Positions 1 to 52,581 of a DNA stretch of 52,581 nucleotides are shown here, in pieces. Source of the stretch: a virus; the IMG/VR virus record IMGVR_UViG_3300033145_001455, positions 1 through 52,581 of that record, one strand, 5' to 3'. Under the pieces are notes generated by a model that was given only the letters and a program-made list of their open reading frames with translations, did not search any database and was not told where the DNA came from. A program made the position numbers and the translations under genes. Each line of letters begins with the position of its first letter. Positions within the stretch are counted from its first letter, which is position 1.

Positions 1-1673
1 ATGATAAGGTAATATTAATAAATTCAAGATTAAAAATTATTGATTTAGATGATAGAAGTAATTTACCATTTCAAACTGATAAATCTGTTTTTGCATATAA
101 TGGTGAGCTATATAATTATAAGGAGTTAAGACAAAATAAAGAATATAAAACAGAATCAGATACAGAAGTATTTCTAAACTTACTTGAAGAAGATTTTCAT
201 AATATAGATCAATGTGAAGGTATGTTTGCTTTTGGCTTGTATGATAAGGAATCTAAAAAATTAACTTTGTGCCGAGATAGATTTGGAGAGAAACCATTAT
301 ATATTTATAAGTGCAATAGAAGTAAGAATATTTATTTTGGGTCTGAAATAAAATTTATTCAAGCATTATTGCCATATAAACTAGAAGTAAATTACAATCA
401 GATAAATAGATTTTTGATTAATGGGTATAGAGCGATATATAAAGATCAAACAAAAACATTTTTTAAAGGAGTTGAAGCAGTAAGGCCGGGTTGGGGAGTA
501 AAAATAAAAAATAGAAAGATGGATGATTTTATATATTGGAGTAATTTTTGGGATTACAAACAAGAGGGAATGTCTTTTGAAGAAGCAGTAGATCAAGTAA
601 AAGAAACAATGATAAATGTAGTGGGGAAGAGATTAAGAGCAGATATACCAATAGCTTTTTGCCAATCAGGGGGTATTGATTCTTCCTCTTTAATCAGTAT
701 AGCAAAAAAAGTATTTGATTATGATGTGCATGGTTTTACAATAGTTAGTAAAGACGGGAGATATGATGAAAGTGATATAGTTGAGAAAGTAGTAAAAGAG
801 TTAAAAATAAAACATACTAATATTTATTTATCTCATGATAATTTTTTAGACAATATGAGAGAAGTAATTAAATATCACGATTCACCTATATCAACTATTT
901 CATATTATATTCATTGGTTGTTAATGCAGGGAGTATCAGAAAAAGGATATAATGTTTCTGTATCAGGAACAGCAGGGGACGAATTATTTTCAGGATATTA
1001 TGATCATTTTCATTACTATTTTAATTCTGTTGGTCATTCTGAAGAGTTTAAAATTTGGGCTGAAAAAGTACTTCCACAAATAAGGAATCCGATATTAAAA
1101 GATTTTGTTTTATTCGAGCAAAATCCTTATTTTCGGGATCACTTATATGATGTTGGTAGATTCGATAAATACTTAAACATAAATTGGAAAGAGGAGTTTG
1201 CGGAAGTTAATTTTACAAAAGATATATTAAGAAATAGAATGTTGAATGAATTATTTTATGAGGTTGTTCCGGTAGTGTTACATGAAGATGATTTAAATTC
1301 AATGTATTTTTCAATAGAAAATAGATCACCATTTTTAGATCGAGAATTATTTGAATTGGCAAATAAAATACCGACTGAATATTTAATAAGAAATGGTTAT
1401 ACAAAAGCAGTATTAAGATCAGCAATGAAAGGGATAGTGCCTGAATGTGTATTGAAAAGTAGGAGGAAAGTAGGGTTTAATACTACAATAACCGAGTTAT
1501 TTGATATTAATGTTAGTAAAAATAGGCATTGGCTTTTTGGGGATTCTGAATTATGGGATATTTTAAATCAAGAAGAAGTAAAGAAATTATTTGATAGTGG
1601 GAGCATGGTAAACGCAGATAGTAAATTTTTATTTAATTTGATTAATATTAAGTTATTTTTGGAGGGAGTATGA
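1..1673 (+). CDS. asnB: Glutamine-dependent asparagine synthetase-type amidotransferase (5' end outside window)
   Basis: Open in frame from base 3, so the true start lies left of the window; 556 residues are visible. The first 75 or so residues are the rest of a class II glutaminase domain (motifs FAYNGELYNY, TESDTEVFL, CEGMFAFGLYD, RDRFGEKPLY), but the catalytic N-terminal Cys is outside. The ATP-pyrophosphatase synthase domain follows, with its P-loop SGGIDSS near base 666 and the motif SGTAGDELFSGYY near base 961. The family makes amides from carboxylates with glutamine nitrogen and ATP. Many copies in O-antigen and capsule clusters amidate sugar acids rather than aspartate, and the neighbouring sugar genes favour that here. 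It overlaps the next gene by ATGA. Confidence 0.9.
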   Translation, partial: DKVILINSRLKIIDLDDRSNLPFQTDKSVFAYNGELYNYKELRQNKEYKTESDTEVFLNLLEEDFHNIDQCEGMFAFGLYDKESKKLTLCRDRFGEKPLYIYKCNRSKNIYFGSEIKFIQALLPYKLEVNYNQINRFLINGYRAIYKDQTKTFFKGVEAVRPGWGVKIKNRKMDDFIYWSNFWDYKQEGMSFEEAVDQVKETMINVVGKRLRADIPIAFCQSGGIDSSSLISIAKKVFDYDVHGFTIVSKDGRYDESDIVEKVVKELKIKHTNIYLSHDNFLDNMREVIKYHDSPISTISYYIHWLLMQGVSEKGYNVSVSGTAGDELFSGYYDHFHYYFNSVGHSEEFKIWAEKVLPQIRNPILKDFVLFEQNPYFRDHLYDVGRFDKYLNINWKEEFAEVNFTKDILRNRMLNELFYEVVPVVLHEDDLNSMYFSIENRSPFLDRELFELANKIPTEYLIRNGYTKAVLRSAMKGIVPECVLKSRRKVGFNTTITELFDINVSKNRHWLFGDSELWDILNQEEVKKLFDSGSMVNADSKFLFNLINIKLFLEGV

Positions 1674-2056
1674 AAATTGAAGAAGAAATAAAGAATCTTT
1701 ATGAATATGTAAAATCGAATCAAGAGTTAATTGGTAGGTTGTTTGATATTTTTATAAAACAAGATTTAATTGACAAATCGCATATTAATTGTAGAGTATG
1801 CAAGTGTTTTATTTGGAATCATTTTACAAGTAGAGGTGTTGAAAAAAATATAAGAGGAACGCATGGAACTTGTTTGAGGCATGCACCAAAAATGGAGGTG
1901 GAAAATAAAAATAATTTACCTTTAACAAGAGTTTATCCAACAGTTAATTCTATTTATGATGGTTGTTTTGAAGGGCTTATTGATAGCAGAAAAGGTATTT
2001 TATATAAGAGGTTTGAATATATTTTAAATTATGATTGGAAGAAAAAAGATGATTAA
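1670..2056 (+). CDS. Small Cys-rich protein, unknown function
   Basis: A protein of 128 residues whose ATG overlaps the stop of the amidotransferase, so the two are probably translated together. The N-terminal 35 residues look helical. The centre carries a possible metal-binding set: CRVCKCF, then GTHGTCLRHAP, then YDGCFEG. The C-x-x-C ... GTC-x-RHAP ... YP ... C layout resembles small zinc-ribbon-like proteins common in phage genomes, and other small CxxC proteins occur further along this window. No enzymatic motif was recognised. Confidence 0.75.
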   Translation: MKIEEEIKNLYEYVKSNQELIGRLFDIFIKQDLIDKSHINCRVCKCFIWNHFTSRGVEKNIRGTHGTCLRHAPKMEVENKNNLPLTRVYPTVNSIYDGCFEGLIDSRKGILYKRFEYILNYDWKKKDD

Positions 2057-3134
2057 ATATTGTTTGAATTGTGTTGCACCATCAACCAAGCCAAATCTTG
2101 AATTTGATGATGATGGAGTATGTTTGGCATGTAGAAATCATGAGAAGAAAAAAGAAATAGATTGGGGTAGTAGAAAAGAAAGATTAAAAGATTTTATTTT
2201 TTGGCAAATAGAATATCTTAGTGATATAAAGCCTCTTTATGATATTATAGTTCCTGTATCTGGTGGTAAAGATAGCATAGCGCAAGTTCATTATGCGGTT
2301 CATGAATTAAAATTAAAAACATTAGCAGTAAATGTGGATTATGGAAAGAAAACAAAGATAGGAACTTATAATTTAAATTTAATTCCAGATATAGGAGCAG
2401 ATTTAATTACTTTTAGACCAGAGCAAATACTTCATAAAGATTTAGTAAAACATGCATTTTTACAAACAGGAACACCAGATAGTATAAATCATTTACTTCT
2501 GTATTGTTACCCGATTCATTTAGCAGATATGTTAAATATTCCATTAGTAATGTTTGGTGAAAATCCAGAGTTTGAATATACAGGAAGTAAAGATTTTAAA
2601 TTGTATCAGGATATAGATCAAAGATGGTATGATAAAAATATTTCTTATAGTGATGAGTTTTTAGACTATTTAAGAGAACAAGATTATGAAAAAATTAAAT
2701 ATTATTTCTTGCCTGAAAATAGAACAGCAAGAACGATATTTTTAGGTGATTATATTTTTTGGGATTCAGAAGTAAATTTGAAAATAGCGGAGCAGTATGG
2801 TTTTAGGAAAATATTAAGAAGAAAAGGAACATATCGGCAGTATAGTGGGATAGACGAGGAGTGGAATATTTTACATCAATTTACAAAGTTTCGCAAATTT
2901 GGGTATGCAAGGGCGACTGACCATGCTTGCGAAGACATACGAACTGGGAGGATAACAAGAGATAAGGCCAAGGAATTAGTAAAGCTATATGATGCTGAAG
3001 AATTAAGTAATGAATTAGTGTATTATTTTTGCGAATATATTGGGATTACAGAAAAGCATTTTTGGAAAGTGATAAATAAAAATACTAATTGGATAATATT
3101 AGGCGAAGTAAAAGAAATTCAAAAGGAGTGGTAA
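2049..3134 (+). CDS. N-acetyl sugar amidotransferase, PseA/WbpG family
   Basis: 361 residues from the ATG at 2049, chosen because family members begin directly with M-x-x-Y-C-x-x-C and a GGAAG site sits 7 bases upstream; an in-frame ATG at 2031 is the alternative. The N-terminus has two Cys pairs (C5/C8 and C25/C28). A PP-loop ATP pyrophosphatase motif VSGGKDS follows near residue 70, then NVDYGKK and MFGENPEFEY. In bacteria such enzymes (PseA, WbpG) use ammonia from a HisH-like partner to convert an N-acetyl group of a surface sugar into an acetamidino group. No HisH or HisF-like partner is visible in the window; a host partner or the neighbouring glutaminase domain may supply ammonia. The family call is strong, the substrate is inferred. 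Confidence 0.88.
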   Translation: MIKYCLNCVAPSTKPNLEFDDDGVCLACRNHEKKKEIDWGSRKERLKDFIFWQIEYLSDIKPLYDIIVPVSGGKDSIAQVHYAVHELKLKTLAVNVDYGKKTKIGTYNLNLIPDIGADLITFRPEQILHKDLVKHAFLQTGTPDSINHLLLYCYPIHLADMLNIPLVMFGENPEFEYTGSKDFKLYQDIDQRWYDKNISYSDEFLDYLREQDYEKIKYYFLPENRTARTIFLGDYIFWDSEVNLKIAEQYGFRKILRRKGTYRQYSGIDEEWNILHQFTKFRKFGYARATDHACEDIRTGRITRDKAKELVKLYDAEELSNELVYYFCEYIGITEKHFWKVINKNTNWIILGEVKEIQKEW

Positions 3135-3135
3135 A

Positions 3136-3465
3136 ATGCTTGATTGGTATGAGATTCTTGAGGGATTTAATTATAAGTATAAAACTAATTATGAATCAGA
3201 AAGAGATTTATTAAAAATATTATATAGTAGGCGTAAATCAACCGTTATAATAGCAAAGAAATTAGGAATCAGTTATCATTCAGTAATAAAAAAAATGAAT
3301 GAATTTGATTTAAAAAGAAGACATCCATTATCAGATGAAGAAATATTGAAGGTTTGTGATGAAAGTAAAAATTTAAGAATTGCAGCAGAAAAATTAGGAT
3401 ATAATCATAGTTATTTAAGAAGGAAATATAGAAAACTTTTAAAGGAGGAGCAAAATGGAATATGA
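3136..3465 (+). CDS. Small helix-turn-helix protein
   Basis: 109 basic residues, one base after the previous stop and behind AAGGAG. Two helix-turn-helix-like segments are visible: STVIIAKKLGISYHSVIKKM (about residues 35-54) and LRIAAEKLGYNHSYLRRKYR (about 80-99). Each has the AxxLG(I/Y)xxxxVxxK pattern of DNA-binding recognition helices. It could be a small regulator, or the detached DNA-binding part of a homing endonuclease, since HNH genes are nearby. No other domain is present. Confidence 0.7.
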   Translation: MLDWYEILEGFNYKYKTNYESERDLLKILYSRRKSTVIIAKKLGISYHSVIKKMNEFDLKRRHPLSDEEILKVCDESKNLRIAAEKLGYNHSYLRRKYRKLLKEEQNGI

Positions 3466-3688
3466 AAAAGGTATAGATGGTTCGTATGTGCATAATTGTA
3501 TTGTTGTTTGTAGAAAGGATGACCCAACTCCTACATTGTTTTATAGTAAAACAGGCTCAAGTATTTCGGCTTTCTTAAATGGTTATGCAGTTATACCGAT
3601 AAAAGAATATTGTGAATTAAAAGGGATAGAATATAATGGTAGCAAAATAGAAGAAGCAGATAAGGTATTGCATAATAAGGAGAAGTAA
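3455..3688 (+). CDS. Hypothetical protein
   Basis: 77 residues, beginning inside the 3' end of the helix-turn-helix gene behind an AAAGGAGG site. The sequence is mixed alpha/beta with two Cys (IVVCRKDD and EYCELKG) but no recognised motif. It belongs to a run of small phage-type genes between the two sugar amidation genes. Confidence 0.65.
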   Translation: MEYEKGIDGSYVHNCIVVCRKDDPTPTLFYSKTGSSISAFLNGYAVIPIKEYCELKGIEYNGSKIEEADKVLHNKEK

Positions 3689-3689
3689 A

Positions 3690-3863
3690 ATGGAATTACA
3701 ACCAATAGGAACAGAGTTTAAAAAAGAGTATCCGCCACAATTAAGCTCAACTGATTCAAGATGGAGTAGAGTCACATTTATGGTTGTTTCTCATATGGAA
3801 GTTAATGATTTTGGCAATATAAAATTACTGGAAGAATTAGAGGATGTAGATATATTGATCTGA
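3690..3863 (+). CDS. Hypothetical short protein
   Basis: 57 residues (begins MELQPIGTEF, ends EDVDILI), with AAGGAG five bases before the ATG and the start placed just after the previous stop. It is short and acidic at its C-terminus, with no recognised motif. The ribosome site and tight spacing support it as a real gene. Confidence 0.55.
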   Translation: MELQPIGTEFKKEYPPQLSSTDSRWSRVTFMVVSHMEVNDFGNIKLLEELEDVDILI

Positions 3864-3881
3864 AATGCAAAGAGGGGGCAT

Positions 3882-4472
3882 ATGCTTGAAATAAAATATT
3901 GTGAGTGCGGTTGTGGAGAGGAAGTAAAGAATAGATTTGTTCATGGTCACAATCAAAGAGGAGTTTCTTCTTGGAACAAGGGGATTATAACTCCTATTGA
4001 TACAAGAAAGAAAATTTCTAATTCTTTAACTGGTATTAAAAGATCAAAAGAGTTTTGTGAAGAAGTATCAAAAAGAATGAGTGGGGAAGGCAACCCTTTT
4101 TATGGGAAAAGTAGTCCAGCTTCTGGCACGAAAAAAACTTCAGAGCAACTTATAAAAATGTCTGAGATAATGAGCGGTAAAAATCATCCAAATTGGAAGG
4201 GCGGCATTTCAGACAAGCCTTATTGTGGTGCTTGGAGTGATAAAGAGTATAGGAATGACATAAAGGATAGAGATGGATTTAAGTGTCAAAATTCTGATTG
4301 TTGGGGAGAATCAGAAAGATTATCAATCCATCATATAGATTATAATAAGGTGAACTGTAGGCCGGAAAATTTAATTGCTTTATGCAATAGTTGTAATGTA
4401 AGGGCGAATTATAATAGAAGTTATTGGCAGGAACTATATACTAATATGATTATAGAAAGAGAGGTAGTATGA
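3882..4472 (+). CDS. HNH homing-type endonuclease with NUMOD3-like repeats
   Basis: 196 residues. The N-terminus has a Cys cluster (CECGCGEEVK, then GHNQRG). The middle carries NUMOD3-like DNA-binding repeats (TRKKISNSLTG, SGEGNPFYGK, SGKNHPNWKGG). The C-terminal HNH nuclease reads YRNDIKDRDGFKCQ, LSIHHIDYNK, NLIALCNSCN; the usual last His is replaced by Asn in CNSCN, so activity is uncertain. Such genes are selfish mobile elements frequent in phage genomes. It overlaps the carbamoyltransferase by ATGA, and its N-terminus resembles that of the second HNH gene at 13774. Confidence 0.88.
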   Translation: MLEIKYCECGCGEEVKNRFVHGHNQRGVSSWNKGIITPIDTRKKISNSLTGIKRSKEFCEEVSKRMSGEGNPFYGKSSPASGTKKTSEQLIKMSEIMSGKNHPNWKGGISDKPYCGAWSDKEYRNDIKDRDGFKCQNSDCWGESERLSIHHIDYNKVNCRPENLIALCNSCNVRANYNRSYWQELYTNMIIEREVV

Positions 4473-6247
4473 GTTTTTATTCGCTTGGAATCCATGAAGC
4501 ACATGATGCATCTTGCTGTCTTATGAAAGATGGGGAGGTATTAGCTGCCTGCGCCAAGGAGAGATTTTCTGGTCTTAAAGTAGATTATGGTATTTCAAAA
4601 GAGGCTATGGATTACTGCTTAAATTTTGCTGGCATTACTTCACAAGATTTAAATGAAGTAATACTTTGTTCAAAAAATTGGAATCCTGTTTTAACAAAAG
4701 TAAAAAGAAATGCAAACTATTCTGTTCAGGATTTTGTGTTAGAGCAAACCGATTATTGGGGGCCAACATTACTTGAAAATAAAAAAGTAAAATATTATGA
4801 TTTATTCAAAGATCGAAAAGAATTTATTTATGATGAAGATTATGAATGGGATGATAAAGTATTAAATGGTTATATGGATAAGATTGAGATGAAAGAAATG
4901 AGAAGTATTAGGCAAAGAGCAGTATCAAAAATGCTTGGTATTTCAGAAGATAAAATTACTTTCTTAACACATGAATTGTGCCATCAATATTATGGTTTAT
5001 ATGGTTCTGGAATGAATAATGATGATTGTTTAGTACTAATAGCAGAGGGGATAGGTGATTATTCAAATGGAAATGTAGCATTATTCCAAAAAGATAGGAA
5101 AGTATTATATCAATTAAGTAGTACAGATCAAAACAATATTGGTAGGATTTATCAGTTTATTACTTTACTTCTTGGAATGAAAATTGGGCAACATGAATAC
5201 AAAACAATGGGTCTTGCTCCGTATGCTCCAGAATATTTAGTTGATAAGGCATACAATAAGATAAAAGATATATTAAAAGTAGATGGATTAAATATAATAT
5301 TTGATAAAAAACCAAATGATTTGTATTTTCATTTTAAGGAAGTATTTCATGGTCATACGTTTGATGCAATTGCAGGAGCAGTTCAAAGATTTACAGAAAA
5401 CCTATTAGTAGAATGGGTAAGAAATTGCATGAGAGAAACAGAAGTATATAAAATATGTTTTGTTGGTGGGGTATCTCAAAATATAAAAGCTTGTAAAGTA
5501 ATTTCAGAAATACCGGAATTGGAAGACATACAAATACTTCCTGCTTCGGGTGATGCTTCATTATCAATTGGAGCGGCATATTATTCTTGTATAAAGAATG
5601 GAATAAAAACAGAACCATTATCAAATATTTATCTTGGGCCAGAACCAACAGGATATGAAATAGAAAAAGAGATAAGATATTACAAGGATTATAATTGTAA
5701 ATTTACTATTTATGAATGTTTTAGTGTAAAGGGAATAGCAAATTTATTAAAGCAAAACAAAATAGTAGCAAGATGTAGCGGTAGAATGGAGTTTGGACAT
5801 AGGGCATTAGGTAACAGAAGTATAATGGCAAACCCAAAGGATATAAGTATAGTAAGAAGATTGAACCAAGCTATAAAATTCAGAACATGGTTTATGCCTT
5901 TTACCCCAACAATTTGTGATTATAAAAAAAAAGATTACATTAAGAATCCTAAAAATTTAAATGCTAAATTTATGACTATGGCATTTGATAGTACAAAAAA
6001 AGCACAAGAGGAAATACCAGCGACATTACATCAAGCAGATTTGACATTAAGGCCGCAAATATTAAAGAGAGAAGACAATGAGAATTACTATGATATTGTA
6101 GATGCTATGGGTGGATGCTTACTCAACACATCACTAAATACTCACGGGATGCCAATAGTACTTGGAGCAAAAGAAGCAATGCATACATTTTTTAATAGTG
6201 GGTTGGATGCTTTAATATTGGGTGATTTATTATTGATAAAGGAGTAG
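4469..6247 (+). CDS. Carbamoyltransferase, NodU/CmcH family
   Basis: 592 residues, full length for the family. The N-terminal kinase-like domain begins LGIHEAHDASCCL and continues with AACAKERFS, HELCHQYYG (about residue 167) and GQHEYKTMGLAPY (about 239). VGGVSQNIK lies near 330. The C-terminal domain has EFGHRALGNRSI (about 440) and LLNTSLNTHGMPIV. Family members (NodU, TobZ, CmcH) move a carbamoyl group from carbamoyl phosphate through carbamoyl-AMP to a hydroxyl of a sugar or antibiotic. Among NeuA, NeuB and glycosyltransferase genes the likely target is a surface sugar; this is inferred. Confidence 0.93.
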   Translation: MSFYSLGIHEAHDASCCLMKDGEVLAACAKERFSGLKVDYGISKEAMDYCLNFAGITSQDLNEVILCSKNWNPVLTKVKRNANYSVQDFVLEQTDYWGPTLLENKKVKYYDLFKDRKEFIYDEDYEWDDKVLNGYMDKIEMKEMRSIRQRAVSKMLGISEDKITFLTHELCHQYYGLYGSGMNNDDCLVLIAEGIGDYSNGNVALFQKDRKVLYQLSSTDQNNIGRIYQFITLLLGMKIGQHEYKTMGLAPYAPEYLVDKAYNKIKDILKVDGLNIIFDKKPNDLYFHFKEVFHGHTFDAIAGAVQRFTENLLVEWVRNCMRETEVYKICFVGGVSQNIKACKVISEIPELEDIQILPASGDASLSIGAAYYSCIKNGIKTEPLSNIYLGPEPTGYEIEKEIRYYKDYNCKFTIYECFSVKGIANLLKQNKIVARCSGRMEFGHRALGNRSIMANPKDISIVRRLNQAIKFRTWFMPFTPTICDYKKKDYIKNPKNLNAKFMTMAFDSTKKAQEEIPATLHQADLTLRPQILKREDNENYYDIVDAMGGCLLNTSLNTHGMPIVLGAKEAMHTFFNSGLDALILGDLLLIKE

Positions 6248-6251
6248 TGTT

Positions 6252-6593
6252 ATGGAAGATAATTGGCCATTATATTTATTATTAGCGGGTATTTCTGGTA
6301 TAGTGTTTGCTTTTGTTTGGTATTGGGATGGTGCAAAAGAATTGTTTTTTGGTAGGAGAAGTAGAATTAGCGATATTGATAATGAAGCGCCACAAGAGAT
6401 AATAGATCGGTTAGAAAGAAATAGTATTTTACTTCCGAGAGTAGATAATTCAATAAATCCAGATTATAAAGGATTAAAAAAAGAAGAAGAGAAAGGAATG
6501 GAATATTGGATTGAATATTGGAGAAATTATAATAAGCCAAAACCAAAGAAACCATTTCAATTAACAAAACCATTACGAAAGGTGGAATTATGA
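6252..6593 (+). CDS. Single-pass membrane protein, unknown
   Basis: 113 residues. One hydrophobic segment near residues 7-24 (YLLLAGISGIVFAFVWYW) is followed by a basic stretch (FFGRRSR), predicting a short outside N-terminus and a cytoplasmic C-terminal tail rich in charged residues. No known domain was recognised. It lies four bases after the carbamoyltransferase and overlaps the cytidylyltransferase by ATGA, so it is part of the same transcript. Confidence 0.7.
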   Translation: MEDNWPLYLLLAGISGIVFAFVWYWDGAKELFFGRRSRISDIDNEAPQEIIDRLERNSILLPRVDNSINPDYKGLKKEEEKGMEYWIEYWRNYNKPKPKKPFQLTKPLRKVEL

Positions 6594-7252
6594 GTGTATT
6601 AGGAATAGCACCAGTAAAAGTAAATAGTAAAAGATTACCAAGAAAGAATTTAAAAATGTTGAATGGCATGCCGTTATTTATGCATAGTTTAAAAGTATTA
6701 ATAGATTCGAAAGTAGCAGATAAAATAATCGTATGTTCTGAAGATGATTTAGTAGAAGAAATATTATGGGGGAATGATGTTGGGTTATATAATCAAAACT
6801 TAGCATTTTTAAAACGGCCACAATATTTATCAGAAGATCCAATGCAAATATCAGATGTTTGTTTATGGGTGATTGAGCGATTAGAAGAGAAGTATGATGA
6901 TTTAGTAATAATTCAGCCTTCAAATCCATTTGTATTAGCGGAAGATATAAAAGATGCTTTCTATTTATATGATGATGGCTTCAACAAAGAATATCAAATG
7001 AGATCAGCGTTAGAAATAAAAAAGAATATATGGTGCGGTGGGAAAAAATATTTGTTAATGGATATTATAGGAAACGATGATGCTTGTTATGTTGGCAATG
7101 GAAGTATAGTAATTGAAAGTATAAAAAGATTACAAAAGAAAGGGGGTTTATTAACTTATTGTATACCATATCTAATGCCAAAAGAGCGATCTATTGACAT
7201 AGATGATGAAATGGATTTTCAAATAGCTGAAATGTTGATGAAGAGGAAATAA
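6590..7252 (+). CDS. Acylneuraminate cytidylyltransferase-like protein (NeuA family)
   Basis: 220 residues, the usual size for the catalytic domain. The nucleotide-binding signature is near the N-terminus: APVKVNSKRLPRKNLK (about residues 7-22), the counterpart of A-R-x-G-S-K-x-[LI]-x-x-K-N in NeuA/KdsB-type enzymes. Also visible are IIVCSED, YLSEDPMQISDV and IIQPSNPF. These enzymes join CMP to a nonulosonic acid so that it can be transferred. The usual first-motif Arg and Gly are replaced (PVKVNS), seen in some divergent members. With the NeuB-like gene at 14909 it would form the core of a CMP-nonulosonate pathway. Overlaps its upstream neighbour by ATGA. Confidence 0.85.
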   Translation: MSVLGIAPVKVNSKRLPRKNLKMLNGMPLFMHSLKVLIDSKVADKIIVCSEDDLVEEILWGNDVGLYNQNLAFLKRPQYLSEDPMQISDVCLWVIERLEEKYDDLVIIQPSNPFVLAEDIKDAFYLYDDGFNKEYQMRSALEIKKNIWCGGKKYLLMDIIGNDDACYVGNGSIVIESIKRLQKKGGLLTYCIPYLMPKERSIDIDDEMDFQIAEMLMKRK

Positions 7253-7609
7253 ATGCAAGTTACTTATCATGCGAAAATTAAATATATGCGGATTGTGGCA
7301 AAGAAAGGAAGAGAAGTAGATTTAGATCATGCTGAAAGAGCAGTATTAAAAATTTATAGACAGTCTAAAAAAGAAGAAGATAATCCAGGCTTGTTTAAAA
7401 GATTTATTGATAATAAATTTGAAAAAGCAGAATATTTTAGATATGGAGATTGGAGAGTAGTAGTAATTGAAAATACGATTGTCACTATAGAAGAAAATGT
7501 AATTAAATATGTTGGGCCGGGGCATTTAACTAAGCACTCATTATATAGGAATAGTGCAAGAGAAAGAGAAAAGAAACGAAAGTTTAAATACAGAAAAAAG
7601 GAGATATAA
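7253..7609 (+). CDS. Small basic protein, unknown (weak RelE/BrnT-like look)
   Basis: 118 residues, starting directly after the stop of the cytidylyltransferase gene. The segment AEYFRYGDWRVVVIENTIVTIEE has the beta-strand pattern and G-D-W-R element seen in small RelE-, BrnT- or DUF4258-like folds. The C-terminus is very basic (SAREREKKRKFKYRKK), suggesting RNA or DNA binding. The toxin-like resemblance is weak, and no partner antitoxin is evident. Confidence 0.65.
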   Translation: MQVTYHAKIKYMRIVAKKGREVDLDHAERAVLKIYRQSKKEEDNPGLFKRFIDNKFEKAEYFRYGDWRVVVIENTIVTIEENVIKYVGPGHLTKHSLYRNSAREREKKRKFKYRKKEI

Positions 7610-7786
7610 ATGAGAGCAGTAAAAGCACAATTACTAAGGAATAATGCATTTGGCAAAGGATTTAGTAAGCGGCATAAATTTTATAAAACAGATAAAAAAA
7701 CTGGGCAAGTAAAATGTGATGGGCCAAGAGAATTATACAAAGTATTAAAGAAGCAATATAAAAGAAATAGGATGAATCACTTATGA
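7610..7786 (+). CDS. Short basic protein, unknown
   Basis: 58 residues (begins MRAVKAQLLRNN, ends KRNRMNHL), very rich in Lys and Arg, with AAAAAGGAG upstream of its ATG. It starts one base after the previous stop, and its stop overlaps the DegT aminotransferase start (ATGA). The tight packing on both sides supports a real gene. No motif was recognised; its charge suggests nucleic-acid binding. Confidence 0.6.
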   Translation: MRAVKAQLLRNNAFGKGFSKRHKFYKTDKKTGQVKCDGPRELYKVLKKQYKRNRMNHL

Positions 7787-8910
7787 AACCATTATATGAT
7801 TTCTATTGTGGGAGTAATACAATAGAAGAAGCAAAAAAAGTATTCGGTTTTTTATTTTCAAAGCATAATATTAAAACTGGAGCATTTCAGAAGATATTTG
7901 AAGAAGAGATTGAAGTTAAAACTAATTCTCAATTTGCAGTTTCTTTTTCTTCTGGTAGACACGCTTTATATTCATTATTAAAAGCCTACAACATAAAGGA
8001 AGGTGATGAAGTAATATTGCAGGCATTTACTTGTGTAGTAGTCCCAAATGCTATTTTGTATTCTGGGGCAACACCTATTTATATAGATGTAAATGACAAC
8101 TATTTAATGGATTTAAACAGCCTGAGAGCTAAAATATCGAACAAAACAAAGATAGTAATAGTACAACATACTTTTGGGTATAAAGCTGATATAAGAGCGA
8201 TTAGAGAGGTTGTAGGAAAAGACATAATAATTATTGAAGACTGTGCTCATATATTTAAAGAATTAGAAGGAGACGCAGGGTTTATTTCAACTGATCATAC
8301 AAAAGTCATTTCTACTTCTATTGGTGGTGTTGCATATACAAATAAACCGATAGTTTCTTATAATATATGGTTGATGGCAAATAGAAATTTATCATATCTA
8401 AGAATACTTCAAATAGCTTTTACATTTATGATAGAAGTAATAATAACATACCCTAAAGTTTATCGAATAGGAAGATATTTAAGATGGTTATTAACAAAAA
8501 CAAGAGTATTTTATTTTCAAAGAGATGAGAATAAAAAAGCAAAACCTAAAAACTACCCATTAAGAATGTCGAATTTACAATCATATATTGGAAGTATGCA
8601 GATGGATAAATTAGAAGAGAATCTAAAGCATAGAGAGAAATCAGCAGTATTTCCATTATTAAGGTATTCTTTTTTACAGCAGGATAAAGAGTGGATAAAA
8701 AAGATATTTAAAAAATATATAATAGTTGGTGAATGGTTCAATTCTCCTGTATTTGGCTGTAAAGATTTAGAGAGAGTAAAATATAAAAAAGGAAGTTGTG
8801 AAAATGCAGAATACTTATCTAAACATATAGTTAATTTCCCAACACATCAAAGAATGGGTAATTTAAAAAAGATTATGGCAGAAGTAGTAATGGATGAAAT
8901 AGAAAATTAA
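7783..8910 (+). CDS. DegT/DnrJ/EryC1/StrS sugar aminotransferase
   Basis: 375 residues, normal family length. It is a PLP enzyme that transfers an amino group from glutamate to a keto-sugar. The motifs run in order: SSGRHALYSLLKA (cofactor phosphate binding), EVILQAFTCVVVPNAI, GATPIYIDVN, IIIIEDCAH (Asp binding the pyridine nitrogen) and STDHTKVISTSIGGVAYT, where K174 is the likely Schiff-base lysine. The C-terminal part (after about residue 200) is more divergent. In this setting it probably makes an amino sugar for the glycan. It overlaps the preceding small gene by ATGA. Confidence 0.92.
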   Translation: MKPLYDFYCGSNTIEEAKKVFGFLFSKHNIKTGAFQKIFEEEIEVKTNSQFAVSFSSGRHALYSLLKAYNIKEGDEVILQAFTCVVVPNAILYSGATPIYIDVNDNYLMDLNSLRAKISNKTKIVIVQHTFGYKADIRAIREVVGKDIIIIEDCAHIFKELEGDAGFISTDHTKVISTSIGGVAYTNKPIVSYNIWLMANRNLSYLRILQIAFTFMIEVIITYPKVYRIGRYLRWLLTKTRVFYFQRDENKKAKPKNYPLRMSNLQSYIGSMQMDKLEENLKHREKSAVFPLLRYSFLQQDKEWIKKIFKKYIIVGEWFNSPVFGCKDLERVKYKKGSCENAEYLSKHIVNFPTHQRMGNLKKIMAEVVMDEIEN

Positions 8911-8922
8911 AGGGACAAATAA

Positions 8923-9882
8923 ATGGTATTATCTGAATTAACAGATGAAATTAAAGAAAGAAAAATAAAAGAAACAGCAGTAGTGATTAATTGTTATAAT
9001 CATAAACAATTTGTAAAGGAAGCAGTATATAGTGTTCTTAATCAAACTTACCAAGATTTCGATGTTATATTTTTCGATAATAATTCAACCGATTTTTCAT
9101 ATCACGAAGTAATGGATATTTTAAAAGAGCCAAATAGCAAATTGCTTGGGAGTATGCAGTTAATTCAAACTAAATTTAATTACAGAATAGATGAAGTATT
9201 GCCGATTGGAATAGCAAGATGGTTAGCTGTTCAAGAGGCATTAAAGAAAGAATATAAATATATTGCTATTGTTGATGCTGATGATTTTTGGACAGTAGAT
9301 AAATTAGAAAAACAGATAAAAGTATTTAAAGATAATCCAGAAGTAAAATTGGTATTTTCGGATTGCTATTATTTACATTGGGAAGAAGTAATGGAGCAAG
9401 TAGAAAATTATCCTGCTTGGATAGAAGAAAAGAAATTTAATAAAGTATTGCCAGATACATTTCATAAGAAGTATAAACCTAAAATGAAAAAACCATTCTG
9501 GAAATTATTAACAAAGTATAATTTTATGCCATGCCCAACTTTAGTATTTGAAGCAGATGCATTAAGAGAAGTAATTGGGAAACCAATGCATTATACAGCA
9601 GCAGAAGATTATGATTGGATACTGAAAATGACTTCTAAATTTAAATGTGCTTATATAAAAGAGCCATTAGCATATTATAGGATTCATGCAGATCAGATAA
9701 CACAGAAAACAAGAGCAAGATGTACAGCAGAAGAAATAGATGTAGTAAAGAGAGCAGTTGATTTTAAAGTACTAAGTAGAAATCAAGGGATGAGAGTTTG
9801 GATTCATTTACTATGGCTGTATATTAAATTACTCTTTAAAGAATTGGCAGAAGCAGAAGATAAAATAAGGAGTATGAAATAA
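8923..9882 (+). CDS. Glycosyltransferase family 2
   Basis: 319 residues. A GT-A fold transferase of family 2: AVVINCYNHKQFVKEAVYSV at the start, DVIFFDNNSTD, then VDADDFWTVDKLEKQ around residue 117, where the DADD acidic motif binds the metal and nucleotide sugar. LAYYRIHADQIT is the typical late GT2 element. There is no transmembrane segment apart from a weakly hydrophobic stretch near the C-terminus. It would transfer one of the sugars made by the surrounding enzymes to a glycan acceptor. It lies 12 bases after the aminotransferase, and its stop abuts the next start. Confidence 0.92.
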   Translation: MVLSELTDEIKERKIKETAVVINCYNHKQFVKEAVYSVLNQTYQDFDVIFFDNNSTDFSYHEVMDILKEPNSKLLGSMQLIQTKFNYRIDEVLPIGIARWLAVQEALKKEYKYIAIVDADDFWTVDKLEKQIKVFKDNPEVKLVFSDCYYLHWEEVMEQVENYPAWIEEKKFNKVLPDTFHKKYKPKMKKPFWKLLTKYNFMPCPTLVFEADALREVIGKPMHYTAAEDYDWILKMTSKFKCAYIKEPLAYYRIHADQITQKTRARCTAEEIDVVKRAVDFKVLSRNQGMRVWIHLLWLYIKLLFKELAEAEDKIRSMK

Positions 9883-10158
9883 ATGGGATTAACAGAAGTA
9901 CAAAAAGCAATAACTGAAATATGTGATGAAATAAAAGATCTTTTAATAAGAAAAAATAAAGCATATGGAAATTCTGCTTTAGATCCAATTAGGGTTTTTA
10001 GTAAATCTGATACAAAAGAACAATTAAATGTGAGAATAGATGATAAGTTGTCGAGAATAAAAGATGGGTATGAATTTGAAGATGAAAAAACAGAAGAAGA
10101 TTTAATAGGGTATTTAATTTTAAAAGAAGTATGGAGAAGGATAAATGAAGCTAACTAA
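9883..10158 (+). CDS. Phage DUF1599-like (Nmad1/MazG-like) protein
   Basis: 91 residues. The sequence KNKAYGNSALDPIRVFSK, followed by VRIDDKLSRIKDGYEF and TEEDLIGYLILKE, is the typical pattern of a small phage family (as I recall DUF1599, also named nucleotide-modification-associated domain 1), thought to be related to MazG-like nucleotide hydrolases. The acidic helix pairs E/D-x-x-D fit a MazG-type metal site. It is a phage gene embedded within the sugar cluster, which supports the cluster being part of the phage genome. Confidence 0.78.
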   Translation: MGLTEVQKAITEICDEIKDLLIRKNKAYGNSALDPIRVFSKSDTKEQLNVRIDDKLSRIKDGYEFEDEKTEEDLIGYLILKEVWRRINEAN

Positions 10159-11305
10159 TTCAGAAGCATTAGTAAAAAGAGCGTTAAAAGTATTTCCCAG
10201 TGGAGCAAATACCATAAGTAAGTTTCCAAAGAAGAGAAGCAAATATCCGGTTATAAGAGATGCCCAAGGAAGTGTTCTATGGGATGAAGATGGAAACGAA
10301 TATATAGATTGGACAGCAGGATTAGGAGCAGTAGTATTAGGGTATGATTATGTATTTAAACAAGATAATAATTGTGGTAATTTATTATCTTCTGTTACTG
10401 AAGATGAAATACTTCTTGCTGAAAAGTTAGTAGAGATAATTCCCTGTGCAGAACAAGTGAGGTTTTTTAAAACTGGTAGCGAATGTACTTCTGCTGCTAT
10501 TAGGTTGGCAATGAGTCTTTTTGGGAGTACATGCATATTTTCAGGTTATCATGGTTGGCATGATTGGTATGCTTATCATTTACCATCTCCAAAAAATAAT
10601 GGTTGTGACAGTAATTGTAATATAAATCTTGAATATGGTAATTTAGAAAGCTTGCGATACTATATTAAAAAATATGAGCCAGCTTGTTTTATATTAGAGC
10701 CAATAAACAGAATATATCCAGAAAAAGCAAATCCAGAATATTTAAAAGAAGTAAGAAGACTTTGTACTAAGTATAATGTGCTTTTGATTTTTGATGAAAT
10801 TATATCTGGATTTAGATATGATATTGGCGGTATTTCTACTTTATGGGATATAGAACCAGATTTAGCCTGTTATAGTAAAGCAATGGCAAATGGGTATCCG
10901 ATAGCAGCGTTGGTTGGAAAAGAAAAATATATGAAGCATTTTGAAGATATTCATGTATCAGGAACTTTTAACGGAGAAAGAAAATCAATAGTTGAAGCAT
11001 TAAATACGATAGAAGTAATAGAGAAAGATCAATGGTTTTTTGATGAGTTGAGGAGTAAAGGATTTAGAATTGCAACTTATTTAAGAGATAAAGCAAAGTA
11101 TTTAAATTTTGTAGATGTAAAATTTTGGTCTGGTTGGTTTAAATTAGTATGGAAAGATGAAGCAAAGAGGAAGAAGTTCTATGATTGTGTTTTGGAGAAT
11201 GGGGTTTACTCTATGGATGATCACTTTATAATGTATTGCCATACAGAGGAACAAATAGATAAAACATTAGAAGTATATGAAAAAGGATTTAAGGAGATAA
11301 AATGA
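10145..11305 (+). CDS. Class III aminotransferase, glutamate-1-semialdehyde aminomutase-like
   Basis: 386 residues, overlapping the end of the previous gene by 14 bases. The N-terminus FPSGANTISKF, DEDGNEYIDW and RFFKTGSECTSAAIRLA, then SGYHGWHDWY, FDEIISGFRY and CYSKAMANGYPIAALVG are textbook GSA aminotransferase motifs; K245 in YSKAMANG is the PLP lysine. In surface-sugar clusters such enzymes aminate a sugar or a small-acid precursor, not heme precursors. No haem genes are nearby. Its last 53 bases are repeated at 12208-12260. Confidence 0.92.
   Translation: MKLTNSEALVKRALKVFPSGANTISKFPKKRSKYPVIRDAQGSVLWDEDGNEYIDWTAGLGAVVLGYDYVFKQDNNCGNLLSSVTEDEILLAEKLVEIIPCAEQVRFFKTGSECTSAAIRLAMSLFGSTCIFSGYHGWHDWYAYHLPSPKNNGCDSNCNINLEYGNLESLRYYIKKYEPACFILEPINRIYPEKANPEYLKEVRRLCTKYNVLLIFDEIISGFRYDIGGISTLWDIEPDLACYSKAMANGYPIAALVGKEKYMKHFEDIHVSGTFNGERKSIVEALNTIEVIEKDQWFFDELRSKGFRIATYLRDKAKYLNFVDVKFWSGWFKLVWKDEAKRKKFYDCVLENGVYSMDDHFIMYCHTEEQIDKTLEVYEKGFKEIK
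11253..11305 (+). repeat. Left copy of 53-bp direct repeat (Gfo/Idh gene flank)
   Basis: These 53 bases at the end of the class III aminotransferase gene, including the ribosome site AAGGAG and the ATGA start/stop of the next gene, recur at 12208-12260 with 2 mismatches. The two copies bracket the oxidoreductase gene. Confidence 0.9.
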
Positions 11306-12204
11306 TATTTGCAATTATAGGTGATGGGAAGGTAGCAAAAGAGTATAAGAAAGTATTAGATTATTTAAATATAAAATATGATATTTTTACAAGAAGTAAT
11401 TATTATAGTTTGTTTATTTCTTCTGTTGGTTATAATGCAATTATAGTAGCAGTAACATGGACGGAAACTCAAAATGTAATAGAAGATTTGATAAAATTTG
11501 ATATTCCGGTGCTTGTAGAAAAGCCAGTATGCTTAACTTCAAAAAGAATGAAGGAAGTAGTTAAGAATAATAAAACAGATCATGTAATGGTCGCATATAA
11601 CCGTAGGTTTTATAGTTTTATGGATTATTTGAAAGAGGAGTTTTCAAGAGATTTAATTCTTTCAGCAGATGTATTGTTGCCAGAGCAAATTAGGCAATAT
11701 AAAAAACAAGGAGTAGAACAACTTGATAAACATCCATTGTTATATTCTGCTTGTCATTATTTAGATTTATTGTTTTATTTAACAGGAGAACAGGAAGTAA
11801 TATATTCTGAATACGATTCTGTTTTTGGGTCTGTGCAGGCAATGTTAAGAAATGGATTTGGAACAGTAAATCATTTGCAGATAAATTTTGATTCAACCGC
11901 TATTCCAAGAATGAATTTTTATAGAAATAAGAAGCAATATATTGTTTCACCGATAGAAACTTTATCAGTAGTAAATAAAGTGGAAATGAATAGGGTAGAT
12001 AAAATATTAGAGATAGGAGCTGAATTAGTAGTCAGTGAATATACTGGAGATAGGTGGCTTAAATATGGATTTTTAAAACAGATGGAGTATTTTATAGATG
12101 TGTTTATAAAAAAGAAAGATCAATATAGAAAACACGCCACTTTATATGATGCGTTAAAAGTAATTGAATTGTCAGAAAAATTAACAAAAGAATATATAGA
12201 ATAA
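11302..12204 (+). CDS. Gfo/Idh/MocA-family sugar oxidoreductase
   Basis: 300 residues, slightly short for the family. The N-terminal Rossmann nucleotide-binding segment reads FAIIGDGKVAKEY (G-x-G-x-x-A-like), followed by NAIIVAVTW, and the family motif VEKPVCL with E73-K74-P75. MVAYNRRFY comes next, and HPLLYSACHYLDLLFYLTG corresponds to the catalytic helix region with its H-x-x-D. These NAD(P)-dependent enzymes oxidise or reduce sugar hydroxyl or keto groups; PtmF-type members occur in legionaminic-acid clusters. It starts by ATGA overlap and lies precisely between two 53-bp direct repeats. Confidence 0.88.
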   Translation: MIFAIIGDGKVAKEYKKVLDYLNIKYDIFTRSNYYSLFISSVGYNAIIVAVTWTETQNVIEDLIKFDIPVLVEKPVCLTSKRMKEVVKNNKTDHVMVAYNRRFYSFMDYLKEEFSRDLILSADVLLPEQIRQYKKQGVEQLDKHPLLYSACHYLDLLFYLTGEQEVIYSEYDSVFGSVQAMLRNGFGTVNHLQINFDSTAIPRMNFYRNKKQYIVSPIETLSVVNKVEMNRVDKILEIGAELVVSEYTGDRWLKYGFLKQMEYFIDVFIKKKDQYRKHATLYDALKVIELSEKLTKEYIE

Positions 12205-12207
12205 TAG

Positions 12208-12260
12208 AAATAGATAAAACATTAGAAGTGTATGAGAAAGGATTTAAGGAGATAAAATGA
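12208..12260 (+). repeat. Right copy of 53-bp direct repeat
   Basis: Copy of 11253-11305 (51 of 53 bases identical by eye), containing the AAGGAG ribosome site and the ATG of the next small gene. In this copy the bases are non-coding leader, whereas in the left copy they encode the last residues of an aminotransferase. Confidence 0.9.
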
Positions 12261-12460
12261 GACTCTTTACAACAATAACTTGTCCAAACGATGACGCTGA
12301 AGTTATTTATCATATACCGGACGAACCGGGATCTGATACAACACTTTGTGGGTTGAGTGATGTAGTGTATGAAACACACGATATTGATGACTGCCCTATT
12401 ACCTGTGAAAGCTGTTTAAGAGTAGTTAAATGGTGTCGCAATTTAAAATTAGGAGTATAA
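12257..12460 (+). CDS. Small Cys-rich protein, unknown
   Basis: 67 residues. Acidic, with six Cys: TCPNDD, TTLCGLS, DDCPITCESCLRVVKWC. The C-x-x-C ... C arrangement suggests a zinc knuckle. Its leader and ribosome site come from the duplicated 53-base element. Its codon use is a little richer in GC (CCGGACGAACCGGGA) than its neighbours. Similar C-terminal CESCLR-x-V patterns occur in small phage proteins, but no function is known to me. Confidence 0.68.
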   Translation: MRLFTTITCPNDDAEVIYHIPDEPGSDTTLCGLSDVVYETHDIDDCPITCESCLRVVKWCRNLKLGV

Positions 12461-12461
12461 A

Positions 12462-13706
12462 ATGATAGAAATAGATAAAACACAATTAACAAGATTACTT
12501 CATTTAGGATATATAGAATCAGATATAACTGTAGAAAGATTAAAAGTATTACAAACTCATTTTGAAAATAAGATTGATATTTCAGATGAAGAAGCAAAAC
12601 ATCAATTAAAAGAATTGATAAAAGGAGTAATTAGAAAAAAGAATAATATAGGGGCGGGTAGTAATATAGTTTATTCTTCAGGTGTCGATTCTACAGTTAT
12701 ACTTTTAATGGCGATGGAGGTTTTAGGGAATAATGTTAAAGCGGTAATATGTGAAAACAATAAGCAAGTAAAGAGAAATATAACAGAAGCAGATTTGGCA
12801 AGAGAGATATGCAATAAGCTTGGTATAAGAGCAGATGTATATAAGTTATATGGCGAGGCAGAAGTATTTGATAATCTTGATAAAGTAGAAGATTTATTTA
12901 TCAGTAGTAGTATTATTCCAACTACTTTTATTTATAAGAGAGCTGGGAATAATATATTAACTGGTGATGGCGGAGATGAGTTATTTTGCGGATATGATAG
13001 GTACTTATTTGGTTATTATGTTGAGAAGTATAAAGTGTTGAAGAGATTAATTAAACTACTTCCAAACAAAACACAGAGAATGAGAAAAGCAAAGCAGTAT
13101 TTGGATGAAGGTTATGTGGCATTGGCAAGTATATGGAGTGAAGAAGAAGCGGAGCAATTAACGAAATTAATGGATATAAAAAGTAAGGATAGAATTAAAT
13201 ATTATTTGTGGGCTTATCATAAAATGGATGAGAGTTTTTCTGAAAGATTGCATAAGTTTGATGCTCGTATGTTATTTGATATAGCAACGGAATTATATGG
13301 AGTAGAAACAAGAAAAGTAGAAACAGCAAGAAGAATAGCAGGAGTAAAGAATTTGTGCTCACCATTTCTTGATCCAGAAGTTCAAAATTTTTGTACTTCA
13401 CTTCCTATTGATATGAAGTATAGAAATGGAACAAGAAAATGGTTATTAAGGGAGATAATAAAAGATTATATACCAGATTATAATTGTCTTGTAGGAAGTA
13501 AGAAGAGAGGGTTCTCAAATATAGGGTTTGAACAAACTGAGATGGAAAATATGAAGCTTTCTTGTATAAAAGAGTATGTTAGTATAGATTTGGTAGAAAG
13601 AACGTATATGGATCATTTAGGAGGGAAAAGAGACAATAGCGAAAAGTTGTTTAGTTTACTTTTTTTAGATAATATGTTGAAAAATGGATATTTGAAGATA
13701 AAATGA
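12462..13706 (+). CDS. Asparagine synthase-like ATP-pyrophosphatase without glutaminase domain
   Basis: 414 residues. Only the synthase half of an AsnB-type enzyme is present: P-loop YSSGVDST near residue 72, ILTGDGGDELFCGYDRY (about 167-183), and NLCSPFLDPEVQNF in the C-terminal third. The first 60 residues are not a class II glutaminase domain and have no N-terminal Cys. It therefore needs free ammonia or another nucleophile, or borrows a glutaminase. The family adenylates a carboxylate and makes an amide; here probably on a sugar acid. It follows a ribosome site TTAGGAG by seven bases. Confidence 0.88.
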   Translation: MIEIDKTQLTRLLHLGYIESDITVERLKVLQTHFENKIDISDEEAKHQLKELIKGVIRKKNNIGAGSNIVYSSGVDSTVILLMAMEVLGNNVKAVICENNKQVKRNITEADLAREICNKLGIRADVYKLYGEAEVFDNLDKVEDLFISSSIIPTTFIYKRAGNNILTGDGGDELFCGYDRYLFGYYVEKYKVLKRLIKLLPNKTQRMRKAKQYLDEGYVALASIWSEEEAEQLTKLMDIKSKDRIKYYLWAYHKMDESFSERLHKFDARMLFDIATELYGVETRKVETARRIAGVKNLCSPFLDPEVQNFCTSLPIDMKYRNGTRKWLLREIIKDYIPDYNCLVGSKKRGFSNIGFEQTEMENMKLSCIKEYVSIDLVERTYMDHLGGKRDNSEKLFSLLFLDNMLKNGYLKIK

Positions 13707-13773
13707 TTGTTTTTAGTGAAAGTATGTTATGATAAGAATAAAGGGAAATAGATTAGGGGTGAAATATTAAATA

Positions 13774-14757
13774 ATGAAGCTATGTGAGTGTGGTTGTGGA
13801 GAAGAAGTAAAGAAAAGGTTTATACTTGGCCATTATTGGGTTGGTAAAAACAGGTCTGAAGAAACAAAGAATAAAATATCAAAGAAGATAAGCGGCAGAG
13901 AATTATCAGATAAATGGAAAATAAAAATATCAGATAGTAATAAGGGGAGGAAAGTGCCTGATGAAGTAAGAAAAAATATGTCAAAAGCACAGAAAAAATA
14001 TCATAGAGAAAATCCAGAAGTGATGAGCGGTAAGAATAATCCTTCTTATGGTAAAAAAAGATCTGATGAAACAAGAAAGAGGATGTCAGAAGCAAAGATA
14101 AAATATTTTAAAAATCCAGAAAACAGAAAAAAAACATCAAAAACAAAAGAATCTAAAGAGTTTAGGAAGAAAGATATTGAAAAGAGAAGAGGTATTGTTT
14201 TAACCGTCAATGGAGTAAAGAAAAATGATATTTTTATTAATGAAGTTGGGTATACTCCAGCAATATATAAAACTTATGTAAAAAGATTAACTATTGATGA
14301 AGATTCAGTAAAAGGCAAATTTGGATTTTTAATGGTTAAATGCGCTTATTGTGGAAGGTATTATTATCCAAGTGCTATATCTGTAAGTGGAAGGATAACT
14401 GCCTTAAGTGGAAAACATAATGGTGAGTATAGATTGTATTGTTCTGATAATTGTAAAAAGGTTTGTCCTGTATTTAGAAAAGTATTATATCAATCGGATC
14501 GACAATTAGCAACAAGTAGGGAAGTACAACCACAATTAAGGCAGTTGGTTTTGAAAAGAGATAATTATAAATGCCAAAAGTGTGAAAGAAGTATAGAAGA
14601 AGTACAGCTACATTGTCATCATTTTGAAGGAGTAGTTCAAAACCCGATAGAATCAGCAGATGTTGATATGTGTATTACTTTATGTAAAGAATGCCATAAA
14701 GAAGCTCATGGTGAGCTTGGATGCAGATATGTAGACTTACAATGTAAGGAGGAATGA
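13774..14757 (+). CDS. HNH homing-type endonuclease with NUMOD3-like repeats
   Basis: 327 residues, longer than the HNH protein at 3882 but with the same kind of N-terminus (LCECGCGEEVKKRF). Several NUMOD3-like repeats follow (SEETKNKISKKISG, SDETRKRMSEA, SGKNNPSYGKK). A central zinc-ribbon-like part has CAYCGRYY and YCSDNCKKVC. The C-terminal HNH domain has LVLKRDNYKCQKC, LHCHHFEG and MCITLCKECHKEAHGE, with intact His residues. It is a mobile-element gene, not part of sugar metabolism. A 33-residue stretch of its C-terminus is nearly duplicated as a fragment near 37.8 kb. Confidence 0.9.
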   Translation: MKLCECGCGEEVKKRFILGHYWVGKNRSEETKNKISKKISGRELSDKWKIKISDSNKGRKVPDEVRKNMSKAQKKYHRENPEVMSGKNNPSYGKKRSDETRKRMSEAKIKYFKNPENRKKTSKTKESKEFRKKDIEKRRGIVLTVNGVKKNDIFINEVGYTPAIYKTYVKRLTIDEDSVKGKFGFLMVKCAYCGRYYYPSAISVSGRITALSGKHNGEYRLYCSDNCKKVCPVFRKVLYQSDRQLATSREVQPQLRQLVLKRDNYKCQKCERSIEEVQLHCHHFEGVVQNPIESADVDMCITLCKECHKEAHGELGCRYVDLQCKEE

Positions 14758-14760
14758 AAA

Positions 14761-14928
14761 ATGTTTGATATTTTATTATGGTCGGCAACAGTATCGTTTT
14801 TAAGTTTTTATTTTGGAAACTATTATGGGGAAAATATCTACAGAATTTGCAGATATATAAAGTTGGTAATTAAAAGAAAATGGAAGTATATGGGGAATTA
14901 TAAAAAGAATGCAGTCCTTAATGCATAA
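14761..14928 (+). CDS. Small membrane protein, unknown
   Basis: 55 residues (begins MFDILLWSATVSF, ends NAVLNA), preceded by AAGGAGG. The first 20 residues are hydrophobic and probably span the membrane; the rest is basic and would face the cytoplasm by the positive-inside rule. It overlaps the NeuB-like gene by 20 bases. Confidence 0.55.
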   Translation: MFDILLWSATVSFLSFYFGNYYGENIYRICRYIKLVIKRKWKYMGNYKKNAVLNA

Positions 14929-15709
14929 TAAAAGAGCCATTGAGATTATTTGTGAAGCAGGGATAAATCATAACGGGAATATAGAAACAGCCATACAAAT
15001 GATTCATGCTGCCGCTGATAGTGGCGCTTGCACGATTAAGTTCCAAGTTTATAATCCAGCTTCTCGTCCTGATATTGACTCACACCCATTCAAAGAAGTA
15101 CTTATAGATTCACGTTTGACTCAAAGAGATTTATATACTTTAAAAGATGTATGTGATCGTATTAAAATAAACTTTCTTTGTTCGGTTTTTGATGTAGATA
15201 AAGTACAATGGCTTGAAGAGGTAGGGGTAGAGCGTTACAAGATTGGAAGTAAATCTTTATATGATGTTGAATTAATAGAAGCGATACAGAAAACTAATAA
15301 GCCGTACATTATAAGTCTTGGTTTATTTTCTGCTGAGAAAGAGGAAAGAGAAAAGTATAAAGTAAAAATACTTGATGAATCAGTAATGGAAACATGGAAG
15401 AGAATTAAGCGAGAAAGAAGTGAACACCTATATTGTAACTTTAAATATCCAACAGAAATAAAAGATGTGTATTTTGATGATTCTGATTTTATAGGTTCTG
15501 AAGCAGGAGGGTTTGATGGTTTTTCAGATCATACTACTTCTATATTTCCATCAATATTCGCAATGAGTTTAGGAGCAAAGATTATTGAGAAGCACTGTAC
15601 TATGGACAAATCGGCAGAAGGGCCAGACCATAAGTTTAGTATTGATTTTGATGAGCTGGCTTTATTATGTAAAGCAAGAGACGAAGTGGAGGAGATATTA
15701 TATGGCTGA
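14909..15709 (+). CDS. neuB: NeuB-family nonulosonic acid synthase lacking SAF domain
   Basis: 266 residues. Family members condense phosphoenolpyruvate with an N-acyl hexosamine to give sialic, legionaminic or pseudaminic acid. Visible motifs are IICEAGINHNG (about residues 13-23), TIKFQVYNP, FLCSVFD, YKIGSKSLYD, GFSDHTTSIFPSIFA and AKIIEKHCTMD...GPDHKFS, covering the whole TIM-barrel active-site set. The protein ends near residue 266, whereas NeuB/LegI/PseI enzymes are about 340 and end in an antifreeze-like SAF domain that caps the partner subunit; that domain is absent. An ATG at 14921 is an alternative start. The reader should treat the exact sugar as unknown. Confidence 0.88.
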   Translation: MQSLMHNKRAIEIICEAGINHNGNIETAIQMIHAAADSGACTIKFQVYNPASRPDIDSHPFKEVLIDSRLTQRDLYTLKDVCDRIKINFLCSVFDVDKVQWLEEVGVERYKIGSKSLYDVELIEAIQKTNKPYIISLGLFSAEKEEREKYKVKILDESVMETWKRIKRERSEHLYCNFKYPTEIKDVYFDDSDFIGSEAGGFDGFSDHTTSIFPSIFAMSLGAKIIEKHCTMDKSAEGPDHKFSIDFDELALLCKARDEVEEILYG

Positions 15710-16103
15710 TAAAGAAGTAAAGATAACAAAAATAAAGAAAGAGGGGAAAGAAAGAGAAAAAGTTAATAATGAAATTAATTCTGGTTTGTATTCTGGCATT
15801 AAATTAGAAACAGATAACTATTGGGGTGAAACAGAGGCTAAAGATAAAAAAGAATCTGATTTTTCTAATTATGGTCTTTGTGCTACTTGTAAGCATTTTG
15901 AATGTGCAATAACACAATTAAGTAAAACAGTTTTTGCTAAATGTGTCGCATATGAAGTTAGATTAAGAAGTAATGATCCTGTGGAGGAATGTACAAATTA
16001 TACAGAGAAAGGAAGATTGACTTTAAGAGAGATGAAAGAAATTGCATATCTTATTGATGTAGAGGACGTAGAAGAAATTGGGTTTTTAAATAAGGAGAAG
16101 TAA
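15702..16103 (+). CDS. Cys-containing small protein, unknown
   Basis: 133 residues from the ATG at 15702, chosen because GGAGGAG stands seven bases upstream and it overlaps the NeuB-like gene by only eight bases. The N-terminal 60 residues are highly charged. The centre carries CATCKHFEC ... FAKCVAYEVRL ... EECTNYTEK, the C-x-x-C-x-x-(F/W) ... C layout of rubredoxin-like knuckles also seen in other small proteins of this window. The C-terminus is helical and acidic. No function recognised. Confidence 0.68.
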   Translation: MADKEVKITKIKKEGKEREKVNNEINSGLYSGIKLETDNYWGETEAKDKKESDFSNYGLCATCKHFECAITQLSKTVFAKCVAYEVRLRSNDPVEECTNYTEKGRLTLREMKEIAYLIDVEDVEEIGFLNKEK

Positions 16104-16104
16104 A

Positions 16105-16299
16105 ATGAGAAAGAAGGGCCAATATGAAATTTATAAAGATGTTACAGGTAGATTTAGGTGGAGGTTGAGAAATGAATCCGGTAAAATATTATGTATATCG
16201 TTTAAGCAATTTGAAGTATTGGAAGATTGTGAAGAAAATCTTGAAGAAGTAATGTTTTGTAGTAAAACAAAAAGGTTAGTTAGATGCTATATTCCATAA
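16105..16299 (+). CDS. DUF1508/YegP-like small protein
   Basis: 64 residues behind AAGGAG. YEIYKDVTGRFRWRLRNESG is the typical N-terminal strand pattern of the DUF1508 (YegP) family: (F/Y)EIYKD-x-x-G-x-(F/Y)RWRL. The family's second strand pair is only partly visible. YegP-type proteins are small and of unknown function, common in bacteria and occasionally in phages. It overlaps the methyltransferase gene by 16 bases. Confidence 0.72.
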   Translation: MRKKGQYEIYKDVTGRFRWRLRNESGKILCISFKQFEVLEDCEENLEEVMFCSKTKRLVRCYIP

Positions 16300-17147
16300 A
16301 ACAGAAATTAAAAGAAACAAAAACAGTAAAGAAAGCATACGATAATTTTAGAGAGAGAAGTGTTTATTCTGCTTTAAAACAACAGCGTTTACTTGCAAGG
16401 TTCAATCAAATCAAACGGCTTGATCCAGATATATCAAATCAATATACTTCTTCTAATATAGATACTTCATATTTACAAACTAAAGTGTTGGGTCTTCATG
16501 CTTTTCAGATGGCTTTATTTGGATTGTTTATTAATGGTCAGAATAGAAAAGAATGGAGTATAACTGATCTTGGTGATTCATCTGGTAATCACATTATGTA
16601 TATAAAGAATTTATTTAGTAAGTTTAAATGGGATACTTTGAGTGTAAATCTTGATCAGAAAGCAGTAGATAAAATAAGAAGTAAAGGGCTAAACGCTATT
16701 GCTTGTTCTATTGAAGATTATTATGAATATGAAAAAGATTATAGAAATCAAATAATAACATTGTTTCAAACATTAGAGCATTTAGAAAATCCTATTAGCA
16801 TATTAAAAGGAGTAAAAGAAAATTTAAAACCAGAAGCATTTATAATTACAGTTCCGTTTGTAAGGAGAAGTAAGGTTGGATTACATTATTTAAGAGAGAA
16901 CTTAAAAAGTGATTTCTTTAATAAAGTTCCATCACCAGAGAATATTCATATTTTTGAATTATCACCTGATGATTGGGAATTGTTGTTTGAGTATTGTGGT
17001 TGGGAAGTAAAACATAGTTTGGTTTATTATCAATATAAAAGAAGGATACCGATAATAAGTAGATTATTAAGATGGTATTGGAGTGCGTTTGACTTTGAGG
17101 GGTTTTACGGATGTATTTTAACAAAAAACAAAGGAGGAGAAGATTAA
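16284..17147 (+). CDS. Class I SAM-dependent methyltransferase-like protein
   Basis: 287 residues. WSITDLGDSSGNHIMYIK (about residues 91-108) fits motif I of a Rossmann methyltransferase, though with D-S-S-G instead of G-x-G-x-G; LSVNLDQKAV matches motif II with its acidic residue; TLFQTLEHLENPISILKGV and LKPEAFIITVPF match the later strands of Methyltransf_11/23 enzymes. The N-terminal 50 residues are basic and may bind a partner. Substrate probably a sugar in the glycan. No transmembrane segment. Start overlaps the previous gene. Confidence 0.78.
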   Translation: MLYSIKQKLKETKTVKKAYDNFRERSVYSALKQQRLLARFNQIKRLDPDISNQYTSSNIDTSYLQTKVLGLHAFQMALFGLFINGQNRKEWSITDLGDSSGNHIMYIKNLFSKFKWDTLSVNLDQKAVDKIRSKGLNAIACSIEDYYEYEKDYRNQIITLFQTLEHLENPISILKGVKENLKPEAFIITVPFVRRSKVGLHYLRENLKSDFFNKVPSPENIHIFELSPDDWELLFEYCGWEVKHSLVYYQYKRRIPIISRLLRWYWSAFDFEGFYGCILTKNKGGED

Positions 17148-17181
17148 TATACCAGATTTTATAAATGGGAGTTTTGAGTTA

Positions 17182-17409
17182 TTGGCTGGTGTATTTGTTT
17201 TGGATCATTGTAGAAATGTATTGAAAGATAAAATGGTTGCTGGTGTTAGTATTGTTGCTGTTATTTTCTTTACTTTATGGGGGTTTTGGAATTTATACTA
17301 TTATCCACATTTAGACCAATGGTTGTCTTTTTATGGTGGTTTATTTATTGTAATGGCTAATTTCTTATGGGTAGTATTATTAATTAAATACAAAGGAGAA
17401 GAAAAATGA
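17182..17409 (+). CDS. Phage membrane protein with non-ATG start
   Basis: 75 residues from a TTG at 17182 (GGGAG lies nine bases upstream). Two or three hydrophobic segments: VSIVAVIFFTLWGFWNLYYY and GGLFIVMANFLWVVLLI. The peptide WNLYYYPHLDQWLSF matches a small phage membrane protein family I recognise by sight, in which an N-terminal segment like IPDFINGSFELLAG precedes this start. That segment is encoded in frame from 17149 but begins with ATA or ATT, not ATG. The true start may therefore be a rare ATA codon at 17149. Confidence 0.72.
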   Translation: MAGVFVLDHCRNVLKDKMVAGVSIVAVIFFTLWGFWNLYYYPHLDQWLSFYGGLFIVMANFLWVVLLIKYKGEEK

Positions 17410-17756
17410 AATGGTTGTTAGCAGTATTATGTTTTGTTTTATTGACTGGGTGTGCAAATACTCAAAAGATGAGTAAGCAAGATTGGTTATTTGAAGGAGC
17501 ATATCAAACAGTTCATTGGATCGATTGGTATCAAACCAGAAATTTAGATTATGATAAAGGAGAGTACGAGTTGAATCCTATTTTGGGAAAACATCCAAGT
17601 AATAATACCGTAGACGCTTATTTCATAACAACGGGATTGGCTCATATGTTGATTACAAATTGTTTACCGGAAAAATATAGATCGCCATTTCAATATTTAA
17701 CACTTGGATTTGAAACAGGAGTTGTTATTTTTAATATTCGATCACTTAATTACTAA
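17406..17756 (+). CDS. Phage lipoprotein
   Basis: 116 residues. Signal peptide of the lipoprotein class: basic start, hydrophobic core and lipobox LTGC with the modified Cys near residue 16. The mature part has WIDWYQTRNL, ELNPILGKHPSNNTVDAYF and LPEKYRSPFQY, a pattern known from small phage-encoded membrane proteins. It probably acts at the inner or outer membrane of a Gram-negative host. Spacing: ATGA overlap with the upstream membrane protein. Role unknown; lysis or superinfection exclusion are possible. Confidence 0.82.
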   Translation: MKWLLAVLCFVLLTGCANTQKMSKQDWLFEGAYQTVHWIDWYQTRNLDYDKGEYELNPILGKHPSNNTVDAYFITTGLAHMLITNCLPEKYRSPFQYLTLGFETGVVIFNIRSLNY

Positions 17757-17776
17757 CTTAAAAAAGAGAGAATAAA

Positions 17777-18106
17777 ATGAGAACAATATTATTAATTTTT
17801 ATATGTGTATTATTTATCGGGTGTGTTTCAAGTTCCCATATTAAGGCAACTGAAATTGTAATGCTTAAAAATGTAATAGTAGTATTTTTAGGTGAAGATA
17901 GCGATATGTTAAAATATGATCGTTATGATAGGCTTCTTATTGATGGCTTTGCAGTAGGGATGGCAGACCCAAATATTAATACGATTTATGTAAGAGGATA
18001 TGGGCCTGAAAATGAAATAAGTACTGATAATTGGATATTAGGGCATGAACTTTTACATTTACTTAACCATAAAAACGGTAATATTCAAAACCCGGATCAT
18101 AAATAA
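17777..18106 (+). CDS. Putative lipoprotein zincin (HExxH) protein
   Basis: 109 residues. Signal peptide and lipobox FIGC near residue 15. The C-terminal part contains NWILGHELLHLLNHKNG, an H-E-x-x-H zinc-metallopeptidase motif with a third His three residues on (HELLHLLNH). The protein is small, and resembles minimal phage-type zincins. If active, it would sit at the periplasmic face of the host membrane. Activity has not been shown; the motif is the only evidence. Confidence 0.78.
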   Translation: MRTILLIFICVLFIGCVSSSHIKATEIVMLKNVIVVFLGEDSDMLKYDRYDRLLIDGFAVGMADPNINTIYVRGYGPENEISTDNWILGHELLHLLNHKNGNIQNPDHK

Positions 18107-18139
18107 GTAATTTGATAATAAATTTAATTAGGAGGTAAT

Positions 18140-18400
18140 ATGGAAATACAATTCAACGATAAGGATAAAGAAGTGATAAGAAAGATAGTAAGAGAGGAGA
18201 TAGAAAAGGTAATGTTCAAACCAATATTTGATAAAGTATTATCGGAAGAAGCAAAAATAATTACCACAGATCAAGGAGGTCAGGGAAGAAAAAAAGAAAA
18301 GACAGCAGAAGCAAAAGAAGTTGACGAGAACTATAAAAAGCAGATTAAAGCGATGGAAGAGCATAGTAATGAAGATTATGGGAAAGAAGTAATAATATAA
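18140..18400 (+). CDS. Hypothetical charged protein
   Basis: 86 residues behind TTAGGAGG. The N-terminal half (KDKEVIRKIVREEIEKVM) predicts an amphipathic helix; the rest is rich in Lys and Glu and probably disordered. The stop overlaps the next start (TAATG). No motif recognised. Confidence 0.65.
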   Translation: MEIQFNDKDKEVIRKIVREEIEKVMFKPIFDKVLSEEAKIITTDQGGQGRKKEKTAEAKEVDENYKKQIKAMEEHSNEDYGKEVII

Positions 18401-18633
18401 TGAGATCACAAAAAGCAGGTGGGGCATATTTGATATACAGCAAGTTTAATATTTATGCTGCGTATTATATTATATCCGGGCTAGTATATGATGAAGAAAA
18501 GTTTGGGGTTAAATACTTGCTTGATTGTGATATGGCAATGAGGAATATAGACCTTTTAGTATCAAGATATGGCTATATGGCTCAACTTGATTCAAATTGT
18601 TTAGGGTTTTTGTTTTTAAAGGAGCTGCGATAA
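18400..18633 (+). CDS. Hypothetical protein
   Basis: 77 residues starting at the TAATG junction with the previous gene. It has moderately hydrophobic stretches (IYAAYYIISGLVYDE) but no clear transmembrane or catalytic motif. It abuts the HD-hydrolase start, so is part of the same operon. Confidence 0.62.
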   Translation: MRSQKAGGAYLIYSKFNIYAAYYIISGLVYDEEKFGVKYLLDCDMAMRNIDLLVSRYGYMAQLDSNCLGFLFLKELR

Positions 18634-19206
18634 ATGAATAGTAAAGAAACAACATGGATTGAAACTTATACAGGGAAAAAAGTAAATCCGTTTTATCCGA
18701 AAGCAGAAGATATTGATATAGAGGATATTATTCATGCGTTATCTATGAAATGTAGGTTTACTGGTCATTGCAATCAGTTTATGAGTGTAGCAGAGCATAG
18801 TATTTTAGTATCTAATTTTTGTAGTAATGAAAATAAATTATATGGGTTATTGCATGACGCTGGAGAAGCATACTTACCTGATGTTGCAAGACCATTAAAA
18901 CCGTTTATAAGCGGGTTTAAAGAGATTGAAAATAATTTATTAGGAGTAATCTTAAATAAGTTTGGACTTAAATCTGAATTGCCAGAAGAAGTAAAGTTGA
19001 TTGACGGTAAAATGTGTTTGACTGAAGCAAAGCAATTAGGGTTTGATGTTGATTTAGATGAATGGGAAGTAGATATATTTACCGGAAAAGATGTATATGA
19101 AGAAGTAGAATTAATGAATTATAATTGGGTGGTTGTTAAATATCTTTTTAGGAATGAGTTGCTGTTTTATCTTGATGAAAATAAAAATATAAAAAATAGA
19201 GTTTAA
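18634..19206 (+). CDS. HD-domain phosphohydrolase
   Basis: 190 residues. WIETYTGKKVNP at the start is followed by DIDIEDIIHALSMKCRFTGHC, where the first His and GHC region precede SVAEHSILVS, and LYGLLHDAGEAYLPDVARP with the H-D pair that names the family. Together these give the H...HD...D metal site of YfbR-like nucleotide phosphohydrolases. Phages often carry such enzymes to convert dNMPs or recycle nucleotides. The substrate is not readable from sequence. Good ribosome site AAGGAG precedes the ATG, and the preceding stop abuts it. Confidence 0.88.
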   Translation: MNSKETTWIETYTGKKVNPFYPKAEDIDIEDIIHALSMKCRFTGHCNQFMSVAEHSILVSNFCSNENKLYGLLHDAGEAYLPDVARPLKPFISGFKEIENNLLGVILNKFGLKSELPEEVKLIDGKMCLTEAKQLGFDVDLDEWEVDIFTGKDVYEEVELMNYNWVVVKYLFRNELLFYLDENKNIKNRV

Positions 19207-19217
19207 AGGAGAAGTAT

Positions 19218-19874
19218 ATGGAAGAAAAAGAGCCGAAAGTAAAAAAAATAAAAAAGAAGGAAGGTATTGATTTTATTAAGAAAACTAAAGCTACAAAGGG
19301 AGTAGGGCGTAAAAAACTTGAAGATAAAGGATTGTCAACAGAGATGATGGATTTTGCTTATCTTGTTGGTAATGGAATGGATACACTTATTGCAGGAAGA
19401 CAAGTTGGGTTATCTGATTATCAAATCAATGCATATAAAGAGTTGCCGAAAGTAAAAGCAAAGATAGAAGAAGTAAAAAGGATGAACAAACTTGGGGCAA
19501 TGAGAAGTTGGGTTGAATTTGATGATGAGTTAAGAACAGCAGCAGTACAAACAGCAACAGAGTTTATAACAAGAGCAAGAGATTCAAAAACAGCTCCAAA
19601 AGCAGAAGAGTTAAGATTTGTAGAGTTCTGTATAAAGGAATGGGAGAAGAAAAGAGTAGCGGAAGGAATAGATAGTAAACCAATTAGAACAACAGCAACA
19701 AAGAGGATTACTACTACTGATCAACAACAAATAGAAGGAGGAGATGTAAAGGAAAATAAAAAAGAAGTGGTAGAGGAACAAGAATTAACATTTGAAGAAG
19801 TAGATGACAATCATGTTGATACAGAAGAGCTTGGGGAAGATAGCTTTTATGATGAGGAAGGAGAAGAAGAATGA
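19218..19874 (+). CDS. Putative terminase small subunit-like DNA-binding protein
   Basis: 218 residues with a basic N-terminus (KVKKIKKKEG, GVGRKKLEDKG). Residues about 40-90 read LSTEMMDFAYLVGNGMDTLI, AGRQVGLSDYQINAY and LPKVKAKIEEVKRM, which resembles the helix-turn-helix and first helices of small terminase subunits. An oligomerisation-like helical part follows, then an acidic, Glu-rich tail. The call is a resemblance only, and the gene is 5.4 kb upstream of the large subunit, which is unusual. It may be another DNA-binding protein. The next gene overlaps by ATGA. Confidence 0.5.
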   Translation: MEEKEPKVKKIKKKEGIDFIKKTKATKGVGRKKLEDKGLSTEMMDFAYLVGNGMDTLIAGRQVGLSDYQINAYKELPKVKAKIEEVKRMNKLGAMRSWVEFDDELRTAAVQTATEFITRARDSKTAPKAEELRFVEFCIKEWEKKRVAEGIDSKPIRTTATKRITTTDQQQIEGGDVKENKKEVVEEQELTFEEVDDNHVDTEELGEDSFYDEEGEEE

Positions 19875-20167
19875 AAGGTATAAAAGACCATATAATAACT
19901 ATAATGGTATTTTTAATTGCTCTCCCTGTTGGAGGTTTTATATTTGCATATAATTGGGGAAGTAAAGTAAACACTATTATGGAGCAGAATAACCAAATAC
20001 TACATCAAATGGCTTATCTTCAGAATAAAGATATTATGGTGTGGAATGATAAGAAAAATCAAGTTGAAACATTAGAAGGGAAGGCATGGAGATATTGGCA
20101 TATGGTTGTTCATGATGAGTTCTTACATGATTTATGTGAGGATGAAAAGGAAGCGAGAAGTAAATGA
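19871..20167 (+). CDS. Single-pass membrane protein, unknown
   Basis: 98 residues. One transmembrane segment near residues 8-28 (ITIMVFLIALPVGGFIFAY), then a helical charged domain containing NQILHQMAYLQNKDIM. The C-terminal half is Trp/His-rich. It overlaps both neighbours by ATGA. No known family recognised. Confidence 0.65.
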   Translation: MKGIKDHIITIMVFLIALPVGGFIFAYNWGSKVNTIMEQNNQILHQMAYLQNKDIMVWNDKKNQVETLEGKAWRYWHMVVHDEFLHDLCEDEKEARSK

Positions 20168-21102
20168 ATAATAATATCTTTATCGCAACTACTACTTTTG
20201 GTTTATATGATGAAAGGCCATTAAACATATTAGAGAATAGTGGGTTTACTATTCATCGTAGAATACTTGATATAAAATTAAATGAAAGAGCTTTGATTGA
20301 AGTTATAGAAGAGCTTAACCCAGTAGGAATTATAGCTGGGACAGAGAAGTATACAAAGAAAGTACTAAGTGAGTGTGGTGCTTTAAAAGTAATTTCAAGA
20401 TGTGGAACAGGTTTGGACAATATCAATTTAGAAGATACAAAGGAATTAGATATAGATGTAGTAAAGACTCAATCACCTTATAGAGCTGTAGCAGAATTAA
20501 CAGTTGGAGGTATCTTATCGCTATTAAGAAAAATACCTTTCCATGATCACTCAGTAATGTCCGGTAATTGGGATAAACAAATGGGGTCTTTACTTTATGG
20601 CAAGACAGTTGGTATTATTGGGCTTGGGAAGATTGGGTTTTATTTATCTAAATTACTATCTTGTTTAGGGTGTCGGATTTTAGATTGTGATCCAGCGAAG
20701 TATATAAGAGATAAAGACAATAGGTTTTATAATTTTGATCTTAATGAAGTATTAGCTAAATCAGATATTATAACACTTCATATTCCCTATAATACTAAGA
20801 ATCATAATTTTTTAAATAGAGAAAAGATGATGAGGATGAAGAAAGGCATGATAGTAGTAAATACAGCTCGTGGTGGCTTAGTTGATGAAGATGTGTTATA
20901 TGATCTGTTAAGTAATAATCATTTAGGTGGAGCAGTATTAGACTGTTTTGAGGAAGAGCCATATTATGGCCCGTTAGCAGATTTAGACAATGTTGTTTTA
21001 ACACCACATATAGGATCTTATGCAGTAGAAGATAGGGTAGAAATGGAAATAGAAGCAGCAAATAACTTAGTAAATATATTAGAATCAAGGAGGAGAAAAT
21101 GA
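20164..21102 (+). CDS. D-2-hydroxyacid dehydrogenase (SerA-like)
   Basis: 312 residues, normal for the family. NAD-dependent enzyme interconverting 2-keto and D-2-hydroxy acids. SRCGTGLDNI lies in the catalytic domain, GIIGLGKIG is the Rossmann nucleotide site near residue 150, NTARGGLVDE carries the catalytic R236, DCFEEEPY the Glu, and LTPHIGS the catalytic H282, so the triad looks complete. There is no ACT regulatory domain. Placed with a HAD phosphatase and the sugar enzymes, it could make a hydroxy-acid substituent or modify a sugar acid; the substrate is unknown. It overlaps both neighbours by ATGA. Confidence 0.9.
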   Translation: MNNNIFIATTTFGLYDERPLNILENSGFTIHRRILDIKLNERALIEVIEELNPVGIIAGTEKYTKKVLSECGALKVISRCGTGLDNINLEDTKELDIDVVKTQSPYRAVAELTVGGILSLLRKIPFHDHSVMSGNWDKQMGSLLYGKTVGIIGLGKIGFYLSKLLSCLGCRILDCDPAKYIRDKDNRFYNFDLNEVLAKSDIITLHIPYNTKNHNFLNREKMMRMKKGMIVVNTARGGLVDEDVLYDLLSNNHLGGAVLDCFEEEPYYGPLADLDNVVLTPHIGSYAVEDRVEMEIEAANNLVNILESRRRK

Positions 21103-21704
21103 AACCGATTATATTTATGGGAACAGATATAACCAAATTAAAGGGGGTAAAAGGAGTATTCTTTGATTTTGATGGAACAATAGTTGATTCTGTAGATATA
21201 AAAACAAAGGCATTTGAATTTATATTTAAGGATTATGGAGCAGATATACAAAAGAAAGTAGTAGAATATCATTTAGAACATGGTGGAATATCAAGATATG
21301 ATAAGTTTGGATATTACTATAAAGAATTACTTGATATAGAAATAGATGAAGAGGATATGGAAGCAACAGCAAAGATATTTTCAAATATAGTAATAGATAG
21401 AGTTATAGAAGCAAAATTTATAGATGGGGCGTTAAATACTTTGGGGTGGTATTATACTAAAGATATACCAATGTTTTTATTATCAGGAACACCACAAAAT
21501 GAGTTAATTGAAATAGTAGTAAAAAGAGGGATAAGGAAGATGTTTGAAGAAATAATTGGATCACCTATTAATAAGGTTGAGGAAGTATCAGCTATTATGG
21601 TATTGTCTGGATTAAAACCATATGAATGTGTTTACTTTGGCGATTCAATAGAAGATATGGAAGCAGCAGAAGCAAACAAAGTAAAATATATAGGGATAAC
21701 ATAA
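21099..21704 (+). CDS. HAD-superfamily phosphatase
   Basis: 201 residues. Motif I VFFDFDGTIVDS (D23 nucleophile, D25 acid), motif II LLSGTP, a Lys in the motif III region (SPINKVEE), and motif IV VYFGDSIEDMEAA. The helical cap between about residues 35-110 marks a PGM/Gph-type HAD phosphatase. In sugar-acid pathways HAD enzymes remove the phosphate after NeuB/KdsA-like condensation, which fits the NeuB-like gene 6 kb upstream; other substrates are possible. It overlaps the dehydrogenase by ATGA and ends the sugar module. Confidence 0.9.
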   Translation: MKPIIFMGTDITKLKGVKGVFFDFDGTIVDSVDIKTKAFEFIFKDYGADIQKKVVEYHLEHGGISRYDKFGYYYKELLDIEIDEEDMEATAKIFSNIVIDRVIEAKFIDGALNTLGWYYTKDIPMFLLSGTPQNELIEIVVKRGIRKMFEEIIGSPINKVEEVSAIMVLSGLKPYECVYFGDSIEDMEAAEANKVKYIGIT

Positions 21705-21724
21705 AGGGTTATATAAAGGCTATT

Positions 21725-21756
21725 AAACGTCTTTGAGAGCTATAAAGGGCGTTTTT
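21725..21756 (+). terminator. Putative intrinsic terminator after the sugar module
   Basis: AAACGTCTTT can pair with AAAGGGCGTTT around a loop of about nine bases, followed by TTTTT. There are two G-U pairs and the stem is modest, so this is a candidate only. It lies just beyond the HAD gene, where the module ends and the small-gene region starts. Confidence 0.4.
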
Positions 21757-21783
21757 AAGTACGTTATAAAAAGGAGTAATAAA

Positions 21784-21960
21784 ATGGATGGCAAAATTGA
21801 AATAGCTTTTTTAACTTACATTAATTCACTGGAAGCTAAATACTCGTGTAAAATAGATTTTGATATTGTCAATAATACAATCAGTATTGATGCGCCACTA
21901 GATGTTGAAAAAGAAATAGCAATAGAAATTGGTGAAATGTGGTCAGAGTACTTAATATAA
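21784..21960 (+). CDS. Hypothetical short protein
   Basis: 58 residues from the ATG at 21784, which follows AAAAGGAG by seven bases; an upstream in-frame ATG at 21733 lies within the hairpin region and has no ribosome site. Mixed alpha/beta sequence with acidic residues, one Cys, no motif. Confidence 0.55.
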   Translation: MDGKIEIAFLTYINSLEAKYSCKIDFDIVNNTISIDAPLDVEKEIAIEIGEMWSEYLI

Positions 21961-21980
21961 AAAGGAGCAATAAAAGTATA

Positions 21981-22292
21981 ATGAAGAAAATAACCATAAC
22001 AAGTATTATAGGAATTGTAACATTGATTGGATTAATATTTGCTTTTGATGATAGATATGCAAAAGCAGTAGATCAACAGCAAGTAATTCAATCTATACAA
22101 AGAACAAATGACAGAATAACAATTGGTACTTTATATGACAAGAAAGAAAGACTACAAAAAAGGATCTATAATCTGGAATCAAATTATCTAGATGAACTTA
22201 CCATGCCAAAAGTAATAAAAGATGAATGTTTGAATTTAAAGCTGGAAATAGAGAGAGTAGAACAGCAGATAAAACAATATGAAGTAAGATGA
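21981..22292 (+). CDS. Membrane-anchored coiled-coil protein
   Basis: 103 residues from the ATG at 21981 (AAAGGAG upstream); an in-frame ATG at 21939 is less likely. One transmembrane segment near residues 4-24 (ITSIIGIVTLIGLIFAF), then FDDRYAKAVDQQQV and a coiled coil up to the C-terminus (KERLQKRIYNLES, LEIERVEQQIKQ). Anchored, helical small proteins of this design are common in tailed phages; spanin-like or structural roles are possible but unproven. Confidence 0.7.
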   Translation: MKKITITSIIGIVTLIGLIFAFDDRYAKAVDQQQVIQSIQRTNDRITIGTLYDKKERLQKRIYNLESNYLDELTMPKVIKDECLNLKLEIERVEQQIKQYEVR

Positions 22293-22474
22293 AGAAGATA
22301 TATTGTAAAACTTGTAAATATATTTGTGACGTTCTAAGGATATGCAGTTCTCCTCATAATACTATTGAAACAGAAAAAGAAAATTGGTATGAGAAAACAA
22401 CAAAAATAGAACATATATTAAAAGCAAGAGATATAAACAAGGATAATGATTGTGAATGGTATGAAGAGAAATAA
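22289..22474 (+). CDS. Small Cys-rich protein, unknown
   Basis: 61 residues, overlapping the previous gene by ATGA. Cys pattern YCKTCKYICD ... RICSSPHN ... NDCEWYEEK resembles rubredoxin-like knuckles (C-x-x-C-K-Y ... C ... D-C-x-W). This is the same class as small proteins elsewhere in the window. No function recognised. Confidence 0.6.
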   Translation: MKKIYCKTCKYICDVLRICSSPHNTIETEKENWYEKTTKIEHILKARDINKDNDCEWYEEK

Positions 22475-22496
22475 TTATTAATTAGAGAGTGTAATA

Positions 22497-22560
22497 TGTA
22501 AAAACTATTACTTAGTTACAGAAACAGTTATTTATTAACATATCGCTGTAAAAACTATTA
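22497..22560 (+). repeat. Direct repeat of 14 bases, 50 bp apart, in a leader
   Basis: TGTAAAAACTATTA occurs at 22497-22510 and again at 22547-22560, exactly 50 bases apart, in the 104-base gap between two small genes. Spacing of five helical turns would suit a dimeric regulator, but a chance repeat in AT-rich DNA is possible. Confidence 0.5.
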
Positions 22561-22578
22561 TAAGAAAAAGGAGAGTAA

Positions 22579-22755
22579 ATGAAAAACTTTATTATTTTTA
22601 TGACAGTATTATTTTTACCGGTTATTGGGTTGCTTTGTTATGCAGGATATTGTGATTGGCAAAGAAATAAAAAATATAAACTTGAAAAAGAAAAACCATC
22701 TTATCAGAAGCGGAAAGATAATTGGTTAAAACAACAGAAGAAGGAGAGTAAATAA
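22579..22755 (+). CDS. Small membrane protein
   Basis: 58 residues (begins MKNFIIFMTVLF, ends QQKKESK) after AAAAAGGAG. A single hydrophobic segment covers residues 3-23, followed by a strongly basic tail, so the N-terminus is outside and the tail cytoplasmic. The stop overlaps the start of the next gene (TAATG). Confidence 0.6.
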   Translation: MKNFIIFMTVLFLPVIGLLCYAGYCDWQRNKKYKLEKEKPSYQKRKDNWLKQQKKESK

Positions 22756-22892
22756 TGAGACCGGAATCATATTACAACAATCTTCAACCAATAACAGATG
22801 AACAAATAGAGAGAATAAAAGAAGTAATAAAACATTACCAAGAAAGAAAAGAAGATATAAAAAACATACTAAAAGAAACATATAAACAATAG
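22755..22892 (+). CDS. Hypothetical short helical protein
   Basis: 45 residues (begins MRPESYYNNLQP, ends ILKETYKQ). It starts at a TAATG overlap, downstream of AAGGAG, and predicts a single charged amphipathic helix. Short length keeps confidence low. Confidence 0.5.
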   Translation: MRPESYYNNLQPITDEQIERIKEVIKHYQERKEDIKNILKETYKQ

Positions 22893-22989
22893 AGCTGGTA
22901 ATATAATAGTGGTATATACAAAGTTATTAAAGTATAATAAATGTAAGGTTAATAGAGTGTATAAGGAATAGTGTGGTAATGATATGTAA

Positions 22990-23202
22990 ATGGATAATAA
23001 TAAAGAGAATAAGGGAAGAGATGAGAGAGGGAATATATGTGGGTGGTTATACCCATCTACTAAGCACAAAACAAATACTACCCCAAATAAAGATGAAGTA
23101 TTCGAGTTTGCTAAAATGACACCGCTGAATATGGAGAAGATAATAAGGAAAGTATTGCAAGAATCAAAACAGAACACCATAGAAAGGATAAAGAAAGAAT
23201 GA
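22990..23202 (+). CDS. Hypothetical protein
   Basis: 70 residues, highly charged, no recognised motif. The central part GNICGWLYPSTK is the only hydrophobic patch. The ribosome site is weak, so the start may be elsewhere. It overlaps the next gene by ATGA. About 100 bases upstream are non-coding. Confidence 0.5.
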   Translation: MDNNKENKGRDERGNICGWLYPSTKHKTNTTPNKDEVFEFAKMTPLNMEKIIRKVLQESKQNTIERIKKE

Positions 23203-23441
23203 ATTATAAATGTAAAGTTTGTAATGAACCTCTTGATAATTGTTATAGGTCTTTTGGATTAAAGTTTGTTGATGGGGAGTTCTACAATACTACTGTTTTT
23301 GATGCACACTTTTGTCTTTGTGGTGTTTGCCTTACAGGAATATCTGAGTTTAATAAGAAGATAGAAGAAGAGAAACACTCATGGCAATGTATGGATAGAA
23401 AAAAGAAAGAAGCGGATCAAGATATAGCCGGGTTAAAGTAG
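23199..23441 (+). CDS. Small Cys-rich protein, unknown
   Basis: 80 residues. CKVCNEPLDNCYRS at the N-terminus and HFCLCGVCLTG in the middle could form a zinc-ribbon with two C-x-x-C pairs; a further Cys is in SWQCMDRKK. Overlaps the previous gene by ATGA and is the last gene before the G-rich non-coding stretch. Confidence 0.62.
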   Translation: MNYKCKVCNEPLDNCYRSFGLKFVDGEFYNTTVFDAHFCLCGVCLTGISEFNKKIEEEKHSWQCMDRKKKEADQDIAGLK

Positions 23442-23770
23442 TGAGTATATATACCATTTAAACTATATGAGAGCTATGAGGTTAAACGATAATAACAAAT
23501 GAATATAAAGTATAGCACTAAGATAAATGATTACATATCCGAGGTTCTAATGAGAAGTATTAGTACTACGGTAGGGGTAGTAAAGAGTTACCTTTTTTGG
23601 AGAGGGGGGTAGTATTTGAATCTGGGGAATTTTCGAAGTAGGGGGGGTGGGGGAGACCAAAATAAAATCCCAACAAATATTTCATTTCCAATAACAGCTT
23701 TAATGGAATATAAAAATTTTAAAATAAAATTCTAAAAAATTTTTCAAAAAAAATCAAAGGAGAAAATAAA
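23442..23770 (+). other. 329-base non-coding stretch with G-runs; candidate cos/packaging region
   Basis: No open frame of useful length and no tRNA or repeat were seen. Four G-runs cluster at 23604-23609, 23624-23627, 23641-23647 and 23649-23653, which stands out in AT-rich DNA. The right end is A/T-rich before the next ribosome site. Its position shortly upstream of the terminase gene matches where cos or pac sites often lie. G-quadruplex formation is an alternative. Confidence 0.45.
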
Positions 23771-24043
23771 ATGGAACTAACTAAATACGGAATACAAAAA
23801 AGCAGTAAGATTAAAAGTACAATAGTAATAGTACTTTTAATAACGCTGTTCATATTTCAGGGAATAAGTTATTATAAATTAAATGAGCAATTAAAAGAAG
23901 AAAAAATAAAAACTTGTAATATGGAAGAAACAATAGAAAGAGATTTCTTATTCATAGATACCTTTATGGTGCAAGTTGTAAACAGAATTACTAATCTTGA
24001 AGAACAACCCAACAATAGATACTATAGGCCAGTAACTCAATAA
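23771..24043 (+). CDS. Membrane-anchored coiled-coil protein
   Basis: 90 residues behind AAAGGAG. A hydrophobic span near residues 17-34 (IVIVLLITLFIFQGI) is followed by a helix rich in Glu and Lys (LNEQLKEEKIKTC). The C-terminus is short and polar. Design resembles the protein at 21981. No known function. Confidence 0.62.
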   Translation: MELTKYGIQKSSKIKSTIVIVLLITLFIFQGISYYKLNEQLKEEKIKTCNMEETIERDFLFIDTFMVQVVNRITNLEEQPNNRYYRPVTQ

Positions 24044-24077
24044 ACTAAAAACAGTACTACTTAATAAACTAAAAATT

Positions 24078-24377
24078 ATGGGAGACAATAAATATAAAGC
24101 AAGACATAAAAAATTAGGATTGTGTAAAAATTGTAGTAGAAAAGTAATACCCGGAAAATTAAGATGTATTATTCATACAATAACAGGAAATGAAAAGCAG
24201 AAAATAACATATTTAAAAATCAGAGAGAAAAGAATTAAACAAATGAGGGAAAGAAAAAACAGGTTGAGAAAAGAAGGGAGATGCCCAGACTGTGGAGTAA
24301 AATTAGACCCGGAATATGACAAGGGATATATTTGTTGTGTTAATTGTTTAGATAACAAAAGGGGGGGGAGAAATTGA
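24078..24377 (+). CDS. Zinc-ribbon-like basic protein, unknown
   Basis: 99 residues, strongly basic. Two Cys-pair units: LGLCKNCSRKV ... LRCIIH and GRCPDCGVKLD ... YICCVNCLD, each like a zinc knuckle. The first unit matches a phage pattern with GLC-x-x-C ... P-G-x-x-R-C. It would be expected to bind nucleic acid. It lies just upstream of the metallophosphoesterase, and its end overlaps that gene. Confidence 0.65.
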   Translation: MGDNKYKARHKKLGLCKNCSRKVIPGKLRCIIHTITGNEKQKITYLKIREKRIKQMRERKNRLRKEGRCPDCGVKLDPEYDKGYICCVNCLDNKRGGRN

Positions 24378-25249
24378 AGATAATAAAAAAAGTATTACCA
24401 ATGAATCATAATATATTTTATTTTGGAGATCTTCATGTAGGAAGTATATTACATTATAGAAAAGGATTTTTAAAATTAAAAGAAATAGTTTGTAATGAGT
24501 ATGATGGGATACCAGCCAAAGATAATTATTTAGTGGATCATGGAGATCAATTTGAAGCAATAGCAATAGATGATAAAAGATTTGATCCATTAATGCATGC
24601 AGAAAAAAAAGATTTTTATGTTGATCATCAATACGAAGAAGTAAAGAAATTATATGAGCCGATAAAAGAAAAAATATTGGCAATATTATATGGGAATCAT
24701 TTACAGAAGCACAAAGGTATATGTAATTATGCAAAGAAATTAGCTGGAGAATTAGAAGTAGAGTATGGTACATGGTCTTGTAAAATACATTATATAAATA
24801 ATAATGGGAGTTTAATGTATAAATCATATCATACCCATGGAAGAAAACAAGTGAATAGTTATGCTGATGATCCAAAGAGAAGAAAAGTTGGTAAGCAATT
24901 AATATTAAAAAGACAGTTAAGAGAAAAATTCGGAGATTGTGTAGTTATGTGCAAAGGTCATACTCATAAATTAATAGTATGTCCACCTGAAAGAGAATTA
25001 TACCTTACGGATAGTGGTAGAAAAACAGTTCAGAATTATACTTCTCATACGGAGGGACAAAATAAACAGTATATACACCCAGATAATAGGTGGTATGTAA
25101 ATACAGGAAGTTTTATGAAAATGTATGCAGATGATCAAGAAGTATCGGGGTATGCGGAAATGGCAGAATATGATCCGGTAGAACTTGGATTTGTTGTTGG
25201 CAAATGCAGAAATGGGAAAATAGTAGATGTGAAAGAAATAATTTTATGA
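24374..25249 (+). CDS. Metallophosphoesterase (calcineurin-like)
   Basis: 291 residues starting at TTG (24374), which overlaps the previous stop and follows a run of G bases; an ATG at 24401 is the alternative start. Metal-site motifs in order: FGDLHVGS (D-x-H), HGDQFE (G-D), YGNHLQKH (G-N-H), and KGHTHKL (G-H-x-H), all as in dinuclear phosphoesterases. DNA or nucleotide substrates are possible. Such genes are frequent beside phage terminase genes. The final ATGA overlaps the large terminase start. Confidence 0.88.
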
Positions 25250-26943
25250 AAGTAAAAGAATACAAAACAAATAAACTTATAGAAGGGATACTTAATTTTA
25301 ATCTTGCTACTAAAGCTACACAAACTAAGAGCATGAATAGAAGAAAAGTAAATGAGTTTATAGAAGAGTATTTAATTCGTGAAGACTATGATGATTTTGT
25401 GAGAAGCTTTTTAGAAGAGTTGATTTCACAAGGTGGGCCAAAGCATCCAGACATACTTCATTTTTATATACGGTTGTTCTTAGGAATAAATATACCAAGA
25501 AAGAAAATATGCCCGGAACATCATGCACCATTTACTTATGTATCAAATATGTTTTTTGAGAAGATAAGAAATAGTATAGCGTTTGCAAATAGAACTGGTG
25601 GTAAGACATTGAATATTGCTATACTTAATCATTGTGACATGATATTTAAAGAAGGCTGTGAAATTGCATCGGCAGGGGCTACAAAAGATCAGGCAGCAAA
25701 GATGTATAAATACTTCACAGGATTTCACAACAAGAACCAATATTTACAGGATTACTATTCAAGAGAACCTACCAAGCAGTATTCAGAATACAAAAACTTA
25801 TCATCATTAGAGATTATTACGGGAAGTGTTAAAGGGTTAAATTCTCCGCATCCACAAAAAGCAAGAATAGATGAAGTAGAGTTAATGGATTGGGAAGTAT
25901 TGCAAGAAGGATTGTCGATGTCAATATCTTCTAATGAGATTATGGGTCAGAATACTTTTTCTAGTACTAGAAAATACGAAGCAGGAACAATGCAGAAGTT
26001 ATTGGATGTAGCAAGTGATCAGCCTGATAGATTCAAAGTTTATGGTTGGTGTATTTGGGAAGTAATGGAGAAGTGTACAAGAGAATGTAAGGATGATAAG
26101 CAACATGGTACTTGCCCAATATTAGAACAATGTAATGGCAAAGCAAAGAAGTGTGCCGGATTTTATAAGGTGGATGATTTTATTGATAAGGCAGTACTTC
26201 TTGACAAAGATGTTTTAGAAGCTCAATGGTTTAATAAAAAACCGAGTAGACAGATTTATGTATATGGGGATTATTGGGATAGGGAAGTAAATTTTATTCC
26301 AAGAAAAGAATTAAAAGGAGAAGTTTATAAAGTAGGGGCTATTGATTTTGGGTCTTCTCCGGGACATCCATTTGTATTTAAGATTTATTTATGTGATTGT
26401 AATGAGTATAAGAAAGCTGTTGAGAGATCAGAAGCGGATGAAATAATAAGAGAGAAAGTAAAGTATTACTTATCATATGAGTATAGGTCTGGGAAAGATA
26501 CTATAGAAGGTCATGCAAATAAAATAAAAGATGCTCCGGGCTTTACTGCTGATATGCCGATATTCGCAGATCCTTCAGCAAAACAACAAAGAATAGATCT
26601 GGAAGAGTTATATGGAATAAATACTTATGAAGCGGATAATGCAGTTGAAGCAGGAATAGAGAAGGTAAGAAGCCATTTGCAAAATGGGCAAGCAGGATCA
26701 CATTACTTTATATTTGATGACTATTATGATTGTGAAGAAATAGACATAGTAGGAACTGATGTGGAGTTTGAAAGGTATAAGTACAGAAGAACAAAAGAAG
26801 GGCATATAAATAAAAAAGAGCCGTTAAAAACAGATGATCATGGAATGGATTGTGACAGGTATGCAATCTCAAGTAGTATTGTCTATTTTAGAGAAGTTTT
26901 TTTTCCAATAGAGGAGGATATAAGTGGCGGATTTTGGGAGTAG
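25246..26943 (+). CDS. Terminase large subunit
   Basis: 565 residues from the ATG at 25246, which overlaps the previous stop by ATGA; an earlier in-frame start would add 14 residues inside the upstream gene. ATPase domain: Walker A-like NRTGGKTL at about residues 115-122 and Walker [11 protein letters not shown] with D209-E210. Nuclease domain: [13 protein letters not shown] (D367), [10 protein letters not shown] near residue 445 and [12 protein letters not shown] near 535, giving the RNase H-like acidic residues. This is the motor that cuts and pumps phage DNA into the head. The Cys-rich insert [15 protein letters not shown] (about residues 280-300) may bind zinc. Confidence 0.93.
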
Positions 26944-26945
26944 CA

Positions 26946-27521
26946 ATGGATAAAAATTTAAGTATTAAATGTGAAGAAAAGATTTTAAAATGCAAGGCAT
27001 ATAAAAGAAAAAGTTATAAAGCTAAATGTAGAAATGAGCTGTATCTTTTAATGAAAGAAGATATTATTAAATGGATCAAATCTATTTTAAGGAAATGGTA
27101 TAAACATGAAACAGAAGAAGAAGTACTTTCGTTAAGTTGGGATTGCTTTGAGTTCTGTTTAAAACATTATAAGATAAATGGAAAGAATAAAGTAGAGAAA
27201 CATTTTTATAATTATATTTCATACTACCTTCTTAATAGGTATGGGCAAAAAGAAAGTGTTCATTTGCCATTAGATGAATTGAAAGATGTCATATCTATTG
27301 TTAAAACTCCTCATAATATTGCATTTGAAAAGCTTTTAACATTAATGCAGTTTAAAGAGTGCATACCAGAGAAGTATAAACTAGTTTGGGATGATGCGAT
27401 ACAATCGTTAAGTTTATATTCAAAAGAAAGGATGGTTACAATACCCTTAAATATGGATAAACGGGTTTATAATGCTATAAAAAAGGTCTTTATAGAGCAA
27501 ATAAAAATGATACTGAATTAA
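26946..27521 (+). CDS. Hypothetical protein, weak sigma-like helical pattern
   Basis: 191 residues from the ATG at 26946, close behind the terminase stop. Basic N-terminus with three Cys, then EEEVLSLSWDCFEFCLKHY and EKHFYNYISYYLLNRYGQ, which loosely resemble the aligned helices of sigma-70 region 2. The resemblance is weak. The gene lies between large terminase and portal, where small packaging or regulatory genes often sit. The 3' end is duplicated near 37.9 kb with the promoter-like element that follows it. Confidence 0.55.
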   Translation: MDKNLSIKCEEKILKCKAYKRKSYKAKCRNELYLLMKEDIIKWIKSILRKWYKHETEEEVLSLSWDCFEFCLKHYKINGKNKVEKHFYNYISYYLLNRYGQKESVHLPLDELKDVISIVKTPHNIAFEKLLTLMQFKECIPEKYKLVWDDAIQSLSLYSKERMVTIPLNMDKRVYNAIKKVFIEQIKMILN

Positions 27522-27529
27522 AGAAAACT

Positions 27530-27559
27530 TTGAAACACTATTTTTCTTTTTTATATAGT
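27530..27559 (+). promoter_or_regulatory. Promoter-like element before the portal gene (repeat copy 1)
   Basis: TTGAAA at 27530 and TATATA at 27552 are 16 bases apart (or TATAGT at 27554 at 18), fitting sigma-70-type boxes. The surrounding 48 bases, from 27510 to 27557, are nearly repeated at 37916-37961 before the capsid protease gene, with a two-base gap and two substitutions. The element lies in the 87-base gap before the portal gene. Confidence 0.5.
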
Positions 27560-27608
27560 AAGACTATATAAAAATTTATTAAAGAAAAACTCTTAAAGGA
27601 GAAAAGAT

Positions 27609-29672
27609 ATGTTTGATAGAGTAAAGCATTACTATAGTAAACAAAAAATACAAAGAGAGATTGAGCTTTCAGAATTAGAAATAGATCGGGATAGAATAAC
27701 TGGAGCAAAGAAGCTTGTTAGCGAAGCAAGCAATATGATAACAGATCAGGATGCAGAAAAGGGTTGGAGTATAATTGGGGGTACTGGTAAACTAACACCA
27801 GAGAAGTACTATGAAATGCTTGATTCTGCTTATATACTTTATCATACAAATACTTACGCAAGAGCCATTATTCGTAATTATGTCAAATTTACTTTAGGAA
27901 AAGGGCCATTAATTATCCCTGATGCAGAAGGTGAAGATAAAAAACAATTAAAAGAGGCATGGGAAGAATTTAAAGAAGATAATAAATTTAATCTTAGAGA
28001 AAAAGAAATTGCTGTTCGTGTGTTTAGGGACGGGGAAGTATTTATACGAGAGTACAAGAATGAAAAATCACAAGGAGAAAGAAAATTTACTATTCGTTTT
28101 ATTAGACCGGAAGTAATTAGAAATCCAAAAGATAGAATGGATCTTCCTTCAAATGTTAGTTTTGGGATTAGGACAGATCCAGATGATATTGAAACAGTAG
28201 AATTATATTATATTACAGATGATGATGGAAACTTTAAAACCACATTAGCGCCGGAAGAAGTAATTCATTTTAAAATACTTTCTGACTTTGATCAGAAAAG
28301 AGGTATATCAGTATTAAAGGTTGCAGCAAAAAGGCTTTCTCAATATGACGGCTGGTTAGAAGATAGAATATTTTTAAATAAGATTAGATCTGCTATTGCT
28401 CTTGTAAGGAAAGTCCCCGGAAGCGCAAAGAATTTACAAACAATAAGAGATGATGGCATGAGCGATAGATTATCTCAAGATAGGAAGTATCAGAAAGTTC
28501 CAAGAAGAGGAACAATAATTACTGCTTCTAAGGGAGTAGAGTATGAAATGCTTTCTCCTAATTTGAATGCTACTGATGTTGCTGAAGATGGAAGAGCAAT
28601 GCTGTTGTCTGTTTCTGCTGCAATGGGGTTTCCTGAGATGATCCTTACAGCAGATTATTCAAATGCAAATTATAGTAGTACTTTAATTGCTCAGAATCCA
28701 TTTGTAAGGGAGATAGAAGATTGGCAAGATCAATTAGCTTCTTTATATAAGGAGATATATAAAAGAGTAATTCAATATAATATAGACCACGGAGAATTAA
28801 AAGAAGGAACAAGTACTAAATGTAATGTAGAATTTCCTCCAATGATTCAAGCTGATTTAGAGAAGTTAGCAAAAGCATATGAAATACTTTTTAAATACAA
28901 AGTGGTATCAAAGAAAACATGGCAACAGAAAATGGGGTTAGACCCAGATACAGAAGAAGTAAATATGGAAGAAGAGCCAGATGAATTTGGTGATGGATTT
29001 GATCCAAATAATCCGCAAGTTGGAGGAGGAAGCCAATTTAATTTACCAGATACTCCTATCAATCAATATGGTAGTCAGAAGATAATTGAGATGTTGGAAA
29101 TGGTTAAGAATGAAGATTTTGATTCTCTTATGGAAATGTGTGAAGAAGCAGGTGGTATGCCGGAAGAAGTAGCTCAAAAAATGCATGAGTTTATTTCTAA
29201 TGAACAAGAAGAAAAAATAAATATAGAAAAAGGCAACAAGAAAGATGAAGAAAAAAGAGAACATGAATTGAAGCTTGCGGAGAAGCTACAACCAAATATA
29301 AATGTAAATGTTGATCCAGCAGAAGTAAATATAAATGTTGATCCAGCAGAAGTAAATATAACTACTCCTAAAAACGAAATTAATATTGGCGAAACAAAAA
29401 TCGAACCAGCAGAAGTAAATATAAATGTTGAACCAGCAGAAGTAAAAGTGGAAAATAAATTTGAATCAGAAAAAACAGTAATTGAAAATAAGATAGACCC
29501 TGAAATAAAAATTATAAATGAAGCGCCAACTGTTACTGTAAAGCCTGAAATAAATGTAGATAAAACAGAAGTAAATATAGAGAATATAATAGAGCAAAAG
29601 AAATCTATAAAAAAGGTAAATAGAGATAAGGATGGGGAGGTAATTTCAATAGAGGAGAGTTTTGAAAAATGA
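27609..29672 (+). CDS. Portal protein
   Basis: 687 residues after AAAGGAG. The central part is a portal ring subunit: YHTNTYARAIIRNYVKFTLG (about residues 77-96), FRDGEVFIREYKNE, RFIRPEVI, KILSDFDQKRGISVL, SNANYSSTLIAQNPFVREIE (about 357-376). The C-terminal 125 residues are unusual: a low-complexity, repeated acidic run (VDPAEVNIN twice, then EPAEVNIN) and KSIKKVNRDKDGEVISIEES, of a kind seen at the ends of some phage portal or tail proteins. The portal forms the entry vertex and binds the terminase during packaging. The next gene overlaps by ATGA. Confidence 0.92.
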   Translation: MFDRVKHYYSKQKIQREIELSELEIDRDRITGAKKLVSEASNMITDQDAEKGWSIIGGTGKLTPEKYYEMLDSAYILYHTNTYARAIIRNYVKFTLGKGPLIIPDAEGEDKKQLKEAWEEFKEDNKFNLREKEIAVRVFRDGEVFIREYKNEKSQGERKFTIRFIRPEVIRNPKDRMDLPSNVSFGIRTDPDDIETVELYYITDDDGNFKTTLAPEEVIHFKILSDFDQKRGISVLKVAAKRLSQYDGWLEDRIFLNKIRSAIALVRKVPGSAKNLQTIRDDGMSDRLSQDRKYQKVPRRGTIITASKGVEYEMLSPNLNATDVAEDGRAMLLSVSAAMGFPEMILTADYSNANYSSTLIAQNPFVREIEDWQDQLASLYKEIYKRVIQYNIDHGELKEGTSTKCNVEFPPMIQADLEKLAKAYEILFKYKVVSKKTWQQKMGLDPDTEEVNMEEEPDEFGDGFDPNNPQVGGGSQFNLPDTPINQYGSQKIIEMLEMVKNEDFDSLMEMCEEAGGMPEEVAQKMHEFISNEQEEKINIEKGNKKDEEKREHELKLAEKLQPNINVNVDPAEVNINVDPAEVNITTPKNEINIGETKIEPAEVNINVEPAEVKVENKFESEKTVIENKIDPEIKIINEAPTVTVKPEINVDKTEVNIENIIEQKKSIKKVNRDKDGEVISIEESFEK

Positions 29673-30016
29673 TACTTTCTGAATATGGATTAGAAGTAAT
29701 AAGAGAAGCATTTTTTGGCGGAATATATCCAGAAATAGTTGTTCGGTTATATTTTAATAATATACCCCCAAATAAAAGTAAGGATAGAAAACAATTTAAA
29801 GATTTAGGGGTATATGAATATGAAGTGTTAAATAAACCAGAAATAAAAGTATTGTTTAATTTGGATTCTGTTGGAGAAATATACGGGCATTATATAACAA
29901 GTAATGGAATATGGATTGCTGCTGAAAAATTTATTGATGGGCCATATATTTCGGAAACAAAAAATGATATTTTAGAAATAGAAGTAAATTTTGAATTGAA
30001 GGAGTGTGAACAATGA
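29669..30016 (+). CDS. Hypothetical virion-region protein
   Basis: 115 residues, start overlapping the portal stop (ATGA). Predominantly beta-like: GGIYPEIVVRLYFNNI, YEYEVLNKPEIKVLF and GHYITSNGIWIAAEKFIDGP. No recognised domain. Its place between the portal and small virion genes suggests a structural or assembly role. Confidence 0.65.
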   Translation: MILSEYGLEVIREAFFGGIYPEIVVRLYFNNIPPNKSKDRKQFKDLGVYEYEVLNKPEIKVLFNLDSVGEIYGHYITSNGIWIAAEKFIDGPYISETKNDILEIEVNFELKECEQ

Positions 30017-30186
30017 TTGTATATCAAACAGGGCCAGAAAAAACAGAGGGTGGGCAAAGAGAGGTAATAGTATCTGATGATAATGCTCAAACTCTTTTAA
30101 ATGGAATATTAAGAGAACTTAAAAAAACAAATATGTATAATTCTTTAATTTCAGATAATGAAATTACAGATATGGAGGTATCATAA
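30013..30186 (+). CDS. Hypothetical short protein
   Basis: 57 residues (begins MIVYQTGPEK, ends NEITDMEVS). ATGA overlap with the preceding gene and AAGGAG upstream of its ATG. The C-terminal half predicts a helix (NAQTLLNGILRELKK). No function recognised; tight packing supports translation. Confidence 0.55.
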   Translation: MIVYQTGPEKTEGGQREVIVSDDNAQTLLNGILRELKKTNMYNSLISDNEITDMEVS

Positions 30187-30187
30187 A

Positions 30188-30769
30188 ATGGGTAATTCAA
30201 TAAGAGATGGGTCTGGGAAAGGGTACGAAGCGAAAGTAACAAAAAATAATAGATTAAATATTTCTGCAAGAGTAGCGAATAGGATTTTTTATAATTCAAG
30301 AGATGATGAGAAAACATTCACTGTTAATGCTGCGCATGAACAGTTAGTAGGTGGTATTGCCGAGGGTATGTGTTATATAAAATATACCGGGAATAATAAA
30401 TTATATCTAAAACAGATATTATTCAATTCAGAAGAAACAGCAGGAGTAACTTCTCCTGTAAGATTTGGTTTGTGGTTAGACCCTACCACTATTGGCGGTG
30501 GGACTACAAGAGCTGCAGTAAATTTAAATACTACTTCTAATTTAATTTCTGACACTGCAATGGTTCATCAAAATAACGCAACAACAGGAGTGACAATAAC
30601 TGGTGGAGACCCAATTGGTACAATAAGGATTGGCGGTATTGGAAATTATACTTATGATTTATTTGGATCGGTAATACTTGGCAAAGATAATGTTTTTGCT
30701 TTAAAAGTAAGAACAGAAAATTCAGGAGTTAGTACTCGTGCAACTATTATGTGGTATGAGGAGGAATAA
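30188..30769 (+). CDS. Putative virion decoration/structural protein
   Basis: 193 residues from the ATG at 30188 (TGGAGG upstream). The N-terminus GNSIRDGSGKGYEAKVTKNN is a sequence pattern (I-x-D-G-x-G-x-G-x-x-A-K-V) seen at the start of many phage structural proteins. The rest is beta-rich with Gly and Thr. The following gene begins with a related segment, so the two look like paralogues. No enzyme motif was found. Confidence 0.68.
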   Translation: MGNSIRDGSGKGYEAKVTKNNRLNISARVANRIFYNSRDDEKTFTVNAAHEQLVGGIAEGMCYIKYTGNNKLYLKQILFNSEETAGVTSPVRFGLWLDPTTIGGGTTRAAVNLNTTSNLISDTAMVHQNNATTGVTITGGDPIGTIRIGGIGNYTYDLFGSVILGKDNVFALKVRTENSGVSTRATIMWYEEE

Positions 30770-30772
30770 AAA

Positions 30773-31330
30773 ATGAAGATAGAAGATGGAACAGGGTCTG
30801 GGAAATTAGTTGGAGTAAATGGGGAGAATAGGATTTTAACAGAAAGTATATCTGCTTCTGTTGAACATCATGTAAATCATCATGCCGGTTTAGCATTTAA
30901 TGTTTTATTTAATGAAACAGCAAATAATGCTTCAAGTTTAATTTTTTATATGAAGAATAGTGATGATATAGATATAACAATAGAGGGCGTTTATACTTAC
31001 AGTAGTGCAGCAGGTAAAATACAAGTTCGACTTGAAGACACTGGGACTCCTTCTGGAACAACTTTATTAACTCCTGTTAATTGTAATGTTGCTTCTGGCA
31101 GTATTGCTTCTGGTGATTTTTATTCTGGAACAAGTATTCTTGGAGTAAATGGTGGGCCTGAAGTACTTAATTTTAGAACTGCTGCTGCTGGAAAGACAGA
31201 GTTTTTTAATTTTGAACAAGATATTATACTCCCTAAAAATAAAACATTTTGTCTTTATTCTGGTGTTTCTGGAATAGCATATGAATGCACAGTTGTATTT
31301 AATTATCATAGCATAGAGGATGTGGGATGA
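30773..31330 (+). CDS. Putative virion decoration/structural protein (paralogue)
   Basis: 185 residues. The N-terminus MKIEDGTGSGKLVGVNGENR parallels the preceding protein (IRDGSGKGYEAK). The body is beta-rich, with a Gly/Ala segment (GGPEVLNFRTAAAGKTEFF) also found in trimeric fibre proteins. It overlaps the next gene by ATGA. Confidence 0.68.
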   Translation: MKIEDGTGSGKLVGVNGENRILTESISASVEHHVNHHAGLAFNVLFNETANNASSLIFYMKNSDDIDITIEGVYTYSSAAGKIQVRLEDTGTPSGTTLLTPVNCNVASGSIASGDFYSGTSILGVNGGPEVLNFRTAAAGKTEFFNFEQDIILPKNKTFCLYSGVSGIAYECTVVFNYHSIEDVG

Positions 31331-32412
31331 TTAAAACAAATATAATTGGTGGAAAATTAAATAAAGAAGCGGAAGTAGTAAAAGATATAGGATCTAATAA
31401 AGGCGCATTATTAGTTGCTGTGAATAAGGCAACTAAATACGAGAACAAAACAAAGTATTTTACCAATCCCACTTATGGTATAAATATGAATCAGAATATT
31501 ACTCTTGGCGGAGTTACTATTGGGGTTCATGATGGAACAGATCATACTTGGTGGACGGCAACTGCTGAATCTGGGGACTGGGATTTTGCAGCAGAAGCAC
31601 AAGCACAAAATGGTACTTATTCTATTTCTGGCGTTAGTACTGGGAATACAAGTGAAGCAAGTTTTGCTCATGCAACTTCACAGGATTTAACAGGGCATAC
31701 TTCTATTCAAGGGTATATTTATATTACTACTTGGCAATCAGATGCAAAGCATGTTAAGATATATGGGTGGGAAACCACTACTCCTGCGATTGTTGGTAAT
31801 TTAGTTAATATTGATGACTATATTAATACTGGGGAATTAAATACTTGGCAATTGTTTACTATCCCATTGGATGATATGGGATTAGAAAATAAAATTATAA
31901 ATCAAATTAGAGTACAAACTGTTGGATTAGGGACACAACCAGATTATTATCTTGATTTAGTTAATATAATTGAAACAGGAACTCCGGCAGAATTTAAAGT
32001 AGAAGCAGATAAAGGAACTTGGCTTCATGTTCATAATTTTAATCTTGTGCTGGCTGATGATTATCCGGGAGTTGTTTCTGACGGAACTATGCCGGATATT
32101 CCATTTGATTCTTTTTTAGGTGTTTCCGGTTTGTCAAGCGGGTTAGTATATCAAAGAAGTAGTGTTGGCGAAATAATTGCTTCTTATAGTATTAAAAATA
32201 CTCTTGATTTTGTAGAATTTCCCGGTTCAAATATTATTTCTTATGGTAGCGATGGAAGTAATTCTTGGTTTAAAATGGAACTTAATTTAACAGAGCCAAT
32301 AATATTAAAATCAGAAGAAGAAGATTATATATCATTTACTTTATCAGAAGATTTAAGCGGTACATCAAGATTTAGAATAATAGCAGGATGCAGGGAAGAA
32401 GAAAGGGAATAA
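31327..32412 (+). CDS. Putative virion protein, beta-sandwich rich
   Basis: 361 residues. N-terminus NIIGGKLNKEAEVVKD is a more divergent version of the N-termini of the two preceding genes. The middle (SFAHATSQDLTGHTSIQGYI, VKIYGWETT, YYLDLVNIIETG) resembles a jelly-roll of the carbohydrate-binding type, and C-terminal residues form a second beta domain. A role in the head or tail surface is likely. No catalytic residues recognised. Confidence 0.68.
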   Translation: MIKTNIIGGKLNKEAEVVKDIGSNKGALLVAVNKATKYENKTKYFTNPTYGINMNQNITLGGVTIGVHDGTDHTWWTATAESGDWDFAAEAQAQNGTYSISGVSTGNTSEASFAHATSQDLTGHTSIQGYIYITTWQSDAKHVKIYGWETTTPAIVGNLVNIDDYINTGELNTWQLFTIPLDDMGLENKIINQIRVQTVGLGTQPDYYLDLVNIIETGTPAEFKVEADKGTWLHVHNFNLVLADDYPGVVSDGTMPDIPFDSFLGVSGLSSGLVYQRSSVGEIIASYSIKNTLDFVEFPGSNIISYGSDGSNSWFKMELNLTEPIILKSEEEDYISFTLSEDLSGTSRFRIIAGCREEERE

Positions 32413-32901
32413 ATGATAGTAATAAAAGATAAGGATATTCCATTTTCATTACAGTTAGTAAAATCAGATAGTACTTTTGAAGAGCAGGCAACAGTTTCAT
32501 ATACAATAAAAGATAGTTCAGGTAGTAATGTTGTATCGAGTAAATCTGCTTTATGGGATAATACTTTAAAAACTTATTTTGATGAATTGGATATATCAGC
32601 AGATTGGAGCACTCAATCTTCCGGCAATTATCTTCTTGTGTGGAGTGTTACAAATGTTGTTGGTTTTCCTTCTACTATAATTGAAGATTTTGAAGTAATG
32701 GCTGATTTTGGAATGTTGGAAGGTTCTACAACTTTTGAAGAAATGTTTAGAGTTATGTTTTCGGCATTGGCAGGAAAAACAAATGGAAGTAATACTACCG
32801 CACCAAACTTTAGAGATATTGCTGATAGTAAAAATAGGATAGATGCCACAGTAGATAGATATGGGAATAGAACTGCAATTAGTTTCGATGGTAGTGAATA
32901 A
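32413..32901 (+). CDS. Phage structural protein, head/tail module
   Basis: 162 residues, immediately after the previous stop. The N-terminal half is an immunoglobulin-like beta domain (ISADWSTQSSGNYLLVW). The C-terminal part FEEMFRVMFSALAGKT ... FRDIADSKNRIDATVDRYGN has the ending pattern seen in many siphophage structural proteins. It is related in layout to the tail protein at the right edge. Function unknown. Confidence 0.7.
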   Translation: MIVIKDKDIPFSLQLVKSDSTFEEQATVSYTIKDSSGSNVVSSKSALWDNTLKTYFDELDISADWSTQSSGNYLLVWSVTNVVGFPSTIIEDFEVMADFGMLEGSTTFEEMFRVMFSALAGKTNGSNTTAPNFRDIADSKNRIDATVDRYGNRTAISFDGSE

Positions 32902-33161
32902 TGGCATATTTAAGGCCGGGGTATTGGGGGAGGAAGTATTGGGGGCTTGACTACTGGGACATTAATTATTGGCCGGGGTTTCAGTATAAAAGATCACTAC
33001 CAGAAGCATATAAACCTTCACCAGAAGCATTAGATAAAAAATACAAAAGTTTAATTACTTTATGCTTATGTATTGTTGCAAATTATAAGTTTACTCCGGG
33101 AATAATAAAAAAGAAAATACAAGAGTTTATAGATGAAGATTTGTGGTTAAGTGAATTATGA
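32901..33161 (+). CDS. Tyr/Trp-rich small protein
   Basis: 86 residues. The N-terminal 30 residues repeat aromatic pairs (GYWGRKYWGLDYWDINYWPG), a periodic Y-W pattern. The rest is helical, with a Cys pair (LCLCIVANY) and an acidic C-terminus. The aromatic repeat suggests surface packing in the virion. It overlaps both neighbours by ATGA or TAATG. Confidence 0.65.
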   Translation: MAYLRPGYWGRKYWGLDYWDINYWPGFQYKRSLPEAYKPSPEALDKKYKSLITLCLCIVANYKFTPGIIKKKIQEFIDEDLWLSEL

Positions 33162-36100
33162 GTGTAAATAACGAGTTTAGAGATTACTTATTAAGAAGAA
33201 GCCATTACTTATATCGTTTTGAGAATGGGGCGATAAGGGATATGCTTGGCCCAATGAGGCGAGCAGAAAATGAAATGAATAGAAAATTAATGGAGCTTAC
33301 TACTACTGGAACTGGTTATACAAAAGAATGGAGAATACAAAGATTAAATCAGCAAATAGCAGAATCACAAGCATTATGGCAAGCAGCAAATTTTGATGCA
33401 GCAGGAGTACTTCAAGAAAGAATGTATGAAACAGCATTAGCAGAGGGAGCGAGCTTAGAGCGGATGTTATCTGCTCAGTATGGAAAGATAGGAGCAGATA
33501 TAAAAGGATTACCATTTCTTCATATAGATTACATTATAAACAATCCGTTATTAGCAGAAGATATAGGGAGTAAATTAGCAAGAGCAAGTGATTCTGCATT
33601 AAATAGAGTTAGAGGAGAATTAACACAATCTATAATTCAGGGAGAAGATATAGCAAAGGCAACAAATAGGTTAGTACCAATAGTAGGTCAATCATTTACT
33701 AACCCTGCTTATGCACCAACAAGATTAATACAAGGAAGTTTGCCGAGAACCATAAAAGATAGAGCAGAAATGATTGCTCGATCTGAAATACTTTATACTT
33801 CCAACCAAGTAGCAAGAAATATATATCAGAACAATACTGATGTATTACAAGGGGTTATGTATACAGCAACACTTGATAGGAGGACTTGTTTGATTTGCGC
33901 CACAAGTGATGGTAAGATTTATAAGTTTAAAGATGGGGAAGATCATAATGGGCCACTTTTACCTCGTCACCCCCGCTGCCGCTGCACATATTCTCCATTG
34001 ACAAAAAGCTGGGCGCAATTAGAAAAAGAAAACCAAGTAAAGCCGGGAGTATCACAAAAAACAAAAGGTGGATTTGTAAATACCGCTCCAGATGTTGTAA
34101 CTTATGGGCAATGGTTGAAGACTCAGCCAGCAGAAGTAGTAAAAGATATTCTTGGACCAACAAGATATAAAATGTGGAGTGCAGGGGAATTGCAATTAAG
34201 TGAGATGGCAACAAGTAAAAGAATTTATAGCCTTGCAGAATTAAATCAGAAAAGTATTGTTAAGCCAAAGGTAAAGAAAAAGTCTGTTAAAAAAGGAAAA
34301 CCAGTATATGCGAGAGTAGATGCATTAAGTCAAACCCAATTAGAAAGAATGACAGCAAAGCAAGTTAAAGCATGGGAAGAGTTTTCAACTGATACTTACA
34401 AGACAAGAAAGTTTGGTGAGTTAGTAGAAGGTGAAACAGCAACAAAGCTTGGGGCAGACCATATAATAGGAAGAAAACCTTTTGATATGTTTTTTGAGAA
34501 TGAGTTTATTGAACATAAAGTACTTTTTTCCGGGCGTGGTCAAATCAGGATGAAAGCAGATGCAATAAAAAGAAAGAATGATTTTGTAAAAAGGTATAAT
34601 GTCAGACCACATACTGTAGTAGTTGATAGAAGGCCCGGATCACCAACTTATGGAAAGTATTTTTATAGAAAAGGGTTAGGTGATTTTAGCCCACAAACAA
34701 TGACTGAAGTAAAAGATTTTGATCATTTGAAAAGGCTTTTGTTGAAGGGTAAGAAGAGGGAAACTCTTAGCGAAGCAATAGTAAAAGTTCCTAAATCTTC
34801 AACGACTGAAGTAGCTGAAGTTTGGGCAAAGAAAAAGTATAAGCTTGAAGTAGTTGATTATGGTAAGATTGACCCAAAGGTTGGGGACATTATTAATAAA
34901 CATCTTGGTGGAAGTATTGAACAATTAGGAGTTAAGCCAAAAGGTATTTTTGTTGATGAAGGTGTTTTTGTAGGCAAGAATAAAAATGCTGTTGCTATGG
35001 CTTTTGAAGATGGGAGTCTTTACTTTAATCCAAGGGCGTTTAATTCTGCTGAGAAGTTGAGAGATATAATGGAGTACAATTTTAAGATAGGCCAATTCTC
35101 CACTATGTCAGAAGGACATTTGATAAAACATGAGATGGGCCACTTAAAGTATTTTAATATGGGCGGAACCGAAAAAACATCTGCATTGAAATTGACAAAG
35201 ACAATGTTAAAGGATCTTCAGAAAGGAGTAGGGGATGAGAATTTAAAAAGATATGTTAGTGCTTATGCTCGAAAATCACAAGGTGAGTTTTATGCTGAGA
35301 TGACAGCCAAAACACTAAACGGGGAAAGATTACATCCAGCAGTCAAGAAGATAATGCAGGATATGGAAAAGGCATTAAAAAAACTTTCTGTAAATAAAAC
35401 TGTTGAAAGACAAGCGTTGCAGTATAAGAATCTGAAATATAATACTTCAGGGGAACAAAGCGTTAATGAATTTATAAAACAAAGAGATAAATTGCCGAGT
35501 GATTTGAAATCTTTTGTTACTTCATATACGGAAAAAGAGTATAAGGAGATGGGAGCAAAAGTATTCTTATCTGCTGATGGCAAGAGTGGGTATGCTTTAA
35601 CAAAAGAGAAGGATTTGATTTTAGTCTTTTCCCATCCCGGAGCAAAACAAGGTAAGCTTGCAATTATGGACGCTATAAAGAATGGAGCAAAAACTTTAGA
35701 TTGTTTTGATGCGAAGCAATTCAATTTGCCAACTCTTTATGGTAAGTTTGGTTTTAAAGAGTACAAAAGGCTTAAATGGAATACGAAGTATACTCCAGAT
35801 GGTTGGGATTATAAAAAATATGATAACCCAGATGTAGTAATGATGAGGAAGCAAGCCAAAGGTGTAGCAGCAAAAGCAAAGGAAGTAAAATTTACTCCTG
35901 CTAAAACAATTGATGAAGCTATAGAGAAATTATCAAAAGCAATCGGAACAAAAGCAAATAGAATGACTTTTAATGGTATTGATTTAGATGTAGTAAATGA
36001 AATGACGGAAGAAATTATAAAATTAAATAAAAAATTTGGAATAAGACCACAAGATATAAGGACTTATAAAAAAAGAGATAACATTTTTGCAGGATTTAGT

Positions 36101-36619
36101 AGCGGTACAATTAAAATAAATACTAATTATTTAGGAAGTAATAAAGCATATAAAAAAGCATTTTTAAATATAGAAAAGAAAGCAAGCGAATCAATTAAGC
36201 TTTTAGAGAAGATAAAGAAACAAGGTGTCCCGGATAATATGAAAAGACAATTTGAAGAATTAAAAAAGACTGTTGAAGAGTTAAAGAAGTACGATAGAAT
36301 TTTATATGGTAATTCTATAAAAGATGTTATTTCTCATGAAGTAGGACATGCAATTCATAATGGGTGGCATTTAGAAAGAGGGGCGGTAAAAGATAAGTGG
36401 ATTGAAAAAGTAAGAACAGTAACAGCAAAGGTGTTTAAAGATGATAAGAAGTATCAATATCAATTATCACATTATTCATCAACATTATATAGAGATAAGT
36501 TCCCACAAGCTGAATTTTTTGCTGAAAGTTTTGCTGCTTATGCAGATGGGAATGTAAAAATTGTACATCCATTAATGAGAGAATTATTTGAAGAAGTAGA
36601 AAGAGCTGTTAAGAAATAA
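33158..36619 (+). CDS. MuF-type minor head protein fused to polyvalent domains (two zincins)
   Basis: 1153 residues. Residues about 100-290 are a MuF (phage Mu gpF-like) head morphogenesis domain: DRAEMIARSEILYTSNQVAR and RRTCLICATSDGKIY with HPRCRCTYSP. Around 420-530 a conserved block (KLGADHIIGRKPFDMFFENE, RPHTVVVDRRPGSPTYGKYF) resembles a restriction-like nuclease. Zincin motif HEMGH at residues 658-662. Around 780-900 a GNAT-like segment contains GKLAIMDAIKNGAKTLDCFD and TLYGKFGFKEYKR. A second zincin HEVGH at 1060-1064 with FFAESFAAYADG after it. Proteins of this build are called polyvalent: they are packaged in the head and delivered with DNA. Domain activities are predictions. Confidence 0.8.
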   Translation: MSVNNEFRDYLLRRSHYLYRFENGAIRDMLGPMRRAENEMNRKLMELTTTGTGYTKEWRIQRLNQQIAESQALWQAANFDAAGVLQERMYETALAEGASLERMLSAQYGKIGADIKGLPFLHIDYIINNPLLAEDIGSKLARASDSALNRVRGELTQSIIQGEDIAKATNRLVPIVGQSFTNPAYAPTRLIQGSLPRTIKDRAEMIARSEILYTSNQVARNIYQNNTDVLQGVMYTATLDRRTCLICATSDGKIYKFKDGEDHNGPLLPRHPRCRCTYSPLTKSWAQLEKENQVKPGVSQKTKGGFVNTAPDVVTYGQWLKTQPAEVVKDILGPTRYKMWSAGELQLSEMATSKRIYSLAELNQKSIVKPKVKKKSVKKGKPVYARVDALSQTQLERMTAKQVKAWEEFSTDTYKTRKFGELVEGETATKLGADHIIGRKPFDMFFENEFIEHKVLFSGRGQIRMKADAIKRKNDFVKRYNVRPHTVVVDRRPGSPTYGKYFYRKGLGDFSPQTMTEVKDFDHLKRLLLKGKKRETLSEAIVKVPKSSTTEVAEVWAKKKYKLEVVDYGKIDPKVGDIINKHLGGSIEQLGVKPKGIFVDEGVFVGKNKNAVAMAFEDGSLYFNPRAFNSAEKLRDIMEYNFKIGQFSTMSEGHLIKHEMGHLKYFNMGGTEKTSALKLTKTMLKDLQKGVGDENLKRYVSAYARKSQGEFYAEMTAKTLNGERLHPAVKKIMQDMEKALKKLSVNKTVERQALQYKNLKYNTSGEQSVNEFIKQRDKLPSDLKSFVTSYTEKEYKEMGAKVFLSADGKSGYALTKEKDLILVFSHPGAKQGKLAIMDAIKNGAKTLDCFDAKQFNLPTLYGKFGFKEYKRLKWNTKYTPDGWDYKKYDNPDVVMMRKQAKGVAAKAKEVKFTPAKTIDEAIEKLSKAIGTKANRMTFNGIDLDVVNEMTEEIIKLNKKFGIRPQDIRTYKKRDNIFAGFSSGTIKINTNYLGSNKAYKKAFLNIEKKASESIKLLEKIKKQGVPDNMKRQFEELKKTVEELKKYDRILYGNSIKDVISHEVGHAIHNGWHLERGAVKDKWIEKVRTVTAKVFKDDKKYQYQLSHYSSTLYRDKFPQAEFFAESFAAYADGNVKIVHPLMRELFEEVERAVKK

Positions 36620-36632
36620 GGAGAAAGTTATA

Positions 36633-36803
36633 ATGTATACACAATGTTTGTTTTGTAAAAATCAACTTTTAGCTAATACTTGTTTTGCCTTCCCAAAAGG
36701 AATACCAGAAGATATTATAATGGGAGATTTTATACATACAAAAGTATACCCAAAGCAAAAGAATGACATAGTATTTGAATCAGTAGAAGAGGAGGAAAAT
36801 TGA
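36633..36803 (+). CDS. Small Cys-rich protein of head region (paralogue 1)
   Basis: 56 residues (begins MYTQCLFCKN), behind AAGGAG. The pattern C-x-x-C ... C-x-x-F-P-K-G-I-P ... I-x-x-G-x-(F/x)-I-H matches a widespread small phage protein family found next to head genes. A paralogue is encoded at 37081 and a diverged one at 37319. Zinc or iron binding is likely from the Cys spacing. Confidence 0.68.
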   Translation: MYTQCLFCKNQLLANTCFAFPKGIPEDIIMGDFIHTKVYPKQKNDIVFESVEEEEN

Positions 36804-37081
36804 AAGTAAAGATAAAAAAAGATGGTAGAACAGGAGCAGTAAAGTATGATAAAAAGAATAAAAGTTTTTCTGTTGATTTCCCGGATGATATAGTAGAAGT
36901 TGAAGTGATTGATTTCTTATCAAAGAAGCAAGATTTTTGGATACCAGAAAGCCAAAAGATTGATGACTATAGAATTGATAATAAGTATCCGAAAGAAAGC
37001 GAAATGTACTTTAGTTTGGCGTTATGTACTTTATTTGCAAACACTAATGTTTGGGTTGATTGGAAAACAAAGGAGAAGTAA
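36800..37081 (+). CDS. Hypothetical protein with TTG start
   Basis: 93 residues starting at TTG (36800) that overlaps the previous stop by TTGA and follows GAGGAGG. N-terminal beta strands (VKIKKDGRTGAVKYDK, FSVDFPDDIVEVEVIDF) and a C-terminal helix. Phage-type small protein of unknown role. Confidence 0.62.
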   Translation: MKVKIKKDGRTGAVKYDKKNKSFSVDFPDDIVEVEVIDFLSKKQDFWIPESQKIDDYRIDNKYPKESEMYFSLALCTLFANTNVWVDWKTKEK

Positions 37082-37326
37082 TGGTAGAGAAAGCAAAAAA
37101 GAAAGATCTTATAAAACCGTTATCTAATTTTAACGCAGTACTACTTGAAGATTTTTTTGGTGAGCTTCAATGTGATAAGTGTATTCATTATATAGAAGCA
37201 GATATTTGTACTGCTTTTCCTGATGGTGGTATTCCTCCTGAAATAATGAGCGGTTCTTTTATTCACAATAAAAAACATTTCGAACAAAGAAATGTAATTC
37301 TTTTTGAAGAGGAGAAAAATGATTAA
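37081..37326 (+). CDS. Small Cys-rich protein of head region (paralogue 2)
   Basis: 81 residues from the ATG at 37081 (AAGGAG upstream). The C-terminal 50 residues (CDKCIHYIEADICTAFPDGG ... PPEIMSGSFIHNK ... ILFEEE) match the pattern of the protein at 36633: C-x-x-C, C-x-(A)FP, GGIP, I-x-SGSFIH. An N-terminal extension of about 25 residues (VEKAKKKDLIKPL) is specific to this copy. Same-family role unknown. Confidence 0.68.
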   Translation: MVEKAKKKDLIKPLSNFNAVLLEDFFGELQCDKCIHYIEADICTAFPDGGIPPEIMSGSFIHNKKHFEQRNVILFEEEKND

Positions 37327-37480
37327 AGATATTCAATGCCGGATATGTAAATTTGGTAATTCGGTGAAACAAGAAGAAGTTGGGTTTGTAATCTTTTTAA
37401 CTTGTAGTGAGTATAAAAAAGGTATTCCGGATTATGTTGAAGAAGTAGAAAAAGATTGTCCAAAGTTTGAGGTCAAGTAA
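37319..37480 (+). CDS. Small Cys-rich protein of head region (diverged paralogue)
   Basis: 53 residues (begins MIKDIQCRICKF). The pattern C-x-x-C-K-F ... LTCSEYKKGIP ... DCPKFE keeps the family spacing, but the FP motif is replaced by YKK. It overlaps the preceding gene by eight bases. Together with the genes at 36633 and 37081 it forms a tandem set. Confidence 0.62.
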   Translation: MIKDIQCRICKFGNSVKQEEVGFVIFLTCSEYKKGIPDYVEEVEKDCPKFEVK

Positions 37481-37753
37481 ATGATTTATATATATGACAC
37501 AAATGGATACAAAGGTGATTTCGGATCGAGAAGAACAGTTGATAATTATGATAAAATAGCAAATGATCTTGATTTAAATATTGTATTTAATTTTTTTAGG
37601 GATGGGTTTGCTATAGATGTTCCTAAATTTATAGAAGAGTTTGGCAGTATTGATTTTTCTGGATTTGGTGAGGTTGAAGATTTAGGGAAAGAATTGCTTA
37701 ACACTTTTAAAGATTGCAAAGGAATAATAATATTGAGTGAAGGAGCGGAGTAA
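37481..37753 (+). CDS. Hypothetical protein
   Basis: 90 residues, starting one base after the previous stop. Beta-alpha pattern with an acidic C-terminus, no Cys pair and no known motif. Likely phage-specific. Confidence 0.55.
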   Translation: MIYIYDTNGYKGDFGSRRTVDNYDKIANDLDLNIVFNFFRDGFAIDVPKFIEEFGSIDFSGFGEVEDLGKELLNTFKDCKGIIILSEGAE

Positions 37754-37783
37754 GCTAATAACTATGAATAAAAGAGAAAAGGT

Positions 37784-37915
37784 ATAAATGAAAACCCAAT
37801 TGAGTCGGCGGATATTGATATGTGTATTACTTTATGTAAAGAGTGTCATAAGGGAGCGTATAAAGAAGTAGGTTGTAGGTATGTAGATTTAACAAAGTAT
37901 GCTTTATGTGCATAA
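37784..37915 (+). pseudogene. 3' fragment of an HNH homing endonuclease gene
   Basis: Reading in the frame ending TAA at 37915 gives a peptide with NPIESADIDMC and ITLCKECHKGAYKEVGCRY. 28 of 33 residues match the C-terminus of the HNH protein at 13774 (counted by eye). A stop codon at 37769-37771 and absence of the upstream domains show that only the tail of the gene remains. It is not functional as an endonuclease. The fragment ends exactly where the repeated promoter-like element begins. Confidence 0.75.
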
Positions 37916-37933
37916 ATACTGAATTAAAAAACT

Positions 37934-37961
37934 TTGAAACACTACTTTTGTTTTTTATATA
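37934..37961 (+). promoter_or_regulatory. Promoter-like element before the protease gene (repeat copy 2)
   Basis: TTGAAA at 37934 and TATATA at 37956, 16 bases apart, in a block (37916-37961) nearly identical to 27510-27557. The following protease gene starts 32 bases later. Both copies precede major virion genes, so a shared late promoter is plausible. Confidence 0.5.
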
Positions 37962-37993
37962 TAAAGAGATAAACAATTACAAGGGGAGAAGCA

Positions 37994-39397
37994 ATGGTAA
38001 AAAAAATCAAATCACTACACTTAGTAAAAGAAAAAGATTTGAAAGAAGAGTTTGACAACTTTTTTGAATCAACTGAAAATGTAGACCCAGATAATTTTAT
38101 TATAAAAAATGTTTGTTTGATGGGGAGAAAGGAAAGCTTAAATAACAGGGTATATTCAGATAAGGCAATGGATTCTCTTGTTACTTTTTCAGAAGGCACA
38201 AGATGTTTTATTAATCACATTTCAAAAGATGAAGCAAAAGCAAGAGGTGGTGTTAGGGATTTAAGAGATTGGTGTGGAGTATTTGAGAATGCAAGTAGAA
38301 AAGGGGATGCTGTATTTGCAAACTTAAAGGTAAGGGAAGAGTATTTTGATTTGTTTAAAGACTTGGCAACAATGAAACCAAATGGTATCGGACATAGCAT
38401 TGATGCAAGAGTAAAAGTTGCGCATGATAGCGCTACAGGGATGGAGAGTATTGTTGATATTGCTCGTTTAAATAGTTGCGATATTGTAGCTTCGCCAGCT
38501 ATGACAAATAATTTATGGGAAAGTATTGATGATACAATTAATAAAAACCTTAAAGACCTTCCAGAAGTATTAGTTTCAGAAGAGTATATTGAATTAAAAA
38601 TTGAAAAAATATTTAGTGAAGCAATTACTTCAGAAGGATTAATTCAAAACGAATTAAGTAAAGAAAAAATTAGGGGTGAAATCAATGACATTACTTATAC
38701 CGCTAATGATATGATAAGGGGCGTTTTATATAATGGCGAAATGGCTATTAAAGACAAAAAAAGTAAGATTAACAACATCTTTGATGATCTTGGAAAAGAA
38801 GTAGCAAAAAGACTCAAGGGTATAAAAGAAACGATGGAGGCAGACAACATGGAATTTACTTTAGAAGATGTAAAACAGAACAAAGAAATTATGGAAGCAT
38901 TAATGAAAGACATGACTGAGAAAGAAAATGTAAAGAAAACCGAAACTGATCTAAAAGAAGCGATTGAATATTGTACTGCTGTTATAGATGAATTAACTTC
39001 TATAAGTGAAGCGGTAGTAATCGCTAATGATTCTGTATCTTATGTAACTGATGCATGTAAAGAAGCAGAGAAAGAAAGAGATGAGTATAAAGTAAAGGTT
39101 GATGATTATGAAGTAACACAGAATGTCAAAGACAAGAAGACTTATATTGAAGCAATGGTCGAGGAAGCAAAACTTCCTACTGAAGCAAAAACAGAAGTGT
39201 TTATGGATACTCTTATGAAGGAGAATGAAGTAGAACCTATCCAGAAGCTTATTGCTGATCGAAAAGATCTTTTAGTTTCTGATGGCAAAGTAAAAGGTAA
39301 CGGTAGTGAGTTTATTCTTAAAGAGAAAAAGAAAGTAATCGAAAGTCAAGAAGATCTTGAAAAAGCCGGAGATGAGTTTTTAAGTCAATATAAATAA
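37994..39397 (+). CDS. Capsid maturation protease fused to scaffold
   Basis: 467 residues. The N-terminal domain (about residues 30-185) reads VCLMGRKESLNNRVYSDKAM, TRCFINHISKDEA, GIGHSIDARVKV and LNSCDIVASPAMTNN, the pattern of phage prohead proteases; His75-like in FINH and the Ser in GHSIDA are candidate catalytic residues. The remainder is long, charged and coiled-coil-like (IEAMVEEAKLPTEAKTE), like a scaffold that is cut away in head maturation. A protease-scaffold fusion is normal upstream of decoration and capsid genes. Confidence 0.85.
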   Translation: MVKKIKSLHLVKEKDLKEEFDNFFESTENVDPDNFIIKNVCLMGRKESLNNRVYSDKAMDSLVTFSEGTRCFINHISKDEAKARGGVRDLRDWCGVFENASRKGDAVFANLKVREEYFDLFKDLATMKPNGIGHSIDARVKVAHDSATGMESIVDIARLNSCDIVASPAMTNNLWESIDDTINKNLKDLPEVLVSEEYIELKIEKIFSEAITSEGLIQNELSKEKIRGEINDITYTANDMIRGVLYNGEMAIKDKKSKINNIFDDLGKEVAKRLKGIKETMEADNMEFTLEDVKQNKEIMEALMKDMTEKENVKKTETDLKEAIEYCTAVIDELTSISEAVVIANDSVSYVTDACKEAEKERDEYKVKVDDYEVTQNVKDKKTYIEAMVEEAKLPTEAKTEVFMDTLMKENEVEPIQKLIADRKDLLVSDGKVKGNGSEFILKEKKKVIESQEDLEKAGDEFLSQYK

Positions 39398-39420
39398 TAA
39401 AAAAGGATGGGATAAAATAA

Positions 39421-39939
39421 ATGGCTGCACATAATAGACACATTAGAGAAGTAAAGAATCAAGTTTTAGCACCAGTAAAAGGCGGAACGGTAATTGAAGC
39501 TGGTGATTTAGTATTTAGGAACGCTCTTGGCAGTATGACAATAGCTGCTGACAATTATACTTACCCTTTTAACGATGCGGTAAATTCTGCTTCTGAAACT
39601 ACTGAATTGTTATATAGTGTTCATGTTAATTTCCTTGGTGTTGCAATGGAGAGTTCACCTTCTGGCACTACGGAGAATATTTCTATAGCTACTGCTGGCA
39701 AGATGAGATTCCCGCTATATAGGATTGGTGGTGTAACTATTGGTCAAAAGGTAAGTGCTGTATCTACTTTCGCTTCTGCTGCAGTTGCAGGAGTTTCTAA
39801 AGATACAGTTATTCAGTTAGCGACTACTCCGGGGACAACTGCGTACTTAGGTTATGTTTCTAAAACTGAATCCGGCGCAAGTTTTGTTGATTTTCAAATC
39901 AGAACTGCTTTTGGTTCTGGGACATTGATTACTACATAA
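39421..39939 (+). CDS. Head decoration-like protein (paralogue A)
   Basis: 172 residues. MAAHNRHIREVKNQ, EAGDLVFRNA, FLGVAMESSPSGTTENISIA and SKTESGASFVDFQIRT are shared nearly word for word with the next gene. Beta-rich, no signal peptide. It sits between the protease/scaffold and the major capsid, the usual place for decoration (head fibre) proteins. The second copy is almost the same length. Confidence 0.72.
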   Translation: MAAHNRHIREVKNQVLAPVKGGTVIEAGDLVFRNALGSMTIAADNYTYPFNDAVNSASETTELLYSVHVNFLGVAMESSPSGTTENISIATAGKMRFPLYRIGGVTIGQKVSAVSTFASAAVAGVSKDTVIQLATTPGTTAYLGYVSKTESGASFVDFQIRTAFGSGTLITT

Positions 39940-39967
39940 AAAATAATTGAAAGGAGAGATAAAATAA

Positions 39968-40486
39968 ATGGCTGCACATAATAGGCACATTAGAGGGGAA
40001 AGAGAAGAAGTTTTAGCATCTATAAAGGGTAGTACAGTAGTAGAAGCTGGTGATTTAATGTTTTTAAATAATTCAGATGGGGTAGTAGGGGCAAGTTCAT
40101 CTGCTGATAATTATGCATATCCGTTTAGTTCTGCTGCAAATAGTGCTTCTGTTGCAACTGGAATTATAGAAGCGTTATATACTCAATTTCTTGGTGTTGC
40201 GATGGAGAGTTCACCTTCTGGTACTACGGAGAATATTTCTATAGCAACAGATGGTGTATTTAAATATCCGCTATATAGGATTGGTGCTGTAACTATTGGG
40301 GCAACAGTTTCTTCAGTTTCAGTTCTTACTTCTGGAACTGGTGTTTCTGATCAGGTTGTATTTCAATCTACTACTGCTCCGGGTAGTACTGCTTTATTGG
40401 GTTATATTGTTAAAACTGAGTCAGGTGCGAGTTTTGTTGATTTTCAAATCAGAACTGCTTTTGGTTCTAGTGGATTGGCTACATAA
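39968..40486 (+). CDS. Head decoration-like protein (paralogue B)
   Basis: 172 residues, very similar to the previous protein: MAAHNRHIRGEREEV, FLGVAMESSPSGTTENISIA, KTESGASFVDFQIRTAFGS. The middle has diverged (ADNYAYPFSSAANSASVA). AAAGGAGAG upstream. The pair is a tandem duplication. Confidence 0.72.
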   Translation: MAAHNRHIRGEREEVLASIKGSTVVEAGDLMFLNNSDGVVGASSSADNYAYPFSSAANSASVATGIIEALYTQFLGVAMESSPSGTTENISIATDGVFKYPLYRIGAVTIGATVSSVSVLTSGTGVSDQVVFQSTTAPGSTALLGYIVKTESGASFVDFQIRTAFGSSGLAT

Positions 40487-40498
40487 GGAGTAAAGTAA

Positions 40499-41008
40499 TT
40501 GGCTAATGTAAACAGATATATAGGCGGTAAAAGAGATTCACTTTTGATTACTGTCAATGCATCTGTAACTGTTCAAATAGGGGATCTAATGTTTTTGGAT
40601 AAGATAGATAATCTTAGGAATAATGGTAGTAGTACTGCTGATAGCACTGCTTATCCAATTGAGCATTTAAGGATTTCTGGAGCATCATTAGAAGCGAATA
40701 AGGTAGCGTTAAAATCTTATTTTCTTGGGGTAGCAATGGATGATAAAGATGGGATAAGTAATGGAGCTGATTTGAATATCCCAATAGCTACTTCAGGAAT
40801 ATTTGAGTATGATTTAAAGCCGGGAAGAACAGTTGAAATAGGAGAGTACTTTGCTGCATCTGGTACAACTGTTTCTTCAAATATGTTTAATCAGAAAGTA
40901 ATGAAAACTTCTGATGAAACAAAAGCGATAGGATATTTTTCAGAAAGAAAGTTACATGCCAATACTGCTGAAGGATTTATTCGGACATCTATTGGTAATA
41001 AAATTTGA
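40499..41008 (+). CDS. Head decoration-like protein (paralogue C, TTG start)
   Basis: 169 residues starting at TTG (40499) behind AAGGAG. MANVNRYIGGKRDSLLI, QIGDLMFLDKI, YFLGVAMDDKDG and IGYFSERKLHAN show a more distant member of the same family as the two preceding genes: the GDLMFL and FLGVAM elements are kept. Confidence 0.7.
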   Translation: MANVNRYIGGKRDSLLITVNASVTVQIGDLMFLDKIDNLRNNGSSTADSTAYPIEHLRISGASLEANKVALKSYFLGVAMDDKDGISNGADLNIPIATSGIFEYDLKPGRTVEIGEYFAASGTTVSSNMFNQKVMKTSDETKAIGYFSERKLHANTAEGFIRTSIGNKI

Positions 41009-41025
41009 TAAGGAGGAAGTAAAAT

Positions 41026-42099
41026 ATGTTTAATAAAAGTGGAATGGCATTAAAAGATTTGATGGAAGCACAGGGCGAGGCTGGGACAGTAGCGGTAATT
41101 GAGGATTTACTTGAAAAGAAAAAACTGACCCCAGAAGATTTTTCTATTCGTGAAATTTGGGAGGCATGTTGTGAAGAAGGAGATATTCATGAAGCTATTA
41201 CTGCTGCATCTTTCCCTAAGCTTACTGGTGCTTTAATTAATAGTAAGATGATTATGGCGTATGAGGCATTCCCTAAAGTTGGTAAAAGTCTAGTGCAGAC
41301 TATTAAAAGTACTGTGCAGAAAGATACTTTTGCTGGAGTAACTGCCAATAGTGATGTGGCGGATGAAGTAGGGGAAGGGATGAAATATAATGATTCCAGT
41401 TTTACCGAGAAGTATGTCAACATTGATAATGTAAAATTTGGTAAAAAGATTGCTCTTACTGAAGAAGCAATTTTCTTTGATAAAACTGGTGCTCTTTTAC
41501 GAGAGGCAAATAAAACTGGAGAAGGTGTTGCTGTTTATGAAGAAAGAAAAATTTTAAGAACAGTAATGGATTTAGATACTTTAGCATATCAACCTTCTGG
41601 TGTTCCTACTGCTTTTTATGCGGCTGGGAATAACAACTTGATTACTGCTAATGCTTTTAATGAGGCTGGTTTAGAAGCAGTAATGGTAAAGGCCCAAACG
41701 ATTAAGGATGATGCGCTTGGAACGGGTGATGGCAATTTTATTAATATTGATTTGAATAATGCTACTTTACTTATTCCAATTCAGCTTCAGTTGGAAGCAT
41801 GGCAGATGACGAATAGTGCGTTAGTTCCTGAGTCTGCTGAAAATGCCAAAAACTTTTTCCAGAATAAATTAAAAATTGTTACTTCACCTTATGTTACCAA
41901 TGACAGTGCTACTACTTGGTACTGGGGGAATTTTGAAAAAGACTTTGTATGGACAGAAGTATGGCCGATGCAAGTTCTTTCTGCTCCTGCTTCTCATGAT
42001 TCGTCTTTTGATAATGATATAAAAGCGATCTTTAAAGCAAGAGCTTATGGCGGTTGTGGCGCACTTGATTATAAGCATAGTTTTAAATGCACGAGCTAA
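41026..42099 (+). CDS. Major capsid protein
   Basis: 357 residues, preceded by AAGGAGG. FPKLTGALINSKMIMAYEAF, EVGEGMKYNDSSFTEKYVNI, GKKIALTEEAIFFDKTG and TLLIPIQLQLEAWQMTN are typical of the Mu gpT/HK97-fold type major capsid proteins with a helical N-terminal arm (residues 1-70). It follows the decoration genes and is followed by a strong hairpin, as expected for a highly expressed gene. No HK97-like crosslinking can be judged from sequence. Confidence 0.85.
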   Translation: MFNKSGMALKDLMEAQGEAGTVAVIEDLLEKKKLTPEDFSIREIWEACCEEGDIHEAITAASFPKLTGALINSKMIMAYEAFPKVGKSLVQTIKSTVQKDTFAGVTANSDVADEVGEGMKYNDSSFTEKYVNIDNVKFGKKIALTEEAIFFDKTGALLREANKTGEGVAVYEERKILRTVMDLDTLAYQPSGVPTAFYAAGNNNLITANAFNEAGLEAVMVKAQTIKDDALGTGDGNFINIDLNNATLLIPIQLQLEAWQMTNSALVPESAENAKNFFQNKLKIVTSPYVTNDSATTWYWGNFEKDFVWTEVWPMQVLSAPASHDSSFDNDIKAIFKARAYGGCGALDYKHSFKCTS

Positions 42100-42103
42100 T
42101 TAA

Positions 42104-42146
42104 ATTAGAGGTAGTAGTTTATGCTTTACTACTACTTCTAATATTT
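42104..42146 (+). terminator. Hairpin terminator after the major capsid gene
   Basis: ATTAGAGGTAGTAG pairs with CTACTACTTCTAAT (42129-42142) over 14 base pairs with one G-U pair and an 11-base loop, followed by ATTTTA. The T-run is short, so termination may be partial. A second small hairpin (TTGCGA/TCGCAA) lies at 42159-42185. Confidence 0.6.
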
Positions 42147-42207
42147 TAATAAAAGCAATTGCGAATGCTATAGTTTCGCTCGCAAAAAATAAAGGAGGAA
42201 CTACATT

Positions 42208-42534
42208 ATGGCAAGAGGTTCAAGGTTTCCGAGTGGAGTTAGTCTTTCTGGAGGTTATCCAGTAGGTTTTACTTCTCAAAATTATAAGATTAGTGGTGGT
42301 ACTGTTGCATGGGCTGGATCAGCACTTAGTATTACACATGGGATGACAACTTTACATAATATTTCAGTAACTCGTTATATGGCGAGTGCTGTTTCTGTTG
42401 GGGAAGTAGTTATTACTGAGCCAAGTGTTGTTTCTGGTAAGGTTTCTGCTACATTAAATTTTTTAACTGCGGCTGGGGCTGTTTCTGTTGCTACTTCTGG
42501 TGGGACACTTTACTGGTTGGCATTTGGTGTTTAA
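42208..42534 (+). CDS. Decoration-like protein, paralogue 1
   Basis: 108 residues, behind AAAGGAGG. Small beta-rich protein (SGVSLSGGYPVG, ITHGMTTLHN, RYMASAVSVGEVVI, SGGTLYWLAFGV) with Gly/Ser/Ala. Nearly the same start and end as the next gene, so tandem duplicates. A surface decoration or fibre role is likely from its size and place after the capsid gene. Confidence 0.7.
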   Translation: MARGSRFPSGVSLSGGYPVGFTSQNYKISGGTVAWAGSALSITHGMTTLHNISVTRYMASAVSVGEVVITEPSVVSGKVSATLNFLTAAGAVSVATSGGTLYWLAFGV

Positions 42535-42591
42535 TTTTTAATGCTGATGGCTAAAGTTCCCCCATTATAAAATAAAAGGAGGGGTTTAATT

Positions 42592-42918
42592 ATGGCAAGA
42601 GGGACAAGATACCCAAGCGGAGTTAGTCTTTCTGGAGGTTATCCAGTCGGTTATACTGCCGAAAATTATAAACTTAGTGGCGGTACTGCTGCATGGGCTG
42701 GGACTACTCTTGGGATTACACATGGGATGAAAACTTTATTAGGATTTGCAGCAGGGCGATATATGGCAAGTGCTGTTTCTACAATTGAAGTAGTTATTTC
42801 AACACCAAATATTACTACTAATGGGGTTTCATTGACTTTCCAAGCTATGACTGATGCAAATGGAGCTACAATGGCTATATCTGGTGGAACTGTTTATTGG
42901 ACGGCGTTTGGCGTTTAA
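42592..42918 (+). CDS. Decoration-like protein, paralogue 2
   Basis: 108 residues, same length as the preceding protein. Shared: MARG-x-R(F/Y)PSGVSLSGGYP, ITHGM-x-TL, RYMASAVS, SGGT-x-YW-x-AFGV. The centre has changed, which would allow different surfaces. Strong AAAGGAGGGG ribosome site. Confidence 0.7.
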   Translation: MARGTRYPSGVSLSGGYPVGYTAENYKLSGGTAAWAGTTLGITHGMKTLLGFAAGRYMASAVSTIEVVISTPNITTNGVSLTFQAMTDANGATMAISGGTVYWTAFGV

Positions 42919-42927
42919 TTTTTAATT

Positions 42928-42984
42928 TGGGGAGGTAGTAGGTAGTTGTTTCTCTTTCTTCTGAACTACTACCCTCCAATTTTT
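42928..42984 (+). terminator. Hairpin terminator after the decoration paralogues
   Basis: TTGGGGAGGTAGTAG (42928-42942) can pair with CTACTACCCTCCAA (42966-42979) over about 12 base pairs, followed by TTTTTA. The stem shares the GGTAGTAG core with the terminator after the capsid gene, so the two may be related copies. Confidence 0.58.
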
Positions 42985-43010
42985 AAACAAGAAAGAAGGA
43001 GAACTACATA

Positions 43011-43424
43011 ATGTTCATCAAGAAGTTTTCAGGCTCAACATCTTTTATTTCAGGTGCTTCAAATACTGTTTACGCTTATTCAGATCCAATAGCATTAACA
43101 GAAAAAAAATATGACGGTAAAGAACTTGCTTTAAAAATAGATATTACAAGTACTTCTTCTGGCAGTCTTGATGTTATTGGGGCTATATCTGAAAAGAGTG
43201 AGGGCACATATACTACATTCATTACAAATGGCGGAACATCACAAATATTAACAAGTGGTACATCTGGTGGTGGTGGGTTAGCAAACGGGTCTTATTTCAT
43301 ACCGTTAATGATCGCTATTGCTGGTGGTGGTACATATCCATTAAGAGCTGTTCCATATTTTAAATTAGGAATAAAGGCAAGCTTGATAGATGCTGGTTTT
43401 AGCGCATACTTATGTGTTGGGTAA
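43011..43424 (+). CDS. Putative virion protein
   Basis: 137 residues. Beta-rich with Gly-rich loops (TSGTSGGGGLANGS, IAIAGGGTYPL), resembling a decoration or fibre subunit. AGAAGGAG upstream. No sequence identity with the decoration paralogues was obvious. Confidence 0.62.
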   Translation: MFIKKFSGSTSFISGASNTVYAYSDPIALTEKKYDGKELALKIDITSTSSGSLDVIGAISEKSEGTYTTFITNGGTSQILTSGTSGGGGLANGSYFIPLMIAIAGGGTYPLRAVPYFKLGIKASLIDAGFSAYLCVG

Positions 43425-43436
43425 TAGGATATTATA

Positions 43437-43718
43437 ATGGATTATTCAATTTTTGATAAAACATTTTGGGATGCATGGATACAAAAATTATTAAGAAATA
43501 TAGCATCTATGAAGTACCAATGGCTTTTACTTCTTTATATTCCAGTAGTATATGGAATGTTTGAAGGTAAATGGATTAATAATAATTGGATTTCTATAAT
43601 TCCTATTGAAATAGGATTGGGGTTTTTATTTGGAAGTTTTCTTACAGTGTTCACTATGAGAATATATGCAAAAACAAAATTAACAGAAGAAAACGATATG
43701 TTGGATACAGATAAGTAA
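43437..43718 (+). CDS. Membrane protein, holin-like candidate
   Basis: 93 residues, probably two transmembrane segments (WLLLLYIPVVYGMF and IIPIEIGLGFLFGSFLTVF) with a charged C-terminus. Size and position, shortly before the M15 peptidase, match class II holins. No family signature was recognised. Its stop overlaps the next ATG. Confidence 0.6.
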   Translation: MDYSIFDKTFWDAWIQKLLRNIASMKYQWLLLLYIPVVYGMFEGKWINNNWISIIPIEIGLGFLFGSFLTVFTMRIYAKTKLTEENDMLDTDK

Positions 43719-43789
43719 TGTCAATAGACTATGAAATATTAATAGTCTTACTTATTATTTTTGCAATATATTATGATAATCAAAGTTAA
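43718..43789 (+). CDS. Very short membrane peptide (tentative)
   Basis: 23 residues (begins MSIDYEILIVLL, ends IYYDNQS), TAATG-coupled to the preceding gene. Nearly all of it is one hydrophobic span. Tiny coupled membrane peptides occur in phage lysis regions, but such a short frame in AT-rich DNA could be chance. Confidence 0.35.
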   Translation: MSIDYEILIVLLIIFAIYYDNQS

Positions 43790-43810
43790 AATTAAATTAT
43801 AATGTTATAT

Positions 43811-43839
43811 TTGACAACAAATATAGAGAATATTTTGAT
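43811..43839 (+). promoter_or_regulatory. Candidate promoter before the lysis/TIR group
   Basis: A consensus TTGACA at 43811 is followed 17 bases later by TTTGAT at 43834, four of six matches to TATAAT. It lies in the 79-base gap ahead of the membrane protein, TIR-like and peptidase genes. The -10 box is weak. Confidence 0.38.
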
Positions 43840-43868
43840 CTGGATTTTTAATGGAATGGAGGGGAAAG

Positions 43869-44264
43869 ATGGCAAGTGAATGCCCAATTGGAGATTGTAA
43901 AGATCATATTGAAGGGAAACTAAAAGAGAGCGAGAAAGAAATTAAAGAAGTAATTGATGATGTAGTAAATGTTAGATTATCTGTTGAAAAAAAAGTTGGC
44001 CGATGGGGTCTTATTACCACTACGATTGCAATTCTTTCAATTGTAGCAGGGTTTGTGATTTATGGGTTTAGTGCTTGGGGCGGAATGTATAAAGAAGTAA
44101 ATAAAAATACTACTTCTACTGAAGTAATAACAGCAAAGCTATCAATTATTGAAAGGCAACAGCAACTTATAATTAGTAATCAAATAAATCCTGAAAAGTT
44201 AGTTGAGCGTATAATTGATGGGTTAAAAGGAAATGCTGATGAGTACCCAAACTCCGGGTCATGA
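43869..44264 (+). CDS. Membrane protein with coiled coil, lysis region
   Basis: 131 residues from the ATG at 43869 (GGAGGGG upstream); an ATG at 43851 would add six residues. The N-terminal half holds ECPIGDCKDHIEGKL and a charged helix, then one transmembrane segment (ITTTIAILSIVAGFVIYGF) near residues 50-68, and a second helix. Phage proteins of this type lie beside lysis genes. It overlaps the TIR-like gene by 26 bases. Confidence 0.65.
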   Translation: MASECPIGDCKDHIEGKLKESEKEIKEVIDDVVNVRLSVEKKVGRWGLITTTIAILSIVAGFVIYGFSAWGGMYKEVNKNTTSTEVITAKLSIIERQQQLIISNQINPEKLVERIIDGLKGNADEYPNSGS

Positions 44265-44937
44265 AAAAAGTTTGCTTGAAAAAATTCAAGCGTTATTAGA
44301 AGATACAAAAATAAAAATGAAACGCAGGGAAATTAAAACTGGTGATATTCGTTTTTTTGATTCTTGTTTTATGGCATATGTTTTAAGAGTATATGGTGAA
44401 GATCACTCTATTACAAAAGATCTATATAGAAAATTAGATAATTATGATATTGATATTGGTAAAAGATTATTACTTGCTGAAAATTATTTAGATGGGTTGA
44501 ATCAAATAGGTAATCAAGTTTTTGTGGACAATATGAATCCGGTTGTTTTTATTGGGCATGGTAGCTCATATATTTGGAGAGAATTAAAAGATTTTTTAGA
44601 AGAGAGGCTTGGGCTTGGGTGGGAAGAATTTAATAGAGAATCTGCGGCAGGGAAAAGTATATCGGATAGAATTTTTGAAATGTTAAACTCAGTATGTTTT
44701 GCATTTATTGTATTATCTGTTGATGATCAAAAAAATGGGAAACAAAATATTGCTCATGAAATTGGTTTATTTCAAGGCAAGCTTGGATTTAATCGTGCAA
44801 TAGTTTTGGTTGAGAAAGGGTATGGTGTTTTTGATAACATTACTAATATAGTACAAATTTATTTTCAAAGGGGTAGTATTTCTTCATCTTTTGAGGAAGT
44901 GCGAAAAGTTTTAGAACGAGAAAAAATGATAAAATAA
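44239..44937 (+). CDS. TIR-like nucleotide-binding protein (CAP12/Pycsar-effector type)
   Basis: 232 residues from the ATG at 44239 (AAGGA nine bases upstream; an ATG at 44233 adds two residues). The N-terminal 95 residues are helical. The C-terminal domain matches the family of predicted nucleotide-binding TIR-like proteins (PF10137 type): VVFIGHGSSYIWRELKDFLE from about residue 102, EEFNRESAAGKSISDRIFE, FIVLSVDDQKNGKQNIAHE, IGLFQGKLGFNRAIVLVEKG. In bacteria such domains are effectors of CBASS and Pycsar defence that destroy NAD+. No cyclase or other defence gene is nearby. It lies between a membrane protein and the M15 peptidase. Confidence 0.8.
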   Translation: MSTQTPGHEKSLLEKIQALLEDTKIKMKRREIKTGDIRFFDSCFMAYVLRVYGEDHSITKDLYRKLDNYDIDIGKRLLLAENYLDGLNQIGNQVFVDNMNPVVFIGHGSSYIWRELKDFLEERLGLGWEEFNRESAAGKSISDRIFEMLNSVCFAFIVLSVDDQKNGKQNIAHEIGLFQGKLGFNRAIVLVEKGYGVFDNITNIVQIYFQRGSISSSFEEVRKVLEREKMIK

Positions 44938-44941
44938 ATAT

Positions 44942-45385
44942 ATGATTAATTGGAATAAATATAAATATTTTAAAGAAGAAGACTTTGCAGATCCATTGTC
45001 AAAAGGTTCTGGGAATATGATAGATGAGAGATTACTTTTCTTGTTAGACGAGTTAAGAATTAGATTTGGATGGCCAATGATATTCCATTCAATAGTAGGC
45101 GGGTGTGTAGATGTTAATGGAAGTCACGGGCATGCTAAAAAGAGTTACCATTTAACCTTGATGGGGGCGAAAGCGGTTGATTTTCACTTTCAGACAACTA
45201 AAGTTCATGCAAGAAAACAGTTTTTAGAAGTAATCAAAACAGGGTTTACAGGAATAGGAGTGTATTTTGATTGGTCATGGAATAACAATTTATTGCCAAT
45301 AGGATTTCATGTCGATTTACGATCTGAAAATAAAACACAAATATGGAAGAGAAGTAGTGGCAGGTATATATACTTATTAAAATGA
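44942..45385 (+). CDS. M15-family peptidase, endolysin-like
   Basis: 147 residues. Zinc-site motifs of M15 peptidases: YHLTLMGAKAVDFHF with H70 and D80, and FHVDLR with H123 and D125. The N-terminal part (FKEEDFADPLSKGSGNMIDE) is the usual M15/DUF882 opening. These enzymes cut peptidoglycan stem peptides. It has no signal peptide, so needs a holin, and membrane-protein genes lie just upstream. It overlaps the next gene by ATGA. It may also act in tail entry. Confidence 0.82.
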   Translation: MINWNKYKYFKEEDFADPLSKGSGNMIDERLLFLLDELRIRFGWPMIFHSIVGGCVDVNGSHGHAKKSYHLTLMGAKAVDFHFQTTKVHARKQFLEVIKTGFTGIGVYFDWSWNNNLLPIGFHVDLRSENKTQIWKRSSGRYIYLLK

Positions 45386-46278
45386 AATATTCGACAATTA
45401 TAAAATTAGGGTTATCTTTTTTACTTACATCTATTATACTGATGGGAATAATTTTTGGATATATATGGATTAAAAGTTATATGGGTGTAGTAGAAAAGAA
45501 AACAGAATTATTGACAAAAAGTATTGTAGCTGTAAATATACAAGAGAATAATCGGTTATTAAATAACAGAATAAAAGAGCTTGAAGAAGTAATTAAAAAT
45601 AAAGATGGTAAGATAAACGATATAGGAAAATCAATAGCCGAATTGAAAGTAGTAATAAGTAAGAATAAAAAAAGTGATCATATATATAAGGAAGATACTG
45701 GGGATGCTAATGAGCAGTATTTTAAAATGATTTATAGTAAAGATACAGATGGGAATGAATATCCTTTAGCATGGGCGATATTCAAATATAAAGACAAGAA
45801 ATTCACAACAGGCATAGTACCAGAATGGGAATTAAATAGTCAAATAGTATTAACAGAAGGGAAAGAGAACGAAGCAATATTTGAAACTTGGTTTGAAAAC
45901 AATAGCAGAAAAGAAACAAAGGGCAAGAAGTATCCATTAAAATTAAATTCTGTTGAATGGATAAGAAGAGAAATAAAAAATAAAAGTTTTATGATGAACC
46001 TAAGATTATCGCTTAGTGGAATAATTACTATGGAAGATATTTATCCTGTGTTAGATTTAAGTTTATTTAGTTATGGAAAAACAAAAATAGATATGGATTG
46101 GAAATTTATTTCATTTGGAATTGGCGGAAGTAATAATTTAAAGTTTGATTTTACACCTGTTGAATGGAATGTAGGCAAAATACTTCCATTAATAAATAAT
46201 TTATTTATTGGGCCAACAATTGAAACAGATATGTATTTTGATTATACTTTTGGAATTAAAGGAGCTGTACCATTTTAA
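45382..46278 (+). CDS. Membrane-anchored protein with coiled coil and beta domain
   Basis: 298 residues, overlapping the peptidase stop by ATGA. An N-terminal transmembrane segment (IKLGLSFLLTSIILMGIIFGYIW) is followed by a coiled coil (LLNNRIKELEEVIKN) and a beta-rich C-terminal domain with repeated alternating hydrophobic residues, ending in Phe (FGIKGAVPF), as outer-membrane strands do. This could span the periplasm like a spanin or act as an inner-outer membrane bridge; no known family was recognised. Confidence 0.65.
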   Translation: MKYSTIIKLGLSFLLTSIILMGIIFGYIWIKSYMGVVEKKTELLTKSIVAVNIQENNRLLNNRIKELEEVIKNKDGKINDIGKSIAELKVVISKNKKSDHIYKEDTGDANEQYFKMIYSKDTDGNEYPLAWAIFKYKDKKFTTGIVPEWELNSQIVLTEGKENEAIFETWFENNSRKETKGKKYPLKLNSVEWIRREIKNKSFMMNLRLSLSGIITMEDIYPVLDLSLFSYGKTKIDMDWKFISFGIGGSNNLKFDFTPVEWNVGKILPLINNLFIGPTIETDMYFDYTFGIKGAVPF

Positions 46279-46282
46279 AAAT

Positions 46283-46324
46283 AATACTGATAAACCTAAA
46301 AGAAGCAATACCGATAAACCTAAA
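46283..46324 (+). repeat. Short direct repeat before the O-antigen ligase gene
   Basis: AATACTGATAAACCTAAA at 46283 and AATACCGATAAACCTAAA at 46307 differ by one base and are 24 bases apart in a 63-base gap. They could bind a regulator of the ligase gene. Confidence 0.5.
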
Positions 46325-46341
46325 TAACGAAAGGAGTAATC

Positions 46342-48477
46342 TTGGAACTGTATTTATTAATAGCGTTTGGATTAACAATGTTGTGTATACCTTTATTTTT
46401 TGCACCACTCAAATTTATGGATGGATATTTACTTCCTCAATTTGGAATCGGAGCAATTGGGATTTCAGTAAGTTTAATTTTTTATTTAATGTTAGGGAAG
46501 TTTAATTTAAGTTTTACTGTTTTATTAGTAATGTTGTATTTTTTTTATTTAGTTTTAACTTGCTCATGGTCAACAGTACAACATAATTCCATGAGAGAAT
46601 TGCCATTAATATTTTGTTGTTTAATTGGATTTGTAATAGCAATTACTTTGTTTGAGAATAAGGAGAATATGGTAGCAATTTCTTTAATAGCTTTTGTAGT
46701 TTCAATGTTTACTTCTTTATATGGAATAGGACAGAAGTTTTTATTTGATCCGTTATTCCCAGAGAGGCTTGCATCTCAAGAGCGGTTATATAAAGGGTTA
46801 CCAAAAATACAAATACCAAAATGCTTTCAGAATAAAAAGTTTAAAGATAGCAGAGTAATAAGTACAATGGGAAACACTAATTTTGCTGCTGGTTTCTTTT
46901 TAACGACTATTCCTTTTTTGATATATTTATCATTTGAAGTTTCTATGTTTTTCTTACTTTCTATTTTGGTAGTAATTACTGTAATAATTTTAACAGAATC
47001 AAGAGCTGGCTTACTTTCGCTATTGGGATCTGCTGTATTTTTCCTCATACTTATCTCAAAAAGAGGGCTGGTATTTGACGGAATTACAGCGGTTTGGTGT
47101 TATCTTCCGATAGAACTTTGCCTTGCTGGTATTATTTTTCTTTTGATAATGGGTTCTTATTATATTTTAAATTCTAAAAAACTTAAAGCTATATATAAAA
47201 GCCTATCGGAAGATAACCCTTTGAATACGATGCTTGATTTTGAGCATGGAGATAAGTATCATCCTATTGCTCATCTAAGGTATCGTATAAGATATGTAAG
47301 TGCGGCAGTAGAATTAATACTGCGAAAACCATTACACGGATATGGATTAAGAACATACAGAAAGGAGGTTTATTCAGCACAAGGAAGGTTAAATATAAAA
47401 GACAAAGGAGAGTTTTTAGGAGAAGCATATCAAACGCCACAACCAAGAGAAGTACATAATGATTTTGTAGAGAATTTTGTTGAAGGTGGTATTATTGGTG
47501 GTGGTTTGTTTCTTGTTATTTTTGGAATGGTATTTTTTGGAGGAGTATTAAACACAGAAGTAGGAAGTACAAAAGATTTTCTTTTGATTTCTGCTTTATG
47601 TGCTGGCATTACTGGAATAGCAATAGACGCTATATTTTTCTTTCCGTTCAGAGTTGCAGCATCTGGTTTATACTTTTGGGTTGCATTGGCATTACTAGCA
47701 GGAGTTAGTACAACTATTGTTACAAGTGCTTTTGTTATACATCCAATATTTATTTTATTTGTCTTTTTTATATTGGTGGGTTTTATTTGGGAGGGAGTAA
47801 TAAAGCCGAATCTTGGAAATTACTTTTTCACCAAATATAATTTTGCAAAGTACGGGAATAAAAAAGAAGGGTATTTAATGAAAGCGTTGAAGTACTGCCC
47901 AAGGGAAACAATATTTAGGACTCATGCTATGATTGGGTATGCAAATTTATTTCCAGAAGAAGCAGAAGAACAAGCAGAGACAATGAGGCAGCATTATGAT
48001 GGAATGACTCCAGCGTGGGTTATGGCATTTAATTCTGGAAGTGCAAAAAAGAAATTAAAGCAGTATAAAGATGCGATGAAATTTTTTAGTGAATCATTAT
48101 TTTATTTACCAAGTTTTAATGAATCAAGAATGGAAGCAGTAAGTATACAACCATATTTACCACTACAAATTAGAAGGAGGTTTATTTTGAAAAAGATTGG
48201 ACAAAAAAATGAAGTAACATTAACTAATATGATGCAGAATATAGAAATGATTAAACAACAATCACAGCAGCAATTACAGAATAATGAAACTAATATGTTG
48301 AATATAGTATTAGGAGAAGCAAGAAGATTAAACATTCCTGAAGATTGGCCTTTTGATTTTGAAACAAAACAATTCTATGAGCCAAACGAAATACCAGGAG
48401 GGAAGACAATTATGGAGGCTGGCCCTGCAAGAGTAAAAATATTATGGGTGGCAAATCAACCTTTACCACAAATATAA
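46342..48477 (+). CDS. O-antigen ligase/polymerase-like membrane protein (Wzy_C)
   Basis: 711 residues from a TTG start (46342) after AAAGGAG. About ten or more hydrophobic segments cover residues 1-510. The Wzy_C signature is visible: TESRAGLLSLLGSAVFF (about 219), GYGLRTYRKE (about 333), and HNDFVENFVEGGIIGG from H372 in the large periplasmic loop. The C-terminal 200 residues are cytoplasmic or periplasmic helical repeats (KQYKDAMKFFSESL), TPR-like, ending in a Gln-rich stretch. WaaL/Wzy enzymes link or polymerise O-antigen on a lipid carrier. A copy in a phage virion/lysis region is unusual and suggests host surface change. Confidence 0.85.
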   Translation: MELYLLIAFGLTMLCIPLFFAPLKFMDGYLLPQFGIGAIGISVSLIFYLMLGKFNLSFTVLLVMLYFFYLVLTCSWSTVQHNSMRELPLIFCCLIGFVIAITLFENKENMVAISLIAFVVSMFTSLYGIGQKFLFDPLFPERLASQERLYKGLPKIQIPKCFQNKKFKDSRVISTMGNTNFAAGFFLTTIPFLIYLSFEVSMFFLLSILVVITVIILTESRAGLLSLLGSAVFFLILISKRGLVFDGITAVWCYLPIELCLAGIIFLLIMGSYYILNSKKLKAIYKSLSEDNPLNTMLDFEHGDKYHPIAHLRYRIRYVSAAVELILRKPLHGYGLRTYRKEVYSAQGRLNIKDKGEFLGEAYQTPQPREVHNDFVENFVEGGIIGGGLFLVIFGMVFFGGVLNTEVGSTKDFLLISALCAGITGIAIDAIFFFPFRVAASGLYFWVALALLAGVSTTIVTSAFVIHPIFILFVFFILVGFIWEGVIKPNLGNYFFTKYNFAKYGNKKEGYLMKALKYCPRETIFRTHAMIGYANLFPEEAEEQAETMRQHYDGMTPAWVMAFNSGSAKKKLKQYKDAMKFFSESLFYLPSFNESRMEAVSIQPYLPLQIRRRFILKKIGQKNEVTLTNMMQNIEMIKQQSQQQLQNNETNMLNIVLGEARRLNIPEDWPFDFETKQFYEPNEIPGGKTIMEAGPARVKILWVANQPLPQI

Positions 48478-48489
48478 AAGGAGATTGTT

Positions 48490-48825
48490 TTGAGCAACAA
48501 AAAAAGAAAAGATGGGATTATAACAGAAGATACAGAACCAGAAGTAAATGAAGATTTTACTAAAAAAGAAACCAAGCAAAAAGAAGTTGAACAGGAACCA
48601 GTAGTAGAAGAAAAGAAAAAAGCAATACAAATTAGGACTGATTACTTAGGTAAGTTTGTTCCTCAGATGGCAGATATATTAGACGAGGGGAATTTTAAAC
48701 AGCAGTTAGAAAGAAAGCTTACTAGGAAAACAGATTTAATTTCTGTTGCTCATTTAGTATCAAATATTCATATACTTCAAACTTTAAGAGATATTTTAAA
48801 AGTGCTAAAAGAAGAGGGGAAGTAA
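48490..48825 (+). CDS. Hypothetical protein (TTG start)
   Basis: 111 residues from TTG (48490), behind AAAAGGAG. N-terminal half charged and disordered (Glu/Lys-rich), C-terminal half (TDLISVAHLVSNIHILQTL) helical. No function recognised. Confidence 0.62.
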   Translation: MSNKKRKDGIITEDTEPEVNEDFTKKETKQKEVEQEPVVEEKKKAIQIRTDYLGKFVPQMADILDEGNFKQQLERKLTRKTDLISVAHLVSNIHILQTLRDILKVLKEEGK

Positions 48826-49203
48826 ATGGCATTTACACATGATCCAACTACATCGGCGGGCTTATGCCGCACAAATGTTGCGGATACAGATAGTACAGAT
48901 TATGTTTTTGAAGATGCAGAAATAGATGCAGTATTAGATCAAAATAGTGATGATGTTTGGAGTGCTTCAGCAGATTTATGTAGGGCATTAGCAGCTAAGT
49001 ATGCTAAAGAAGCATTTGATCTTGGTTTAGGTAAAGGAGATATTAAGCTTGATCGTAGAAAAAAAGCAGAGTACTATCTTCAATTAGCAAAAACATATGA
49101 AGGTAAAAGCTCTTCTTCTGACGTAATAGAGTATATGGATCATTACAATATTAATGTTACAGGTTTGGGCGTCGATGATTCGGAGTATATTGGAGATACT
49201 TAA
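48826..49203 (+). CDS. Head-tail connector-like protein
   Basis: 125 residues, starting one base after the previous stop. CRTNVADTDSTDYVFEDAEI near residues 14-33, DDVWSASADLCRALAAKYA, and DRRKKAEYYLQLAKTYEG fit gp6-like connector proteins of siphophages, a small helical family that docks under the portal. TAATG-type overlap with the next gene. Confidence 0.75.
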   Translation: MAFTHDPTTSAGLCRTNVADTDSTDYVFEDAEIDAVLDQNSDDVWSASADLCRALAAKYAKEAFDLGLGKGDIKLDRRKKAEYYLQLAKTYEGKSSSSDVIEYMDHYNINVTGLGVDDSEYIGDT

Positions 49204-49643
49204 TGTCTATATTATCTGAACAAGAAATAAGTAGTATTATAGATGATATAAGTACAATAGTAGGTGACGATGTTATTAGTACTACCATTAATCTTTTACA
49301 AAGTGGAAGTACAGTCGATACATGGTCGCCTACTTCTCAAACTATACCTTCAATGTGGACAATATCGAGTGTTAGTTCATTTAAAGGAAGCTATGGTTTA
49401 AATGAACTAGAAGAAATGAATAGAACAAGGGCAGGTGTAAATGTTGAAAAATCAGGGGCGTTGGTCGAAATGGGTGATGTCAAATTTATCTTGATGGTAA
49501 ATGATACAACGGGGATATTATCTGTTGACGATATGATAACTGAATCCGGGAGTACTTTTCAGGCGGCAACTACATATACAATTAGGGTGATAGATAAAGA
49601 TCCTCTTAACATTTGCTATTTCATTGGTTGTCGGGCACTATAA
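49203..49643 (+). CDS. Head-tail stopper-like protein
   Basis: 146 residues, placed between connector and HK97-gp10-like genes. Beta-rich C-terminal part (VKFILMVNDTTGIL, TYTIRVIDKDPLNI) with a helical N-terminus. In this position phages encode the neck (stopper) protein. There is no decisive motif. Confidence 0.62.
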   Translation: MSILSEQEISSIIDDISTIVGDDVISTTINLLQSGSTVDTWSPTSQTIPSMWTISSVSSFKGSYGLNELEEMNRTRAGVNVEKSGALVEMGDVKFILMVNDTTGILSVDDMITESGSTFQAATTYTIRVIDKDPLNICYFIGCRAL

Positions 49644-49645
49644 TT

Positions 49646-50212
49646 ATGGCAAAGCAAGCAATAACGATGAAAATGGAAACAAAAGATTTTAACAGAAGTA
49701 TTAAAAGATTTATGAGAACAACAGATCTTGCAGATGAAATAGTATTAAAGAAAATAGCTTTTGATTTATTAAGTAATATTTTAAAACCAGAACCAGATGG
49801 AACACATCCGACTGATACCGGCCAAGCAAGGGCCGGGTGGCATGCAGCAGTAAGTGGGTTAGGAAAAAGTTTTAATATGGATAGTAGATTAAAAAGCACA
49901 AGTAAAGTTTCGGAAGGAAAAAGACAAGGAAAGTATAAAGCGAAACTTACAGGAACAAAGAAGTATATTGAAATGGTGAATGCTGTTGGGCATATAGTGT
50001 TTTTGGAATACGGGTGGAGTAAACAAGCACCTCTTGGGATGGTAAGAATATCAATGAGAAAAATGAGGGGCAAATTACCGAAAGAATTAGGGAGAGAGTA
50101 TAAAAAAGCATGGAGAAAGATGAGGAGAAAAGGTATAAGATCAGTTAAGTATTCAGAAGGCAAAAAAGGAATAAAAGATTTATTAGGGACGTATACTACT
50201 TTTGAAGATTAA
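49646..50212 (+). CDS. HK97 gp10-like neck/tail protein
   Basis: 188 residues from the ATG at 49646 (an in-frame ATG at 49613 lies inside the preceding gene). HPTDTGQARAGWHAAVSGLG, then YIEMVNAVGHIVFLEYGWS and PLGMVRISMRKM are the core pattern of HK97 gp10-like proteins, which assist the head-tail junction. Strongly basic C-terminus. Confidence 0.82.
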   Translation: MAKQAITMKMETKDFNRSIKRFMRTTDLADEIVLKKIAFDLLSNILKPEPDGTHPTDTGQARAGWHAAVSGLGKSFNMDSRLKSTSKVSEGKRQGKYKAKLTGTKKYIEMVNAVGHIVFLEYGWSKQAPLGMVRISMRKMRGKLPKELGREYKKAWRKMRRKGIRSVKYSEGKKGIKDLLGTYTTFED

Positions 50213-50215
50213 TCT

Positions 50216-50494
50216 TTGGACAGAAAAAGAGTTGAGAATTGGAGGCTAAGAAAGGAAATAATCGTGACACAATTAGATTTAACACTAAGCGGAGCAGATA
50301 AGACTAAAATCCAAACAGGATTGGCTAAGCTTAAAGAGCATCTTGATCAGCGCAAAGAAGTCTGGAATCGAATACCTCCGGAGAAATGCAAAGCATGGAT
50401 TGTAAGTGACAAGGATGATGTAATGTCGCTTGCTTGGAACGTTTTTAAATATCTTGACAGCAACTTCTTCGCACGAAAGGAGGAGTTAGAATAA
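50216..50494 (+). CDS. Hypothetical protein with TTG start
   Basis: 92 residues from TTG (50216), or from GTG (50264) which follows AAAGGAAA and would give 76 residues. Content changes here: hand count of line 50341-50400 gives 27 of 60 G+C, against 19 of 60 in line 49921-49980. Helical sequence (GLAKLKEHLDQRKEVW), no motif. Confidence 0.55.
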   Translation: MDRKRVENWRLRKEIIVTQLDLTLSGADKTKIQTGLAKLKEHLDQRKEVWNRIPPEKCKAWIVSDKDDVMSLAWNVFKYLDSNFFARKEELE

Positions 50495-50841
50495 TGGCCA
50501 ATTACTCTTTTAAAGACCCCGGAGATGAAATAAAAAATGGCGCAGTTATTGATGGTGGTAATTTTTTTCAGCTTGTTGCGGACACTGAAATTCTGGTTGG
50601 GAAGACACTGACTATTAATGGCGGGAATTGGTCAAACGTAAAGCCTCAACCGGAGTGGACAATAAATGGTGGGAACTGGGCAAAGTCTTCTTTATGTTCG
50701 AACGTACATCCTGATTTTGTGCCGAGAGGATTGGCAGAGTGCAACGTAAATTGCTCCCATGTAGTTGATGTTGACGAGGTTATTGTCAATGGGGTTATTG
50801 TAGAAACAATTTATCATTATAAGGATGCGGAGGTAATATGA
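50494..50841 (+). CDS. Tail-region protein with NGGNW repeats
   Basis: 115 residues. LTINGGNWSN and WTINGGNWAK form a duplicated strand-turn motif near residues 40-65. Two Cys pairs occur later (SLCSNVH, ECNVNCSH). Codons and G+C are like the block to its right. Possible tail fibre or chaperone. Confidence 0.6.
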   Translation: MANYSFKDPGDEIKNGAVIDGGNFFQLVADTEILVGKTLTINGGNWSNVKPQPEWTINGGNWAKSSLCSNVHPDFVPRGLAECNVNCSHVVDVDEVIVNGVIVETIYHYKDAEVI

Positions 50842-51851
50842 CAACACGTTATGTTGACCCTGCCGCTGTTGGAGATAACAATGGTACAGATTGGACGCAT
50901 GCATGGACGAGTCCACAAAGTGCTTTTGATACTGCTACTGCCGGGGATAAAGTCTATATGAGAGGCACGTACACATACGGAGCAGCTACGTCGATTGATG
51001 TAGACACAAACACTGGTGACTTGACAGATGGGATGATTAAATTCATCGGTTGTAATGCTGCTGGTGTTGTTGACGGCACACGTTTTGTTTTTGACGTAAA
51101 TAGCGAGGCCTGTGACGGATTAGTATCTGCCAACGATATTGATTATATCTGGCTTCAGAATATAGAAGTTAAAAACGCCGGAGTAGCTTCTGACGGTTTG
51201 TCTTCAGCAGCTTACAGTGATGGGTGGGTGTTTAATAATTGTTCGTTTCATGATAACGGGGCACATGGTGTCGGTTCGGCAGGTAATTTACGTTACGGAG
51301 TTTTTTTCCGTTGTATAGCGTATGATAATGTGGGTGCTGGATTTTATACAACCGTAATGCCATTTATGTTTTGTAAGTCTTATGGAAATACTGGACACGG
51401 CTTCTCTTATATCGCAACCCTTCTTTATGGCTGCTTTGCCTATGACAATTCAGACGGTATTTCAGAACTTGGGATGCTATCAAAAATATTAAACTGTGTG
51501 GTAGACGCAAACACATTAAAAGGAATAGAAAATGGTGTGAATACGCTCCCTCGCTTCTCATTGGTCGCTCTTACTCGTATTACAAATCAAAACGGAGGGG
51601 GAGATATTGGCCTTGATGGCAACGATGACCCGATACTTACTATTGGGTGCTATTTTCAAGACAATGATGGTGCTAACATTCAAGCAGACTTAAACCATTA
51701 CAACATATCAATCGACGGGACGGAAGCGACATCTAATTTAGAAGACCAGGGTGATGCTGATGAGGGGTATGCTGATTTGGCTGGTGGCAACTATAACTTA
51801 GCAAGCGGCGCAACATTAAGAAGGGTGGCAGTTTCATTGCCAACACCATAA
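50838..51851 (+). CDS. Parallel beta-helix protein, tail spike/fibre candidate
   Basis: 337 residues. N-terminus RYVDPAAVGDNNGTDWTHAW and AATAGDKVYMRGTY-like segment match pectate-lyase-type beta-helix proteins (the YVDP-x-x-G-x-x-N-G-T opening). The central part has repeating coils (NIEVKNAGVASDG, NNCSFHDNGAHGVG, RCIAYDNVGAGF, CKSYGNTGHGFSY) of about 20-25 residues. Such helices form phage tail spikes that bind or cut polysaccharides. No catalytic residue was identified, so binding rather than cleavage is equally possible. Confidence 0.72.
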   Translation: MTTRYVDPAAVGDNNGTDWTHAWTSPQSAFDTATAGDKVYMRGTYTYGAATSIDVDTNTGDLTDGMIKFIGCNAAGVVDGTRFVFDVNSEACDGLVSANDIDYIWLQNIEVKNAGVASDGLSSAAYSDGWVFNNCSFHDNGAHGVGSAGNLRYGVFFRCIAYDNVGAGFYTTVMPFMFCKSYGNTGHGFSYIATLLYGCFAYDNSDGISELGMLSKILNCVVDANTLKGIENGVNTLPRFSLVALTRITNQNGGGDIGLDGNDDPILTIGCYFQDNDGANIQADLNHYNISIDGTEATSNLEDQGDADEGYADLAGGNYNLASGATLRRVAVSLPTP

Positions 51852-52034
51852 ATGGCTAATGAATATTACATATCAGCAGGCTTAGTTCCGATTGACAATT
51901 CATCTGGGGCAACGATTAATAGCTTTTATATTAGCGCTGGATTGGTGCCTGATGATACTGCCGAAGCTCCAACAACAGAAGACAATAGAATAGTAATACG
52001 GCTTTACAATCAATATAGGAGAAAAAGAGCATGA
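51852..52034 (+). CDS. Short protein with duplicated motif
   Basis: 60 residues, starting right after the previous stop. YYISAGLVPIDN and FYISAGLVPDDT form two near-identical units 21 residues apart. Ends basic (LYNQYRRKRA). Similar short repeats occur in tail-tip genes. Overlaps the next start by ATGA. Confidence 0.58.
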   Translation: MANEYYISAGLVPIDNSSGATINSFYISAGLVPDDTAEAPTTEDNRIVIRLYNQYRRKRA

Positions 52035-52581
52035 GAGAGCTTAGACAATCAACAGCAGTTACAGTAGTAATTGGGCCATTTGTGGATTATTGGTCTGGTG
52101 TTACTGCAGAAACAGGAGTAACATTAGTTGGGGTTGATAATGCAGGAATAATAAAAAATGATGCTGGCAGTACTATTTCTATTGGCGATAAAGCTTTTTC
52201 TCATTTATCTGCTGGCTATTATGGCATACAAATTACTGCCACTGATTCCAATACCACTGGCAATTTAAGAATGTTTATTCAAGATGATAGTATATTTGCT
52301 CCTATATGGGAAGATTTTATAGTGATGGATGCAAATATTTTTGATAACAAATATATAGGGACAAAGCAAGAAGTAAATGTAGTTCAAATAGGCGGAGTGA
52401 CATTATCAGATACTGGTGGAGTAACTACTTTAAACAACATCACTGTAGGAGCAATAATCAGTTCAGCTACTTTACCATCAAGCGTAACAGTTGGTGTAAA
52501 CAGTGATAAAACTGGCTATGAAATTTCAGGCACAAGTACTACTCTTGATGATCTTAACGATCTTAATGCAGGTGAGATTAG
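52031..52581 (+). CDS. Phage tail/baseplate protein (3' end outside window)
   Basis: 183 residues visible, cut by the right edge. RELRQSTAVTVVIGPFVDY, WSGVTAETGVTLVG, GYYGIQITATDSNTTGNLRM and PIWEDFIVMDANIFDNKY follow a very common siphophage tail-tip pattern (RQSTA ... VDS-x-DG-x-TAETGLT ... ITATDTNTTG). Such proteins lie at the tail tip or fibre base and interact with the host surface. AT-rich codon use returns here. Confidence 0.8.
   Translation, partial: MRELRQSTAVTVVIGPFVDYWSGVTAETGVTLVGVDNAGIIKNDAGSTISIGDKAFSHLSAGYYGIQITATDSNTTGNLRMFIQDDSIFAPIWEDFIVMDANIFDNKYIGTKQEVNVVQIGGVTLSDTGGVTTLNNITVGAIISSATLPSSVTVGVNSDKTGYEISGTSTTLDDLNDLNAGEI

Follow-up and report, generated by a model that had tools for sequence, protein, structure and literature searches.

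The left part of a 52,581-nucleotide fragment of an uncultured phage genome (IMG/VR record IMGVR_UViG_3300033145_001455, positions 1 to 52,581; hereafter, the window) carries a cassette of sugar enzymes that, judged by sequence, is best read as a lineage-core pathway of a divergent family of tailed phages. We lean toward the reading that this core pathway would make a CMP-activated, decorated nonulosonate-like sugar that changes the host surface during infection. The initial annotation had described a unidirectional block of at least 13 sugar enzymes, mixed with small phage genes and HNH elements and running into structural genes, and this description is borne out. All 13 enzymes were found on the plus strand between positions 3 and 21704, each scoring above a curated Pfam or NCBIfam threshold in profile searches; the weakest calls are the Gfo/Idh oxidoreductase and the methyltransferase (30.2 versus a cutoff of 27). 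Two HNH/NUMOD3 endonucleases, a dNMP phosphatase and phrog_1485 are interspersed among them, a single GT2 glycosyltransferase is present, and the cassette is succeeded on its 3' side by genes for terminase, portal, head morphogenesis and major capsid protein (Table 1). Gaps of ≤5 nt account for 67% of those between genes in the left (cassette) part and 52% in the right part. No 4,6-dehydratase, PseG/NeuC hydrolase or acetyltransferase was recognized within the window, which is truncated on the left at the contig edge.

Table 1. Sugar-enzyme cassette, interspersed phage genes and downstream structural genes of the window
Feature	Position	Strand	Basis and remarks
AsnB-type glutamine-dependent amidotransferase (AsnB1)	3..1673	+	TIGR01536, 330 bits vs 267; N terminus cut at window edge; core
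N-acetyl-sugar amidotransferase, WbuX/PseA/WbpG type	2031..3134	+	TIGR03573, 282 bits, cutoff 203
HNH/NUMOD3 homing-type endonuclease, inside cassette	3882..4472	+	PF07460, phrog_8446
NodU/TobZ-type O-carbamoyltransferase	4469..6247	+	PF16861/PF02543, domains 164.7 and 100.9 bits; core in window, G004, G014
NeuA/PseF-like CMP-sugar synthetase	6590..7252	+	PF02348 (CTP_transf_3), 43.8 bits vs 22.6; core
DegT aminotransferase	7783..8910	+	PF01041, 123.7 bits; core
GT2 glycosyltransferase	8923..9882	+	PF00535, 59.5 bits; core
Phage small gene between cassette genes	9883..10158	+	phrog_1485
Class III (GSA-like) aminotransferase (AT3)	10145..11305	+	PF00202, 128.7 bits; core
Gfo/Idh/MocA oxidoreductase	11302..12204	+	PF01408, 27 bits, cutoff 24 (weak match); accessory
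Second AsnB, Asn_synthase domain only, without glutaminase domain	12462..13706	+	PF00733, 117 bits; accessory
HNH/NUMOD3 homing-type endonuclease	13774..14757	+	PF07460, phrog_119
NeuB-family keto-sugar-acid synthase, SAF-less	14909..15709	+	PF03102, 153.8 bits vs 22.1; core
SAM methyltransferase (MT)	16284..17147	+	PF13489; core
Likely small terminase subunit (inferred)	19218..19874	+	Homologs directly 5' of terminase in G004, G014; conserved at cassette/packaging border
D-2-hydroxyacid dehydrogenase	20164..21102	+	PF02826, 170.8 bits; accessory
HAD phosphatase	21099..21704	+	PF13419, 69 bits; accessory
Large terminase	25204..26943	+	phrog_5653; 51-70% to phage family
Portal protein	27609..29672	+	PF05136, 88 bits, phrog_21
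Major capsid protein	41026..42099	+	phrog_4523; 40-53% to phage family
Wzy_C/WaaL-superfamily membrane protein, TPR-like C terminus	46342..48477	+	PF04932; between capsid and neck genes
Neck/tail-completion protein	49649..50212	+	phrog_169

An alignment-based terminase search recovered relatives from other metagenomes, with G+C contents of 28 to 52%; single-sequence scans with NeuB (viral and genome collections) and with the terminase had returned none. The family comprises uncultured tailed phages with genomes of roughly 100 to 112 kb. The window, G004 (101 kb) and G014 share one and the same gene order, AsnB1-NodU-NeuA-DegT-GT2-AT3-NeuB-MT followed by packaging genes; G005 keeps it in part, and NeuB is present in all five contigs that extend far enough 5' of the terminase (TerL). 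The block is therefore phage-borne, as had been proposed, since related phages in other assemblies have it 5' of their terminase too. Identities are 40% (G004) and 46% (G014) for AsnB1, 50 to 52% between NodU and its family homologs, and 39 to 41% for MT in G004, G005 and G014. In trees, the family forms one clade apart from the bacterial homologs both for AT3 (support, 100/100) and for NodU, whose closest bacterial sequence (L150; 35%) lies within a sugar locus. The window's DegT variant occurs in three viral contigs of IMG/VR, all belonging to this family; the WbuX-type amidotransferase has a homolog in G009 and zero matches among 50,697 phage records. The relatives also encode dehydratase/epimerase-family proteins, a PseC-like transaminase, a PIG-L deacetylase, sulfotransferases and TIGR04326 surface-carbohydrate proteins, with the dehydratase-type genes located farther left, past the position of the window's contig edge; a GT28-domain protein in G005 is a candidate hydrolase. 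No description of the family or the cassette was found in the literature searched, of which coverage was partial.

The NeuB homolog (266 amino acids) consists of the barrel without the SAF/AFP-like domain and, by alignment, keeps the invariant active-site residues K44, Q46, K111, S136, H208, E227, H229 and D240. Absence of the SAF domain does not exclude activity, because a SAF-less NeuB exists: the closest solved structure, PDB 6ncs, of the Leptospira type, is likewise a barrel only, although it falls in a separate clade. The window's NeuB belongs to a phage-dominated clade with 99% support; given long branches and a quick search, placements outside this clade are uncertain. The best PDB match of NeuA is the CMP-NeuAc synthetase 1eyr (E value of 5e-14, full length). 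Nevertheless, both proteins score below the equivalog cutoffs for sialic, pseudaminic and legionaminic acid enzymes (NeuB, 169.8 versus 400 for NeuB and 140.7 versus 340 for PseI; NeuA, 62 versus 206 for PseF). Thus, of the CMP-nonulosonate pathway originally proposed, the CMP-sugar-centered block stands, whereas the nonulosonate product is putative, with NeuB and NeuA below the NeuAc/Pse equivalog cutoffs and the substrate-making steps outside the fragment. Phage-borne NeuB genes are already common (at least 463 IMG/VR contigs), and the cassette varies a known theme. For example, cyanophage AG-345-L05, huge phage LR756508 and many IMG/VR contigs carry NeuB beside cytidylyltransferase, DegT, epimerase or glycosyltransferase genes; the NeuB loci sampled from other sources than the family, however, have at most four of the window's enzymes each.

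The product of 46342-48477 is of the O-antigen ligase/polymerase type (PF04932, 63.1 bits versus a cutoff of 31.7), with a predicted WaaL-like fold. Its structure model, of moderate confidence (pLDDT of 68), matches the O-antigen ligase WaaL (7tpg; Foldseek E value of 2.7e-4, probability of 1.00), with which it shares the PF04932 domain and overall fold, but at 14% identity and with an extra TPR-like C terminus. Residues R313, R315, R340, R369 and H372 are invariant in the catalytic region. The known relatives of WaaL/Wzy-type enzymes use lipid-linked glycans as substrates on the periplasmic side of the inner membrane, and the Wzy_C superfamily also includes O-oligosaccharyltransferases, so that the match fits ligase, polymerase and protein glycosylation alike. 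The gene was found in nine IMG/VR contigs, all of the same phage family, at a conserved position between capsid and neck genes; it occurs in no phage of the 50,697-record collection, and no matching Wzy_C partner was found outside the family. Neither this partner nor the family-wide conservation of the cassette featured in the initial annotation.

These comparisons directly show which genes are present, how they are conserved, their linkage to phage genes, the retention of catalytic residues and the WaaL-like fold. What the substrate and linkage are, when the genes are expressed and what purpose they serve, we infer as follows. An amino-sugar or aldose would be supplied by nucleotide-sugar enzymes (of the host, or encoded left of the fragment), DegT aminotransferases and the class III aminotransferase. 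The SAF-less NeuB would condense it with phosphoenolpyruvate into a keto-deoxy (nonulosonate-like) acid, which NeuA would convert to a CMP-sugar; NodU may add a carbamoyl group, WbuX and AsnB an amidine or amide, and the methyltransferase a further decoration. GT2 would then move the sugar onto a host lipid-linked glycan, the host's flippase would bring the glycan across, and the WaaL/Wzy-type TPR protein, encoded among late structural genes, would polymerize or ligate it outside the inner membrane. Searches of seven phage-family records for a flippase (PF01943) and an initiating transferase (PF02397) gave no match, and host parts would therefore be required. In favor of such a pathway, bacterial surface-type loci combine the same enzymes, such as L150 (DegT-NeuB-WbuX-NeuA-NodU) and L119 (WbuX-NeuB-DegT-AT3-NeuA); in L159, L134 and L089, a cytidylyltransferase-AT3 fusion adjoins NeuB, and the window's D-2-hydroxyacid dehydrogenase is 43% identical to a protein of the L159 locus. 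Late in infection, the cell surface would be changed and receptors masked or removed, which could block adsorption of sister or rival phages and keep progeny off debris.

Classically, phages convert the host surface by means of one or a few genes, and these phages are temperate. In the divergent family described here, which has no detectable integrase, a multienzyme pathway for a sugar has been kept together with a membrane enzyme of the matching assembly type, and the family probably alters the surface of the infected cell. The preservation of cassette and membrane enzyme across G+C contents of 28% to 52% suggests that they are selected and serve a routine step of infection rather than being stray metabolic genes. 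A search that covered integrases of the PF00589 type gave no match in the seven records, three of them longer than 100 kb; lysogenic conversion, one of the roles initially suggested, is accordingly not supported. A more specific proposal, made tentatively, is that an integrase-less, probably lytic lineage has as its core a near-whole carbamoylated/amidated CMP-nonulosonate-like pathway together with a dedicated TPR ligase/polymerase expressed with the capsid genes, so that the host surface would be rebuilt in every infection and not in lysogens. The gene set NeuA-DegT-GT2-AT3-NeuB-MT and the Wzy_C protein can be tested biochemically before the phages are cultivated.

The sugar could instead be placed on the virion, as the initial annotation also offered, with cytoplasmic glycosylation of capsid or tail proteins by GT2 from the CMP-sugar, which would alter adsorption or protect the particle. 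The location of the cassette immediately 5' of the packaging and structural genes and the status of GT2 as a core gene, with 43 to 56% identity across the family, are compatible with this alternative, which we nonetheless regard as unlikely: it is less favored because the known relatives of the conserved WaaL/Wzy-type partner take lipid-linked glycans on the periplasmic side as their substrates, not virion proteins in the cytoplasm.

It is rather unlikely that the enzymes feed precursors into the host's own surface polymer, keeping or repairing the envelope over a long infection with its structure unaltered. Such a supply role would fit the need for host flippase and initiating transferase, as well as the joint occurrence of these kinds of enzymes in the bacterial loci named above. 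Conversely, the family-specific ligase/polymerase and the clade-specific enzymes point to a phage-specific structure.

DNA hypermodification, in which NodU, the AsnB-like/amidotransferase enzymes and the dNMP phosphatase would modify nucleotides, is very unlikely. CMP-sugars are not known as donors for DNA glycosylation. The dNMP phosphatase does lie in the cassette, ThyA-like (PF00303) matches occur in G005, G009 and G014, and some phage carbamoyltransferases can modify 5-hydroxymethylcytosine (PMC8670742). However, PF00303 has no match in the window or in G004, which does encode NodU, and NodU, closest to that of a bacterial sugar locus, is located between AsnB and NeuA; carbamoyltransferases that do not act on DNA are reported to have glycosyltransferase genes on their flanks (PMC8670742).

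Finally, the chance that a host sugar island was fused to a phage contig during assembly is negligible: the enzymes are of bacterial type and this exact genome is a single record without read coverage, but synteny with TerS/TerL is conserved in other assemblies, phage genes are interleaved, strand and GC skew are uniform along the window, and the cassette matches the structural genes in codon usage (r = 0.975) more closely than any of 104 other loci. A host fragment joined at 17 to 24 kb, which the initial annotation had named as grounds for abandoning a phage origin, is ruled out because the gene order is shared with relatives.

Among the closest known systems, the host-surface change that we favor resembles that of phage D3 of Pseudomonas aeruginosa, with its serotype-converting unit (Wzy-beta) and O-antigen ligase-superfamily motif, and that of the temperate phage Kapi1, with its phage-encoded O-antigen modification (PMC4815439, PMC8787464). 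In D3 and Kapi1, phage-borne functions alter a host surface sugar, as is predicted for the window. D3, however, has a three-gene unit, whereas the window has at least 13 enzymes, mostly of the sugar-building kind, its ligase-type gene in the structural block and no PF00589 integrase. Bacterial loci for nonulosonic acids (sialic, pseudaminic, legionaminic; Bacillus subtilis sps, PMC7439481) have NeuB, NeuA, DegT and a PseA/WbuX-type amidotransferase in common with the window, and dehydratases and a PseC-like transaminase in common with the phage relatives. Unlike those loci, the window sits in phage DNA, adds NodU and the class III aminotransferase, and has a SAF-less NeuB of its own mostly viral clade with subequivalog scores. 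In the host search, 384 genomes of Omnitrophota, the phylum of locus L086, gave no terminase match at an E value of 1e-20, and 5 of 395 genomes of Thermodesulfobacteriota, the phylum of L119, gave partial matches of up to ∼300 residues, too distant for naming a host. The L086 NeuB itself falls inside the phage-rich clade, and its neighbors are bacterial-looking sugar genes with no evident provirus.

The initial annotation had described the left 21.7 kb of the window (positions 1 to 21704) as a phage-carried surface-sugar pathway of at least 13 enzymes. All 13 are present on the plus strand of this 52,581-base IMG/VR virus record, each above a curated Pfam or NCBIfam cut-off. Two HNH/NUMOD3 endonucleases, phrog_1485 and a dNMP phosphatase are interspersed among them, and terminase, portal, head-morphogenesis, major capsid, endolysin-like and neck genes lie to the right. 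The NeuB protein (266 aa) is covered end to end by its match to the NeuB barrel and lacks the usual SAF domain. Its top match among solved structures, 6ncs, is equally short, and NeuB proteins below about 310 aa were found in 57 of the 83 sampled loci, some shortened by contig ends or start-codon choice. Alignment with phage and bacterial NeuB shows that K44, Q46, K111, S136, H208, E227, H229 and D240 are kept, positions that bind PEP, metal and substrate in the Neisseria enzyme. The protein scores below both the NeuAc- and the pseudaminate-synthase equivalog cut-offs and so points to no one exact sugar.

Features of the window, its relatives (G-numbers) and compared loci (L-numbers)
Feature	Location	Strand	Evidence or context
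AsnB	left 21.7 kb	+	Pfam/NCBIfam; cut by window edge
WbuX/PseA-type amidotransferase	left 21.7 kb	+	Pfam/NCBIfam
NodU	left 21.7 kb	+	Pfam/NCBIfam
NeuA-like cytidylyltransferase	left 21.7 kb	+	Pfam/NCBIfam
DegT aminotransferase	left 21.7 kb	+	Pfam/NCBIfam
GT2	left 21.7 kb	+	Pfam/NCBIfam
Class III aminotransferase (AT3)	left 21.7 kb	+	Pfam/NCBIfam
Gfo/Idh	left 21.7 kb	+	Pfam/NCBIfam
Second AsnB domain, without glutaminase	left 21.7 kb	+	Pfam/NCBIfam
NeuB	left 21.7 kb	+	Pfam/NCBIfam
Methyltransferase (MT)	left 21.7 kb	+	Pfam/NCBIfam
D-2-hydroxyacid dehydrogenase	left 21.7 kb	+	Pfam/NCBIfam
HAD phosphatase	left 21.7 kb	+	Pfam/NCBIfam
Two short predicted lipoproteins	17406-17756, 17777-18106		directly before packaging genes; one with weak spanin-like signal, one with weak metallo-protease match
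Three ~170-aa tandem paralogues	39421-41008		before capsid gene
Two 108-aa tandem paralogues	42208-42918		after capsid gene
TIR-domain protein	44233-44937		CAP12/Pycsar effector family PF10137, 55 bits; adjoins endolysin-like gene
Wzy_C-domain membrane protein, 711 aa	46342-48477	+	between capsid and neck genes; Wzy_C 63.1 bits, cut-off 31.7
PseC-like DegT aminotransferase with intein (PF14890)	L279:17274-19268	minus	G014
MNIO-type (MbnB/HvfB-like) iron oxidase	L280:228-1016	minus	G014, inside sugar region
MNIO-type (MbnB/HvfB-like) iron oxidase	L244:1292-2098		G004, inside sugar region
ThyA-like protein	2146-2952 (reversed)		G014
ThyA-like protein	98440-99141		G005
Adenylosuccinate-synthetase-like protein	L247:17912-18946		G005; read by eye
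UDP-GlcNAc 2-epimerase-like, short cytidylyltransferase-like and NeuB genes	L025:6791-10726		126-kb viral contig; close together, by eye
Carbamoyltransferase adjoining heptose-pathway genes	L289:3710-7912		cyanophage S-CAM1
Terminase with apparent intein	L005:244-2433		unrelated NeuB-bearing phage; HINT-like N-terminal stretch, by eye

The surface-sugar block is real and phage-borne. Relatives were found by a scan with a terminase alignment; terminase identity to the window is 70% in L166, 60% in L167, 55% in L169 and 51% in L170 and L178, with further relatives besides. The initial annotation had suggested looking for the same block in other phage genomes, and it does precede the terminase there: after orientation, the window, G004 and G014 share the order AsnB1 (first AsnB)-NodU-NeuA-DegT-GT2-AT3-NeuB-MT followed by a likely small terminase gene, and G005 carries part of it, NeuA-DegT-GT2-AT3-MT, before the large terminase gene (TerL). 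The chance of eight genes falling in one given order is 1 in 40,320 per genome. NeuB was found in G004 (101 kb), G005 (105 kb, two copies), G008, G009 (112 kb) and G014, and all five contigs reaching far enough upstream carry it (the window, G004, G005, G009 and G014, which stops just short of TerL). The shared genes of G004 end near 98 kb and its TerL lies at 0.8 kb, a layout that fits circular permutation of the genome. G009 appears complete because its ends overlap by 141 bp and the WbuX frame is intact across the join; the tandem repeat at the ends of G004 is weaker evidence. Identities are 35 to 56%, and G+C content within the family spans 28% to 52%; the arrangement is therefore old and has been retained. 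In relative codon usage the enzymes resemble the right-hand phage genes (correlation 0.975) and the left phage-type genes (0.980), the best value among 104 other loci being 0.943, and GC skew is positive throughout. A host fragment joined to a phage by assembly error, the refutation initially proposed, is contradicted by synteny, codon usage and GC skew and is excluded for practical purposes, the gene order kept in relatives being decisive.

The relatives encode further enzymes. G004 also has a second cytidylyltransferase, a dehydrogenase, two epimerase/dehydratases, a second DegT, a formyltransferase and a B12/radical-SAM protein; G014 adds the intein-interrupted PseC-like transaminase, RmlB/LegB-like dehydratases and a TIGR04326 surface-carbohydrate protein; and in G005 there are a GT28-domain protein, which is a candidate PseG-type hydrolase, a PIG-L deacetylase, two sulfotransferases, WbqC and GT4. 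That such genes are missing from the window is probably due to its left edge, which truncates the cassette. The usual substrates of MNIO-type enzymes, also present in two relatives, are peptides.

Homologues of the Wzy_C protein occupy the same position in G002, G004, G005, G009 and further contigs, and all nine loci from an alignment-based IMG/VR scan are on contigs with the family's structural genes; no homologue was found in 50,697 phage records. The predicted structure of the window protein (pLDDT 68, pTM 0.69) resembles that of the WaaL O-antigen ligase 7tpg (E 2.7e-4), and the C-terminal part matches TPR proteins. In the catalytic region, five family members all have R313, R315, R340, R369 and H372. 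The phage-derived Wzy-beta of P. aeruginosa likewise has an O-antigen ligase motif, in which Arg and His residues are essential (PMC4815439). Conservation together with this family-specific enzyme of surface assembly gives the cassette more interest than was initially claimed; as predicted from its genes, it belongs to the already known phenomenon of phage-encoded surface-sugar modification.

Established family chemistry and gene anatomy suggest a model in which amination and activation would come first, NeuB would condense the substrate with PEP, and the product would be charged with CMP and decorated with carbamoyl, amidine and methyl groups. GT2 would move the sugar onto a lipid-linked glycan, which the WaaL-type protein would then assemble on the periplasmic side. 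Neither a flippase nor an initiating transferase was found in seven family records, which implies that the pathway uses host machinery. Lysogenic conversion, initially proposed, is disfavoured, as no integrase of the PF00589 family was found in seven family records, which argues for action within lytic or extended infection. Its position suggests that the Wzy_C gene is expressed late. The phage may benefit through superinfection exclusion, avoidance of progeny trapping or shielding from rivals.

ALTERNATIVES Virion glycosylation, in which the sugar would be placed on the particle, agrees with the position of the cassette but is at odds with its WaaL-type partner. A supply of host precursors is possible. 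NodU and the ThyA-like matches in G005, G009 and G014 raise the question of DNA hypermodification; however, NodU lies here beside glycosyltransferases, the context reported for non-DNA carbamoyltransferases in the study defining the 5hmC carbamoyltransferase (PMC8670742). The adenylosuccinate-synthetase-like protein of G005, absent from the other family genomes, is reminiscent of PurZ as read by eye. PurZ occurs in phages that replace adenine with 2-aminoadenine.

Beyond the family, NeuB in phages is common, since at least 463 IMG/VR contigs encode relatives; the window NeuB falls in a clade of nine (99% support), eight of them viral. Each sampled viral NeuB locus outside the family has at most four of the window's enzymes. 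NeuB sits inside glycosyltransferase-rich blocks in cyanophage AG-345-L05 and huge phage LR756508, and in L005 it follows capsid genes, with a dehydratase-like and two acetyltransferase-like genes (families read by eye). The same enzyme kinds are grouped in bacterial loci L150, L119, L159, L095 and L130. In L159, L134 and L089, AT3 lies next to NeuB and carries a fused cytidylyltransferase-type domain (read by eye), and the fusion links these two activities. With limited bacterial sampling, the family's NodU forms a single clade (99/98), its nearest bacterial row being L150, from a sugar locus, and so does AT3 (100/100). In IMG/VR, three contigs carry the window's DegT variant, and each belongs to this family. 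The L025 trio, read by eye, is possibly a full sialate-type pathway, and the S-CAM1 carbamoyltransferase is a further case of a phage NodU among sugar genes.

Finally, no counterpart of the TIR-domain protein was found in relatives; its gene is therefore accessory, possibly with a role in inter-phage defence. The paralogue triplet before the capsid gene is kept in relatives and could encode decoration-type proteins.

Follow-up and report, generated by a model that had tools for sequence, protein, structure and literature searches.

A WaaL-fold, Wzy_C-type membrane enzyme, a candidate glycan ligase, occupies a fixed capsid-adjacent place in a lineage of tailed phages

What is known of phage-encoded O-antigen enzymes concerns mainly temperate phages, in which the genes are optional and alter the lysogen. 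Among the closest described phage proteins are the Wzy-beta proteins of Pseudomonas phage D3, epsilon15 and VarioGold (p25), which are polytopic proteins of 386-411 aa without a C-terminal extension. A Wzy_C motif has been reported for those of D3 and epsilon15 (PMC4815439), and p25 of VarioGold, which resembles the D3 gene, is presumed to be expressed during lysogeny (PMC9658991). Both D3 and VarioGold are temperate phages in which the gene stands as a unit of its own, opposite in strand to the late genes. An annotated O-antigen ligase (ORF43, 419 aa) is also encoded on the late strand of an isolated phage, Halomonas phage YPHTV-1, in the tail module and adjoining an acyltransferase, and has been proposed to be an auxiliary metabolic gene (PMC10305713). 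The cellular points of reference are WaaL (CAZy GT121; PDB 7tpg; E. coli), which is encoded in the LPS locus, and the PglL-type protein O-oligosaccharyltransferases of the same Pfam family. The WaaL residues R215, R288 and H338 are reported to be important for that enzyme and to be conserved in PglL (PMC3643930). Further, ligases carry a His at the acceptor site, where all polymerase families of the clan (GT-C1) but GT127 have Asp or Glu (PMC10920833).

The locus analyzed here combines the enzyme type of these systems with a different genomic setting. It lies in an IMG/VR virus record of 52,581 bases, the whole of which we refer to as the window; the record is a fragment whose first position falls inside a gene (Table 1). 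The gene of interest is real and intact-looking. It had been called, in a preliminary description made from the sequence alone, as a TTG-started open reading frame of 711 residues, and this call holds at its exact coordinates. The strong ribosome site (AAAGGAGT) stands about 7 bases 5' of the TTG, and a start codon (TTG, ATG, or GTG) is found at the same aligned residue in 15 relatives, where it is mostly preceded by a clear purine-rich ribosome site. No homologue of the 711-aa protein was found by tblastn in isolated phages or plasmids, and PHROGs gave no match of note; because no PHROG family covers its clade, standard phage annotation misses these genes.

Table 1. Features of the window referred to in the text
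Feature	Coordinates	Strand	Basis or remark
Sugar module	222..17144	+	Pfam; homologues in four large relatives
Terminase large subunit	25204..26943	+	Position and similarity; homologues at 47-55% in four large relatives
Three tandem ~170-aa paralogues 5' of capsid gene (decoration-like)	39421..41008	+	Protein cluster 5
Major capsid protein	41026..42099	+	Pfam PF25209, PHROGs; used as phage-lineage marker
Two ~108-aa paralogues 3' of capsid gene	42208..42918	+	Protein cluster 2
M15-type endolysin	44942..45385	+	PHROG lysis 1.8e-9; weak Pfam M15
One-TM coiled-coil envelope protein, possibly spanin-like (putative)	45382..46278	+	Homologue adjoins M15-like gene in L176
Shine-Dalgarno-type sequence	46329..46336	+	Precedes TTG start of candidate ligase gene
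Wzy_C / WaaL-fold membrane enzyme gene, candidate glycan ligase	46342..48477	+	711 aa, TTG start; Pfam, ribosome site, structure, family alignment
Wzy_C domain (residues 207-391; contains R221, R315, H372)	46960..47514	+	Pfam; hhalign to E. coli WaaL
TPR domain (residues about 487-608) after 13th membrane helix (about 468-486)	47800..48165	+	Model; structural match Z about 14
Small ORF 3' of candidate ligase gene	48490..48825	+	Similar-sized small ORF in most relatives
Head-tail adaptor-like gene, 125 aa, downstream boundary marker	48826..49203	+	Cluster 3; PHROG 1732/4020, function unnamed
Head closure (Hc1-like) and neck genes	49203..50212	+	PHROG Hc1 E 0.0023; PHROG Neck1 E 5.5e-17

The assignment to an enzyme class draws on several lines of evidence. 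The Pfam Wzy_C domain (PF04932) was recovered at 63.1 bits (E 3.4e-17) against a curated cut-off of 31.7, which was passed in 20 of 20 related records. An AlphaFold model built with 19 homologues (pLDDT 82.8, pTM 0.76) had WaaL (7tpg) as its sole Foldseek match below 1e-3 in the PDB, and a second-look structural alignment to 7tpg_B (Z 23.6, 360 residues, rmsd 5.0) covered model residues 1-459 and showed the WaaL fold with its long periplasmic loop near the C-terminal half. Sequence similarity to WaaL is very low: hhalign against E. coli K-12 WaaL gave an E of 0.0013 with a low HH-suite probability (18.8%), pairing R221, R315 and H372 with R215, R288 and H338, respectively (numbering counted from the alignment). 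All three residues are invariant across 19 sequences with 27-51% identity to the window protein, as are R340, Y344, Q347, P366, P368, R369, E370, N373, D374, E377, and E381, and the invariant positions are mostly residues of the catalytic periplasmic loop. Since phmmer with the single protein matched no PDB chain and the PDB matches of the family profile were almost all TPR proteins, the link to WaaL rests on fold and hhalign. Against BFVD, Foldseek returned nothing at E <= 0.001, which is not evidence of absence. We thus regard the class, an O-antigen-ligase/Wzy_C-type (WaaL-fold) membrane enzyme, as very secure, in agreement with the preliminary description, which had inferred an O-antigen ligase/polymerase-like protein and had named a loss of the conserved periplasmic His/Arg residues or a match to a non-glycan transporter as grounds for doubting it. 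A reading as a bicarbonate transporter was rejected, given that IctB (TIGR00947) scored 20.2 bits against a cut-off of 366.4. Within the class, the acceptor position is a His in every aligned member rather than the polymerase-type Asp or Glu, and H372, as placed by these alignments, favours a ligase over a Wzy polymerase.

Hydropathy gave 12 hydrophobic segments in the 711-aa protein, and the model has 13 membrane-type helices followed by the TPR domain, bearing out a polytopic membrane protein. Relative to WaaL, the protein adds the 13th membrane helix, the TPR domain, and a tail, and both the TPR domain and the C-terminal tail are conserved in the family alignment. If the protein is oriented as WaaL is, the TPR domain would be on the catalytic periplasmic side. 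Positive-inside counting does not settle the side, because most Lys and Arg residues are on the catalytic side and also occur right after helix 13. The C-terminal TPR-like extension had been thought unusual; this does not hold, as the same Wzy_C-then-TPR order occurs in cellular Planctomycetota proteins (for example, L245, L246, and L253), although these are remote (at most 76 bits to the phage profile) and have longer C-terminal regions.

The main finding is the position of the gene across a phage lineage. Single-protein scans of viral and genome contigs with 8-residue patterns gave no matches, the patterns probably being too specific, and the family was instead found with a degenerate DNA pattern for HN[DE][FY]x5ExGxxG followed by an alignment scan, which together yielded at least 19 viral loci of the clade. 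Across 84,980 prokaryote genomes, one contig with the clade's own motifs, among the matches listed, encoded a relative. This contig (L142; VRUG01000009.1; 111 kb), binned as Planctomycetota, carries terminase, portal, capsid, NeuB, and Wzy_C genes, and is itself a phage contig because its terminase, portal, and capsid genes are those of the lineage. The next best match to the clade profile in 392 Planctomycetota genomes scored 76 bits, versus 894 for L142. The bin that holds L142 is the sole hint of a host, and the contig, with a G+C of 0.39, departs from two of the three further stretches sampled in that bin (0.45, 0.45, and 0.36). Phages of the lineage appear to be about 100-112 kb in size, the four large relatives measuring 101-112 kb.

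The common gene order in the lineage is protease, decoration, major capsid protein, small genes, Wzy_C, small gene, adaptor, head closure, neck, and tail. All 17 contigs that include both the capsid and the adaptor gene (15 distinct; three are near-identical) have the Wzy_C gene between the two. It shares its strand with the virion genes, and the next ORF often begins within a few bases of it or overlaps it (a 12-base gap in the window, a 4-base overlap in some relatives). The G+C of the relatives' loci ranges from 0.32 to 0.50, which argues that the arrangement is old. A scan with the capsid protein recovered 24 loci whose capsid belongs to the same clade and 56 loci from sister lineages. The Wzy_C gene is present in 17 of the 24, the other seven ending before the adaptor; one of these seven, L187, has tail-tip-like genes after the small head genes and may be a true exception. 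It is present in none of the 56 sister-lineage loci (some of them short), several of which have the adaptor directly after the capsid gene. The gene is a fixed member of the virion operon in this lineage rather than an occasional insertion. Lysis genes stand just upstream in several members, namely the M15-type endolysin in the window, its homologue in L176, and a phage lysozyme in L127. As for the immediate flanks, the head-tail connector genes reported downstream are supported by the head closure and neck matches, while the "membrane-bridging" label given to the upstream gene has no family support (no match in Pfam, PHROG, or other profile searches). Copy numbers of the small genes around the capsid gene vary, with relatives having two or three of the ~170-aa paralogue and one or two of the ~108-aa paralogue.

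A sugar module distant from the ligase gene, as had been described, is confirmed by Pfam; its genes, 25-30 kb from the ligase gene, encode AsnB-type, carbamoyltransferase, CTP-transferase, DegT, GT2, class-III aminotransferase, Gfo/Idh, NeuB, and methyltransferase proteins. The pairing of sugar synthesis with a candidate ligase extends beyond the window: all four large relatives encode homologues of NeuB, the CTP-transferase, and GT2, in a module that lies upstream of the terminase and shares its strand with the capsid and Wzy_C genes (in G003 this order holds across the contig ends, assuming a circularly permuted map). On the coding strand of these four relatives, no clear polytopic membrane protein other than the Wzy_C protein is encoded. 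Neither a Wzx-type flippase family nor an integrase family was found in seven lineage contigs, which are possibly incomplete. The sugar genes may serve another purpose, for example, the modification of virion proteins. HNH-type endonuclease-like ORFs also occur within the module (3882-4472 and 13774-14757; cluster 10), and relatives of them lie near capsid and Wzy_C genes of other phages.

These observations bear on the comparison with serotype-converting phages. The preliminary description implied a conversion of the D3 kind; this is not supported, given the lack of an integrase match in the seven, possibly incomplete contigs and the separate, opposite-strand location of the D3 gene. A profile comparison with D3 Wzy-beta gave no significant similarity (hhalign, E 0.29). 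Its remark that such phages use different enzymes was inexact, given the Wzy_C motif reported for D3 and epsilon15 (PMC4815439). The YPHTV-1 ligase, for its part, is known from one isolate, has another gene position, is shorter, and is remote from the window protein in the tree.

We consider the best reading, at a probability of about 0.5, to be a glycan ligase that is enzymatically active, is made late, and remodels the surface of the host. The protein would be an inner-membrane glycan ligase of the WaaL/GT-C1 kind, made late with the virion and lysis genes. The sugar module would make a CMP-activated nonulosonate-type sugar, which a phage glycosyltransferase may add to the host's lipid-linked glycan; a host flippase would then be needed to export the modified glycan, since none was found in the phage. 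At the periplasmic face, the enzyme would take the glycan on its lipid pyrophosphate, with R221 and R315 holding the pyrophosphate and H372 activating the acceptor to which the glycan is joined. The TPR domain, which probably faces the same way, may have a role in binding either the acceptor or a partner. The likely pay-off would be a host surface altered late in infection, such that progeny are not bound to the dying cell, debris, or infected neighbors.

A gene in a virion operon could also act in something other than surface remodeling. We think it unlikely, if worth weighing, that the protein is a PglL-like protein O-oligosaccharyltransferase acting on a host or phage protein in the periplasm or at the surface, which would be recruited through the TPR domain. 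WaaL and PglL share family and the R/R/H set (PMC3643930), no LPS core genes are nearby, and a TPR domain on the catalytic side would suit protein binding. By motif spacing rather than structural alignment, P330, G333, and G335 also match the P313/G316/G318 spacing of PglL (a common P-x-x-G-x-G motif), and N178/N180 fall where PglL has Q178/N180. However, the PglL_A motif (PF15864) had no Pfam match in the protein, the positions of H400 and E404 are D429 and F433 by spacing, the family does not keep the PglL residues, and no obvious acceptor gene is found next door. The possibility that the enzyme is a Wzy-type polymerase changing the linkage or length of the host O-antigen, like D3 beta-Wzy, appears still more doubtful: it has the shared Pfam domain in its favour, and against it the His at the acceptor position (PMC10920833), the insignificant hhalign comparison with D3 Wzy-beta, and the lineage contigs in which no integrase was found.

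The invariant place in the virion operon, the adjoining lysis genes, and the conserved TPR domain and tail could also be expected of a protein that is no longer mainly an enzyme and serves as a membrane anchor or an assembly or lysis factor, such as a head docking site or a lysis-timing protein. We hold this to be improbable, as an anchor would not need the residues that are invariant, which are mostly those of the catalytic periplasmic loop, and, in other phages, comparable sites are taken up by shorter Wzy_C genes that lack the long C-terminal extension. Least probable, in our estimate, is an ordinary host-fitness (auxiliary metabolic) gene, for which the YPHTV-1 ligase provides an isolate precedent (PMC10305713). 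Such a gene would be expected to be sporadic, whereas this one has a single place across the lineage and recurs beside other capsid genes, and its cellular homologues in the 392 Planctomycetota genomes are remote.

A capsid-adjacent position recurs for Wzy_C genes of other viruses. With the clade profile, we found Wzy_C-like genes, mostly shorter, in at least some 55 other viral contigs; because many hmmalign columns were gapped when these proteins were aligned to the profile, conservation in them was counted only where aligned. Upstream sequence was available for 39 loci, and in these the three preceding ORFs most often matched major head and scaffold proteins in PHROG, the head families being phrog_9953/14242, 1328, 371, 3437/267, and 212. 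A capsid gene lay within three ORFs upstream in 25 of the 39, among the matches listed, against 9.0 +/- 2.3 expected from random same-strand ORFs of the same loci, which never reached 25 in 20,000 draws. At the corresponding place, no ligase is annotated in four relatives, from public records, of the capsid type seen most often (Myxococcus phage Mx8, Stenotrophomonas phage BUCT555, a Bradyrhizobium phage, and one metagenomic phage). In a tree of 63 proteins, the window clade held together (100/99) and grouped with the Wzy_C genes of T7-type phages (99/93); two further viral groups fell in other parts of the tree. This topology, in which many branches are long, suggests exchange of Wzy_C between phage lineages and more than one origin.

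We give roughly even odds to a broader proposal, in which many uncultured tailed phages share a general strategy of encoding a late glycan ligase in the virion operon. Wzy_C genes would circulate between lineages and repeatedly become fixed just downstream of unrelated capsid genes, and the host surface would be changed as infection ends, not during lysogeny. In the part of the literature covered, we found no report of phage O-antigen ligases beside capsid genes. Here, an O-antigen-type enzyme is an invariable part of a capsid-to-tail operon, in a lineage where no integrase was found, and it recurs by unrelated capsid genes; this placement in many uncultured phages suggests a widespread, unstudied late change of the host surface. 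The clade itself represents divergent WaaL-fold enzymes with unexplored glycan specificity. If they are active, their recurrence would suggest that late glycan ligation is a common phage function and would offer a direct way to test how lytic phages avoid losing progeny to host debris.

Several further features were observed in the window and its relatives. A TIR-domain gene (44233-44937; Pfam CAP12-PCTIR_TIR, 8.8e-15; PADLOC TIR effectors and PDC-S35) is flanked by a one-TM gene and the endolysin within the late region, which is an odd site for a defence-type effector. At 33158-36619, a 1153-aa MuF-type protein has added metalloprotease-like parts, and the length of this gene product among relatives ranges from about 350 to over 1600 aa. 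Two adjoining small lipoprotein-like genes are found at 17406-18106, the second with an HExxH-like motif, and a similar lipoprotein lies just upstream of the Wzy_C gene in L125. Finally, in L173 (9989-13307), the capsid gene is read as two segments, of 214 and 139 aa, close to an HNH/GIY-type ORF, which may reflect an intron or intein insertion.
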